The position numbers were made by a program, and so were the translations under genes. From Sipunculus nudus (Eukaryota; Annelida; Sipuncula; Golfingiida; Sipunculidae): a stretch of DNA of 64,000 nt. The stretch covers positions 53,487,812 to 53,551,811 of the forward strand of contig CM049314.1 of NCBI GenBank assembly GCA_026874595.1. The letters run 5' to 3'. Positions 1 through 64,000 of the stretch are shown one piece after another; positions within the stretch are counted from its first letter, which is position 1, and each line of letters opens with the position of its first letter. Under the pieces are notes generated by a model, which was given only the letters and a program-made list of their open reading frames with translations, was not told where the DNA came from and ran no database searches.

Positions 1-1123
1 ATGCTAGGGTGTAAACACATGCACTTTTCCTGTAAGCACTGTTTCCTTAAATTTCATATCCTGTGTCTATATGCAGATGTATAGTAACTCTCACCATGAA
101 CCCCCACCCCTTTGCCATTCAGCCCTTGCACCTGTGGACTTGCCCAGTAGTTTTATAGCAGTTGTGTAAGGTTTTATTAAATGAGAAAAAAATAATGTAA
201 TAAAAAATGAGGATCTAATTGAAACACATATTATATTCTTACCTCAGCAGAATGGGTCATAAAGTGATCAGCTCTGTCTGTTCATCTCTGTTTATGATTA
301 AATTAATAACTATTATGAATCAACTGTTTTCCTTTAAGCCCTGTTGAATGCTCCCCCTCTCTCTCTTATTCTCTCGCTCTCTCCTCCTCCCTTCCTCCAT
401 CCAGACATATTAATAACATTAACACATTTTTTGTTTGTGAAATGTATCCTTGCAAATAACTTTTAGACACTTTTTTTCATCGCATCATTAAATGGTTACC
501 AGCCACATTTTTCATTTATTACACAGTACAGTATATATACTTATAAGATTAAGGTTATGCTCATTTAAAAATGGGATTTTTTATTTTTTTACGGCATTTT
601 ATTTCAGTTTATAAATTAAATGTGTAAAGTTATAATACCATTAATCTTCAGTTTCTTTCTTATTCAATAATTGACAGGTGTTTTTACATTCCAATGGTTA
701 TTTTATGTACATAATATTGTCATATAGCTGAAATTATGATACTTCTAGAAATATTTGATCATGAGAGACTTCTGCATCTTTTATAAAGTCAATAAAAGTG
801 CACAGTATTTGTTCACAGATTATGTAATTAATATTTGATGATCACCAGTTAGCAGGGCCATTTCACCTTAGCTTTTCAAATGCTAATAATAAGTATTTTT
901 TGCATTTGCTAAAATTTTCCAAAATTCAGCCTACAGGCGTGCCCCATGGGTCCTTTGTTCTGTTTTTGTGTGTTTTTAGCACTATGAAATTTTAACATTA
1001 CTGACTGTTCTTGTCAGCTGAGCGTCCTGGCCAATGGGTCACTTGTTATCAGGTGGGTAAGGTAGCAGAATGTCCTGGCTTGCAGTGACTTATGTTTGTC
1101 TAAGTCATGGTTCTTCTTTACAG
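1..1123 (+). other. Intron or upstream part of the DGAT2-like gene; no exon recognised
   Basis: This AT-rich stretch precedes the terminal exon at 1124 and ends in a polypyrimidine tract and CAG (about 1110-1123), so at least its right part is intron. I see a short CT-rich simple repeat near 352-400 and no reading frame that resembles an acyltransferase exon. The preceding coding exon must end after one base of a codon and lies to the left of the window or is unrecognised here. Confidence 0.6.
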
Positions 1124-1278
1124 TTGGAGCCCCAATTGAAATACCACAGCTTGATCAACCAACAAAAGATGATGTAGACAAGTGGCACCATGTGTATGTC
1201 GATGCTTTGACAAGGCTGTTTGAAGAACATAAAAGGAATAATGGTGTTTCAAAGGACCAGCACTTGGAAATTATATAG
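1124..1278 (+). CDS. Terminal exon of a DGAT2/MOGAT-family acyltransferase
   Basis: The exon encodes the C-terminus of a diacylglycerol/monoacylglycerol O-acyltransferase of the DGAT2 family, an ER-membrane enzyme that transfers an acyl group from acyl-CoA to mono- or diacylglycerol in triacylglycerol synthesis. The residues VGAPIEIPQL, then PTKDDVDKWHHVY, then LTRLFEEHK follow the family's ending: a short proline-containing segment, a PT-(K/E)-x2-(V/I)-D-x2-(H/Y) stretch, and a final LFEEHK helix near the stop. The acceptor is TTCTTCTTTACAG before 1124; the first two bases complete a Val codon begun in the previous exon. The stop is TAG at 1276-1278. The open frame continues a few codons left of 1124, but that part is intronic. 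Catalytic motifs would be in upstream exons outside the window. DGAT2 versus MOGAT cannot be decided from this exon. Confidence 0.85.
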
Positions 1279-1334
1279 GTCATGTGGATTCCTTAAAGAC
1301 AGATGGAGATTAAACATAAGCATTGAAAAAGAAA

Positions 1335-1355
1335 AATAAAGCTTATTTTAATAAA
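1335..1355 (+). terminator. Poly(A) signals of the DGAT2-like gene
   Basis: Two AATAAA hexamers occur at 1335-1340 and 1350-1355, about 57 and 72 bases after the stop codon, which is a usual position for 3'-end formation of a short 3' UTR. Confidence 0.6.
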
Positions 1356-1371
1356 AAATTTTGAAAAAGAT

Positions 1372-1885
1372 ATGGATATGTTTATATATGTCTCAATTAA
1401 TCAATCTATAGAACACATAAAACAAGTCCATGAAACACCTATTAACACATCGGTGTCCTCTTGTGTCCAAGGGGTCTCTCATCCATGCGGGTCCGTTGGT
1501 GTTCCTGGAGTCGCATCTGAGTCCTGGATTCTTACTCCTGTCCAAATTCTTAGGGGTAGCCCAGTCTCTGGCGCCAGTCCCTCCATAAAAGACGAGGAAA
1601 CAACTGTGAGTCCAGGAGGTTCCTGACCTCTATAAGTCAAAGCATTCCAGAGGCTTCCAAGAACGTTTACCTCACCCTAACTCCTTTCCTGCATATCTAA
1701 CATTGACCTGTATAGGACCAATGGGAGTCTTATCACTGAACTCATCACCTGAATTTGAGCTCCGATCGGATTCATCTCCACTCATCTCTGGTTCCAGCAC
1801 CACTTGGTCAGGGTTGGTTTGCGCCAATCCACCAAGGGCGTGGGAGGGTAATCAAAATTAAGACCACTTATTAGTAATCCTGTGT
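1372..1885. other. Unassigned segment, possibly an old transposon remnant
   Basis: This stretch is more GC-rich than its surroundings. On the minus strand an acidic and Ser-rich frame of about 60 codons (containing SGDESDRSSNSGDEFSD) runs from about 1855 to a stop at 1674-1672. The + strand frame 1372-1626 shows no family features. No protein family was recognised on either strand; it could be the tail of a retroelement gene or chance. Confidence 0.25.
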
Positions 1886-2205
1886 GCTTATGTTGTGGAG
1901 TCGTCCATACGTTAATCTATACTATCTCAAAACGGCAGAGGCTAGCATTAGTAAATTAAAAGGAAAGAAAATCAGTCATAAAAACTGTCCGATTGAGCTT
2001 ATTTTTGGATATCTGCATTGACTTCGATTCTACAGGGAGAAAGCTAAAGAAAAACCTAAAAGCCGTCGGAACTGTCCCGCAATTTTGTTCAAAAGGTCCC
2101 AAAATAATCCTAAAAACAATCTGTCATAGCAAGCTGAACTTAGTCATTTGGCCAATTAAGCATAATTAAAACACAATCATTGAAACGGCAGGAACTAGTG
2201 TTGCA
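1886..2205 (+). repeat. Diverged fragment of interspersed family a
   Basis: The segment runs in the same order as 4729-5110 and 20870-21070: GTCGTCC, then CGTTAA..ATACTATCTC, AAACGGCAG..GCTAGCAT, AATCAGTCAT, AGGGA(A)AAAGCTAAA, GAACTGTCC, AAGCTGAACTTAGTCAT and finally GAAACGGCAGGAACTAG. Spacing and many bases have drifted, so this is an old partial copy lacking the head and the right-hand half. Confidence 0.6.
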
Positions 2206-2857
2206 GATGTCTCTTTTATTGTGTGCAGCAGTATTACATGTGTATGTGTAGCGCAAGTATTGTCCGTTGCCATGGGAGACGCGCGAGCTGGGCTGGCCTA
2301 CGTGTGACCCTGGAGTGTTTAGACACAATGCTAATCTGGAACTTTCTCGGCTGGTGGCGCTCTATGAGCGCATGCCTTGTAATGTTCTTTGGGCGTGTGT
2401 ATTATGTATTGTTGGGTTCTTTCGATTGTTCGTAAAATAGAAGTTTCTAGAATTTTCGGATGAAAAGTTATAAATAAGGGGCTGTGTTTAGAGCCGGGGG
2501 AGAGAGAGAAATATTCCAGCGGACACGGAAGTGGGTGAGTCAGGTTTTGACCTATCCGATAAATGCAGTAGTGCCAGAGATTCTACAAACTCTATGAAAA
2601 TTTAGTGCCTGTCTCCAGTTTGCTTTCGGGATTATAACAAGAGCTTTACTTTGGACTATTTGAACTGTTTACGTGGACTATTGGTTTTAAAGGACTTGCT
2701 TGTCGCTGTGACAGTGGTGGTATCCAGGTACTGTACGGTTTATTTATTACACTATGTAATTGTTTTGATTTCCTGTTATACTGTTGTTATACTGTGAGAT
2801 TGTATTGATTTTGTGTATTGTAATGTAAGGATTGTTTTAAGAATAAATTATAATTTA
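2206..2857 (+). other. Unassigned segment with LTR-like promoter and poly(A) motifs
   Basis: A TATAAATA box (2469-2476) is followed by AATAAA (2842-2847) shortly before a minisatellite, the arrangement of the regulatory part of an LTR. I found no second copy, no primer-binding site and no clean TG..CA borders, so an LTR origin is only a possibility. No coding region is evident. Confidence 0.25.
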
Positions 2858-3832
2858 TGGGATGTTTGTAGCGTGAGAGAGTATACGGCGAGGCATTAGA
2901 ACATCCAGGGCGATGTTTGTAGCTAGGATAGTATACAGCGAGGCATTAGAATATCCAGGCGGATGTTTATAGCGTGAGAAAGTATACTGCGAGGCATTAG
3001 AATATCCAGGGGGTTGTTTGTAGCTTGAGAGAGTATACGGCGAGGTATTAGAATATCCAGTGGGATGTTTGTAGCGTGAGAGAGTATACGGCGAGGTATT
3101 AGAATATCCAGGGGGGGTGTTTATAGCGTGAGAGAGTATACGGTATAGCATAAGAATATTCAGGGGATGTTTGAAGCGTAAGAGAGAATATACGGCGAGG
3201 TATTAGAATAACCAGGGGGTTGTTTATAGCGTGAGAGAGTATACAGCGAAGCATAATAATATCTAGGGGGATGTTTGTAGCGTGAGAAAATATACAGCGA
3301 AGCATAATAATATCCAGGGGGATGTTTGTAGCGTGAGAAAGTATACAGCGAGGTTTTAGAATATCCAAGGGGATGTTAGTAGCGTGAGAAAGTATACAGC
3401 GAGGTTTTAGAATATCCAAGGGGATGTTAGTAGCGTGAGAGATTATACGGCGAGGCATTAGGTGAGAGAGTATACGGCGAAACATTAGAATATCTAGGGG
3501 CATGTTCATAGAGTGAGAAAGTTTACGGTGAGGCATTAGAATATCCAGGGGGATGTTTATAGCTTGAGAAAGTATACGGCGAGGCATTAGAATATCCAGG
3601 GGGGATGATTGTAGCGTGAGAAAGTATACGGCGAGGCATTAGAATATCCAGGGCGATGTTTGTAGCGTGGATAGTATACAGCGAGGCATTAGAATATCCA
3701 GGGGGATGTTTGTAGCGTGAGAGATTATACGACGAGGCATTAGAATATCCAGGGGGATGTTTGTAGCGTGAGAGATTATACAGCGAGGCATTAGAATATC
3801 CAGGGGGATGTTCATAGCGTAAGAGAGTATAC
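2858..3832 (+). repeat. 50-51-bp minisatellite, about 20 units
   Basis: Tandem units read roughly GATGTTTGTAGCGTGAGA, then AGTATACGGCGAGGCATTAG, then AATATCCAGGG. Units begin near 2861, 2911, 2961, 3013, 3063, 3116, 3167, 3219, 3271, 3322, 3373, 3423, 3502, 3553, 3605, 3655, 3705, 3756 and 3807, with one truncated unit near 3460. Variation is mainly point changes and one-base length differences. The minus-strand reading frames here are only the repeat translated. Confidence 0.93.
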
Positions 3833-3835
3833 TGA

Positions 3836-4700
3836 TTGACTTAATGGAGTATCATTTTATTAACATGTCATATAACAGAGAACATATAAAAAATAACGGC
3901 GTTTAACATTTTTCTTAGAGTCAAGCCTTTTGCTTGAAAACAATACAAGTTAACGAAGTTGATGTGTCGTTTATATTGTTAGTTTTCAATCTGTATTATA
4001 AAGCACTATTCATCATTCTTTGCAACTGTCGCTTTCCTGCGACTTGTTTTGCCATTCATGTCATGCATAAACCTATCAAACTAATTAGACCTTTAGTATA
4101 AAAGCCCACTTGATTTAATAAAAGAAATGATAGTTGTGCATCTGTGTGTCTCTAAACTAATGAGCCTTTAATTCAGTCTTTTTAACTAAGCCTACTTCAG
4201 AAACCTCTCTAAAGGTTCTAAAAGCAGTATTGGTGTTATCAAACGGTTAATGCCGGGGTATATATATTTTAACTGTAAGTTGACCCTTCTCTGAGCAACT
4301 ATTAAGGAAAATATGCATTTGTATACTTCTGGGTTTGTGGATGCTCCTAGATAAAGCATTCGTCGCAGATCTCCCTGGCTATAACCGCTGTTTTGTATAG
4401 CAGGGTCCGACCACCAGGGTGGGCACTGCATGACCAAAGAATTGTAATCAGACCAATAATTTCAAACATGCGACATCCTCTTTCGTTGGTCTGATTTCCA
4501 GGTGTCCCGTCCCAGTTCACTCCTGCTTTAATTTGAAATGATAAAAATGTCAAGATAATGTTTATGAGATCTGTGCGAGATGCAGATTTTGATATAATAA
4601 TTGATAAATTCGCATAAAAATCAATTCCTGTAATGAATGTAAAGACTGGAGTAGCTGTTAATATTCTGTGTGAATATCATTATAATTACCATACTTTTTA
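3836..4700. other. Unannotated AT-rich spacer
   Basis: I see no gene, RNA or repeat here that I can support. Two overlapping minus-strand frames (4192-4437 and 4347-4553) have no recognisable domain or splice context. Confidence 0.5.
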
Positions 4701-5167
4701 GCGGACCTATGAGCTTATGCGATGGTGCGGCGTCGTCCGTCGTGTGTCGTGCGTCGTCTGTACGTTAACCATAGCTATCTCAAAAAACGGCAGGAGCTAG
4801 CATCACCAATTTTTTTGCAAATAATCAGTCATCAAAAAAACTATATCGCATTTTGTTTATTTTTTTTCTAACTGCATTTTCTTAGATTTTATAGGGAAAA
4901 AGCTAAAAAAGCTTTAAAAATCTTCTTCTCCGAAACTGTCCAGCCAAATTGTCCAATATTTCACAGAAATGATCCCTGGAACAATCTTTCTCAAGTTTGT
5001 TCGAATGGTTCCAGTTCGGAGATTTTTTGCCGAGTTACAGGAGGTTGAACTTTGTTAGCTGCGCAAAAAAGCATATTAAAATTTAAATCTCAGAAACGAC
5101 TGGAGCTATCATCACCAAACTTTATGCCAATGTTGGTCACATAGGTCATATCTGAAATTGAGGTATT
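4701..5167 (+). mobile_element. Family a element, copy A, left part (split by a LINE)
   Basis: The element starts near TTTTTAGCGGACC, followed by GAGCTTATGCGATGGTG and a GTC-rich run. It then has several diverged sub-units, each with a phrase like 'ATCTCAGAAACGACTGGAGCTATCATCACCAA'-type wording broken by indels. It matches the intact copy at 20840-21125 in order and orientation. At 5154-5167 it breaks at GAAATTGAGGTATT, and its continuation resumes at 11605-11619. No transposase or helicase is encoded, so this is a non-autonomous element. Confidence 0.75.
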
Positions 5168-5182
5168 TTTTTTCTTTTTTTT
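5166..5182 (-). other. Poly(A) tail of the LINE
   Basis: The + strand reads T8-C-T8 directly after the left target-site copy, which is an A-rich tail on the element's strand and marks its 3' end. Confidence 0.75.
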
Positions 5183-5727
5183 CCTCTCACCTCTTTGGGA
5201 TGTCTCAGTATTACTAGATATTTATTTATAACGTTCTTTTTCATCATCGATATCCCTCGGAACAAGAAAAAAAACCTTACAAATCTTGTGTTTATAACAT
5301 GAACATCTTCAGTATTGCAAGATTTTAAATACAATGTTTCAAGTTTTTCTGACAAAGTACATACAAATATTGATTCAGCAAAAAGGAATTAACAAGGGAA
5401 ATTTAAAATTGCTTTTATTGCTACTTGTTTGTACTTTTTCAAAGACAAGTGCATATGGGCCATGTAGACGTATTCCTGTCGAGAGGATAAAACGAGTATT
5501 GGTGAAGAGACTTTTATTTTGTTTACAACAATCATAATTATATCTCATTCTATCGATATATTTTCAATATCATTGGAAACCAACATTTAATTTAATAAGA
5601 ACAACAGTGTTATTTGTAGATTTAACTGGTTTGGTCAGATCAACATAATATTTACCAGATCCGAATATAAATCTAAATATACATACATACGTATATATAC
5701 ATCCATGAAGGATCACGCGTTCACCAT

Positions 5728-5755
<28 letters not shown>
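5728..5755. repeat. (AT)n microsatellite in the LINE 3' region
   Basis: A pure AT dinucleotide run lies between the end of ORF2 and the poly(A) tail of the LINE. Confidence 0.9.
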
Positions 5756-5758
<3 letters not shown>

Positions 5759-5857
5759 ATATACACCCAAATTTATACACACACATGCACATACTCTTAC
5801 CTACATATTTATACACATTTCAAAATTAATTTTCCCAGAGTTAATTCTCAAAATTCT

Positions 5858-8800
5858 TCACGCTTTAAAAAACATTAAGTAGGTTACCCCACTTTTGTTT
5901 ATGAATATACATTTTGTTATTTTTTCAGCTACTCTTCTTTCCAATCCTTCAAATTTCTTAACATGTGATATATATACAGTGAAAGATGGAAAATTACCCG
6001 ATTCTCTATTTTTAAAAAATACATATTTTTGTAGCAATAATAACAAATCTATTATACGTTTATTTACATTGTCTTTGTCACATCCCGTGTATAAAAGGAG
6101 CGGAGTCAGTGCAGGCCTGTTTATTACAGCGTGTTCTGCCCACTGACTAATTTGTCTATAAAATGATTTAGCTGTGTCGCAGTCACAGAATAAATGCACC
6201 GCTGTTTCTGTTTCTTTTTTGCAATATGAACACATATTGGTATCAGTTATTTTCCATATGTCTAGCTTTACATTCACAGACAATATATTATGGATTATTA
6301 TAAACTGAAATTGCCTCAAAAACATATCCATAGTGGTTATATATATATAATCAAATGCATCTTTCCAGGAAAATACCTGAGGTAAGCTTTCCTCTAGTTT
6401 AATTCTATTAGCCGGCTCGTTTGTATAGTCATTTATAACCATATTATACACCTTACGGTAATTGACTTTTCTTAAGTCTAGAACTCGATTATTCAATAAT
6501 AAAGAGTCTTTCACGTAGATATCAGTCATATTCTCTGATTTTAGAACTAATTTCCACTCCTTTAGTACCGCTTGTTGTATAGAATACCGGAACATCAGGT
6601 ATTTTTTTAAAGAGTCTATTTTCAGGGTGAAATATTTCCGAAAAATTCTTAGATTCTCCATTTGGTTCGTATAAATCATGAATACATTTAATTCCAATGT
6701 TATAAAAAAATCCAGAGTATACTGATTTACCTGCTATTTTGACAAATTTGTTCAAATCTTGTTCCAAACGGGTTGTAATAAGATTTGTTGTGGATTTGTA
6801 GGCCAAAATATAGCAATTTTATCCCAAATTTTAAAACAGTGTGAATAAAATTTAGATATTTTTCTTTTCATATTAAAAAAAAAATCTTAATTGGCATTCA
6901 ATTTTTCTACACCGCCAACATTTTTTAGATACATATTAGGTATGACTATACATTTTGCATTTGATAAATTTTTCATTCGGATCATCCACATAATTTTTTA
7001 GCTTTTCAATATGGCATTAATGTCTGGCATATTTATACCGCCATTTTCTTTTTCACTTACAAGTACCCCATATTTAATCTTTGGTTTTCGTCCAAACCAT
7101 ATAAAATCTACCATTATATTTTTAACTTTCTTGATAAAGTCTGGGGTTGGAGTCATAATATTCATAACATATACTAATTTTGAGATTCCAATGGTTTTTA
7201 TAACTGTATTTCTTCCAAATACTGTTAAAGTTCGCGATTTACACATATTAAATGCGATTTTTAACGTCGTAGACTTTATCGAAGGTGAGTTTTTGAGAGA
7301 GAGTTTCATTTTCATCGCGTCCTTATGTAAATTCACCCATTTAATGTCTCTCAACGATAAAGCTGTAGGAATTGATTTTTCCCTACCCAGCCATGCCGCT
7401 TCACATTTTGTATAATTTATTTCTACTGATGATACCTTTGCAAATTTATTTATTTTTTTTTACTTCAATCATTGAGTCAACATCTCTGAAAAAGAATGTA
7501 GTGTCATCTGCAAATAGACATTGTTTTATTTCTGTATCACCTATCAATATTCCTTTCACTTTATTTGTTTGTCGCATTTTTATTGCCATTATTTCAATAA
7601 CCAATAAAAATAAGTATGGTGCAATGGGGTCGCCTTGTCTTGTGCCCTTTTCCATTTTCAAATAACCCGTAGTAAAACCATTATTCATTACACAGCTCTC
7701 TAACCCATTATGCATTAATTTTATCCAAATAATTAAATTATTTCCAAACCCAAATTTCTCGAGTACAGTAAATAAAAATACATGATCTATCGAGTCAAAA
7801 GCAGAGGCAAAACCGACTGCAAACATTATAGCATTACAATCTTCTAAATAACAGAAATCTATTATATCATTTATTTGAAGGGTTGCATCTGATATTCTTT
7901 TGTCTTTTATAAAGGCAGTTTGATCCTCATCTATTATTTTGGTAGGTTGTTTTGTAATCGTTTTACTAAGGTTTTGCTTAATATCTTTGCATCCACATTA
8001 ACCAAGCTGATTAGCCTCCAAGAAGTTGACTGGCGATTATCCTTTCCTGGCTTCTCAATTAGCGTAATTATCCCTTGTCTTTGACTTGGTGAAAGGGAAC
8101 CGACAGTGAAGCTTCTGTTAAAGGAATATTCAAGTTCATCACTAATTAAATAAAAAAAAGTATTATGAAATTCTTTTGGTAGTCCGTCGTTGCCAGGAGT
8201 CTTATTGTCCTTCATTTCCTTTAAGCTATGTAAAATTTCTTCTTTGCTTATTAATCCCTCACAAGCATTTACTTCTTGTTCTGACAAAATTGGTAAGTTT
8301 AATTCGGAAATGAAATCTACACAATCGCTCTTTTTAATAGCATTTACATTCTCAAATTTACGTTTAAAAAAGGATTTAATTCCATCCATTATTTTTTGCT
8401 GGTTTACTTCTTCTTTATCATTTATAATCAATTTCCTCACAGTAGATTTCTTCTTATTCTTGACCATAGTGTTAAAAAATTATTTAGAGCTTCGCTCTCC
8501 TTGTTCGAAAAATTTGACTCTGGATCTAACAATTAACCCCTCAGTGTATTTTTCATAATATTCTTCGATTTCATGACGAATGGTAGTATAGTTTTTAATA
8601 GTCGTTTTATCAGAAGCTGATTATTTCATTTCTGCGTCTTGTAATTTATTTTCTAAAATATATAGCCTCCATTTTTCCCTCTTCCGCTTCATCTTTGAGA
8701 AACTTATAGAAAATTGTTTTATTTTGAATTTTAAATAATCCCAATTTCCATCTAAATTGCACCTCTCGGTATTCTGTAATAATTTAATGTGATCTCTTAA

Positions 8801-9627
8801 ACCTGTTACATAATCTGTGTCTTTCAGTAAGGATAAGTTTAACTTCCAATGTGATGGGCCATATAATGCTTTTTGAGTGTAACTGAAATCGGTAATAACG
8901 GCGGAGTGATCAGTAAATATTGCAGGCCTAATCTTCACATCGGTCACATTTGCGTTTAAATATGAAGAAACGAAAATATAATCCAGTCTTCGTTGTCTGA
9001 GAGGATTTGTTGACCTCCATGTTTATCTACGAGCATCCGGGTTTCTTACTCTAAACAGGTCAATTAAATCAAAACTGCGTGTAAGATAAGTAACACGTTG
9101 GATCGATTTCGTCTTAGGAGTGTACGTATCGCCATCTGCATCGAGATATGAAAGACATATATTAAAATCACCACCCCAGACAATTTGTGTTTCCGAATCT
9201 ATTTGTATGTTTGTTAATATTTCCAAGATATTATCATAAAATATCACCTGTTGTAATTCGGTGTTTGGTGCATATAAGTATTTATAAGCAACGTTTTTCT
9301 CCCTTGAACTAATGCTTGTACAATAATGAAACGTCCGTCTTTATCCATATTTTTTTAAATAGTTCCTGAAATTCTACAAGTAACAAAACTACAAGACCTA
9401 CAAGTAACAAAACACCTCTTGCCTGATTTGTACCATGAGAAAAATAGGTATGTCCAGACCAATCATGTAACCATTCTGATTCCACAGTATCTGTACAATG
9501 GGCTTCCTGAAGAAAAAATTACACTTTTTGCTCCTCTGTTGTTTAACAACCAATTATAGATATCTACTCTTTTCTTTTTTCTTCTTATTCCTTTTACATT
9601 AAGTGTTATAACTGAGAAATCCGACAT
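5858..9627 (-). pseudogene. LINE ORF2 remnant: AP endonuclease and reverse transcriptase
   Basis: ORF2 begins at ATG 9627 with SVITLNVKG, typical of L1 endonuclease starts. After a frameshift the endonuclease continues with LQEAH near 9510 (QETH-type motif), then GGDFN in the 9023-9247 frame, an in-frame stop just below it near 9027, RRLDYIF, and TDHSAV near 8905 (SDH-type motif). The RT domain has GNDGLPKEF, QGIITLIEKPGKD and SWRLISLVN in 8467-7934, then AFDSIDHV, TRQGDPIAP and the catalytic FADD (complement of 7503-7514). The C-terminal part (6697-5858) has a C-x2-C..H-x4-C zinc-binding pattern (CSYC..HLFCDC) typical of L1-type ORF2. At least five breaks in frame show it is non-functional. 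RT motifs place it with L1/Tx1-like elements; a precise clade needs a tree. Confidence 0.9.
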
Positions 9628-10412
9628 ACAGAAAACTTTTAAGATTGTAAAATTTTGTCAATGTCAGCAAATTGCTCATAGGAAGCCAAGCACTAATACT
9701 CAAAAATATATTAATTTCCATATAAGACATGTATAATTAATATACATCCAAGGTGTATATTCATGCCCAGTGCACCTACTTCCCTATTTTGAAGTCCAAG
9801 GGAACAAGTGGTTAGCGTACTTTTGTCAGAGTACTTTGTAATTTTGTTATCTGTTACCGACAGATCACAAGATACATAAATAAGCAGGTGACATAATTCC
9901 ATAATATACATAAATGTGAATGTTAGAGCATGTGGCGCCTTTAGAGGAGAGAACAAAGACATCAGAGTCTTTAATATGCGTAAACAATTATAGTAAATAG
10001 AACAAGATCACTGAAGTGAGCCTTTAATAAAAAAATAAACATTGCCGAGAATTAAGCGTATATAATTGGAGATGGATTAGACTTTTTTTTAATAACTAGG
10101 AAGATCGGCTCCTAATGTTATAGTTTATAACTTATACGTATCGCCCAGTTTTTTTTTGGTTTTTTTTGGCAGCATTCAACATATATACGTATTCTTTATA
10201 CATTCTGCAGTTTTCCAGTGTACACATATCTGCTCATAATGAAGAATATTAATTAGTCTAAGGATAATTATACCAGATCAAAAACCAACTTGCTCAAGTA
10301 CTTTGTATGTAAACAAAATTTGTACAAGTAGACACTGTAAATTTATTTCTTTGAAATAATAAAAAAACGCTTCTTAAGTATACCTTTATAATCATAAACA
10401 AATAACGAACGG
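9628..10412 (-). other. Inter-ORF region of the LINE
   Basis: About 780 bases separate ORF1 and ORF2. I see no reading frame with family features. The length is large for L1-type elements and could include a later insertion or a real spacer. Confidence 0.5.
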
Positions 10413-11331
10413 TCATGTTCTTATTGGTGTGGATGTTAACTGTGGGTTACTGTTTATAACTTCTGAATATTGTCTCGGGGGATTACTTTTCAAGTGTTCG
10501 AGCCAGGCTTTGAACTTGGTTTCGCTTGTAAACCTGTGGACCTTCGTTCCTCGGTCCCTCACAAATATTACGCCATCTGTAGTCCAACAGTCCTGAATAA
10601 GGGTCTCGCGTTTTGCGGTCAATGCACATTTGAGCATATAGCCATTCGCGATTTTGTCAAATCCTCATTGACAGAGAGACCCTTCGCTCTGTCGCCAGAC
10701 TTTCGCAGTCGAGATTTTCCTTTCATGAAGGAAACCTTTGTTTGGTGTGAAAGGAATTTCACAATGACTGCTCTAGGCCTGCCTGAGGACAATGGTCGGC
10801 CGACACGGTGTGATCGTTCTATATCGGTTTTATTTATGTTAATGTCCATCATGTTTTTAGCCATATCTATCACCATTTGGTCCGTATCTTCATTTTCCTG
10901 CTCTGGCCACGGATTTACAATCCTGACTGACGTCCGACGAGAGTACTGCTATTGATTGTCCAGCTCCTCCCTTAACATACCCACAGTATTTTGCAGTTCC
11001 ACTACCGTACTTGAGAGCTCCCTGATTTTTCATCATACGCTTTCAGTCTCTCATCTACGGCTTCATCAACAATCTTTTTAAAGGCAATTTTAATTTCCAC
11101 AGATTCAAGAGCTACTGCTAACATTTGTGTAAATTTTTCAGAATTACCTACCACAACTGGCTCATCGTCTTTGTGCTCAGTGAGGGCGGACAACGGGTAA
11201 TCCTCAGATGAACTCATAACTCCCTCTTTATTACGCTTTTTTTCTTGTTCAAACGAGTTTCCCCTAGATGAATCACTGAGGACCATTTTCTTTTCTTTAA
11301 TTTGCTTTTTCGCAGATACAGAAGTAGCCAT
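10413..11331 (-). pseudogene. LINE ORF1 remnant (L1 ORF1p-like)
   Basis: The frame starts MATSVSAKKQ and has a charged, helical N-terminal part. A frameshift in an A-run near 11030 leads into a heptad-like VVELQNTV..LREELDN segment, which meets an in-frame TAG where family members have an acidic residue. QYSRRTSVRI then follows, and an RRM-like part with DIERSHRVG, RAVIVKF and LSVNEDLTKSR (10876-10413). This order (coiled coil, RRM, C-terminal domain) is that of L1-type ORF1 RNA-binding proteins that package the element RNA. The breaks make it inactive. Confidence 0.8.
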
Positions 11332-13649
11332 TCGTTAATATTTGTCAGAATATACCTCAGGCTTTAGCATTAACATTGACCTTGGCTAGACGTTCCCTGT
11401 TAGACACTATCTTACAACAATAAACCACATAAATATAACCTTTTAACAGTCAAAGATAACATATGGGTATCAGTACTTAAAACCGATCATATATACTTCC
11501 ATTCACATGAATAATAAACATTAGTGGGTGATATTTTGAACAGAAACAAGATGATTTTTCAGAGCCGATCTTACCTGTTGCTCACTCAAAAAGCGCCATC
11601 TGGTGAAATAGAGGTATTGGTGGCGCCACCTGCATCGGCCTTTTTTGTACGGGGTCATCAGTGCCTGTATCACACTGAGGGCTACAAAAAACTTCTTCTC
11701 TGAAACCATACAGCCAAAATGTTTAATATCACACAGAAATGATCCTAGGGTAGTGCTTTCTGAAGTTTGTTCAAATGGTCTCTTTTCAGTGATTTTTGGC
11801 TAAGTTATCGGAAGCTGAATTTAGTCATATGCCATAACAGCCCATTTTAGCTCAGTGGCTACAAAGATCTTCTTCTCAAAAACCAATGGGCCAAATTCTT
11901 AAATCTCACACATTAATTATCCTCAGATATTGATAATCCAAGTTTGTTCAAATGGTTTTGGTTCAGTGCTTTTTGGCTGAGTTACGGGAAGCTGAACTTA
12001 GCCAGTTTGCTGTATCTTTCTATTATATGAGTTATAAACCTGCGAAACGTTTTTCGACTGATGCCACTGAAGCCAATTTGTTAAATATTTTACAAGAATA
12101 ATCCCTACAATAATTCTTATAATAATTGTCATTAATGGTTCTACATGAATGATTTTTGGCTGAATTATGGAGATTGAATTGAGTCATTTTACCATATATG
12201 TTAGCTGTGTTATGCTGTTACATCTAGCCCGGCACCAGTTTATCAGCATCTATTACATCATGCCACTAGACATTTAGATTTCAGGTTATCTTTGGTTAAT
12301 ATTGACAAGAAAGTTTTTTTATTCATCATACGAGGAAATGTTACAATCATGGATATTCAGCTCTGTGTGGCAATATAAAGACAACTGTACGTGGATTATA
12401 AATTATTGGTATCCCTACTCAACTAAATTCAAGAATTTGCCATCAGTGAGACATATCTGTATTTTAATATTGCATTCTGTATGCATCCGTAATAATTTTA
12501 CATATATTCCTGATTTCTTTTTTTTTATAAAAAGTCAGATGGAAAGCATTTTATATTGGGAAAATAAATTTCAAAGTTATTTCAAGTAGGAACCACTTTT
12601 GTGTACAGATGGCAGCACTTGGTTGACCATTGGCAGATTGTCAGTGTCTTGATGTTGGCCATTAGCCAAGATGATGTCAGCTCTATATATAGTTTTGGCA
12701 CAGTGCCATGATTGGAAGAAGTGCAGCCAGGTATAGGTCAAGAGTTCACTCAGTGCAGTAGCTGCATTCTATTTATAGCTTTGGCAGACTGTTCACTGCA
12801 TCATAGTCGGCACCAAAGTTCAGCTTGAAACTATTTATAGCTTTGGCAGATTGCCAACTGTGTCAGATAATGCAACAGGTCAAGAGTTCACTTAGTGCAG
12901 CCAGGTACAGGTCAAAAGTTCACTCAGTCTAGCCAGGAGCAGGTCAAGAGTTCACTCAGTGCAGTAGCTTGAGGCAGCAATTTGTCACAGGTCACTCGGG
13001 GGCAACTGCCTTACTCACCTAAGCCTTGTCAGCCGAGTGCATCAAACTCTGGGGAAGTTTGATGTATTGGACTGATATTTTGACCTGTCTATGCGTCTTT
13101 GATGGTATTCTCATTTACAAGACAGGTAGTGCCACCTACATTGACTTTTGCAGTGTATGTGCCTGCTTATTTCTACAAAGGAATTTGATACATCAGTCTA
13201 AAATTGGGCATGTTTATACATATCGGGTAGCTTTATAGTGTACAAGACTGGTGGCGCCACCTACAATAATTTTTGCACAGTGTATGTCCCTGCTTATTTC
13301 ACAGGAGGGGTTTGACATATCAATCTGACATTGGGCATATTTATATATCTCTTCGTTGTATGTAAGACTGGTGGTGCCAGCTACAATCATTGTATCCGCC
13401 AAAAGAGAGTTTTGCGGATACTATGTTTTCAGTCGGACGCCGACGCTGCCGCCATCGCCCATAGGTTTCCAGAGAATTTCTCAATAACCAATGGGCAAAC
13501 TTGTTTAAAATTCGGAATTATGATCGGTCACATGTGAACACCTCATTATTGGTTGACCTCTGACCTTTCCTCTCTGACCAGCGTCCATTTGTGTGTCTGT
13601 TTCCACACATAAACACACATATCTCGGGAACCGTTTGACCGATAAAGCT

Positions 13650-15560
13650 AAAGATTTTGCACAAATGTAGCCCTTGGAAAGCTTTATAACATACACTAAA
13701 AATGGTGGCGCCACCTGCAACCATTTTTGCACAGCGTCCATCTGTTCATCTGCCTTGGGAAAAAAACACTCATATCTCTGCATTGGTTGGACTTTTCCAT
13801 CTGAAATTTTGCATGTTTATACATCCTGGACAGCTTTCTTTATTTTATGACAGGTGGCGCCACCTACATTTAAATTTACGCTGCAGACATCCAAGCTCAT
13901 ATCTCGGAAACCGTTTGACCAGTTTGGCCAAAATTTTGCATGTGTATAGATCTCCCATAGCTCTTTATCATACACAAAGCTGGTTGTCCCATCTGCAACC
14001 ATTTTTGCACAGCGTCCATCTGTTCATCTGCCGTGGGCTAAAATCACTCATATCTCTGCATTGGTTGGACTTATCCATCTGAAATTTTGCATGTGTATAC
14101 ATCCTGGACAGCTTTCTTGATTTTATGACAGGTGGCGCCACCTACATTTAAATTTACGCTGCAGACATCCAAACTCACATCTCGGAACCATTTGACCGAT
14201 TGGGCAAAAGTTTTGCATGTTTATAGATCTCACATAGCTTTTTATCATACACAAAAGCGGTGGCGCCACCTGCAATCATTTTTTTGCACAAGGTCCATTT
14301 GTTTGTCTGCCGTAGGCTAATATCACTCATATCTCAGTAGTGGTTAGACTTATCTGCCTACAATTTTGCATGTTTATACATCTTGGAAAGCTTTTTGGGT
14401 TTTGTGGCAGGTGGCGCCACCTACATTTATGTATACGCTGCAGACATTCAGGCTTATATCTCAGGACTGGTTTGACATATCCCCCTGAAGTTTTTGCATG
14501 TATATAGATCTGACATAGCTCTTAATCATACACAATTGGTGGTGCCACCTGCCACCTTTTTTGCACAGCGTCCGTCTGTTTGTGTGCCGTGGGCTAAAAT
14601 CACTACTATCTCAGTAGTGGTTTGACCTATCTGCCAAAATTTTGCATGTTTATACATCTTGGATAGCTTTCTGGATTTTTTTGGCAGGTGGCGCCACTTA
14701 CATTTATGTATATGCTGCAGACATTCAGGCTTATATCTCAGGACTGGTTTGACATATCCCCCTGAAACTTTGCATGTGTATAGATCTCACATATCTCTTA
14801 ATCATACACAAAATTGGTGGCGTCACCTGCCACCTTTTTTTCACAGCGTCTGCTGTTCATCTGCCTTGGGATAAAACACTCATATCTCTGCATTGGTTGG
14901 ACTTATCCACCTGAAATTTTGCATGTGTATACATCCGGGACAGTTTTCTTGATTTTATGACAGGTGGCGCCACCTACGTTCACGTCTAAGCTGCAGACAT
15001 CCAAGCTCATATCTCGGGAACCGTTTGACCAGTTGCGCCAAAATTTTGCATGTGTATAGATCTCACATAGCTCTTTATCATACGCAAAACTGGTGGCGCC
15101 ACCTGCAACCATTTTTCCACAGCGTCCATCTGTTTGTCTGCCGTGGGCTAAAATCACTCATATCTTAGTAGTGGTTTGACTTATCTGCCTAAAATTTTGC
15201 ATGTTTATACATCTTGGATAGCTTTCTAGATTTTTTTGGCAGGTGGCACCACCTACATTTATGTAAACGCTGCAGACATTCAGGCTTATATCTCGGGACT
15301 GGTTTGACATATCCCCCCCTGAAATTTTACATGTGTATAGATCTCACATATCTCTTAATCATACACAAAATTGGTAGCGCCACATGCCACAATTTTTGCA
15401 CAGTGTCCATCTGTATGTCTGCCGTGGGCTAAAGTCACTCATATCTCAGTAGTGGTTTGAATTATCTGCCTAAAAATTTGCATGTTTATACATCTTGGAC
15501 AGCTTTCTGGATTTTGTGGTAGGTGGCGCAACCTACATACACATTTCGGCTGCAGGCATC
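13650..15560 (+). repeat. 278-bp tandem array with a palindromic core
   Basis: Copies of GGTGGCGCCACC-type sequence followed by TACATTTA or a variant start at 13853, 14131, 14410, 14687, 14963, 15241 and 15519, giving a period of 276-279 bases. A second series in the same units (13704, 13979, 14259, 14537, 14816, 15092, 15370) is followed by TGCAACC/TGCCACC. So each 278-bp unit is itself two diverged half-units of about 130-150 bases, each centred on AGGTGGCGCCACCT or a close variant. Shared wording in the halves includes TTTTGCATGTxTATA and CTCATATCTCxG. Confidence 0.92.
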
Positions 15561-15859
15561 TAGGCTATTATGCAACACACCTCACTCTATTTCACCTTGC
15601 CACTCAATCCATGCCTCACTTCACCTTTCCCACTCTGATTTTGGAGGAAACACGTAGTCGCTTGTTGACTACCCATATTCTAGTTTTTGTGTTGTGTGCA
15701 CCCATGCCAGAATTGCAGCAGTGATGTTTGTTTAATTGTTTCTTGTTCTAAGTGTTTAGTACTTGTATTGTTCATATACATATTACACATGTTCCTGAAA
15801 AGTAATGGTCCAGCATTGAAGCATTATACCTGGTGTAATCTCATTGCACAGGTTCGCAT

Positions 15860-15875
15860 AAGGCCTGTAGGCCTT
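15860..15875 (+). other. 3'-terminal hairpin of family a, copy A
   Basis: AAGGCCT-GT-AGGCCTT forms a 7-bp stem with a 2-base loop close to the right end of homology between copies A and B. In copy B the stem (22622-22635) keeps 6 bp. Subterminal 3' hairpins are typical of Helitron/Helentron-derived elements, but this is suggestive only. Confidence 0.5.
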
Positions 15876-15890
15876 GTTCAATTATTAAAT

Positions 15891-17660
15891 GGAATTAATG
15901 TGTTAACATGCAGTGTCCATTCTCAATTGTATAATTTAAACAAATGATAGAGAAGGGAGTTTTTTCTTCATGATTAGTTTGGGCCTCCCCTTAGGTTTTG
16001 TAGCTAAGGGTCTCGAGCTGCTTCAATCCGGTACTGTTGGTATGTTTTACAACGTAGGCCATACATAACACAATATACACATAACAGTCTACGATCAATC
16101 GTTTCATGTAGCTCAAGTACACAGTTGAACAGGGTGGGCCGTTTAAAAACTTCTGTAAATAATAAAATGTTCGTTTAGTTCACATTTTTGAACCTGAAAG
16201 CAAAGTTCATCTAAGAAAACAAATCCCTAATTATCAGATATAAGCTGTCAAGTTTTCAAGGAAACGTATGTCAAAAGAGTAAAAGTTTTGGGCATAAAAT
16301 TATGTCATAAAAATTAACATAACAACATTTAGGTGAATTTAAGGACGCCAGAAGTTTCGACCGGGCAGATGTAGAACTATGTATGTTTTCTCCAGAAACC
16401 ACAATAATTCGTATTTATTTATGAAATTCTACGCTCTTTACACAGCGCTTTACCTATAGGCCTACTGCCTATAGCGTAAGCGCTGTTTGTTATGACCTCG
16501 ATCGTATCCTGAATTGCTACACCAAAGGGGAGCACTGTATTTTTGTCTAATCAGACGAGACCTTGTGCTGGAAGACACAGCAAGCGAGGAATACACGGAG
16601 CCAATGTTGTTCATTTCGTTTTGAGTGACACCTCATCGCCCCGGTAACCGTCTGAACAGGCCACAGGCTCAGAGAGAATGGCCCAAGACGTAGTTTGCTT
16701 AGGGCCTTGGGCACATAGGATGCCCGGCCGGTGAGCTGTAATTCAAACGAAACGTAACAACAAAGGCTGCGTGCACACCTGGATGGCTGGTTTCAGTTCT
16801 GCAGACAACAGATACATAGCTACGCTAACACAGTCATAATATCATGATCGAATCGGTCGATGATGCGAGAATGCAGAGTGAGCAATTAAAATTCGACCAT
16901 AAACTGTCATCAAGCGGCGCTTAAAGGGCAGCTATGGGCGGAGCCAGGATGCCTGTCGAGTGTTTGTTTATTGGCATCTGGTTGGCTGCTTGTCACATCA
17001 TACGCACTTTTTTTCAGAGGACAACGAACCGCCATCTGGTGTCTAAATGTATCATAAACGGTCAAAGCAGGCAGCGTGAAAATCAGTTGTTTCTTTAGTA
17101 GCGCAAGATTTCCGCTGCCTCGGGAGCGTAATAAAATTCCAGAGAACAATCTCGTTTTTAAATCAAATAGCGGCATCCCGCGCGTCGTCATTTAATGGTA
17201 TCTCCCTTAGAGGGGCAGATGAACTAACTGCCCGCAAAAAATAATTAAATATCCACGTTTAGATAACAAACTCCTGTCAGATACTCGTGTCAATCTCTCC
17301 CTGTATAAAGTTATCTTAAGCATAAGCTTCCATTCATCAGGATTTTCATTTAACACGTCCATGCGAAGCAGCAAATATATATGTCAAGTTCTATTTTAGA
17401 GAATTCTTAACATTAAAGTCTTAAGCGTTAAGCAGTAAATTTTATTATAATTGTAAATTTAAAATTTAAAAATAAAATGAATCCATTATCGCCTGTGTAC
17501 TCTATCGTATTTTAAACATGACTTAATTTACCTTTAATTAAAATATGTAATTCCTTTGGACGTGTACATGTAACATTTAGTGGACAGCGTTGAAATTCTT
17601 ATAGAGCCCCTGTTTATAATTTAGGTCACAAACGGGGCTCATGACTAGTTTTGTCAGTTC
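15891..17660. other. Unannotated region with one long hairpin
   Basis: No gene or repeat family was recognised. A minus-strand frame (16910-17191) has no domain features. The only structured feature is the hairpin at 16442-16486, listed separately. Confidence 0.5.
16442..16486. other. 45-base imperfect palindrome
   Basis: Outer arms ACAGCGCTT/AAGCGCTGT (9 bp) and inner arms CTATAGGC/GCCTATAG (8 bp) are separated by a symmetrical 3-base mismatch and enclose the loop CTACT. It could be a MITE remnant or a cruciform-forming site. Confidence 0.8.
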
Positions 17661-17739
17661 ATACCTTTCGCTCCATGTTACCATCTTGTCTTATTCCTGG
17701 CTTCTCCAATGAAACATGTATTCATATCTCCAGATAGCC

Positions 17740-17895
17740 AAAACTTTTCATGCCTAAACATCAACATAACCAACTAACCAGATGTGTCGGAAGGTTAACT
17801 GGGACGAAACGCGAACTCGATCTGTAAGTGGTCATTATGCGCCCACAGACCAAACATTAGGCCAGTATATGTAAGCATTGCATTGCAAAACTAGA
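17740..17895 (+). repeat. Diverged unit of family c, left of the family b insertion
   Basis: The stretch GGGACGAAACGCGAACTCGA, then TCTGTAAGTGGTCATTATG, and AGGCCAGTATATGTAAGCATTGC matches the 180-bp units at 18600-19330. It is separated from them by the family b element at 17925-18575. Confidence 0.7.
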
Positions 17896-17924
17896 ATATT
17901 AGCAAAAGTTATTAATCATTTATA

Positions 17925-18575
17925 AATTTAAATTGGAGAGGTATATGCCATGTTTCATAATAATCCACCAAATGCTTCCTGAGAAATAAGCTCCTAAGTT
18001 TTTTTCTATACTAAGCTCTGTGACCTTGAAAAGTAGGTCAAGATCACCGATCTTTGAACTTGACCAAGATTTTGTAAATATAATGCAATAGCACTGAAGA
18101 AATGAAGTTCCTGTGTTGAATACCTTTTGAGATATCCTGCACAAAAGGCCAAAATTGAAAAAAAATCCGATAAAATTTCATTAAGAATCAGAAATTGCGG
18201 GTGGCGCCACCAAAATTGTGCAGCACATACAGACCATCAGTCCCAATGATCATAGTAAGTTTTGTGAAAATCCACACAATGGTTCCTGAGATATCAATTT
18301 CTGAGTGTTTTTCTATAATCAGCTCTAAAATGTAGAAAAATGGGTCAAGGTCACCCATCTTCGAACTTGACGGAGATTTTATCGATATACATCTTCTCTG
18401 ATGAAATAAAATTCCAACGGTGAATCCTTTTAGAGATATCCCGCTCACAAGGTAAAAGTTAACAGACGCGGAACGGACGGACGGACAGACACCGGACAGA
18501 CAGATGGACGGACGGACAGACGGACAGCTTGGGTGACGACAATAGCCCATCAGCCTATGAGCTGAGGGTTAAAAA
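17925..18575 (-). mobile_element. Family b element, copy 1
   Basis: The body matches 61120-62036 in the same orientation: ATTTAAAxTGGAGAGGTAT, AATCCACCAAATGCTTCCT, GACCTTGAA..AGGTCAAG, AGATATCC, GGTGGCGCCACCAAA (18200-18214) and GGTGAATCCTTTTAGAGATA. The right end is a (GGAC)n run (18475-18530) followed by a hairpin (18543-18571: TAGCCC..TCAG..CTGA..GGGTTA). Read on the minus strand this is hairpin, (GTCC)n, body. No coding capacity is seen. Confidence 0.75.
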
Positions 18576-19394
18576 CGGCTGTACATGTGTATTTGTCATG
18601 AAAATTTCTATTTTTCATGATTTTTTTTTAAGTTTAGGAGCCGTAAAACGGTCAAAAGTAGGTCAACCGGGACGAAACGCGAACTCGATCTGTAACTGGT
18701 CATTATCTGCTCACACACCAAAAATCAGGCCAATATCTGCAGGCATTGCGAAAAAAAGTCCGTACATGTGTATTTGTCATGAAAATTTCTATTTTTCATG
18801 AAATTTTCTAAGTTTAGGAGCCGTAAAACGGTCAAAAGTAGGTCAACCGGGACGAAACGCGAACTCGATCTGTAACTGGTCATTATCTGCTCACACACCA
18901 AAAATCAGGCCAATATCTGTAGGCATTGCGAAAAAAAGTCCGTACATGTGTATTTGTCATGAAAATTTCTATTTTTCATGAAATTTTCTAAGTTTAGGAG
19001 CCGTAAAACGGTCAAAAGTAGGTCAACCGGGACGAAACGCGAACTCGATCTGTAACTGGTCATTATCTGCTCACACACCAAAAATCAGGCCAATATCTGC
19101 AGGCATTGCGAAAAAAAAGTCCGTACATGTGTATTTGTCATGAAAATTTCTATTTTTCATGAAATTTTCTAAGTTTAGGAGCCGTAAAACGGTCAAAAGT
19201 AGGTCAACCGGGACGAAACGCGAACTCGATCTGTAACTGGTCATTATCTGCCCACACACCAAAAATCAGGCCAATATCTGCAGGCATTGCGAAAAAAATT
19301 TCGTACAACTGTTTGATTTCGGAATGACGGAAGGACAGAACGACGGACATGGGTAAAACTTTATGCCCCGGCCACTTTGTGGCGGGGGCATAAA
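18576..19394 (-). mobile_element. Family c element: 180-bp tandem units with terminal hairpin
   Basis: Four near-identical units of 180-181 bp (for example ACATGTGTATTTGTCATGAA at about 18584, 18764, 18944 and 19125) carry GGAGCCGTAAAACGGTCAAA and GGGACGAAACGCGAACTCGA. The right edge has a GGAC/GACGG-rich stretch (19324-19350) and a strong hairpin at 19360-19394. Read on the minus strand: hairpin, GTCC-like run, tandem units. Unit-to-unit similarity is far higher than to the diverged left unit, so the array expanded recently. Confidence 0.82.
19360..19394. other. Terminal hairpin of family c
   Basis: TTTATGCCCC (19360-19369) pairs perfectly with GGGGCATAAA (19385-19394). After one mismatch, GCCAC pairs with GTGGC around a TTT loop. 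Confidence 0.9.
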
Positions 19395-19439
19395 AATGTC
19401 ATATTCACATGGTCATCCAAGTTGCATATCCACCTTCTA

Positions 19440-20297
19440 GTCTCTGTCCTACCATCCGTTAGCACCATTCTCTCACCGTCACATCCCGTATCATCCGTCA
19501 GCACCATTCTCTCACCATCACATCCCGTATCAACCGTCAGCACCATTCTCTCACCGTCACATCCCGTATCAACCGTCAGCACCATTCTCTCACCGTCACA
19601 TCCCGTATCATCCGTCAGCACCATTCTCTCACCGTCACATCCCGTATCATCCGTCAGCACCATTCTCTCACTGTCACATCCCGTATCATCAGTCAGCACC
19701 ATTCTCTCACCGTCACATCCCGTATCATCAGTCAGCACCATTCTCTCACCGTCACATCCAGTGTCATCCGTCAGCACCATTCTCTCACCGTCACATCCCG
19801 TATCATTCGTCAGCACCATTCTCTCACCGTCACATCCCGTATCATCATTCAGCACCATTCTCTCACCGTCACATCCCGTATCATCTGTCAGCACCATTCT
19901 CTCACCATCACATCCCGTATCATCTGTCAGCACCATTCTCTTACCGTCACATCCCGTATCATCCCTCAGCACCATTCTCTCACCATCACATCCCGTATCA
20001 TCTGTCAGCACCATTCTCTCACCGTCACATCCAGTGTCATCTGTCAGCACCATTCTCTCACCGTCACATCCCGTATCATCTGTCAGCACCATTCTCTCAC
20101 CGTCACATCCCATATCATCCGTCATCATCATTCTCTTACCGTCACATCCCGTATCATCCGTTAGCATCATTCTCTCATCATCACATCCCGTATCATCCGT
20201 CAGCACCATTCTCTCACCGTTACATCCCGTATCATCTGTCAGCACCATTCTCTCACTGTCACATCCCGTATCATCCACCAGCACCATTCTCTCACCG
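19440..20297 (-). repeat. 39-bp minisatellite, about 21-22 units, open on both strands
   Basis: The + strand unit is CACATCCCGTATCATCCGTC then AGCACCATTCTCTCACCGT. Because 39 is divisible by three and neither strand contains a stop, long frames exist on both strands: 13-residue repeats DDTGCDGERMVLT on the minus strand (frame 20386-19361) and HPVSSVSTILSPS on the + strand (19377-20441). Most changes between units are at CpG sites (CCGTCA to CCATCA or CTGTCA; TCCGTC to TCTGTC or TCAGTC), which fits CpG decay. No signal peptide, splice context or flanking domain supports a real protein on either strand, so I call it a repeat. Confidence 0.85.
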
Positions 20298-20435
20298 ACA
20301 TATACACAGCCATATGAACCTTTCCCATTTACTCGTACCATTCCCACGACTGTTATCCACGTATTTTTTCTAGTCCTCTCTCTCAATATGACAGTGGTCT
20401 CACACAGACGGCCAGGAAAAGAAAGAATTATTATA

Positions 20436-20612
20436 CAGTGAAACCTCGTTGTGTCGAACTCGCTTAAGGCGAATACCCTGCTTATGTCGAAGTTACAAAC
20501 TTGATATTCCGGACAACTCTAGCAAAATTATAACAAACCCGCTTGTGTCGAAGCTTGGATATGTCGAAGTTGTCTGAGGGCCTCTTCGACTTCGTCACAA
20601 CGAGTTTAACTG
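20436..20612. mobile_element. 177-bp pogo/Tc1-mariner-type MITE
   Basis: The element begins CAGTGAAACCTCGTTGTGTC and ends with the near inverse complement (CAGTTAAACTCGTTGTGACG on the other strand), giving terminal inverted repeats of about 25 bp with few differences. It is flanked by TA on both sides (20434-20435 and 20613-20614), the target duplication of this superfamily. It contains internal GTCGAAGT-type repeats and no transposase. Confidence 0.85.
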
Positions 20613-20614
20613 TA

Positions 20615-20839
20615 TTTCCTTTCGGCTTTAGCTTAAGTAATTATACTGAATTCGTGTTGGCTTTGTGTTTGCTACGGAAGGCTAGCAGTCGGCGTGGCTT
20701 CTTCCAACGGTCCCTGAATGGAGAATGCAGTTCATATATTACATGTCTGCATATCAAACATTAAATTGCAAACTCAGAAAAGCTTGATTTTTATTTTTAT
20801 TAACTATCTTTCAAACCCATCCATCTATCTGTGTGTTTT
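20615..20839. other. Short unannotated spacer
   Basis: Nothing recognisable lies between the MITE and copy B of family a. Confidence 0.5.
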
Positions 20840-22650
20840 AACGAACCTGTGAGCTAATGCGATGGTGTGGCGTCGTCCGGTGTCCGTCGTCTGTACGATA
20901 ACCCATACTATCTCGAAAACGACAGGCGCTAGCATCTCTTATACCATCTCTCTCATGTTTTTTTCGAATGGTCCCAGTTCGGTGATATTTTGGCCGAGTT
21001 ACATGAAGTTGAACTTAGTCATCTGTCAAAAAAGTAAACTAAAATTTCAATCTCAGAAACGGCTGGAGCTATCATCACCAAATGTTATGCTAATGTTGGT
21101 CACATGAGTCCTATCTGAAATCGAGGTGTTGGTGGCCCCACCTGCATCGGCCTTTTTTTGTATGGGGTCATCAGTATCGGTATCATACTGAGGGCTACAA
21201 AGAACTTCTCCTCTGAAACCATATGGCCAAATTGTTTAATATCGTACACAAATGATCCTAGGGTAGTGTTTTCTGAAGTTTGTTCAAGTGGTGTCTGTTT
21301 AGAGACTTTTGGCTGAGTTATGGTAAGCTGAATTTAGTCATATGCCATAACAGCCCATTTTAGCTCATTGGCTACAAAGATCTTCTTCTCAAAAATCACT
21401 GGGCCAAATTCTAAAATCTGACACATTAATTATTCTCAGATGTTGATAATTTAAGTTTGTTCAAATGGTTTTTGTCCAGTGTTTTTTGGCTGAGTTACGG
21501 GAAGCTGAACTTAGCCAGTTTGCTGTATCTTCCTGTATGAGTGATAAACCTGCAAAACATTTTTCGACCGACGCAACTGAAGCCAATTTGTTTAATATTT
21601 TACAAGAATTATCCCACAATAATTCTTATAATAATCATCTTTAATGGCTCCATATGAATGATTTATGGCTGAATTATGGAGATTGAATTGAGTCATTTTA
21701 CCATATATGTTAGCTGTGTGAAGCAGTTACATCTAGCCTGGCACCAGTTTATCAGCATCTATAACATCATGCCACTAGAATTCAGGTTAAATAGCTTGGA
21801 AGGCTGTCAACTATTTCAGATTTTGCAACAGGTCAAAGGTCAATCTGGATCTATTTATGGCTATAGCAACTGTATCAGATTAGGCAACAGGTCAAGAGTT
21901 CACTCAGTGCGGCCAGGTATAGGTCAAGAGTTCACTCAGTGCAGTAGCTGGATTTTATTTATAGCTTTGGCAGACTGCCCACTGCATCAAATTTGGCACC
22001 AAAGTTCAACCTGGATCTATTTATAGCTTTGGCAGACTGCCAACTGTGTCAGATTATGCAACAAGTCAAGAGTTCACTCAGTGTAGCCAGGTACAGATCA
22101 ATAATTCACTCAGTCTAGCCAGGTGCAGGTCAAGGGTTCACTCAGTGCAGTAGCTTGAGCCAGTAATTTATCACAGTTTACTTGGGGCAACTGCCTTTCT
22201 CACCTAAGCCTGGTCAGCCCAGTACATTAAATCGAGAAGTTTGATGTATTGGCCTGATATTTTGACCTGTCTGTGTGTCTTTGATGGCTTTCTCGTTCAC
22301 AAGACAGGTGTCTCCACCTACATTGACTTTTGCACAGTGTATGTGCCTGCTTATTTCTTCAGAGGAATTTGATTTATCAGCCTGAAATTGGGCATATTTA
22401 TACATATCGTAATGCTTTGTCGTATACATGACTGGTGGCGCCACCTACAATAATTTTTGCACAGTGTATTTTCTCAGGAGTGGATATCAGCCTGAAATTG
22501 GGCATATGTATACATCTCTGATACCTCCGTCGTATACAAGATATGTAGACCTACTTGAAAAGTAATGGCCCAGCATTGAAGCATTATTCCTGGTGTATAA
22601 ACAATTGCACAGGTTCGCATTAGGCCTGTAGGCCTTGTTTATTTAATTGG
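20840..22650 (+). mobile_element. Family a element, copy B (uninterrupted)
   Basis: The copy runs from TTTTAACGAACCTGTGAGC and GCGATGGTGTGGCGTCGTCC, through CTGAAATCGAGGTGTTGGTG (the position where copy A holds the LINE), to the tail CAGCATTGAAGCATTATTCC and AGGCCTGTAGGCCTTG near 22622. It holds one palindrome at 22434-22445 instead of the long 278-bp array of copy A. It serves as the empty-site reference for the LINE insertion. Confidence 0.78.
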
Positions 22651-23650
22651 CAGCCGAGGGACAGAGATCCAACATGTATTCAATTTAATAAATATTTTTA
22701 TTATCATAAAAAGATCACATATCTTGTTCCGATGTATTCAAAGCAGAATTTAAATTTATACAAAGCATTTATGTTTTTCCCAAGTATTGTTCATGGGTTG
22801 AAGTGGTAGTTGTTCGGGTCACGTGACGCTTCGAGTAACCTTTATATGGTCATGAATTTAATTTGTAGATGAGAACAAAAACGACTAAAATGCCTTCACT
22901 GTCAAGCCCGGGTGACAGCCATTTGATCTAAGGCTGAAAGACAAGACAGCACCATCTGTTCATATACTGGATGAAATTACACGATCAGCCTGAAAGTTTT
23001 AGTATCATAATTATATATTCAAATTGTACCGGCAGATGTATATAAATCAGTCCTATTGACCTATCCCATCACATAAGCTAAGCTGCGTTCGAATCTCCAC
23101 TTTAAATAGGCTGCTCTTTGAATCTCTCCCTCTCTTTTGACAGTCATGACGTTTGCCAGACCGGAGTAACCAGAGTGACCGTGCTGTTCCTAGGGGAGGA
23201 GTTAAGCACACCAAATGACCTTACGGAGACTATGACAGTCGACACAAATTATCCTCATCTCTGATGAATATCATCTTCGAAACTTAAATCTTTACGTTAT
23301 TGCTTTAACACGGACACTAATACGTATGCAAACGGAGCCTTTATTGGCTGGGACAGGTTAAAGACCCTGTTGTGAACGTACTAGGCCTAGTTAGATTTCT
23401 TTAGCGCCTGTATATTAGACGTCCTCAAGTTTTCTGCTGGTGTCAGATAACAGGGCCTGGGAATCTTGGTACAAAAACCTTGCCACACTTATTTACAATT
23501 TGTAGAATGACGCGTGTTAGCTTTTATTAGTTCACATGGGAAAAGCATGGAGAGCTGTTCAAGTGACTATTTCATAGTAGGCCTATGTAAATGTGTAGTT
23601 TAGGGTAGCACTGAAGCTCACAATCTCAGGACTGGCCACATGTAGCGTTA
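22651..23650 (-). other. 3' flank and 3' UTR of the lectin-like gene
   Basis: The minus-strand gene ends at 23651. TTTATT at 23523-23528 is AATAAA on the minus strand, 123 bases after the stop; another lies near 22698-22703. No other gene was recognised in this stretch. Confidence 0.45.
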
Positions 23651-23886
23651 TCACACTGGGTATATATCACATATCTTCATGTGGCTGTAACGATCAGTTT
23701 CTCCAAGAACAATAACCACACTCCCATATACCGGATTGATGCAATTCACTTTCTTTCTCGGTATTTTTTCCGACGGTGAGAATGCGACACTTCCGCAATG
23801 GTCGGATATGCTAGCAGATGGCGCCGTATGTCCCACTCTGTGGATTTCCTTTCCTACACGGACAGTCAAAGTGCCATCGTATTGTC
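23651..23886 (-). CDS. Exon 5: C-terminal half of the fucolectin-like domain, with stop
   Basis: The acceptor is ...ACTCGGTAG before GACAATACG; GA completes the Gly codon begun in exon 4. The exon reads QYDGTLTVRVG, then two Cys-containing segments, VVIVLGE, and MKICDIYPV before TGA (23653-23651). A VRVG strand, a central Cys pair and a C-terminal L-x-(L/I)-C-(E/D)-(V/I) strand match the second half of fucolectin/F5-8-like (FTP) domains. The open frame continues above 23886 but is intronic there. Confidence 0.7.
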
Positions 23887-24183
23887 CTACCGAGTAAAAC
23901 CATACATTCAAGCATTATAGGCTGAACGGTATGGTATAACATGTTACACAGTGACGACACCATGATGTCATATGCATAGCCTATATGTCAAAAACATTAA
24001 AACAGGTCATAGTGAATAACATTGCAAAGCCACACAATACGTAGTGCGGGTGTTTTAACAGAAGGAATTATGATTGCTTGCTGCACGGTATATTTAATTC
24101 AATGCTATTGCGCATAATTGTATCTTTAATTTATTCTATATTCTGTAAAAATTCGGTTATTTGAAAAAAAATCGACTACTAAC

Positions 24184-24819
24184 CTTTTATGTAGACTGCC
24201 CTGATGTCGCGACCAGACTGGAAATCAATGACGAGCCAGGACCGCGTCTCCAGTCCTGTCACGTGACATGTTCCAGTGTCGCCATCAGCTGCCAGACTGC
24301 CAGCGTAATTCCCCCATATGGTGCTGCTGTAGGCCGGTAGAAAGGGAGAAGGGACAGTTGTCTGGGGCAGTGTTGTTGGCCTGGACGGCTGTATGGTTGT
24401 AAGTATCTCCGATCCAAGCCGGCCCCCCACTGTCAGATCCATGTGCACGGGGAAAGTCTGACTGATCGTCTCTTCTAATGTTCTAGGTATAGTCGATGTG
24501 TGGAACGGGCTTTCAGTCGATTGCACGGTTGATGCGTGTGTCGTGTATGTATATGGAAATGTTGATACTTTAGTTGTCACGTGCTTGGTTGTGTAAGTAG
24601 ATGACACTGGGCCAGTTGTATGGTCAGTGGTCTTGGTTTTTACGAGACGAACTGTCGTTGCAGGCCTTTCACTTGATGTCTGCGTCCGTATGATCTCCCT
24701 ATCCCAGAATTCCGTAGTTGGTTGGCTATTGGATACGTTAATCTCGTGTGAGAATGTGGTTTCTGCTTTGGTAACCTGTTGGCCTGGCAGGACTGTCGTC
24801 GTAATCTCGTCTGGAACAG
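24184..24819 (-). CDS. Exon 4: mucin-like Thr/Ser-rich stalk and start of the fucolectin-like domain
   Basis: The acceptor is CTGAATTCAG before CTGTTCCAG; CT completes a codon whose first G comes from exon 3. About 160 residues rich in Thr, Ser and Pro follow (many TT, TTK, TTV and STxP patterns), a likely O-glycosylated spacer. The last 50 residues (IWGNYAGSLAADGDTGTCH.., SWLVIDF, IRAVYIKG) have the N(x)AG-LAxDGD..C and W-x-V/I-D-F/L signature of fucolectin/F5-8-like domains, where DGD-type turns often bind calcium. The donor is AAAAG/GTTAGT. Confidence 0.72.
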
Positions 24820-25587
24820 CTGAATTCAGAATTATCAACACTTAATGGAATACAGAATTGTCAGTACTTTAATCAGCATTAATATTCGGTTGGCCTACTC
24901 CGTAGCATGTTTACATGGACTCGCAACTGTTTAAGGCCGAGTCACTTTACAAGATACGGCACGTTACAACAAAATGCGATTTCAGTTGTAGAAAGCCAAG
25001 GGTATTCGTAAAAAGACCCAATATACGACAATTAAACGGTAATGGCAAGAGTAAAATCGGTCGTAATTAAGGAGACTTGTTCCTGTACAAAACCTCCCTA
25101 CAAATTACCCCTACACAAGCATAGTCGTTTGCAGTCAACCGATGGCAGAATATCATGCGACTCTTTTACGATGGTTTGACAATGTCGCAATCAAAAACAC
25201 GGCCCTACGACCAGTGATAGGTCGATCATAAAGGTGTTTGTTTATTGCTGCAATATATCAGCATAACCACATAAGAAAGACATGGATATTGTTACGTTCG
25301 TCCACAGGCGCTTAAATCCATATTTGTATAGGTATTGACTTAAATAATGTAAAAAATCGTTATAAACAATCCCCTACCCTATATTCAACGTTAAACCGAG
25401 ATATAACGCTGCCGGTACTTGTATAATAAAGAATTGACAAGGTCGGCATCCTCGTTTGCGAAATACTCTGCAGCCATTAAGGGACGAACAGATTGATTTA
25501 TCCAAGATTAATCTTTCCATGATTATCTACCAATAAGGTGGTAGTTTTCGGGGGGGGGGATCCTAACTTTGGACCTTGTTGCTGAAT

Positions 25588-25616
25588 CCACAACTGTGAT
25601 CAGATCACAGTTGTGG
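25588..25616. other. 29-base perfect palindrome in intron 3
   Basis: The arm CCACAACTGTGATC (25588-25601) and its exact reverse complement GATCACAGTTGTGG (25603-25616) flank a single A. A poly(G) run lies at about 25550-25559. Confidence 0.9.
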
Positions 25617-25859
25617 CCCTGACCTGTACACTGTGGCCGTGTTATTGTGAAATTGTAGACGGCCCAAAATAACTATTGGCATAAGCCCCAGAACAAGAAG
25701 AAAAGAGCAAATTATGACTTGTTAATGGTTGAATTTAATTAATAATCATTATTGTGATAGGATAATTGTACTCCTTACCCGTGAAATTTTATGTTTAGAC
25801 ACTAGGATTATTTTCTAAGTTACCTAGAGCCGAGCTTTTATCATACAATGTGTTTTTGC

Positions 25860-25892
25860 ATGACGGCCATCTTGAAATCCAAGATGGCTGCC
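25860..25892. repeat. Short hairpin repeat (GCCATCTTG/CAAGATGGC)
   Basis: GCCATCTTG-AAATC-CAAGATGGC is a 9-bp stem with a 5-base loop. A related sequence (GCCATTTTGAAATCCAATATGGCT) at about 32989 shows it belongs to a dispersed repeat. Confidence 0.65.
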
Positions 25893-26548
25893 ATAATGCA
25901 TTTTGAGGAAGTTCCTCCTATCAAAAACTGAAAGGTAAGGACATGAATAACACATGGATAAAGTTTGGTGCTTTTGTCCCGCATGTCTCCATCCTGCACA
26001 AATCTGGGTCAAAATAAGCCACCTGACTATTATGATTGTCAAGCCAGAAGTGCCTGGCTTGAAGCAGTAGTGCACCATATCTGTAGAAAGCTGAAATTTA
26101 GACACCGAGAGGTCCAGCATGGTTGAGCTGATAGGGTAACTCGAAAAGCGGCCTAATGGGAAGTCCATAGAATACAAGATGACTTAATTTTACATGCCAG
26201 AGTTGCGGGGAATTCTGGGAGAGATCCAATAACTGCTGCGTCACTATAACATCTCTCAATTTTACAACAGATGGCACTGCCAACCGCACGAGAATGCCAG
26301 CCAGTAATGCAACGACGGCAGAGTTTGAATTTGATGAAATAAAAACAAAAAAACATGCCGCCAGGTGACAGTACAACTGATGCCAGACCGACTGTAACGA
26401 TCAAAGGTTCCACGAACTGCTCAGTGGTATCAATGTTATTTATATTATATTTAGGCGTCTCGGTACTGACCAGTAACGTGGTCAAGGTTAGATAAATGTA
26501 CTGTAGTATTAGTGTAGGGGGTTATTATGTTGCATAAACTTCTTTAAC

Positions 26549-26617
26549 ATTTTTTAAACCAACGATTTTTGTTGTATCCTTAGACCCTTAAAAACTTAAA
26601 TCGTTGGTTTAAAAAAT
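26549..26617. other. Perfect 20-bp inverted repeat with 29-base loop
   Basis: ATTTTTTAAACCAACGATTT (26549-26568) is the exact reverse complement of AAATCGTTGGTTTAAAAAAT (26598-26617). It may be a tiny foldback element. Confidence 0.9.
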
Positions 26618-26680
26618 AGGGTTGGTTCCATTTTTCCCCTTAGATTTTATGGCAGTCATACTGGATTTAAAAATGGTTAC

Positions 26681-27701
26681 ATTTTTAGCTCAGCTGACTA
26701 TAAGTCATCTGAGCTATAGTCGTGGTCCTTTGTCCGTCGGCTGTCCGTCCGTCCGTCCGTCTGTCCGTCTGTCCGTCCGTAAGACTGGCACGTTTTGACA
26801 CCATTGGACCTACGAATCTGAATTTGCCATACAGTTAGATGTCCCAAAAATCTCCTACCATGCCGACAATTGGGTCAATAGGACTTCGTTCCTTCGAGAT
26901 ATTAAGGAAATCCTCAATTTTTTATTAGAAATCTATTTTCACACTTCAGGACTGCCTAATATCAAAACCACTCATCTGGTTTTCTTCATATTTACCATAA
27001 ATATTCCTCTATATAGTTCCTATGTACATGCCAGAAATTAAGTCAGTATTATTTAATTTAAAAAAGTTATGGTTCCAAACATAATGGACTTTGTAAAAAA
27101 ATCAGGAAAGATATTTGGTCACTTAAGACCAAAAATGTTGAAGGTAGGGACTTTTTTTCAGTAATACAACTTTAATTGATCAAAATTTAATTGTATACCA
27201 AAAATTAGATCAAAATCTGATAATTTTTTTTAAATATTGGCAAAAATATAAAATTGGTACCTTAAATTTTGCCCAAGTTTGACCATGGCACGTTTTTTTC
27301 CTGTAAGTACTGTGGATTTAATTTTCACAGCATGTTTTTGTTAGCATTTTTAGTTTGTTTACATCATCAATTTGAAACCAGTTGATCAAAAACTGTAGAT
27401 TTTATTCAAGTTTTCAAGCACCATGTCACAACAAGTTTACATCAAGCTAGTGTTATGCAGTTTGCTAGAAGCTCAGCTCATGAGCTTCAGCTGTAAGTTC
27501 CTTAAATTTAGCATACAGTTAGATGTCTCCAAAATCCCCTACCATGCCAAGAATTTGATCACTTATCTTTGAGGACTTTGCACGCTTGCGCCTCAAAGGT
27601 CATGAAGTGGATGACACTGAAGCCTGATCGTACATCTGCATGTGCTCATTACCATTCTTTATTGATATGCATTGTAACTTAATGTATGTGCTTCAGTAGT
27701 A

Positions 27702-27756
<55 letters not shown>

Positions 27757-28560
27757 GCAATATTAGGGTACCAGTCAATGGAAAGAGGGAGCCAATGAAG
27801 AAATTTTAAGGAAATTGCCTATTTTTCATCGGATTCCCAGCTGTATTTTGATGCATGGATTTGGATTGTTTCTAGCAGACTAACATCATTTGTCAGAGTT
27901 ACACTGAGTAATTAGAATTCTCATAAATCAGATTAAAGTATGTGACCCAGAGCCAGATTATCGTAATCCTGGTTAATATCTGGTGGCAAAGACACCTGGC
28001 TAGGATATTCTGTACACTCATCTTGAGTTTTTATGAACTCAAGTAAATGACATATGAAATATTGATAACATTTGATGATGATGTTTTATTGTTATGTATG
28101 GTAGATAATATTTTATTAATGCATTTTGTAAAAAATCAGGAAAGATATTTGATCACTTAACACAAAACATGTTAAAGCTAAGGACTTTTTTTCCAGTAAT
28201 ATAAAGAAAAAAGACAAATTAAAGAAAAATTAATAGAAAAGGAATTTTTTAGATGTTGAGTAACAGGAAATTAACTTGCAGTTACTGATGATGTAAGAAT
28301 CTTCTATGGATGGATAGAATGTCAAGTATTCCAAATAACACCATGCAGTCACCTACGGTATTTTTCAGTTCACTTTTTAATGATAACAAAAATAAATCAT
28401 ATTATTCATTACTAAACATTAGGGATCATATGAAAGAAATTAATGATAGACAAAGATGCAGTTGATAATATTAATCCAGATTCCTACTGTGTCTAGTGTG
28501 TAGATTGATGTGAAAGTAGTCCAAAGTGAATATATTACATTTATTTATTTATTTTTTTTA
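26681..28560 (+). mobile_element. Family d element in intron 3
   Basis: It begins with TTTTT and a hairpin (26686-26716: TAGCTCAG/CTGAGCTA, then a further 5 bp after one mismatch), then a (GTCC)n/(GTCT)n run (26728-26782). The body has internal repeats: ATACAGTTAGATGTC at about 26830 and 27514, and ATCAGGAAAGATATTTGxTCA at about 27101 and 28135. No coding capacity is seen. The right border is uncertain. Confidence 0.6.
27705..27753. repeat. (AT)n microsatellite
   Basis: A pure AT run lies inside the family d body. Confidence 0.95.
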
Positions 28561-28644
28561 AATAAAATATATATGCACTTCTTATTTCTTAAGAATAATT
28601 AAAAACAAAACTAAATTAGCCCACTGATAGCCGCTTGAGTCGAA

Positions 28645-29032
28645 AAACTGAAACGTGAGACCACCACCAATGATGTATCAACATATGCAAGTTAATGAAA
28701 GCTTTAAGTGAACGTTAGCACATTTTGATTTTGGACCATATTTTGTCAGCTTTGGCACATGGACAAGTTTATATTTTATTGAAGATGGTGCCACTTGACC
28801 TTTGTCACGGAATTCCTTTTCATATTTGTCCATACACCTTAAAAATTAAGCAATAATGCCCGAAGGGGGCCATCGCGGCGATCAGAAACTACGTATGCTA
28901 TGCATCAAGCAGCGGAACGTGTTCCATGGAAAACGTGAATGTTGCAAGTTTGATGTTGGAATTGTGGGAATACCACTGGTACACGTGTCATCAAAAGACC
29001 TTGTTTAACATGACATTCTCTTCCCATGAAAA
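28645..29032 (+). repeat. Left arm of a diverged long inverted-repeat pair
   Basis: It matches the reverse complement of 31905-32283 over about 390 bp: ACCAATGATxTATCAACATA, GGTGCCACTxGACC, GGAAxTCCTTTTCATAT, CCATGGAAAAC and TTGTTTAACATG occur in the same order. It flanks the LINE at 29190-31740. Confidence 0.65.
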
Positions 29033-29189
29033 CATAACCAACAGTCTGAGACATGTGAGTGTCCGTTATATAACTGTCGCTTCTAATAAATAACCTTACA
29101 ACAGCATCTTCCATTTCCACAATAGAATATTAACTTTGAATCAATATCATCATTGTGGGTACTGTTAGCGCTCCTCTTTCCTTGGCGAT

Positions 29190-31740
29190 GGTCACTGCCT
29201 TTGGCAGTGTAAGCCCATGGATTCCAAATATCTACTGTAAGTATCCTTACACCTCTGTCTCTGCCGTCCCGGTGTCCACCTTCTCCCTATGTTCGTGAGT
29301 TCCCAGTGGAAGAGCTGAAACGGAATCCGCTTGGGATCCATCCGTTGTACATGATCGGACCAGCACAGTCCGATCCTTTTAAGCAAGGTGCTTGCATAAG
29401 ACTCCCATATCCTTTCCCGTATATCACTGTTCCTGAAATATTGCCACCACCCGATCTTTAGAATTATAAGGAAACATCGACTACCATAGGCGTCAAATCA
29501 TTGTTCTTGCTTTCGTATTGTTGACAATGTCTCGGCACCGTACAGCAGTGTTGGTTTGACCATTGTAGATCTTCTTCTTCGTCTCTTTGCCTTCATCTTC
29601 GTCTCCTTCTCTTTGCCTTCCAAGTTGATGAAAGCTGCCTAAAATAAATGCAATGGAAGCCTCACCCATGAGAATTGAGGTTATATGCCCTACTGAGTCT
29701 TCTGGCATGACTTTAGATCCTAGGTTACAGAAGCTCTGGACTTTTTCGACGATGTGCTCACCACTGACTTTTCTTGTGTATCACCAACAAACGGTTTATC
29801 CATCGATACAACCAGACCTACCTCCTCTCCAGCCCTTCTCGGTCTCACACGGGCATTTGATGCCTGCTTGTTCACAGATGTTATCAGTCATCAGATGAGT
29901 CACATCATCTGGAAAGTCCATGTCTGGCATTTGCCACCCTTCATTGATTACTCTTATAGTACGAATCCGTTTCCTCATCAGCAGACCATAATCTTCACAG
30001 GCTTTGTGTAGCACCCAGTCAATCAGCGGACCAAAAGGCAAAGATGACCACACACATCCGTACCTCTCTCCCGTCTTTATACTGAACCAGTCGGTTGTTT
30101 CTTTCCTAATCCTCACACTTGCTTGGCAACTGTTGTAAGTGCTTCAGATAAAGAAGCTTCTCCGGAATCCCAGATTCCCTCATGATCCTCCACAAACTTG
30201 GCCTGTTAATACTGTCAAATGCAGCTGTGAATCTAAGCCTGTTTTTTTTTTGTAAGCTCACATCCACTGCTTTCTATGTAGGATGATCCAAGCAAAGGCT
30301 TTCTCTGCCACTGAGCGTAAAGAGATGCCACGGTAGTTATTGCAATCTTTGATATCACCCTATTTGTACAACACTTTGAGCTTACTCTTGCGCCAGTCTT
30401 CTAGAATGTACTCCTCTGTCCAGATTTGCTAATAAAGATTTTCAAGGACTATTTTTCCCTCCTGCCTTCAAGGACTCTGCACTGACTTATTGTTTTTTCG
30501 GCTTGCAGATTGCCTTTTTCACCTATTTTAGAGTAGATATATCTATATCAATGTCCAAAACTTGAGCTTCAGTAGTTCAGGTGCGGTAACGCCTTGTAGG
30601 TGTTGGCCTATTTAGTAGCTCTTTCCATCTGTCCTTCACTTCTTCTTTATCTGTCAAGATGGATCCCTCCTTGCTCATTACTGACATGGGTTGGAGCGTG
30701 TTGGCGTAATGGATAGGTCGATGTGACCGCAGGGTCGTGGGTTCGCGTCCTGTTCTGACCTCCGTCAGCGCTAAGACTCCTAGGCAAAGTCTTTACCACA
30801 AGAGTGCGCTCTCTCGACCCAGGAGTGAATGGGTACTGGTCATGGGAGGAAGGAAAATGTAGGACGAATAACCTTCTCGCGCCTGATATGGCAGCTTGGG
30901 TTGTATGCTTCCCAGGGAGCCGAGAAAAGCTACAAGAATGAACAGACCCGAAAGACCAGGAAGGCAAAGTGTAAAGTCGGATGATATCAGACTATAAACT
31001 CCTACCTTTTTTATGGGTTGAGATGTTGATTTCCAACTCATTTTCTTGACCGGCTGGAATACTTTCCTTTGATTTTTCGTTTTAAAAGCATCCTCCAGAA
31101 CCACTGTTTCATACCAGTTTTGCTTGTCCCTTGGTGCACTTTTCTTCAATGGAACGTCTAGCTTTCTGTGGCCTCCACACTGGTGCTGGTTCTATCACTG
31201 TTCCTCTTGATATTTGCTACTCTTCTTTTCTCCACAAAATCATCCTCCTCAGCACTTATCTACTCTATCCTGTTGTGCTTCACTGGGTCTGAGGTGGTAC
31301 CCCCAGCTTTGATGATGCCATCCCTATCTTCCGTCACTCTTCCTCGGCGGTCTTTGAAGTGCTATCACTGCTGTTCTTCTTCTTAATTTCTTGCCTGAAG
31401 CCCTCCCCGATGTTATTCTTAATCTATTGTCTGTAGCTCTCCCTAATGCTCCTATATTTCAGCTTGAAGGATGCACAGCGTCTGGTCTGTCCCTTAGGCT
31501 TCGGGCGTGACTCCCTAACCTTGATGGTTCCTGCAAGTAGTAGTTTGTGGTCACTGTTTATGTCTGGACATCTACAGCTTCTGTAGTCTTTCAGGGAACT
31601 TTTCCATCTCGTATTGATGATCACATGGTTTATCTGAGCTTTTGTGTTGCTTGCTACGCTACTAGTCCATGTGTACTTGTGGATGGTCTTATTTTGGAGC
31701 AATGATGTTCCACAATAGTAAAATCATGGACGCTACAAGT
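29190..31740 (-). pseudogene. Second, degenerate non-LTR retrotransposon fragment (APE-type)
   Basis: Minus-strand pieces occur in the expected order. 31702-31424: endonuclease end with IHKYTWTS, QINHVIINTRW and SDHKLL. 31149-31020: PRDKQNWYE linker. After the SINE: ILTDKEEVKDRWKELLNRP, the usual segment before the RT. About 30330: NYRGISL. About 30215-30135: AFDSINRPSLWRIM. 30116-29796: CVWSSLPFGPLIDWVL and DFPDD at the FADD position. 29386-29192: the C-terminal DHVQRMD..RIP..L. Many stops and shifts show it is dead. It differs in sequence from the L1/Tx1-like LINE at 5-11 kb; clade not determined (RTE- or CR1-like is possible). Confidence 0.82.
30694..31012 (+). mobile_element. tRNA-derived SINE inserted in the LINE fragment
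   Basis: A pol III A box (TGGCGTAATGG, 30702-30712) and B box (GGTTCGCGTCC, 30740-30750) are spaced as in tRNA genes and tRNA-derived SINEs. ATGGGTTG at 30686-30693 and again at 31013-31020 fits an 8-bp target duplication, and removing the SINE reunites the LINE reading frame on both sides. The 3' end is T-rich. Confidence 0.82.
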
Positions 31741-31904
31741 GTCCAGTAGACGTTGCCCATTATGCATTGTTTTATTCTGAATTAAAACAAATTTCATTTA
31801 ATAATGACAGAAGTATATTCGTTAAACTATTCTGAGAAAAACATAGAGAAAGTTCTATCATATTTTTGCATAAAAATATGATTACAAACAGTTTAAAGAG
31901 ACCC

Positions 31905-32283
31905 TTTCATGGCGGGACAATACCATGTTAAACAAAACATGTTGATGATGCATGTATATTATTGAACTCCGACATCCGACACCCAGGTTTTCCATGGTAC
32001 GAGATCCCTTCTTAGTGCACTATTTATGCGTTATAGATCACTCTGTGATAGCTTCTTCGTGCACTAATAATAAATTTCTGAAGATTTATGGGAACATATG
32101 AAAAGGAGTTCCGTAACAATGGTCGAGTGGCACCACCGTCAATTATAATATAGCTTAGTCCAGGTGCCCATGCTAACAAAATATGATCCAAAATTAAATC
32201 TGCCTCAAATTCACTTTAATTATCAGTTTATTGCGCATATGTTGATATATCATTGGTCGTGGTTTTAAATGTTTCAATTTTTA
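31905..32283 (-). repeat. Right arm of the long inverted-repeat pair
   Basis: This is the reverse-complement partner of 28645-29032. The pair encloses about 2.9 kb that contains the LINE and SINE. Confidence 0.65.
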
Positions 32284-32294
32284 TACGCACGTCT

Positions 32295-32830
32295 ATGACG
32301 GGATGTACCATGGTATACTATACCAACGGTCCGTCCGTCCGTCGAGCCGTCCATCCGTCCGTTTTCTTCTAGTGTCGCCGCGATAATTTACCAGGGCTTT
32401 GATGGATTTTCGCGAAACTCACCATAACTACTTTCCAATAGATTATCTCGCCCGACTTCGATTATAGGCAAAATCATGCATATTTAATGAGGTCAGAGAT
32501 CACGATATTTAATGGGGTCAGAGGTCACAAGGCTATTTTGTGGTGTTGCCGCGATAACTTATCACGAATATGATGGATTTTGATGAAACTCAAAAGAAAT
32601 ATTAATCAATATAATATCTCACCTAAGAACGATTCCAGGCAAAATATATAAATAATTAATGAGGTCAGAGGTCACCAGGCTTTGGTAGCCCCTTGTTGCC
32701 TTTAAAAAATCTGATGGATGTTCATGAATCTCATTGTATTGAATATCACCATATGAGGTCACAAGACATAAGATGGGTGGATCATGCACGTTTGTGGTGT
32801 TCTTGTTCTACTTCATATGCTTTCAATGTG
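32295..32830 (+). mobile_element. Family e element in intron 3
   Basis: A hairpin TGGTATA-C-TATACCA (32311-32325) is followed by a (GTCC)n run (32329-32362) and tandem units of about 171 bp (TGTCGCCGCGATAA at 32373, TGTTGCCGCGATAA at 32544, a partial unit near 32697). Each unit has GATGGATTTT..GAAACTCA and GAGGTCAGAGGTCAC. No coding capacity is seen. Confidence 0.68.
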
Positions 32831-33250
32831 CATTTTATTCATTGTTAAACGGCAACATATAAATGTTATTGCTATTTATCTATTCTAGACTAATAAGTGT
32901 TGTATATAGTTGTCATTCCATGACAGCAAAGTAACATTCAGACATCCAGAGACATTGTTCACACATATGGCATAAATGGGTAAAAACCGCCATTTTGAAA
33001 TCCAATATGGCTGTCATAAGAGCTATAGAAAAATCGAACCAATCCTACCCTTGGTCTAGGGATTTAAAAAAACATTGGTTCCAAAAATGTATGAGAAATC
33101 TTTACAACATCGGTTACTACAGCATAACGACCTATACTATATGGAGCCGTGTTTCCACTTGTCATGTTATAACCAAGTTTAACTGGCCCTAAATTCAGTT
33201 AAAATATGTGAAATAAATAAGTCACACATTTGTTCAGTGTAGTAATTTTA

Positions 33251-33252
<2 letters not shown>

Positions 33253-33318
<66 letters not shown>
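33253..33318. repeat. (AT)n microsatellite
   Basis: A pure AT run of about 66 bases in intron 3. Confidence 0.95.
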
Positions 33319-33322
<4 letters not shown>

Positions 33323-33479
33323 GCACTAGATTAAGATGAATATAATGCACCTTTCTGCTCTCTTCCTTAAATATCCGAATAAATATGTTCATATACGGTC
33401 ACATAGCAAAGAAGCACCGATAATATACCAATTATATACACGTGAGAACACATCTCTATGGGCTTTTAACGAAGAATTA

Positions 33480-33690
33480 CGTCATTGTGGGAGAACTCGT
33501 ACGGAGCCGTATACGGCGACGGAAGGGGAACCGTATAGGGGAGTTTTGAAATCGCTTTACGGCGCCGCATGCACCGTATCTGTGTCCGTACAAGTGGAAA
33601 CACTCCTTATGTTTAATCAGATTTTAGTTCCAACCGTATCCGCGTCCGTATCCGTATCCGGGTGCGGACAAATGGAAACACAGCTTCATC
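33480..33690. repeat. CCGTATCC-rich repeat with two related halves
   Basis: ACCGTATCTGTGTCCGTACA then AGTGGAAACAC (about 33573-33604) recurs in changed form at about 33639-33681 (ACCGTATCCGCGTCCGTATC.. AATGGAAACAC). CGGAGCCGTATACGG at the left suggests a palindromic end, so a MITE is possible. Confidence 0.4.
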
Positions 33691-34018
33691 CGGGAATTTG
33701 TTTGGCCGAACTAGGGTAACTGGGTCACGTGCTTTGGCGATAAGGTCATGCATATTATCAACTTAGGAATCTTATTTTCCGCGTGCTTTACTCCATCCTG
33801 TAATTTCATTTAAAGGGAATTGGAGAGACAATATTATGTCCCTGATAGAAAATAAAACTGTCCGTATTTCGGATCTCTTGTGCCAACTTAAGGAAGTTTT
33901 AGAAAAGTTCAAAAAGAGATCATGCAATTACACAGCTATTATCTATGCAGCCGACCAGATAAAAAAGATAACCCAGACATGGGGAGTGTTGTATTATTTG
34001 GGTGTATTGTTTTCTTAC

Positions 34019-35102
34019 CTCCTGCCCAGACTGCGTGACCGAATGCCACATCTGGTGACTTGAAATGAGCGTGCAGGTATCCAGCAAGTTTTACTGATGG
34101 GTCAGCGTGGGACAGTGTGTGACTTCCGTTCCCAACTTCAGTGACACCGTAACTATACGACTGGCTAGGAAATCTTTCCCAGTGTAACGATGCCAGGCTC
34201 TCTTTATCAAGAATAACTCCAGGCTCCTTTCCCGTGGGGACCACAATCCCCAGATAATATACGTCTGTTTCATTGGTTGGATCGATTACTGTCCGCCAGG
34301 ACATCGTGTTCACATAAAGTTTCAAGGGCAGAATATTTACAGCGAACGGGCCTGTGTCAGCCTTGTCTATGTTTCCCTTGTTAAACTGAACCACCATACA
34401 GGTACTGGAGCAATTGATCTCCAGCAGGGTATCATCTATCTTAACGTCAAGTTCCGAATATGAACCTGCTAGTAGAGCCTCGTTTTCGCCCGTAGATGTT
34501 TTCATGTGTGTCCCTGTCGGGGGTGGATACACGCGGACAAGGTATCCGTCCTTCCTGTCTCTTCCGCCTATTGGTGGTACATAATGAACTTTACCATATG
34601 AACTTATGGCTCGCACGGAGAGCTCCGTGTGCTCGCACGTATATCCTTTCTCTTGCGCGCACAAGTCTCCGGAGAATACAGCGACTGGTTTGTCTGTGAT
34701 CACGCGGTCACCATAACAGTCATCGTCCACCAGGAATGTCTCCAAACGGCTTATGGTTTTAGAGAAGATTTGAGTGTACTCCTCCGTATCCTCATCTAGC
34801 CGCTCTACCTGCACGTGGGTTTTGTCCGCCACCGCCACCACTGCGTACTCTGATGATCCTGCGTCATTGGAACACGGTATGACGAAGTGAGTGTCCTTGG
34901 CCGTGACGGGTAAAGACAGAAAAGCGTCACCACTGCTCCAATAAATGTTAACACCATGCACTATCACGTCCCCCGTTGTTGTTATCAATATGCCTTTACG
35001 CTCGATTACCTTTTTTGTTCTGTAAGCAGGACCAACGGATATATTCCTGAACTCACCGTTCGAAAGCATATATTTCTTGTCTGGGCTGTTGTACATACTG
35101 AC
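34019..35102 (-). CDS. Exon 3: most of the IgGFc-binding-type domain
   Basis: This 1084-base exon encodes 361 residues and one base. The acceptor is TTTCTTTTAACAG before GTCAGTATG and the donor GGAG/GTAAGAA. The protein shows the repetitive beta-rich pattern of the IgGFc-binding protein N-terminal domain: GILITTTGDVIVHGVN, SSGDAFLSLPV, THFVIPC, YAVVAVADKTHV, then DKPVAVFSGDLCAQ (the conserved KPVAVFSG-x-C segment), EHTELSVRAISSYGK followed by the HYVPPIGGR segment, CSSTCMVVQFNKG, and finally the PDVAFGHAVWAG segment just before the donor. The frame remains open past 34019 but that part is intronic. Length and motif order agree with the family. Ligand unknown. Confidence 0.85.
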
Positions 35103-35827
35103 CTGTTAAAAGAAATCAGAATTATAAACCAATAACAACCATGTAAAAACAAACGTATGACCTGAATATAAAATTATACGACAGGAAAACTGAAACCATC
35201 GGGGAATGATGACACAATAAGATTATATATGGTCTTATGCTTTAGGCAACTGTGCACTTCATGATAGAAGATAGAGGATATAGAAGATAGGGTAACCAAA
35301 GTAACATAATTTATATTGACTACAAATGTCATTCTTTATATTGTTGGGTTGCAGACAAAGCTATCAATATGTCCAAGTAAACCTATGCAAAAATGTATGG
35401 CACCCTACGGACAAATTGCAACAAATATAAAATGTTGTATGTTTAATAGGCCCACATTCTCTTTATTTGAGCGGTGTGAAAAGAAAATATAAGGGTTTCC
35501 CTATACCAGCAAACCGGGCTGTCTGTGTTTAGAAGTATTTAAACGATAATTAACATTTCCCCCTTCACGAACCTTACCTGAGCACAGAGCAAGGTTATTG
35601 TCGAGTTTTAATGTGATTAATATATGAAACAAGAAAATGAAGAATGAGTACAATCACAGCACAGCCCTAAAGTTCCCAAGTTTCATATGGCGGACAAATT
35701 TAGCATATTTCTGGTATCAAGAGATTTTGTTCTTCCACAATTTCAATATATGCACGATCTCGTGTGTAATTTGAGATGTAAATTCAACTAAATGATCACT
35801 ATTACTAAGGCCCTTGCGCGTGACACC

Positions 35828-36183
35828 GATGTTCTTGGGCTCACATCTAAGAACATGATGTTCTTGGGCTCACATCTACGAACATGATGTTCTTTGGCTC
35901 ACATCTACGAACATGATGTTTTTGGGCTCACATCTACGAACATGATGTTCTTGGGCTCACATCTACGAACATGATGTTCTTGGGCTCACATCTACGAACA
36001 TGATGTTCTTGGGCTCCATTTACGAACATGATGTTCTTGGGCTCACATCTACGAACATGATGTTCTTGGGCTCACATCTACGAACATGATGTTCTTGGGC
36101 TCACATCTACGAACATGATGTTCTTGGGCTCACATCTACGAACATGATGTTCTTGGGCTCATATCTACGAACATGATGTTCTT
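35828..36183 (+). repeat. 29-bp minisatellite with a perfect 13-bp dyad per unit, 12 units
   Basis: Units read GAACATGATGTTCTTGGGCT then CACATCTAC. GAACAT-G-ATGTTC is self-complementary and is perfect in 11 of 12 copies. The first copy is AGAACATGATGTTCT, the form of a 3-keto-steroid receptor palindrome (AGAACAnnnTGTTCT). The array lies in intron 2 of the lectin-like gene and abuts the 36.1-36.6 kb reading frame. Confidence 0.93.
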
Positions 36184-36583
36184 CTATGTAGGTTAATCCA
36201 CAAGGACGTTTCACGTTACATCTGATGGAGACAGTCTCTTGGGAGCGAACAGTGATCACCATACCAAACGGTTGGTTCATGTCTTTCCATACATGGTTTC
36301 CAACAGTCTCTACGTCATGTGGACTATCGCAAGGCATGCAACAGATGAGGTTAAATCCCACATGATCGTCACAATCATTGACAAGAGGCTGCATGGCTGT
36401 CAGGATAATGTTTCCCCACCTAATGTACATAGGAGTGACAATGACACGCGCGAGTACCATTTCAATCACAGAAATCTCAGGCGGGCTGACACACGCAGAC
36501 GCCTCGGCAAATGAAAAAATGCTCTCTTGAAGACCGAGTTGTACATCAGTCATACATCTAGACACCACCCTGTTGTGACTCAA
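36107..36583 (-). pseudogene. Unrecognised Cys-containing reading frame, probably a gene fragment
   Basis: The frame reads toward lower coordinates. It contains FAEASACVSPPEISV, then VNDCDDHVGFNLICCMPCDS, NHVWKDMNQPFGMVI and IRCNVKRPCGLTYI. Six Cys in a compact segment, balanced composition and no low complexity suggest a former extracellular protein. I do not recognise the family. The 3' part runs directly into the 29-bp minisatellite and soon meets a stop, so the native end seems lost. It lies inside intron 2 of the lectin-like gene on the same strand; a retained alternative exon is another possibility. Confidence 0.4.
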
Positions 36584-36837
36584 CGACTATTCGGACTAGT
36601 TTACCATTAAGCTGAACTCTGCCCAAAGCCGGCGGATCACTCTACCTTGAGAACTTGTCAATTTTGACAAAGATGTTGTAATGTCCTAATTTTTTATTTA
36701 TTTACTTGTTATGTACCACCAAAACATGTTACTGGTTGCCACCACCAGTAGGGTATGCGATCATTTGCGTTCGTGTGTGTGTGTTTGTGTGTGATGTTCA
36801 CAACATAATTCAACAATTCAATTCATGAAATTTTCAG

Positions 36838-36960
36838 GGCATAACGGGAATGGACCGAGGAAGAATTGATGAGATTTTTGTGTTGATGCAGCATCTTGTC
36901 CAGGTTCTGGAGCGTCATGAAGGAATACTCACAAATGCACGGTCACTTATGCACGAATGA
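36838..36960 (+). CDS. Possible small terminal exon, function unknown
   Basis: After TTTTCAG (36831-36837) a frame opens with GG/CATAACGGGA and, from ATG 36850, encodes 36 residues (MDRGRIDEIFVLMQHLVQVL, then ERHEGILTNARSLMHE) to TGA 36958-36960. The sequence is a convincing amphipathic helix with heptad spacing. The acceptor and open frame support an exon on the strand opposite to the lectin-like gene, but no partner exon was found. Confidence 0.3.
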   Translation, partial: GITGMDRGRIDEIFVLMQHLVQVLERHEGILTNARSLMHE

Positions 36961-37431
36961 ACTTGAGAACATGGGCTAAATATAAGCCCCATGCGCCGCG
37001 CATTGAGGCTCGCCACCTGTTCAGGTCACGATAGAGCACCCAGCACCTACGAGTGAAGAAGCCAGTGTGTTCTTAGTCGTAGCGCGTTTTTGAAACTTGT
37101 GCTACCATGGCGGAGGCATGTATCCATTGGGATGCACATTTTGGGCTTCTCTATGAGTTTATCATAATTCAGTGGCACTGACCACAAGAAACCCTATGTG
37201 TACCTGTGTGAAGAGACTTAAAGGTACAGGAATATTTGCCATATATGAGTGTTATCTCACGACTTTACTTCATTTTAGCTGAATACCATTTTCCGAGCAA
37301 AACCGTTCCGGCAAAAAAAAAGTATTGTTATCTCCAAATCATCTGTTTTATACGTTTATATGATTCTGTGCATTAGTAAATAGTCCGCATGAGTCTGTTT
37401 ACCAAACCAAAAGTGCAGGGGCGTCAATATA

Positions 37432-37502
37432 GGGGGGGGGGGATGGGGGGTAAGGGGTAAGGGGGTAAGGGGGGATTGTCAATGTAATCACCCCCCCCCC
37501 CC
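37432..37502. other. G-quadruplex-prone tract next to a C tract
   Basis: Five or more G-runs of 4-11 bases separated by AT, TAA or TAA-like spacers (37432-37474) are followed by a C-run (37490-37502). The + strand could form a G-quadruplex or pair with the C tract as a hairpin. Confidence 0.75.
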
Positions 37503-37669
37503 AACCTTTCAGAGAATAATACTATAATATTGCAAACGAAATATATAAATAAATATAATTAAAGACTTTGGATCTATTTACTAAAAAATGTTATATCTAA
37601 ACCTTGGTTAGAATTCACAAAATAACTTATTTTCTGAATTATTAAATTATTTGAAATATGATTAAGTAT

Positions 37670-37708
37670 ATATATATATAATTATATATAGACCTTTATA
37701 TATATAGG

Positions 37709-37756
<48 letters not shown>
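37670..37756. repeat. (AT)n microsatellite, interrupted
   Basis: AT runs at 37670-37692 and 37709-37756 are separated by a short non-repeat stretch. Confidence 0.93.
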
Positions 37757-37760
<4 letters not shown>

Positions 37761-38578
37761 CACACAAAGTCATCCCCCCGACCTTGGCAGAAAAAAATTG
37801 ATGCCACTGCAAAACTGAATGACCAGATGTCACATGCATGACAACCCCAAAGAAGAAGTAACATGCAAGAAGAGTGCATTGTGCTTTGTTAAAAGTAGAA
37901 CCAATAATTCCAAATTTCACGATATATGTTTGGGAGACACAATTCAAGTTCATCTTATTAAACATTATAATGGAAAACAATTTTGGTCTTTAAAAGTTAA
38001 GTTAGTAATAATCTTGAATACTGGACATATGTTAAGTGTCCATATTGAATCCATTCAATACGGCCCATCAACGCTGGTTATAATGATGTTAAAAACCAGG
38101 TAACCGTGTGTAAAGATCGCCTGAGGAGTAAGTTCACACATTTGTTTTGGCAAAAATCCGGCATGAGCTGAAACTTCTTGCTCATTATAGAATTAAGAAA
38201 ATTAGAGAAATCTATTTCAGGCAGAGTTGGAATAAAGGAGAGATACAAGGTTTGTCTGAGGAAGGAGGTTACAGCACTTTCCATCGACACGACGACAAAC
38301 ACATGTATAACTGCTAGTTAGACTGAGGGCAGTTCACTGACCTTGCCCTTTGACCCCGTGACTAAAAAGAAGTAATCCCTATGGCATAATTATATGGATG
38401 CATGTAAATAACTGACAGAAATCAAATGTTATCATGCTCACGCCTTTGTATTCATAAAAATAAGTTAAGGATATTTCCGACATCGTTATCAGAAATTTAA
38501 ATTTAATTTAATAAAAAAAAATAATTTAAAAAGGTGCCACAAACAAGTTTACTCGTATGCGAATTATATGATATATTT

Positions 38579-38579
<1 letters not shown>

Positions 38580-38627
<48 letters not shown>
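38580..38627. repeat. (AT)n microsatellite
   Basis: A pure AT run in intron 2. Confidence 0.95.
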
Positions 38628-38629
<2 letters not shown>

Positions 38630-40891
38630 ACACCATTTTACAAAGCCTAACTTAGTTAGCTCTTACAGATATATGTATCGAAAAAGAAATACTAAAAATA
38701 AAAAAGAAATTATGTATAATAAAAAATCATAATACATACAGCTGGATGCAAAGCGATTGAATCTTTAGTAGTTATCTTAATGTTATCTGTGATTGGCTGC
38801 CACTTTGTCAGGAATAAGGACACAGGCTTTGTACATTTTTGTTAAGAATCCATTACTCCTGATTGTTTCATATTAAATACATCTCTGAGTTTGCTCCGCC
38901 ATTTTTCTGAATCTTTACAGTCAGAACTATTACTTACGATCGCATAAAAAAAATCTTCATAAAAATATTTACACTATTGCATTAATATACATTAAGATCT
39001 TGTTTTTATTTATAATTTTATATAGCAACAGTGCTTCCCTGCAAGAAAATCTGAAAGAGACGCTGTGAGAACTAAAAAGAACCTGATGATTTAATCATAA
39101 AAACCGTGAAAAACAGATTAACGAACACAAAAGCACCAACCGAATTAAATAATGTAATTAAACAGTATAAGCTGTAATTAAAAATTATACATGATAATTG
39201 TAACTGCTGTACATGTTTGTTCTTTCTCAGTTTTATATAACTTGAAACCTTTTGTAAATACTATGGCGCAAGACACTACTTATCCCGTACTGTACACTAC
39301 TGGTCTAATCCATGGAGCTTAGCCTTGCAAGAATCCCACAGTGATCAAATCATTTTGTAAATATTTGGTCTTCCATATTGTGGACAAATACATCACAATA
39401 TTTCAGACGGATAAGCATTAACCAAGTTGGTTCTTAATCTGTTATATTGTTTATGATTATTTAAATGTGTGTTCAAATTTCCCATGAGACGGCTTTCATT
39501 ACTTGAATAGAAAATTAACACCCTCCGGTTCGGAAGAATGTCTGTCCATCGTATAATTGAAGCCTTAGAATGAAAATAAAATTCAACCTTAACGCGAACA
39601 TGTGACAGCATATAGTAGCCATATACACATTATATACATATATAATGAAATGAACTATAAAAAATTGTCAAATAGACTAAACATGTATAACGTGTCATTC
39701 ATTTATTTTATGCACGGTCAAATCTTCATAATTATATCAAAAGATTTTTCATGAGTGTCAAGAACGTATTAATGCACTAGAAATTCAATGTGCATATCAT
39801 CTCGTAAAAACTTCAATTGGGAAAATATATAAGAAAAAGTTTTGAAATTCAATATTCTTTCAGGATATTTTATTAGTTTGTAAATACAATATAGTTGTTA
39901 TTGTGAATACGTCAAATTATATCCCCTGGGTGTTCTGAGTAAAGACGCGGTTGTCTTTAAATGGCCTAAAATATATCATAAAATAATTAATGTTGATATC
40001 TTAATTCTTTAACTAAACATGCTTAGGGGCCTTAAATTTAAAAAAAGTCATAAAATCCCAGAGTTGGTGCACGGTCTTTACACAGAACTTATATATTGAT
40101 CACATTCTTATGAATTAAGACGGTAAACAGGCGAAAGATGTAAGGAACCAGAATATAGCTCATGCAAAAGTCTATATTGTGCTCATATATGCTGTGTATA
40201 CACTATAGGGGGGGGGGGGGGGGGGATTACAGTGTCAATTCTCAACATGCCTCTTTGCGCGTTGTTATGTTTAACAGGACAACAATATAGAAATTATCAC
40301 TAAACTTAAAATGAATAATTAACGGACGGATTTACGTTTTCCGAATAATACCATCTGAAATAAAACTACACGTTTAACACCAAAAAGTGCACCGAAACTA
40401 TCCCTATACATCGCACCATTACAGTCTATATTTTCAGAAAGTTTTACGCCATGCATTGGAGGGTTATACCCTCCAATATTTTCCCCTCAGCCCCCCTCTA
40501 CAACCCCCCCCCCCCTCCCTACATCCTAATTTTCAAATCCTGCTTCTGACCCTGTGTTTGTTTTGACATTGATATAATCTATACAGGTAATACATGCATG
40601 GATATTATTTGTCGACAAAATTCATTTTGTGGTTTTCTTAAAGCTAAATGAAAGGTTGTATACGTGTCATAACACAATAAAAATATGACCTTCTCCTGGC
40701 ATTTTACCCATGTGTCTAGTGATGTACACTTGATAATTCTCCCTGGTTAACCGGCCGTCGAGGGTTACATTATAATGATATAATATTAATTAGTTTTCAA
40801 TTATTATATTATTAATTATATATTATTAATTATTAATGATGTAATATAAGGCCCTGGTTAACTGACAGATACAGTGCCACCATACACTGAC
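38628..40891. other. Intron 2 sequence without recognised features
   Basis: AT-rich intronic DNA. The only notable item is an 18-base G run at 40208-40225. No exon was recognised. Confidence 0.5.
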
Positions 40892-41019
40892 CTTGACCGA
40901 GACGTTGTCCTGCTGGGCCGTGATCATTAAGTACGACATGTTGTACTGCGGACCCGGCATTGACTTCACGTCAAGAAACACCACCGCATATGTCATTTCT
41001 GATTCTTTGCTGGCTGTAA
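40892..41019 (-). CDS. Exon 2: start of the IgGFc-binding-type domain
   Basis: The acceptor is TATGTCTTTCCAG before TTACAGCC and the donor GTCAAG/GTCAGT. TT completes a Val codon begun in exon 1, and the exon ends on a codon boundary, matching exon 3. The residues (T)ASKESEMTYAVVFLD, NMSYLMITA and DNVSVKVS match the first strands of IgGFc-binding domains (G-x2-F-x-(V/L)-x-F, L-x-(I/L)-x-I-T, V-x-V). The exon is only 128 bases and is easily missed. Confidence 0.8.
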
Positions 41020-41348
41020 CTGGAAAGACATAAATGTCATCAACGCCAATAGCTTGAAATATGATGTATTGATATGTTATGCTCTTTAAAGATAAGCGTT
41101 AAAAAGGAACTAATTATCCAGATCATTAAGTGACATGTCAGTAGAGCGGTTCTACATATTATAAACTTTGTGCAGATTTTACCCAATGCATCCATTTACA
41201 AACATAAAATCTTAGCTAAGTAATTATGAACCACAGGGATGGCCAGTTAATGTTGTGTTTTTTTTCGATAGAGGTAGGTTCATGCTCAATAGTAAAACCT
41301 AAAATAACTATACAAGAGTCCTTTGGTTTATAGGGATGGGGTAAACTC

Positions 41349-41350
<2 letters not shown>

Positions 41351-41416
<66 letters not shown>
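41351..41416. repeat. (AT)n microsatellite
   Basis: A pure AT run in intron 1. Confidence 0.95.
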
Positions 41417-41419
<3 letters not shown>

Positions 41420-41465
41420 TAAGTTGCAGGATTAAATGAAAAAAACAATCATAATGTACAGTTTA

Positions 41466-41483
41466 TTTTTAGCTCAGCTGATT
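41466..41483 (+). repeat. Truncated head of a family d element
   Basis: TTTTTAGCTCAGCTGA is identical to the first 16 bases of the family d element at 26682, then the match stops and an integrase remnant begins. Confidence 0.45.
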
Positions 41484-41489
41484 TTCGCT

Positions 41490-41755
41490 CGTTCGGTGGT
41501 TTACTGGCCACACATCAATGACGACCTGGAACGGATTTGTCGTTCATGCACTGCATGTGCTCTGCACCAGAACCACCCGTCAAAGCTGCCTAATCATCCC
41601 GAGATGTAGCCAGAAAAACTTTGGTTCCGGTTACATGTTGACCATGTCATCAATTTCATGGGTACCAATAGGCTTGTCTTGGTAGATGCTTACTCAAAAT
41701 ATCCATGCGTCTACCAAACATCCTCTACTTTAGCTAAGTCGACGATTGGGCTCCA
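41490..41755 (+). pseudogene. Ty3/gypsy-type integrase fragment
   Basis: The frame has YWPHIND, CRSCTACALHQ (the second half of an H2C2 zinc finger), PEKLWFRLHVDHV and LVLVDAYSKYP, the order found between the zinc finger and the catalytic core of Ty3/gypsy integrases (the VDAYSK segment follows the first catalytic Asp). An in-frame TAG (41607-41609) and loss of both ends show that it is a dead fragment. Confidence 0.85.
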
Positions 41756-43142
41756 TGAGCAAGACTTGGCGCAGTAGTGTTTAGTACCGGGATTATTATA
41801 TTTACTGCACTTAGACTTCCAATACTATGAGGATTTGTACAAATATACATAATAAATATCTGCTTGGATATGGTACTTATATGGATATGGTAACCATCTG
41901 CTTGCTTATGGTTGTATATAAAAACACAACAATTTAGTATCATGTAAACATTATAAATCAAAGGAGGCACTAGAGTTGGCACAGTTTTTACAGCACTGTC
42001 GCAATATTAACTTGAAAACTGCTTTCTAAGGAATGCAAGCCTCCGCCTTACGGATTGGAACCGTGTATGCAATTATTTATTATGCTCATATTCCCGGGTT
42101 CATTCGTGCAAAAGTGAATGTACATTTGTGAAAATCCTTGATGACGTTCCTTAATCGGATCATGTTCCGGATCCACACCAAAGTCTTCCAAAATGCCCTG
42201 ATGTATTCATGCGGTTCCATTCAAGATTGCGTGAGTTATGTTGTGAATAGCACACACACACACGGACGGGGATGAACACATATCTTCCTAGCTCAGACAT
42301 CAACGTGCCGCCAGACTGTATGATAATCATCGCTAATGCCTGATGCAATACTAGCCTATTGAATTGAAAGGCCGTATGAGAAATACAAGGCAGCAAAACG
42401 TACGGACAGTTACAGAGGAGAGTGACCCGATGTGAATTAACAATGTTTACGAACACTCTTATCAACAGGTCAGAGAACAAACACTAATACGGAACTCCTA
42501 GTATGATTCCGTCCATAATTTAGCTTGGGGTCGTAGGCTGCTCTGAAACGCATGTGTGCTTATATTTTGCTTGTGTTAGCTTAGCTCCTAAAATAAGGTA
42601 CACATTGATTAAAAATATTTAAAATGAATTTTCGATACAAAGCAATTCCAAAAATTATAGAGTCTTCATTAAGGCATAATAACCAGAGCTTATTAGAACA
42701 TATATATCAGCTATAACCTGATTTAAGCTATGTTCCCGGCGACCAGCAGATATTGCGACTCGACCATGATATACCTTAAACCTAGTTTCCACGGTTACCG
42801 GCTTTTAATGAAAGGCTGGCTCCTGCGCTTAATGGTCGATCGATCCGTTTACATTAAATGATATTCTAAGATGAGAAAAAGTCTCAAGTTTGCAGAAAGT
42901 GAAGGGAATACTGCGAATTCTATATAACAACAAGTGACATGCAAGTCAGCATTTTCACTGTTAATTGTTTTTTTTTCTAGTACATGTCTATTGTCAAGTG
43001 AAGTATTGACAGAGTACCTAGAATTATCTTTATTGAAAGAAAGATGTCTTACATGTAAGTCTTCATTTCTCTTCCACATACTTATGTAGCATATGCTTTG
43101 ATGAATCGCGAGTGTTTCGTATTTGATAGATTAATTGTTTCC
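41756..43142. other. Intron 1 sequence without recognised features
   Basis: No gene, RNA or known repeat was identified; short frames here lack family features. Confidence 0.5.
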
Positions 43143-43722
43143 GCTAAAACAGAGTTTTGCGCCTCACACAACCATTTTTGCACAGCGTCTGTCTGTTTTG
43201 TCTGCCGTGGGATAAAATCACTCATATCTCGGCAGTGGTTTGACTTATCTGCCTAAAAAATTGCAGGTTTATACATCTTGGATAGCTTTCTGGATTTTGA
43301 GGCAGGTGGCGCAACCTTTATTTATGTTTACGCTGCAGACATCCTGGCTTATATCTCAGGACTGGTTTGCTGTATCCTCCTGAAATTTTGCATGTGTATA
43401 GATCTAACATAGCCCTTTTTCATACGCAAAACTGGAGGCGCCAAGTGCCACCATTTTTGCACAACGTCCGTCTGTTTGTCTGCTGTGGGATAAAATCACT
43501 CATATCTCAGTAGTGGGTTGATTTATCTGCCTAAAGTTTTGCATGTTTGTACATCTTGGGTAGCCTTTTTATTTTGTGGCAGGTGGCGCCACCTACATAC
43601 ACATTTGGGCTGCAGACATCCATGGTGATATGCAACACACCTCACTCTGTTTCCCCTTGCCACTCGATCCATGCCTCACTTCATCCGTCCCACTCGTGTT
43701 TCGGCGGATACACGTAGTCGCT
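43143..43722 (+). mobile_element. Truncated family a array copy
   Basis: About two 278-bp units (AACCATTTTTGCACAGCGTC; AGGTGGCGCCACCTACAT at 43581) are followed by a tail (GCAACACACCTCACTCTGTT, then CACTCGATCCATGCCTCACT and ACACGTAGTCGCTTG) that matches 15571-15665 of copy A. The match ends exactly where the 38-bp array begins. Confidence 0.8.
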
Positions 43723-46700
43723 TGTATTACTGAGGTACTAACCCAGGGTGTATACATTCTTAAATTACTGTGGTACTAACCCAGGGTGTATACATTCTTG
43801 AATTACTGTGGTACTAACCCAGGGTGTATACATTCTTAAATTACTGTGGTACTAACCCAGGGTGTATACATTCTTAAATTACTGTGGTACTAACCCAGGG
43901 TGTATACATTCTTAAATTACTGTGGTACTAACCCAGGGTGTATACATTCTTATATTACTGTGGTACTAACCCAGGGTGTATACATTCTTATATTACTGTG
44001 GTACTAACCCAGGGTGTATACATTCTTAAATTACTGTGGTACTAACCCAGGGTGTATACATTCTTAAATTACTGTGGTACTAACCCAGGGTGTATCCATT
44101 CTTATATCACTGTGTGATAACCCTGGGTGTATACATTCTTATATTACTGTGGTACTAACCCAGGGTGTATACATTCTTATATTACTGTGTGCTAACCCAG
44201 GATGTATACAATTTTTATATTACTGTGGTACTAACCCAGGGTGTATACATTCTTATATTACTGTGGTACTAACCCAGGGTGTATACATTCTTATATTACT
44301 GTGGTACTAACCCAGGGTGTATACATTCTTATATTACTGTGGTGCTAACCCAGGGTGTATACATTCTTATATTACTGTGTGCTAACCCAGGATGTATACA
44401 TTCTTATATTACTGAGGTACTAACCCAGAGTGTATACATTCTTATATTACTGTGGTACTAACCCAGGGTGTATACATTCTTATATTACTGTGGTACTAAC
44501 CCAGGGTGTATACATTCTTATATTACTGTGGTACTAACCCAGGGTGTATACATTCTTAAATTACTGTGGTACTAACCCAGGGTGTATACATTCTTAAATT
44601 ACTGTGGTACTAACCCAGGGTGTATACATTCTTATATTACTGTGGTACTAACCCAGGGTGTATACACTATTATATTCCTGTGGTACTAACCCAGGGTGTA
44701 TACATTCTTATATTAACCCAGCACTGTGTGCTAACCCAGGATGTATACATTCTTATATTACTGAGGTACTTACCCAGAGTGTATACATTCTTATATTACT
44801 GTGGTACTAACCCAGGGTGTATACATTCTTATATTACTGTGGTACTAACCCAGGGTGTATACATTCTTATATTACTGTGGTACTAACCCAGGGTGTATAC
44901 ATTCTTATATTACTGTGGTACTAACCAAGGGGGTATACATTCTTATATTACTGTGGTACTAACCCAGGGTGTATACATTCTTATATTACTGTGGTACTAA
45001 CCCAGGGTGTATACATTCTTATATTACTGTGGTACTAACCCAGAGTGTATACATTCCTTTATTACTGTGTGCTAACCCAGGATGTATACATTCTTATATT
45101 ACTGAGGTACTAACCCAGAGTGTATACATTCTTATATTACTGTGGTACTAACCCAGGGTGTATACATTCTTATATTACTGTGGTACTAACCCAGGGTGTA
45201 TACATTCTTATATTACTGTGGTACTAACCCAGGGTGTATACATTCTTATATTACTGTGGTACTAACCCAGGGTGTATACATTCTTATATTACTGTGGTAC
45301 TAACCCAGGGTGTATACATTCTTATATTACTGTGGTACTAACCCAGGGTGTATACATTCTTATATTACTGTGGTACTAACCCAGAGTGTATACATTCTTA
45401 TATTACTGTGTGCTAACCCAGGATGTATACATTCTTATATTACTGAGGTACTAACCCAGGGTGTATACATTCTTATATTACTGTGGTACTAACCCAGGGT
45501 GTATACATTCTTATATTAATGTGGTACTAACCCAGGGTGTATACATTCTTATATTACTGTGGTACTAACCCAGGGTGTATACATTCTTATATTACTGTGG
45601 TACTAACCCAGGGTGTATACATTCTTATATTACTGTGGTACTAACCCAGGGTGTATACATTCTTATATTACTGTGGTACTAACCCAGGGTGTATACATTC
45701 TTATATTACTGTGGTACTAACCCAGGGTGTATACATTCTTATATTACTGTGGTACTAACCCAGGGTGTATACATTCTTATATTACTGTGGTACTAACCCA
45801 GAGTGTATACATTCTTATATTACTGTGTGCTAACCCAGGATGTATACATTCTTATATTACTGAGGTACTAACCCAGAGTGTATACATTCTTATATTACTG
45901 TGGTACTAACCCAGGGTGTATACATTCTTATATTACTGTGGTACTAACCCAGGGTGTATACATTCTTATATTACTGTGGTACTAACCCAGGGTGTATACA
46001 TTCTTATATTACTGTGGTACTAACCCAGGGTGTATACATTCTTATATTACTGTGGTACTAACCCAGGGTGTATACATTCTTAAATTACTGTGGTACTAAC
46101 CCAGGGTGTATACATTCTTAAATTACTGTGGTACTAACCCAGGGTGTATACATTCTTAAATTACTGAGGTACTAACCCAGGGTGTATACATTCTTATATT
46201 ACTGTGGTGCTAACCCAGGGTGTATACATTCTTATATTACTGTGTGCTAACCCAGGATGTATACATTCTTATATTACTGTGGTACTAACCCAGGGTGTAT
46301 ACATTCTTATATTACTGTGGTACTTACCCAGGGTGTATACATTCTTATATTACTGTGGTACTAACCCAGGGTGTATACATTCTTATATTACTGTGGTACT
46401 AACCCAGGGTGTATACATTCTTATATTACTGTGGTACTAACCCAGGGTGTATACATTCTTAAATTACTGTGGTACTAACCCAGGGTGTATACATTCTTAT
46501 ATTACTGTGGTACTAACCCAGGGTGTATACATTCTTAAATTACTGTGGTACTAACCCAGGGTGTATACATTCTTAAATTACTGTGGTACTAACCCAGGGT
46601 GTATACAGTCTTATATCACTGTGTGATAACCCTGGGTGTATACATTCTTATATTACTGTGGTACTAACCCAGGGTGTATACATTCTTATATTACTGTGTG

Positions 46701-49700
46701 CTAACCCAGGATGTATACAATTTTTATATTACTGTGGTACTAACCCAGGGTGTATACATTCTTATATTACTGTGGTACTAACCCAGGGTGTATACATTCT
46801 TATATTACTGAGGTTCTAACACACAGTGTATACATTCTTATATTACTCTTGTACTAATCCAGAGTGTATACATTCTTATATTACTGTGGTACTAACCCAG
46901 AGTGTATACATTCTTACATTACTGTGGTACTAACCCAGGGTGTATACATTCTTATCTTATTGAGGTACTAACCCAGGGTGTATACATTCTTATATTACTG
47001 TGGTACTAACCCAGGGTGTATACATTCTTATATTACTGAGGTACTAACCAGGGGTGTATACATTCTTATATTACTGAGGTACTAACCCAGGGTGTAAACA
47101 TTCTTATATTACTGTAGTACTAACCCAGGGTGTATACATTCTTATATTACTGTGGTACTAACCAGGGGTGTATACATTCTTATATTACTGTGGTACTAAC
47201 CAGTGGTGTATACATTCTTATATTACTGAGGTAATAACACAGAGTGTATACATTCTTATATTACTCTTGTACTAACCCAGGGTGTATACATTCTTATATT
47301 ACTGTGGTATTAACCCAGAGTGTATACATTCTTACATTACTGTGGTACTAACCCAGGGTGTATATATTCTTATCTTACTGAGGTACTAACCCAGGGTGTA
47401 TACATTCTTATATTACTGTGGTACTAACCCAGGGTGTATACATTCTTATATTACTGTGTGCTAACCCAGGATGTATACAATTTTTATATTACTGTGGTAC
47501 TAACCCAGGGTGTATACATTCTTATATTACTGTGGTACTAACCCAGGGTGTATACATTCTTATATTACTGAGGTTCTAACACACAGTGTATACATTCTTA
47601 TATTACTCTTGTACTAATCCAGAGTGTATACTTTCTTATATTACTGTGGTACTAACCCAGAGTGTATACATTCTTACATTACTGTGGTACTAACCCAGGG
47701 TGTATACATTCTTATCTTATTGAGGTACTAACCCAGGGTGTATACATTCTTATATTACTGTGGTACTAACCCAGGGTGTATACATTCTTATATTACTGAG
47801 GTACTAACCAGGGGTGTATACATTCTTATATTACTGAGGTACTAACCCAGGGTGTAAACATTCTTATATTACTGTAGTACTAACCCAGGGTGTATACATT
47901 CTTATATTACTGTGGTACTAACCAGGGGTGTATACATTCTTATATTACTGTGGTACTAACCAGTGGTGTATACATTCTTATATTACTGAGGTAATAACAC
48001 AGAGTGTATACATTCTTATATTACTCTTGTACTAACCCAGGGTGTATACATTCTTATATTACTGTGGTATTAACCCAGAGTGTATACATTCTTACATTAC
48101 TGTAGTACTAACCCAGGGTGTATATATTCTTATCTTACTGAGGTACTAACCCAGGGTGTATACATTCTTATCTTACTGAGGTACTAACCCAGGGTGTATA
48201 CATTCTTATCTTACTGAGGTACTAACCCAGAGTGTATACATTCTTACATTACTGTGGTACTAACCCAGGGTGTATACATTCTTACATTACTGAGGTACTA
48301 ACCCAGGGTGTATACATTCTTATATTACTGTGGTATTAACCCAGAAGGTATACATTCTTACATTACTGTGGTACTAACCCAGGGTGTATACATTCTTATC
48401 TTACTGAGGTACTAACCCAGGGTGTATACATTCTTATCTTACTGAGGTACTAACCCAGGGTGTATACATTCTTATCTTACTGAGGTACTAACCCAGGGTG
48501 TATACATTCTTATATTACTGTGTGCTAACCCAGGATGGATACAATTTTTATATTACTGTGGTACTAACCCAGGGTGTATACATTCTTATATTACTGTGGT
48601 ACTAACCAGGGGTGTATACATTCTTATATTACTGTGGTACTAACCAGTGGTGTATACATTCTTATATTACTGAGGTAATAACACAGAGTGTATACATTCT
48701 TATATTACTCTTGTACTAACCCAGGGTGTATACATTCTTATATTACTGTGGTATTAACCCAGAGTGTATACATTCTTACATTACTGTGGTACTAACCCAG
48801 GGTGTATACATTCTTATCTTACTGAGGTACTAACCCAGGGTGTATACATTCTTATCTTACTGAGGTACTAACCCAGGGTGTATACATTCTTATCTTACTG
48901 AGGTACTAACCCAGAGTGTATACATTCTTACATTACTGTGGTACTAACCCAGGGTGTATACATTCTTATCTTACTGAGGTACTAACCCAGGGTGTATACA
49001 TTCTTATATTACTGTGGTACTAACCCAGGGTGTATACATTCTTATATTACTGTGGTACTAACCCAGGGTGTATACATTCTTATATTACTGTGGTACTAAC
49101 CCAGGGTGTATACATTCTTATATTACTGTGGTACTAACCCAGGGTGTATACATTCTTATATTACTGAGGTACTAACCCAGGGTGTATACATTCTTATATT
49201 ACTAAAGTACTAACCAAGGGTGTATACATTCTTATATTACTGAGGTACTAACCCAGGGTGTATACATTCTTATATTACTGTGGTGCTAACCCAGGGTGTA
49301 TACATTCTTATATTACTGAGGTACTAACCCAGGGGTGTATACATTCTTATATTACTGTGGTACTAACTCAGGGTGTATAAATTCATATATCACTGTGTGA
49401 TTACCCAGGGTGTATACATTCTCATATTACTGTGGTACTAACCCAGGGTGTATACATTCTTAAATTACTGTGGTACTAACCCAGGGTGTATACATTCTTA
49501 TATTACTGTGGTACTAACCCAGGATGTATACATTCTTATATTACTGTGGTGCTAACCCAGAGTGTATACATTCTTATATTACTGTGGTACTAACCCAGGG
49601 TGTATACATTCTTAAATTACTGTGGTACTAACCCAGGGTGTATACATTCTTAAATTACTGTGGTACTAACCCAGGGTGTATACATTCTTAAATTACTGTG

Positions 49701-52700
49701 GTACTAACCCAGGGTGTATACATTCTTATATTACTGTGGTACTAACCCAGGGTGTATACATTCTTAAATTACTGTGGTACTAACCCAGGGTGTATACATT
49801 CTTAAATTACTGTGGTACTAACCCAGGGTGTATACATTCTTAAATTACTGTGGTACTAACCCAGGGTGTATACATTCTTAAATTACTGTGGTACTAACCC
49901 AGGGTGTATACATTCTTATATTACTGTGGTACTAACCCAGGGTGTATACATTCTTATATTACTGTGGTACTAACCCAGGGTGTATACATTCTTATATTAC
50001 TGTGGTACTAACCCAGGGTGTATACATTCTTAAATTACTGTGGTACTAACCCAGGGTGTATACATTCTTAAATTACTGTGGTACTAACCCAGGGTGTATA
50101 CATTCTTATATCACTGTGTGATAACCCTGGGTGTATACATTCTTATATTACTGTGGTACTAACCCAGGGTGTATACATTCTTATATTACTGTGTGCTAAC
50201 CCAGGATGTATACAATTTTTATATTACTGTGGTACTAACCCAGGGTGTATACATTCTTATATTACTGTGGTACTAACCCAGGGTGTATACATTCTTATAT
50301 TACTGTGGTACTAACCCAGGGTGTATACATTCTTATATTACTGTGATGCTAACCCAGGGTGTATACATTCTTATATTACTGTGTGCTAACCCAGGATGTA
50401 TACATTCTTATATTACTGAGGTACTAACCCAGAGTGTATACATTCTTATATTACTGTGGTACTAACCCAGGGTGTATACATTCTTATATTACTGTGGTAC
50501 TAACCCAGGGTGTATACATTCTTATATTACTGTGGTACTAACCCAGGGTGTATACATTCTTAAATTACTGTGGTACTAACCCAGGGTGTATACATTCTTA
50601 AATTACTGTGGTACTAACCCAGGGTGTATACATTCTTATATTACTGTGGTACTAACCCAGGGTGTATACACTATTATATTCCTGTGGTACTAACCCAGGG
50701 TGTATACATTCTTATATTAACCCAGCACTGTGTGCTAACCCAGGATGTATACATTCTTATATTACTGAGGTACTAACCCAGAGTGTATACATTCTTATAT
50801 TACTGTGGTACTAACCCAGGGTGTATACATTCTTATATTACTGTGGTACTAACCCAGGGTGTATACATTCTTATATTACTGTGGTACTAACCCAGGGTGT
50901 ATACATTCTTATATTACTGTTGTACTAACCAAGGGGGTATACATTCTTATATTACTGTGGTACTAACCCAGGGTGTATACATTCTTATATTACTGTGGTA
51001 CTAACCCAGGGTGTATACATTCTTATATTACTGTGGTACTAACCCAGAGTGTATACATTCCTTTATTACTGTGTGCTAACCCAGGATGTATACATTCTTA
51101 TATTACTGAGGTACTAACCCAGAGTGTATACATTCTTATATTACTGTGGTACTAACCCAGGGTGTATACATTCTTATATTACTGTGGTACTAACCCAGGG
51201 TGTATACATTCTTATATTACTGTGGTACTAACCCAGGGTGTATACATTCTTATATTACTGTGGTACTAACCCAGGGTGTATACATTCTTATATTACTGTG
51301 GTACTAACCCAGGGTGTATACATTCTTATATTACTGTGGTACTAACCCAGGGTGTATACATTCTTATATTACTGTGGTACTAACCCAGAGTGTATACATT
51401 CTTATATTACTGTGTGCTAACCCAGGATGTATACATTCTTATATTACTGAGGTACTAACCCAGAGTGTATACATTCTTATATTACTGTGGTACTAACCCA
51501 GGGTGTATACATTCTTATATTACTGTGGTACTAACCCAGGGTGTATACATTCTTATATTACTGTGGTACTAACCCAGGGTGTATACATTCTTATATTACT
51601 GTGGTACTAACCCAGGGTGTATACATTCTTATATTACTGTGGTACTAACCCAGGGTGTATACATTCTTATATTACTGTGGTACTAACCCAGGGTGTATAC
51701 ATTCTTATATTACTGTGGTACTAACCCAGGGTGTATACATTCTTATATTACTGTGGTACTAACCCAGGGTGTATACATTCTTATATTACTGTGGTACTAA
51801 CCCAGAGTGTATACATTCTTATATTACTGTGGTACTAACCCAGGGTGTATACATTCTTATATTACTGTGGTACTAACCCAGGGTGTATACATTCTTATAT
51901 TACTGTGTGCTAACCCAGGATGTATACATTCTTATATTACTGAGGTACTAACCCAGAGTGTATACATTCTTATATTACTGTGGTACTAACCCAGGGTGTA
52001 TACATTCTTATATTAATGTGGTACTAACCCAGGGTGTATACATTCTTATATTACTGTGGTACTAACCCAGGGTGTATACATTCTTATATTACTGTGGTAC
52101 TAACCCAGGGTGTATACATTCTTATATTACTGTGGTACTAACCCAGGGTGTATACATTCTTATATTACTGTGGTACTAACCCAGGGTGTATACATTCTTA
52201 TAATACTGTGGTACTAACCCAGGGTGTATACATTCTTATATTACTGTGGTACTAACCCAGGGTGTATACATTCTTATATTACTGTGGTACTAACCCAGAG
52301 TGTATACATTCTTATATTACTGTGTGCTAACCCAGGATGTATACATTCTTATATTACTGAGGTACTAACCCAGAGTGTATACATTCTTATATTACTGTGG
52401 TACTAACCCAGGGTGTATACATTCTTATATTACTGTGGTACTAACCCAGGGTGTATACATTCTTATATTACTGTGGTACTAACCCAGGGTGTATACATTC
52501 TTATATTACTGTGGTACTAACCCAGGGTGTATACATTCTTATATTACTGTGGTACTAACCCAGGGTGTATACATTCTTATATTACTGTGGTACTAACCCA
52601 GGGTGTATACATTCTTATATTACTGTGGTACTAACCCAGAGTGTATACATTCTTATATTACTGTGTGCTAACCCAGGATGTATACATTCTTATATTACTG

Positions 52701-55700
52701 AGGTACTAACCCAGAGTGTATACATTCTTATATTACTGTGGTACTAACCCAGGGTGTATACATTCTTATATTACTGTGGTACTAACCCAGGATGTATACA
52801 TTATTATATTACTGAGGTACTAACCCAGGGTGTATACATTCTTATATTTCTGTGGTACTAACCCAGGGTGTATACATTCTTATATTACTGTGGTACTAAC
52901 CCAGGGTGTATACATTCTTATATTACTGTGGTACTAACCCAGGGTGTATACATTCTTATATTACTGTGGTACTAACCCAGGGTGTATACATTCTTATATT
53001 ACTGTGGTACTAACCCAGGGTGTATACATTCTTATATTACTGTGGTACTAACCCAGGGTGTATACATTCTTATATTACTGTGGTACTAACCCAGGGTGTA
53101 TACATTCTTATATTACTGTGGTACTAACCCAGGGTGTATACATTCTTAAATTACTGTGGTACTAACCCAGGGTGTATACATTCTTATATTACTGTGGTAC
53201 TAACCCAGGGTGTATACATTCTTAAATTACTGTGGTACTAACCCAGGGTGTATACATTCTTAAATTACTGTGGTACTAACCCAGGGTGTATACATTCTTA
53301 AATTACTGTGGTACTAACCCAGGGTGTATACATTCTTAAATTACTGAGGTACTAACCCAGGGTGTATACATTCTTATATTACTGTGGTGCTAACCCAGGG
53401 TGTATACATTCTTATATTACTGTGTGCTAACCCAGGATGTATACATTCTTATATTACTGTGGTACTAACCCAGGGTGTATACATTCTTATATTACTGTGG
53501 TACTTACCCAGGGTGTATACATTCTTATATTACTGTGGTACTAACCCAGGGTGTATACATTCTTATATTACTGTGGTACTAACCCAGGGTGTATACATTC
53601 TTAAATTACTGTGGTACTAACCCAGGGTGTATACATTCTTAAATTACTGTGGTACTAACCCAGGGTGTATACAGTCTTATATCACTGTGTGATAACCCTG
53701 GGTGTATACATTCTTATATTACTGTGGTACTAACCCAGGGTGTATACATTCTTATATTACTGTGTGCTAACCCAGGATGTATACAATTTTTATATTACTG
53801 TGGTACTAACCCAGGGTGTATACATTCTTATATTACTGTGGTACTAACCCAGGGTGTATACATTCTTATATTACTGAGGTTCTAACACACAGTGTATACA
53901 TTCTTATATTACTCTTGTACTAATCCAGAGTGTATACATTCTTATATTACTGTGGTACTAACCCAGAGTGTATACATTCTTACATTACTGTGGTACTAAC
54001 CCAGGGTGTATACATTCTTATCTTATTGAGGTACTAACCCAGGGTGTATACATTCTTATATTACTGTGGTACTAACCCAGGGTGTATACATTCTTATATT
54101 ACTGAGGTACTAACCAGGGGTGTATACATTCTTATATTACTGAGGTACTAACCCAGGGTGTAAACATTCTTATATTACTGTAGTACTAACCCAGGGTGTA
54201 TACATTCTTATATTACTGTGGTACTAACCAGGGGTGTATACATTCTTATATTACTGTGGTACTAACCAGTGGTGTATACATTCTTATATTACTGAGGTAA
54301 TAACACAGAGTGTATACATTCTTATATTACTCTTGTACTAACCCAGGGTGTATACATTCTTATATTACTGTGGTATTAACCCAGAGTGTATACATTCTTA
54401 CATTACTGTGGTACTAACCCAGGGTGTATATATTCTTATCTTACTGAGGTACTAACCCAGGGTGTATACATTCTTATATTACTGTGGTACTAACCCAGGG
54501 TGTATACATTCTTATATTACTGTGTGCTAACCCAGGATGTATACAATTTTTATATTACTGTGGTACTAACCCAGGGTGTATACATTCTTATATTACTGTG
54601 GTACTAACCCAGGGTGTATACATTCTTATATTACTGAGGTTCTAACACACAGTGTATACATTCTTATATTACTCTTGTACTAATCCAGAGTGTATACTTT
54701 CTTATATTACTGTGGTACTAACCCAGAGTGTATACATTCTTACATTACTGTGGTACTAACCCAGGGTGTATACATTCTTATCTTATTGAGGTACTAACCC
54801 AGGGTGTATACATTCTTATATTACTGTGGTACTAACCCAGGGTGTATACATTCTTATATTACTGAGGTACTAACCAGGGGTGTATACATTCTTATATTAC
54901 TGAGGTACTAACCCAGGGTGTAAACATTCTTATATTACTGTAGTACTAACCCAGGGTGTATACATTCTTATATTACTGTGGTACTAACCAGGGGTGTATA
55001 CATTCTTATATTACTGTGGTACTAACCAGTGGTGTATACATTCTTATATTACTGAGGTAATAACACAGAGTGTATACATTCTTATATTACTCTTGTACTA
55101 ACCCAGGGTGTATACATTCTTATATTACTGTGGTATTAACCCAGAGTGTATACATTCTTACATTACTGTGGTACTAACCCAGGGTGTATATATTCTTATC
55201 TTACTGAGGTACTAACCCAGGGTGTATACATTCTTATCTTACTGAGGTACTAACCCAGGGTGTATACATTCTTATCTTACTGAGGTTCTAACCCAGAGTG
55301 TATACATTCTTACATTACTGTGGTACTAACCCAGGGTGTATACATTCTTACATTACTGAGGTACTAACCCAGGGTGTATACATTCTTATATTACTGTGGT
55401 ATTAACCCAGAAGGTATACATTCTTACATTACTGTGGTACTAACCCAGGGTGTATACATTCTTATCTTACTGAGGTACTAACCCAGGGTGTATACATTCT
55501 TATCTTACTGAGGTACTAACCCAGGGTGTATACATTCTTATCTTACTGAGGTACTAACCCAGGGTGTATACATTCTTATATTACTGTGTGCTAACCCAGG
55601 ATGGATACAATTTTTATATTACTGTGGTACTAACCCAGGGTGTATACATTCTTATATTACTGTGGTACTAACCAGGGGTGTATACATTCTTATATTACTG

Positions 55701-57776
55701 TGGTACTAACCAGTGGTGTATACATTCTTATATTACTGAGGTAATAACACAGAGTGTATACATTCTTATATTACTCTTGTACTAACCCAGGGTGTATACA
55801 TTCTTATATTACTGTGGTATTAACCCAGAGTGTATACATTCTTACATTACTGTGGTACTAACCCAGGGTGTATACATTCTTATCTTACTGAGGTACTAAC
55901 CCAGGGTGTATACATTCTTATCTTACTGAGGTACTAACCCAGGGTGTATACATTCTTATCTTACTGAGGTACTAACCCAGAGTGTATACATTCTTACATT
56001 ACTGTGGTACTAACCCAGGGTGTATACATTCTTATCTTACTGAGGTACTAACCCAGGGTGTATACATTCTTATATTACTGTGGTACTAACCCAGGGTGTA
56101 TACATTCTTATATTACTGTGGTACTAACCCAGGGTGTATACATTCTTATATTACTGTGGTACTAACCCAGGGTGTATACATTCTTATATTACTGTGGTAC
56201 TAACCCAGGGTGTATACATTCTTATATTACTGAGGTACTAACCCAGGGTGTATACATTCTTATATTACTAAAGTACTAACCAAGGGTGTATACATTCTTA
56301 TATTACTGAGGTACTAACCCAGGGTGTATACATTCTTATATTACTGTGGTGCTAACCCAGGGTGTATTCATTCTTATATTACTGAGGTACTAACCCAGGG
56401 TTTATACATTCTTATATTACTAAAGTACTAACCGAGGGTGTATACATTCTTATGTTACTGTGGTGCTAACCCAGGGTGTATACATTCTGATATTTGTTTG
56501 GTGCTAACCCGTTTTGTATACATTCTAATATTACTGTGGTGCTAACAGAGGTTGTTTACATTCTTATATTACTGTGGTGCTAACCAATTGTGTATGCATT
56601 CTAATTTTACTGTGGTGCTAACCCAGGGTGTATACATCCTTATATTACTGTGATACTAACTCAAGGTGTAAACATTCTGTGTGCTAACCCTAAGTGTATA
56701 CATTCTGTGTTCTTACCCAAAGTGTATACATTCTTAAATTTTTGTGATGCTAACTCAGGATGTAAAAATTCTTATAATTCTGTCCTGTTAACCCGTGTTG
56801 TATTCATTCTTATTTTACTGTGGTTCTAACCCATGTTGTATCCATTCTTATATTACTGTGGTGCTACCCCGTGTTGTATTTATTCTTATATTACTGTGGT
56901 GCTAACCCGTGTTGTATTGATTCTTATATTACTGTGGTGCTAACCCGTGTTGTATTTATTCTTATATTACTGTGGTGCTTACCCGTGTTGTATCCATTCT
57001 TATATTACTGTGGTGCTAACCCATGTTGTATTTATTCTTATATTACTGTGGTGCTAACCCGTGTTGTATACATTCTTATTTTACTGTGGTTCTAACCCGT
57101 GTTGTATCCATTCTTATATTACTGTGGTGCTAACCCGTGTTGTATCCATTCTTATATTACTGTGGTGCTAACCCGTGTTGTATCCATTCTTATATTACTG
57201 TGGTTCTAACCCGTGTTGTATCCATTCTTATATTACTGTGGTGCTAACCCGTGTTGTATTTATTCTCATATTACTGTGGTGCTAACCTGTGTTGTATCCA
57301 TTCTTATATTACTGTGGTGCTAACCCGTGTTGTATCCATTCTTATATTACTATGGTGCTAACCCGTGTTGTATTTATTCTTATATTACTGTGGTGCTAAC
57401 CCGTGTTGTATTCATTCTTATTTTACTGTGGTTCTAACCCGAGTTGTATCCATTCTTATATTACTGTGATGCTAACCCGTGTTGTATCCATTCTTATATT
57501 ACTGTCGTGCTAACCCGTGTTGTATCCATTCTTATATTACTGTGGTGCTAACGCTTGTAGTATTTATTCTTATATTACTGTGGTGCTAACCCGTGTTGTA
57601 TTCATTCTTATTTTTTTGTGGTTCTAACCCGTGTTGTACCCATTCTTATATTATTGTGGTGCCAGTGCAGGGTGTATACATTCTTATATTATTGTGGTGC
57701 TAACCCATGGTAGTACATTCTGGTGTCACTGTGGTGCTAACCCGGCCAATGTGTATACATTCTTATATTACTGTAG
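43723..57776. repeat. 14-kb array of 38-bp units filling intron 1
   Basis: About 370 units (from length) of ATTACTGTGGTACTAACCCA then GGGTGTATACATTCTTAT. Each contains the self-complementary TGTATACA. Unit variants (GTGTGCTAACCCAGGATG; GAGGTTCTAACACACAGTG; ACCAGTGGTG; AAAGTACTAACCAAGGG) recur in the same order 7,066 bp apart (46809/53875, 48331/55397, 49201/56267), so much of the array is one large duplicated block. A 762-bp duplication lies inside each block (46809/47571). From about 56.5 kb to the right end the units are a distinct, more diverged subfamily with CCCGTGTTGTATCCATTC. As 38 is not a multiple of three, the 60-91-codon frames inside are not genes. Confidence 0.96.
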
Positions 57777-57925
57777 CCCTGAAACATACAGGGTAGACAG
57801 TGCAATTAGAGAAAAAAACTATTAGCAGCGTCACTTTGGACACCAGCCATGGTCAGACATGACACATTCAGGTCAGACTTTAAGAAGCTGACGTAATTGT
57901 GATCCGTTAATACTTATGTACTCAC

Positions 57926-57977
57926 CCACGTGACATACGACGAAGCCCACAAGGGAAAGCATCCACAATGACGTCAT
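57926..57977 (-). CDS. Exon 1 (coding): signal peptide
   Basis: ATG at 57977-57975 starts MTSLWMLSLVGFVVCHV, a hydrophobic secretion signal. The donor GTGG/GTGAGTAC leaves one base of a codon, completed by TT at the start of exon 2. Upstream, a long T-run and TAG before GGAAACC (58003/58002) look like an acceptor, so a non-coding 5' UTR exon may lie further right. The assignment to this gene rests on phase, strand, the signal peptide and the missing start in exon 2. Confidence 0.65.
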
Positions 57978-58836
57978 TCTGGAGTATTCCTTCGGGGTTT
58001 CCCTAAAAAAAAAACGAACGGACATTTTAGATTCCAGGTTGATTTGCTCCCCACTATCACCAGTGTGTCACCATCTGTGAAAACTTTTTTCTATAATTTT
58101 CATTTCGAGTTTCTTTTTCAAATCCAAATGCATGAGTAGATACAATGGTTATAAATGACATTAAACTGCGTGGCTACGTATGCTCTCACCACCAACAACT
58201 ATTGCTCTTTCAGTTTGCAATGTAACAGCTTCCGTTACATTTTTTCTGTATGTCAGTATTGGCTCATGTACCCTGAACTAGTAGGCACGATGTAGATAAA
58301 AGGCTCACATATCAGTCACGGAGGCGTTGTAAGAACCTCTCTTAGCAGGGATTACTTTCATTTCTTTGATATGCATGCAGGGTAAGCCGGAAATCATGTC
58401 AATTCAATAAATAAGGCATGCAGCGGGAATAGTGTAGTCAGCACCAAAATAGAGCGGTTTGCAGAAACTAAATCATGAAGATAGTACCGTTATCGAGATA
58501 AGACTTAATGATTTATTATTAAGACAGGTTGACAAAAGATAATCTGAGATAAAGTCACGGATTTTTGGGCCATTTTGGTTAATACAAAAGCTTCACCTGT
58601 TTTATACGCTGTTATGGTTCTGTGTGTGAGTATACACACATTTCACGTTTGTCTAACATTACCATGACTGTGTGACCAGAGGTCCGATTAATCTTATGCA
58701 CGGGAGATAATTACCAAAAAAGGAGAACAAACATGAAAGAGGAAACACGGAAGTACCACCGGTCTAAAGCTTGAAAAATCATTAAGTTGTGTGGGGTGCG
58801 CCTTATGTTTATGTTTTGCGCCATTGATCACGCCTG
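57978..58836 (-). other. 5' flank of the lectin-like gene
   Basis: This should contain the 5' UTR, a possible 5' UTR intron (acceptor at 58003) and the promoter. I could not identify a convincing TATA box or initiator. Confidence 0.4.
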
Positions 58837-58848
58837 GTGCAAGGTCAT

Positions 58849-58990
58849 TTCCCAATGTATACAGGTGATGGCAAAATGTGTGCAGGTGTAGGCAAAATGT
58901 ATACAGGTGTAGGCAAATTGTGTACAGGTGATGGCAAAATGTGTACAGGTGTTGGCAAAATGTTTACAGGTGTAGGCAAAATGTGTTTAA
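58849..58990 (+). repeat. 21-bp minisatellite, about 6 units
   Basis: Units read GGCAAAATGTGTACAGGTGTA with small changes. The + strand frame here (KMCTGVG repeats) is simply the repeat translated. Confidence 0.9.
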
Positions 58991-59019
58991 ATGCAGGCAA
59001 AATATCAGAACCAAATATT

Positions 59020-59830
59020 TATATACTAGCTGTTCCCGTGGAAAATCCACGGCTCTATCTGATGCACATTTTTGTAATGAGCTGATAGGAACTAAACGAC
59101 GCATATTTTAATCCTTAGGTTTTTGCAGAAACTTTTTTCCTGTGTTTCACTTAAATGATATAAAGATTACTTCTGTTAGAATTTTCGAGGAACACACTCC
59201 CCCAAAATCTCAACATAGAAAGAAAAATTATTCTACTCCAGAAATCACACCTAAAAAATTTTTTCCCGATAAACAACATAGGTCAGACAGCTTCATTGGT
59301 TGGGAAATATCGCAGATATAACGATTGTATAAAGAAGCATTCTACAGTGAAATCATATGAAAGATGCTTTGTATTATTTGAAGCTCAGGCAACATCGTAA
59401 AACACGATGTTTATTAAATGTAGTCAGTTAAGGGTATAGTCTAAGACATGTTTACAGTCACCTGCATTATTTATATACACATGCATTTGTTGTTGAAGTC
59501 TCTTGTACGCGAAACGTGTAGCTGCCAATGTGAAAAAGATAGCCCTAGAAAAATATATTCCAACAGTATTAAATTTTTGGTTTAAGTACAGTAAAATTGA
59601 TGTAAAATTGACAACTCTCCCAGACAAAAAAGCAGTATGATATATTTCGATGAAAGCATTTAGCATAGAAACCACTTTATCCTTGGTTCGTTGCATTGTC
59701 ATTCAGCAAATTAACGCGAATGTAATATACCGATTTTTCTGAAAATTTGTAGAGGGGTAGAGTTAAACTGCATCCGTAATCTATATTTTTTTCCTAAGTG
59801 CCATAATCACAATTCCACAAAGGAATAATT
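59020..59830. other. Unannotated stretch with a possible retroelement end
   Basis: CTAGCTGTTCCCGTGGAAAATCCACGG near 59029, cut here by its own hairpin CCGTGG/CCACGG, resembles the conserved 3' ends of some LINE/SINE families of invertebrates. The rest (including the 59424-59702 minus frame) has no recognised feature. Confidence 0.25.
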
Positions 59831-59839
59831 ATAAGTGGC

Positions 59840-60400
59840 TATTCCTTTGTCCCCGAGTAGAAGCCAACCATTCGTATGCAGTTGTTTTGCCACTCGCTTG
59901 GTGAACCCGTGTTTCTGAACCATGTTTTACATGAAACGTGCACATATGAACGAACGACTGATAAGTAGATTCTGGCGGGGGTTTCAAAGTCCCCAAGTGA
60001 TTGGGGACCCTTAGAAATGTGTGCAATCCCTCCCCCCCCCCCTCCCCCCAGGGCATCCTTTTGAAAAAAAAAAACTTTTTTCAAACAACCAATAAATCGG
60101 CCGAACTTTTAAAACCATGGTTTTCATGGAAAGATACTTCTGAGTGTATAAAAATCAACATACCTGTAAACCTATAAAGCGGTGATCGTGTAAAGGGTCT
60201 CAGCTCTTTGTTTTCACCCAACGGAAAAATGCTCACTTTTAAAAGATCCATGTGGACATGCATTTCGCGCTTGAATTTAAAATCTTTACTTCCTTTTGAC
60301 AGAGTAAAATTACAGGCGATATAATAGAAAGCGATTCAGTGGGGATTACAGGTCGCCTCCTGAAAAAGAGTGACAGGCGAAAATGATTTGCTAAACAGCA
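59840..60400. repeat. Local duplicated segment, copy 1
   Basis: It shares order with 60500-60950: GGCxATTCCTTT, GAAGCCAxCCATT, ACATGAAACG, a C-run, GGCCGAACxTTT, AAACCATGGTTTTCATGGAA and AAAATCAACATACCTGTAA. Its right part (TCTTTACTTCCTTTTGACAG.. GTCGCCTCCTGAAAAAGAGT) matches 62090-62260. Confidence 0.7.
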
Positions 60401-60499
60401 GTTGTAGAGGGTTAGGGTAAAGACATATCAATAGTCCACTTCATTTTGGGAGTAATATAATCACCACAATACATATTTTCTTATAAACCATTATAACAA

Positions 60500-60950
60500 A
60501 GGACCATTCCTTTTTCCACGTGTTGAAGCCACCCATTTGTATTTATTTATTCTGCTACTTGCAAGGTCATCTCGTGTTACTGAAGCATGACAGTGTTCAC
60601 ACATGAAACGCATACACGTGAACACATGGCTGATATTAAAGGAGATTCTGATGGAGGTCTGTACGCCCTGACATCAGATTCTAGTTTGTTATCAATTTAA
60701 AGATGTACAGGTGAAATTTTTTTTATGTTTCACCGTCCCTACAGACAACGGATCTTAACAAATATATATGCCCCCCCCCCCGAACTCCACCCCAACCCGA
60801 ATGATAATTAAGTTGTGGGGCTTCTTTATGAAAAGAAAAACACTTCATAAAACACATTACTTGGCCGAACCTTTGAAACCATGGTTTTCATGGAATGATA
60901 TTTTTGAATGTATAAAAATCAACATACCTGTAACCCGTAAAACAAATGTC
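60500..60950. repeat. Local duplicated segment, copy 2
   Basis: This is a diverged direct repeat of 59840-60180 at about 660 bases distance. Confidence 0.7.
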
Positions 60951-61099
60951 AAACGGTAGTCACATCACTTGACTCAGTGCCCAGTGTTGACCAAACTGAA
61001 CTAGAATATCAGCAGAAGCTGACAAAAGCCCTCAGCCAAAAGATCAGTGTTTAAAGGTGGTAACAGTAACAAGTACAAAATATATGTTCTCAAATGGAT

Positions 61100-62036
61100 G
61101 TATATCTATACATGTCTCAGTTATAAATTTAAAATGGAGAGGTATGTACCATGATTCATAACAATCCACCAAATGCTTCCTAAAAAATAAACTTCTAAGT
61201 TTTGTTCTATTATAAGCTCTGTGACCTTGAAATTTAGTCAAGGTCACCCATCTTCGAACTTGATCGAGATTTTGTCGATATACATCTTCACCAAAGAATT
61301 AAATTCCTGTTGTTAATCCTTTTAGAGATATCCCGCTCACAAGGCCAAAGTTGAAAAATCCAAGAAAAATTCATTAAAAATCAGAAATTGTAGATGGCAC
61401 CCCCAAACCTGTGCAGCAGTTAGAGACCATCAGTCCCTATGATCATAGTAAGTAATGTGAAAATCCACCCAATGGTTCCTGAGAAATAAGCTTCTAAATG
61501 TTTTTTTTTTCTATTATCAGCTCTTAAACGTAGAAAAATAGGTCAAGGTCACCCAATTTCGAACTTGACCGAGATTTTGTCAATATACATCTTCACCGAA
61601 AAAATAAAATTCCTTAGGTGAATCCTTTTAGAGATATCCCGCTCACAAGCCCAAAGTTGAAAAATCCGATAAAAATTCATTAAAAATCAGAAATTGTAGA
61701 TGGCGCCACCAAACTTGTGTAGCAGGTACAAACTATCAGTCCCAATAATCAAAGTAAGTTTTGTGAAAATCCACCAAATGGTTCCTGAGTAGTAAGCATC
61801 TAAGTGTTTTTCTATAATCAGCTCTAAAATGTAGAAAAATAGGTCACGGTCACCCATCTTCGAACTTGACCGAGATTTTGTCGATATACATCTTTACCGA
61901 GGTAATAAAATTCTGACGGTGAATCCTATTCCAGATATCCAGCTCACAAGGTAAAAGTTAACGGACGCCGGACGGACGGACGGACAGCTTGGGTGACGAC
62001 AATAGCCCATCAGACTAAGGGCTGAGGGCTAAAAAC
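61100..62036 (-). mobile_element. Family b element, copy 2
   Basis: The body consists of about three units of 301-306 bp (CCTTTTAGAGATATCCCGCT at about 61318 and 61625, a variant at about 61925). The right end has a (GGAC)n run (61965-61987) and the hairpin TAGCCC..TCAG/CTGA..GGGCTA (62003-62031). The third unit carries GATGGCGCCACCAAA near 61699. On the minus strand it reads hairpin, (GTCC)n, units. It lies between matching pieces of another local repeat (60280-60400 and 62070-62260). Confidence 0.78.
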
Positions 62037-62069
62037 CCTCGCATTGAAAGCGGAGTCATGTGGTCTTTG

Positions 62070-62600
62070 AATTAAAAACCTTTACTTCCTTTATAGAGAG
62101 AAAATTCCTTAAGAGGCGTTACAATGGATATGGGGGATGAATGGGGATTATAGTGGACCCGCGTGACCGCGTATTGCACGGATATGCCTTTTGGGCAGGA
62201 CATGCGCTCTAGGCCAGTGAAAATCCCTGAGGCGCCTCCTGAAAAAGCGTCACAGGCGTGGAGGACCTTGCAGCACAAAAGAAATAGGGGCACCTAATGG
62301 GGAAATATTAAAATTATTAATTATTCAGCTTATAATAGGGCATAATCCCGCAAAATAAAACAAACTTGTCCTAGAAGAGCACACCACCGTTACGATTGCC
62401 GAATTTGGAGAGTAAAATCAGAACGGAAGCAGGTAAACCGTGGTCTAGAAAAACCCAACTCCGTATTTATTATATTGATACCGTAATATTGTATGGAGAA
62501 TAAATGTGACGCGTTAAAATTCCTCCCCCCCCCCAAAAAAAAAAAAAATTGTGCACTGACACATGGGTGCACTGTCACTCGCTTCTTTTGCTGTTCTGGT
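62070..62600. repeat. Third piece of the local repeat, right of family b
   Basis: CTTTACTTCCTTTATAGAGA, GGGGATTA and GCGCCTCCTGAAAAAGCGTC match 60280-60380, so family b copy 2 probably landed within or beside this repeat. Homopolymer C/A runs follow near 62523-62550. Confidence 0.5.
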
Positions 62601-63461
62601 TGAGTGAGCCCTTACTGTAATACGGCCGCCTCAGCGTGTAAGCACAGACAATATTGTTCACCCCCTAAGGCCAAACGCTCAGGTCAGTAGTTCATAGGTC
62701 ACCAGGTCAGAGGTGAAGAGACACGACATTTGTATAAATTGTTTAACTTGCGGGTCGAAGTTAATGAATATTCATGAGGCTACCGAGCGCTTTTCCTTTT
62801 TGTTAACGTATTGTTATTCATGCATCTAATCAGTACCTATCAGGAAGGTCTGGTGTAAATGGTCAGGTAAGGCTGGGTCAGATACACTCGTCCCTCAACA
62901 ACCAACGTTTAAGGAACTCAAGCTGGGGGGGGGGGGGGGGGGGGTATTTACCCAAACTTTTTGTGCTACCCCCTTCCAATTTGTGAGGCTGCATGAAAAA
63001 CGACTCAAAATAATTTTTTAACAATTTTAATCAAGCCTAACCCCCTTGTTAAAGACCCCTTGAAAATTGTCATATATGGAAATTGGCCAAAATTACCCCA
63101 TTTTGCTCATGAAACATTGGTAAACCGTCATTTTAATCCAAAGTTCTCAAAACATGATCCGGTTAGAACTAAATGAGTAAAAGAGGAAGACATCCTCAAG
63201 CAGCAGTAAAATATATAAACCTATATGTTAGTCATAAAAGCATTTAAAATTAAAAAGAAATATCATTACGATTCTTCAAACCACCTACAAGCTCGTAATA
63301 CTTCATGAATCACACATTAATAAACGCTCTATTCCTTGATATTATACGCTATAGACACATGTGATTACACATGGTGTTCATGGTGTTATAAAGATATAGT
63401 CTTTATAGGCTAAAAAAGTCATGGTTTGAAAAACACATTACATATATAATATATAAAGGTT
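62601..63461. other. Unannotated region with a 20-base G run
   Basis: No gene was recognised. A G run covers 62925-62944. Confidence 0.5.
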
Positions 63462-64000
63462 TTATTTTAACATTTTATCAACGGCTTGGTATAAGTCATT
63501 CAGAGAACACACTGTGTTGTCCAAATACAACCTCAGATAAGTGGCATAACGTTCCAGTGGCAATTTCGTATGGTCCTTCATCAGACGGAACAGATCACTG
63601 TTCTTTGGTAGGGTATAAGGAGGTATCCCTTGCGTATCGAACCTCGAGGTAGAGTCTAAATACCTTGTCTGTTTCCGGGGTACTGCCATGCAGGTAGTCG
63701 TCAAATTCCTTCGAAAAAGTAAAGGGTCCTCCGTAGGATTTTAATTTGGAAAAATCTTTGTTCTTCCTCTTGTCTACACCGAGGTTGGCAATCTCCTTTT
63801 CCCGAAGATCATTTTCTTTCAGTTCCTGTTGTTTTGCATTCCACTGCAACAGAATAACTGGGATTTTTCCGCCTTTCTGAACCAATTTTCCGTAATGGCG
63901 TAAAGATCCAGAGGGGTATTGTTCAATCAGTTCATGTGCTCTTGCTTTCAACTGAGCAGCAGACACACTTTCAACTCCTTCGTACCTCTCCTTGAAAGTC
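63462..64000 (-). pseudogene. Unrecognised reading frame with one frameshift, running off the window
   Basis: From the right edge an open frame reads TFKERYEGVES, AHELIEQYPSG, GGKIPVILLQWNAKQQELKE, FTFSKEFDDYLHG and FRLYLEVRYARDTSL, then hits a stop near 63596. A second frame offset by one base continues as YTLPKNSDLFRLMKDH, ERYATYLRLYLDNTVCSLND and ends at 63462. The two frames look like one protein broken by a single-base indel near 63620. Charged, helical composition; family not recognised. It could be a mobile-element gene or a decayed cellular gene; a sequencing error would also explain the break. Confidence 0.5.

Follow-up and report, generated by a model that had tools for sequence, protein, structure and literature searches.

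We lean modestly towards the view that the window, a 64,000-nucleotide stretch of Sipunculus nudus DNA analysed as a whole, carries one gene of five exons for a modular, non-membrane glycoprotein that would be secreted and built into mucus, an adhesive, or a shell or other extracellular matrix. The predicted protein joins a signal-peptide-like N-terminus to an IgGFc-binding domain, a Thr/Ser-rich stalk, and a C-terminus with a weak F5/8 type C match. The gene appears to be a typical representative of a widely distributed family.

A preliminary description had placed five exons with AG/GT borders on the minus strand, and these are present in the sequence (52 bases for the coding part of exon 1, then 128, 1084, 636, and 236). 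Its claim of compatible phases at every join and 712 codons likewise stands, as splice and frame reconstruction joins the five exons in phase into a single 2,136-nt open frame that encodes 711 residues and ends in TGA. The features of the model are as follows.

57926..58002, minus strand: exon 1, with 25 nt of presumed 5′ UTR and 52 coding nt (57926-57977); donor gtgagt
From those 52 coding nt, minus strand: exon 1 peptide MTSLWMLSLVGFVVCHV, signal-peptide-like
40892..41019, minus strand: exon 2, 128 nt; putative N-terminal strands of the IgGFc-type domain
34019..35102, minus strand: exon 3, 1084 nt; IgGFc_binding domain (PF17517); donor gtaaga
24184..24819, minus strand: exon 4, 636 nt; stalk rich in Thr and Ser, followed by the F5/8 type C-like domain (first half)
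23651..23886, minus strand: exon 5, 236 nt, stop codon TGA included; presumably the rest of the F5/8 type C-like domain
23523..23528, minus strand: first AATAAA polyadenylation signal, 122 nt 3′ of the stop

The ATG lies at 57977-57975, and the 5′ end of exon 1 (58002) sits behind a polypyrimidine-AG acceptor at 58003. For an animal, it is normal that a multi-exon gene escapes simple ORF calling. A scan for bacterial-type promoters near exon 1 returned 4 sites against 1.6 expected, which is uninformative for an animal gene. Elsewhere in the window, long ORFs on both strands at 19317-20518 were discarded because a 39-bp tandem repeat gives rise to them, and neither Rfam matches at gathering scores nor tRNAs were found (0 each).

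Domains of the predicted protein

The central assignment of the preliminary description, an IgGFc-binding-type domain, was confirmed by profile search. PF17517 (IgGFc_binding) matches residues 119-395 in Pfam with 112.6 bits against a curated cut-off of 25.6 (E 2.8e-32), the match spans profile positions 1-290 of 297, and all of the profile support lies inside exon 3. The domain occurs as one stretch in the 711-residue protein, so that the PRIT-like arrangement of tandem IgGFcBD copies with disordered repeats between them is not seen here; no tandem repeat was reported within 24184-24819. The VWD, C8, and TIL modules of FCGBP-type mucus proteins are not seen: Pfam matched three families up to E 10, and these modules are not among them.

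Sequence searches of solved structures gave irrelevant matches only (5 and 3 matches, E 0.38 or worse), and a 35-row profile run against the same kind of target found nothing to E 1. Modelling of exon 3 alone, aligned with 32 bacterial loci out of the 80, gave a structure with a mean pLDDT of 58.1 and a pTM of 0.51. Foldseek of this model in the PDB returned 1372 matches at E <= 10, of which the best 50 were inspected, and 0 at E <= 0.001. Because the exon 3 model is poor and no fold match was obtained at E <= 0.001, the mechanism proposed below is without structural support.

In searches for related sequences, tblastn of exon 3 gave one plasmid record at E 0.6; a phage record (25 residues, E 4) was dismissed as chance. 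Scanning viral contigs with exon 3 gave 13 pattern stretches and 0 relatives, and scanning genome contigs with the Bacteroidota protein L001 gave 78 stretches and again 0 relatives. The scan of genome contigs with A2 identified 261 of 291 stretches as relatives, and the best 80 were retained.

The Thr/Ser-rich stalk of the preliminary description is borne out by composition: 56 Thr and Ser residues (40 Thr, 16 Ser) and 14 Pro in 161 residues, within limits that were our own choice. Seven N-X-S/T sites occur in the whole protein. The N-terminus is hydrophobic, with a hydropathy of 1.79 over residues 1-19; past residue 40, the maximum over 19 residues is 0.98, and no membrane-like segment is seen there. 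From these features we infer that the product would be secreted and glycosylated.

The C-terminal domain, described earlier as fucolectin-like, survives in part. A weak half-domain match to F5/8 type C (PF00754) is present, but it stays under the gathering score of 28.2, with 20.5 bits in the whole protein and 23.4 bits for the isolated C-terminal domain (a query without one Pro upstream of the match). The match covers profile positions 5-59 of 127, which correspond to the exon 4 part and about six residues of exon 5; exon 5 alone gave no match to an F5/8 type C-related family in Pfam. The tail would have a discoidin-type fold. In the excerpted text of PMC5712786, F-type lectins are characterized by a fucose motif, HX24RXDX4(R/K), and a cation motif, h2DGx. 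The cation motif is present here as AADGD at residue 598. Neither exact nor relaxed patterns of the fucose motif matched in the last 135 residues, and because HX24RXDX4(R/K) is missing, the earlier claim of glycan binding through a fucolectin site is unsupported.

This absence also bears on an alternative function that we regard as unlikely, that of a secreted, opsonin-like protein of immune recognition, which would be present in haemolymph or mucus and recognise microbial glycans through its C-terminal domain. F-type lectins serve immune recognition, as the same excerpt of PMC5712786 states, and in the data drawn from PMC7430831, LPS and PGN are each followed by a strong change in a Manila clam gene that bears the name FCGBP. 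Yet the clam values are negative (-9.374 and -8.78) and do not represent induction, the canonical fucose motif is not there, and no feature of the locus hints at immunity.

Support for the exon chain

The open frames of exons 3 and 4 are far beyond chance. In random sequence of 37.9% GC, open runs of 361 and 212 codons arise with probabilities of 1.6e-11 and 4.6e-7 per start point, and runs of 78 and 42 codons with 0.005 and 0.06. Third-position GC is higher in exons 1 and 2 (0.71 and 0.70) than in exons 3, 4, and 5 (0.51, 0.50, and 0.42), a contrast to be read with the shortness of exons 1 and 2 in mind. Introns 1-3 contain phase-symmetric cassette exons with weak sites; a strong one (donor >=7, tract >=10) was not found in introns 1-3, nor was any cassette exon under strict limits in introns 1-4. 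Overall, the five-exon model is credible, with junctions that are predicted from sequence.

A distinctly improbable alternative is that two neighbouring genes, or alternative 3′ ends, have been merged, such that exons 1-3 are used with another terminal exon, giving an IgGFc protein that lacks the tail, and exons 4-5 make up a stalk-lectin gene of their own. The join from 34019 to 24819 spans 9.2 kb and has phase and splice sites as its sole backing, the frame of exon 3 stays open for 77 nt beyond its donor before a stop, and IgGFc domains are paired with various partners in the proteins covered by the excerpts of PMC11237159 and PMC6337334. Against this, exon 4 starts at a phase-1 acceptor of the internal kind and is compatible in phase, no strong cassette exon was found between exons 3 and 4, and four ORFs of the interval match no Pfam family, whether up to E 1 (30796-31191 and 26156-26521) or up to E 10 (29799-30143 and 29195-29497).

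Within the favoured single-gene model, exon 2 allows three in-phase border choices (40892-41019, 40886-41013, and 40886-41019), and the donor of the first agrees better with the consensus (at 8 of 9 positions, versus 5 of 9). With limits of donor >=8 and tract >=11, which were chosen after exon 2 had been seen, it is the sole phase-1-to-phase-0 open exon of 60-330 nt on both strands of the window; with donor >=7 and tract >=10, the window holds nine such candidates on the minus strand and four on the plus strand. A profile of the bacterial relatives (82 of 82 sequences) detected exon 3 weakly (E 0.0039), and exon 2 was absent from its matches to E 10. Adding exon 2 left the profile score unchanged at 13.8, a value reached by 19 of 500 shuffles. 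Pairwise comparison of exon 2 with L001 and with L002, another Bacteroidota protein, gave scores equalled or exceeded by 1000 of 1000 shuffles in each case, and with an anchored profile of the 23 of 82 sequences passing a motif filter, 103 of 200 shuffles scored at least as high as the real exon 2. Compared by eye, the spacing between the putative first strand and the beginning of the Pfam match agrees, with 92 residues here and 94 in L001. These exon 2 comparisons are all null, and homology gave independent support to neither exon 2 nor exon 5. Because a 14-kb tandem array makes up most of intron 1, the link between exons 1 and 2 rests on the assembly. Folding of a 38-bp repeat was no better than that of shuffles (z -1.26).

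Proposed product and known relatives

In the proposed product, a signal peptide would be followed by the IgGFc-binding-type domain, a disordered Thr/Ser-rich stalk, and, at the C-terminus, a discoidin-fold domain diverged from F5/8 type C. The stalk is probably O-glycosylated and would give hydration and extension, the beta-rich IgGFc domain may supply rigid, possibly self-associating modules, and the C-terminal domain could be an anchor that holds on to a surface, a lipid, or a glycan by a route other than the canonical fucose site. If transcribed as predicted, the gene would add one more architecture to the IgGFc-domain proteins of animal mucus, glue, and shell, in which what the domain does has yet to be proven. 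With an IgGFc domain and a lectin-fold tail linked in cis, it would also be a simple setting for asking if the domain can assemble mucus on its own. At present, the result stands as an annotation.

A role as a shell- or calcified-matrix protein is very unlikely: abalone shell has an "Uncharacterized/IgGFc-binding protein" with chitin-binding, Sushi, galectin_CRP, and FA58C_3 domains (excerpt of PMC6003135) and a grove snail shell protein with chitin-binding domains is listed as similar to IgGFc-binding protein (excerpt of PMC4023409), but Pfam finds no chitin-binding domain in the predicted protein, and the label in these tables need not mean PF17517.

The abalone protein (CLC_3878/idb_2768) resembles the S. 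nudus prediction in that its listing is IgGFc-binding-like and includes a signal peptide and FA58C, features that are putative in S. nudus; it differs in carrying four chitin-binding domains along with Sushi and galectin domains, PF17517 being unstated in the excerpt of PMC6003135. Among open-licence PMC papers, PMC6003135 was the one text found to name IgGFc together with FA58C, and none was found for IgGFc with F5/8 type C or F-type lectin; it is a partial precedent for the domain combination that the preliminary description took to be possibly undescribed. Like other PF17517 proteins (IgGFcBD, IPR035234), the S. nudus protein carries the domain behind a signal-like N-terminus and is presumably extracellular; unlike them, it matches no VWD, C8, or TIL modules and ends in an F5/8 type C-like domain. 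IgGFc-type proteins are also oyster pediveliger candidates in adhesive or mucus settings (excerpt of PMC6337334).

Frog PRIT glue, as excerpted from PMC11237159, likewise joins IgGFcBD to long disordered glycosylated stretches, and in PRIT-Dg the VWD modules are lost. The frog system has many tandem IgGFcBD and a separate galectin partner, whereas here one IgGFcBD shares its chain with a lectin-like tail. By analogy, the protein could be a single-chain counterpart of this two-component glue, in which IgGFcBD and a glycosylated stalk share one polypeptide with a lectin-fold anchor whose ligand site has been altered away from fucose, a speculative idea to which we give little credence. F-type lectins and fucolectins (excerpt of PMC5712786) are alike in the weak F5/8 type C similarity and the cation motif; the protein differs from them in its missing fucose motif and in an unrecognised second half of the domain.

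Bacteroidota proteins L001, L002, L003, and L010 contain the same Pfam domain (E 1.7e-63 to 6e-41), with 18% identity between the window protein and L002 in alignment A1. Behind PF17517 comes Ig_7 in L001 and the CHU_C type IX secretion signal in L002.

Exon chain and splice sites

The five exons with in-phase junctions claimed in the preliminary description are present on the minus strand of the window (64 kb, 37.9% GC), where, each bordered by AG/GT, they join into a single unbroken frame of 711 codons plus TGA.

Features of the predicted gene (window positions)
57926-57977, minus strand: exon 1, coding part, 52 nt
58002, minus strand: 5' end of exon 1, behind acceptor tccgttcgttttttttttag
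40892-41019, minus strand: exon 2, best borders, donor AAG|gtcagt
34019-35102, minus strand: exon 3
24184-24819, minus strand: exon 4
23651-23886, minus strand: exon 5

In random sequence at window GC, the per-start probability of an open frame is 1.6e-11 for exon 3 (361 open codons) and 4.6e-7 for exon 4 (212 open codons). The open frame around exon 4 covers 24179-24841 including the stop, and stops therefore lie at most 22 nt upstream and at most 5 nt downstream of its splice sites. Exon 5 (78 open codons, 0.005 per start) and exon 2 (42 open codons, 0.06 per start) are weaker on openness alone. The borders of exon 2 were preferred for the quality of their donor, which agrees with either of two consensus forms at 8 of 9 positions, whereas the alternative donor at 40886 agrees at 5 of 9. 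At the splice quality of exon 2, with thresholds picked after the exon had been seen, the minus strand of the whole window holds a single phase-1-to-phase-0 open exon of 60-330 nt and the plus strand has no such exon; at donor ≥7 and tract ≥10 the minus strand has nine and the plus strand four. A scan of introns 1-3 for cassette exons returned no strong candidate, and weak ones (donor ≥6, tract ≥9) numbered 1, 21, and 7 in introns 1, 2, and 3. Third-position GC (0.71, 0.70, 0.51, 0.50, and 0.42 for exons 1 to 5) permits no inference from such short exons, but its spread does not speak for the chain.

Since exon 1 begins at 58002 after an acceptor, a further, unseen 5' UTR exon would be implied. 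An alternative is an unspliced upstream start in place of the acceptor at 58003, suggested by the exon 1 frame, which stays open upstream through the presumed acceptor (57978-58067, minus strand) and holds another in-frame ATG (MSVRFFFRETPKEYSR ahead of MTSLW).

Domains of the protein and bacterial relatives

The IgGFc-binding-type domain predicted for the five-exon product was recovered by profile search as PF17517 (E 2.8e-32, residues 119-395), encoded wholly by exon 3. The Thr/Ser-rich stalk was likewise borne out, with 40 Thr, 16 Ser, and 14 Pro in 161 residues whose limits we chose. The protein contains seven N-X-S/T sites, its Pfam matches include no VWD, EGF, or chitin-binding family, and a hydropathy scan gave no membrane-like segment.

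The C-terminal domain had been described as fucolectin-like. It resembles F5/8 type C (PF00754; E 5.5e-4 in the whole protein, 7e-5 alone), under the gathering score and over positions 5-59 of 127, corresponding to the exon 4 part plus about six residues of exon 5. The exon 4 part matches by itself (E 2.3e-4), and exon 5 by itself gave no related Pfam match. The cation motif h2DGx is kept, as AADGD; the F-type lectin fucose motif, as set out in PMC5712786, was not found in the last 135 residues. For the protein, discoidin-like is therefore a better name than fucolectin-like, and any lectin activity is putative.

A search with exon 3 returned one plasmid record, a Bernardetia (E 0.6 across 84% of the query), which then led to a Pontibacter protein. 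Scanning bacterial genomes for PF17517-type proteins confirmed 261 relatives among 291 pattern stretches; 80 were kept as loci, their record titles mostly Bacteroidota. PF17517 was present in all four relatives checked (L001, L002, L003, and L010). The family takes its name from a mucus protein of animals, yet one of the four, L002, bears the CHU_C signal for type IX secretion. Tests of exon 2 against the bacterial relatives gave null results. By eye, the presumed first strand lies 92 residues from the Pfam start here (TYAVVF) and 94 in L001 (EFWVGF), a spacing compatible with relatedness but not proof of it. An exon 3 structure model built with 32 of the 80 loci was poor, and a fold search with it gave no usable match.

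Possible role

The gene architecture, the kinds of domain, and the retrotransposon remnants suggest an animal source for the window. The predicted product looks like a modular glycoprotein that is secreted. On the analogy of frog PRIT, oyster IgGFc-named, and limpet adhesive proteins, it is probably a constituent of mucus, an adhesive, or a matrix; the IgGFc module would form the folded part of the chain, the stalk its extensible part, and the C-terminal tail the surface-binding part. IgGFc-domain proteins occur widely (PMC11237159); frog glue PRIT proteins combine IgGFcBD with disordered glycosylated repeats and act together with a galectin (PMC11237159); oyster larvae and mucus contain IgGFc-named proteins (PMC6337334); and BLAST relatives of limpet adhesive proteins include IgGFc-binding protein (PMC7333891). 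The main functional rivals are a part in immunity and one in the shell matrix. The abalone shell protein of PMC6003135 is a possible precedent for the IgGFc and F5/8C-type pairing; that paper was the only one found to contain both 'IgGFc' and 'FA58C', and the literature searched yielded none under other names.

Repeats and other open frames

Most of intron 1 is a 38-bp minisatellite array (43721-57774; ~370 copies, 14,054 bp) with a secondary periodicity of ~6.8-7.1 kb, stopping 151 bp from the exon 1 coding part. Intron 2 holds a 29-bp tandem repeat (35828-36183; 12.3 copies, 96% matches). Two overlapping protein-like ORFs at 63465-63999 (minus strand; 92 and at least 134 codons, the second leaving the window) gave no Pfam match up to E 1. 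At 19317-20518, long ORFs in either strand (up to 385 codons) were rejected as products of a 39-bp tandem repeat (21.7 copies) and are a trap for annotation. A broken non-LTR retrotransposon occupies 5858-9657 and 10416-11334 (minus strand), with RVT_1 (E 2.4e-18) and zf-RVT (E 4.2e-8) in different frames; its remaining frames and putative LINE class were read by eye.
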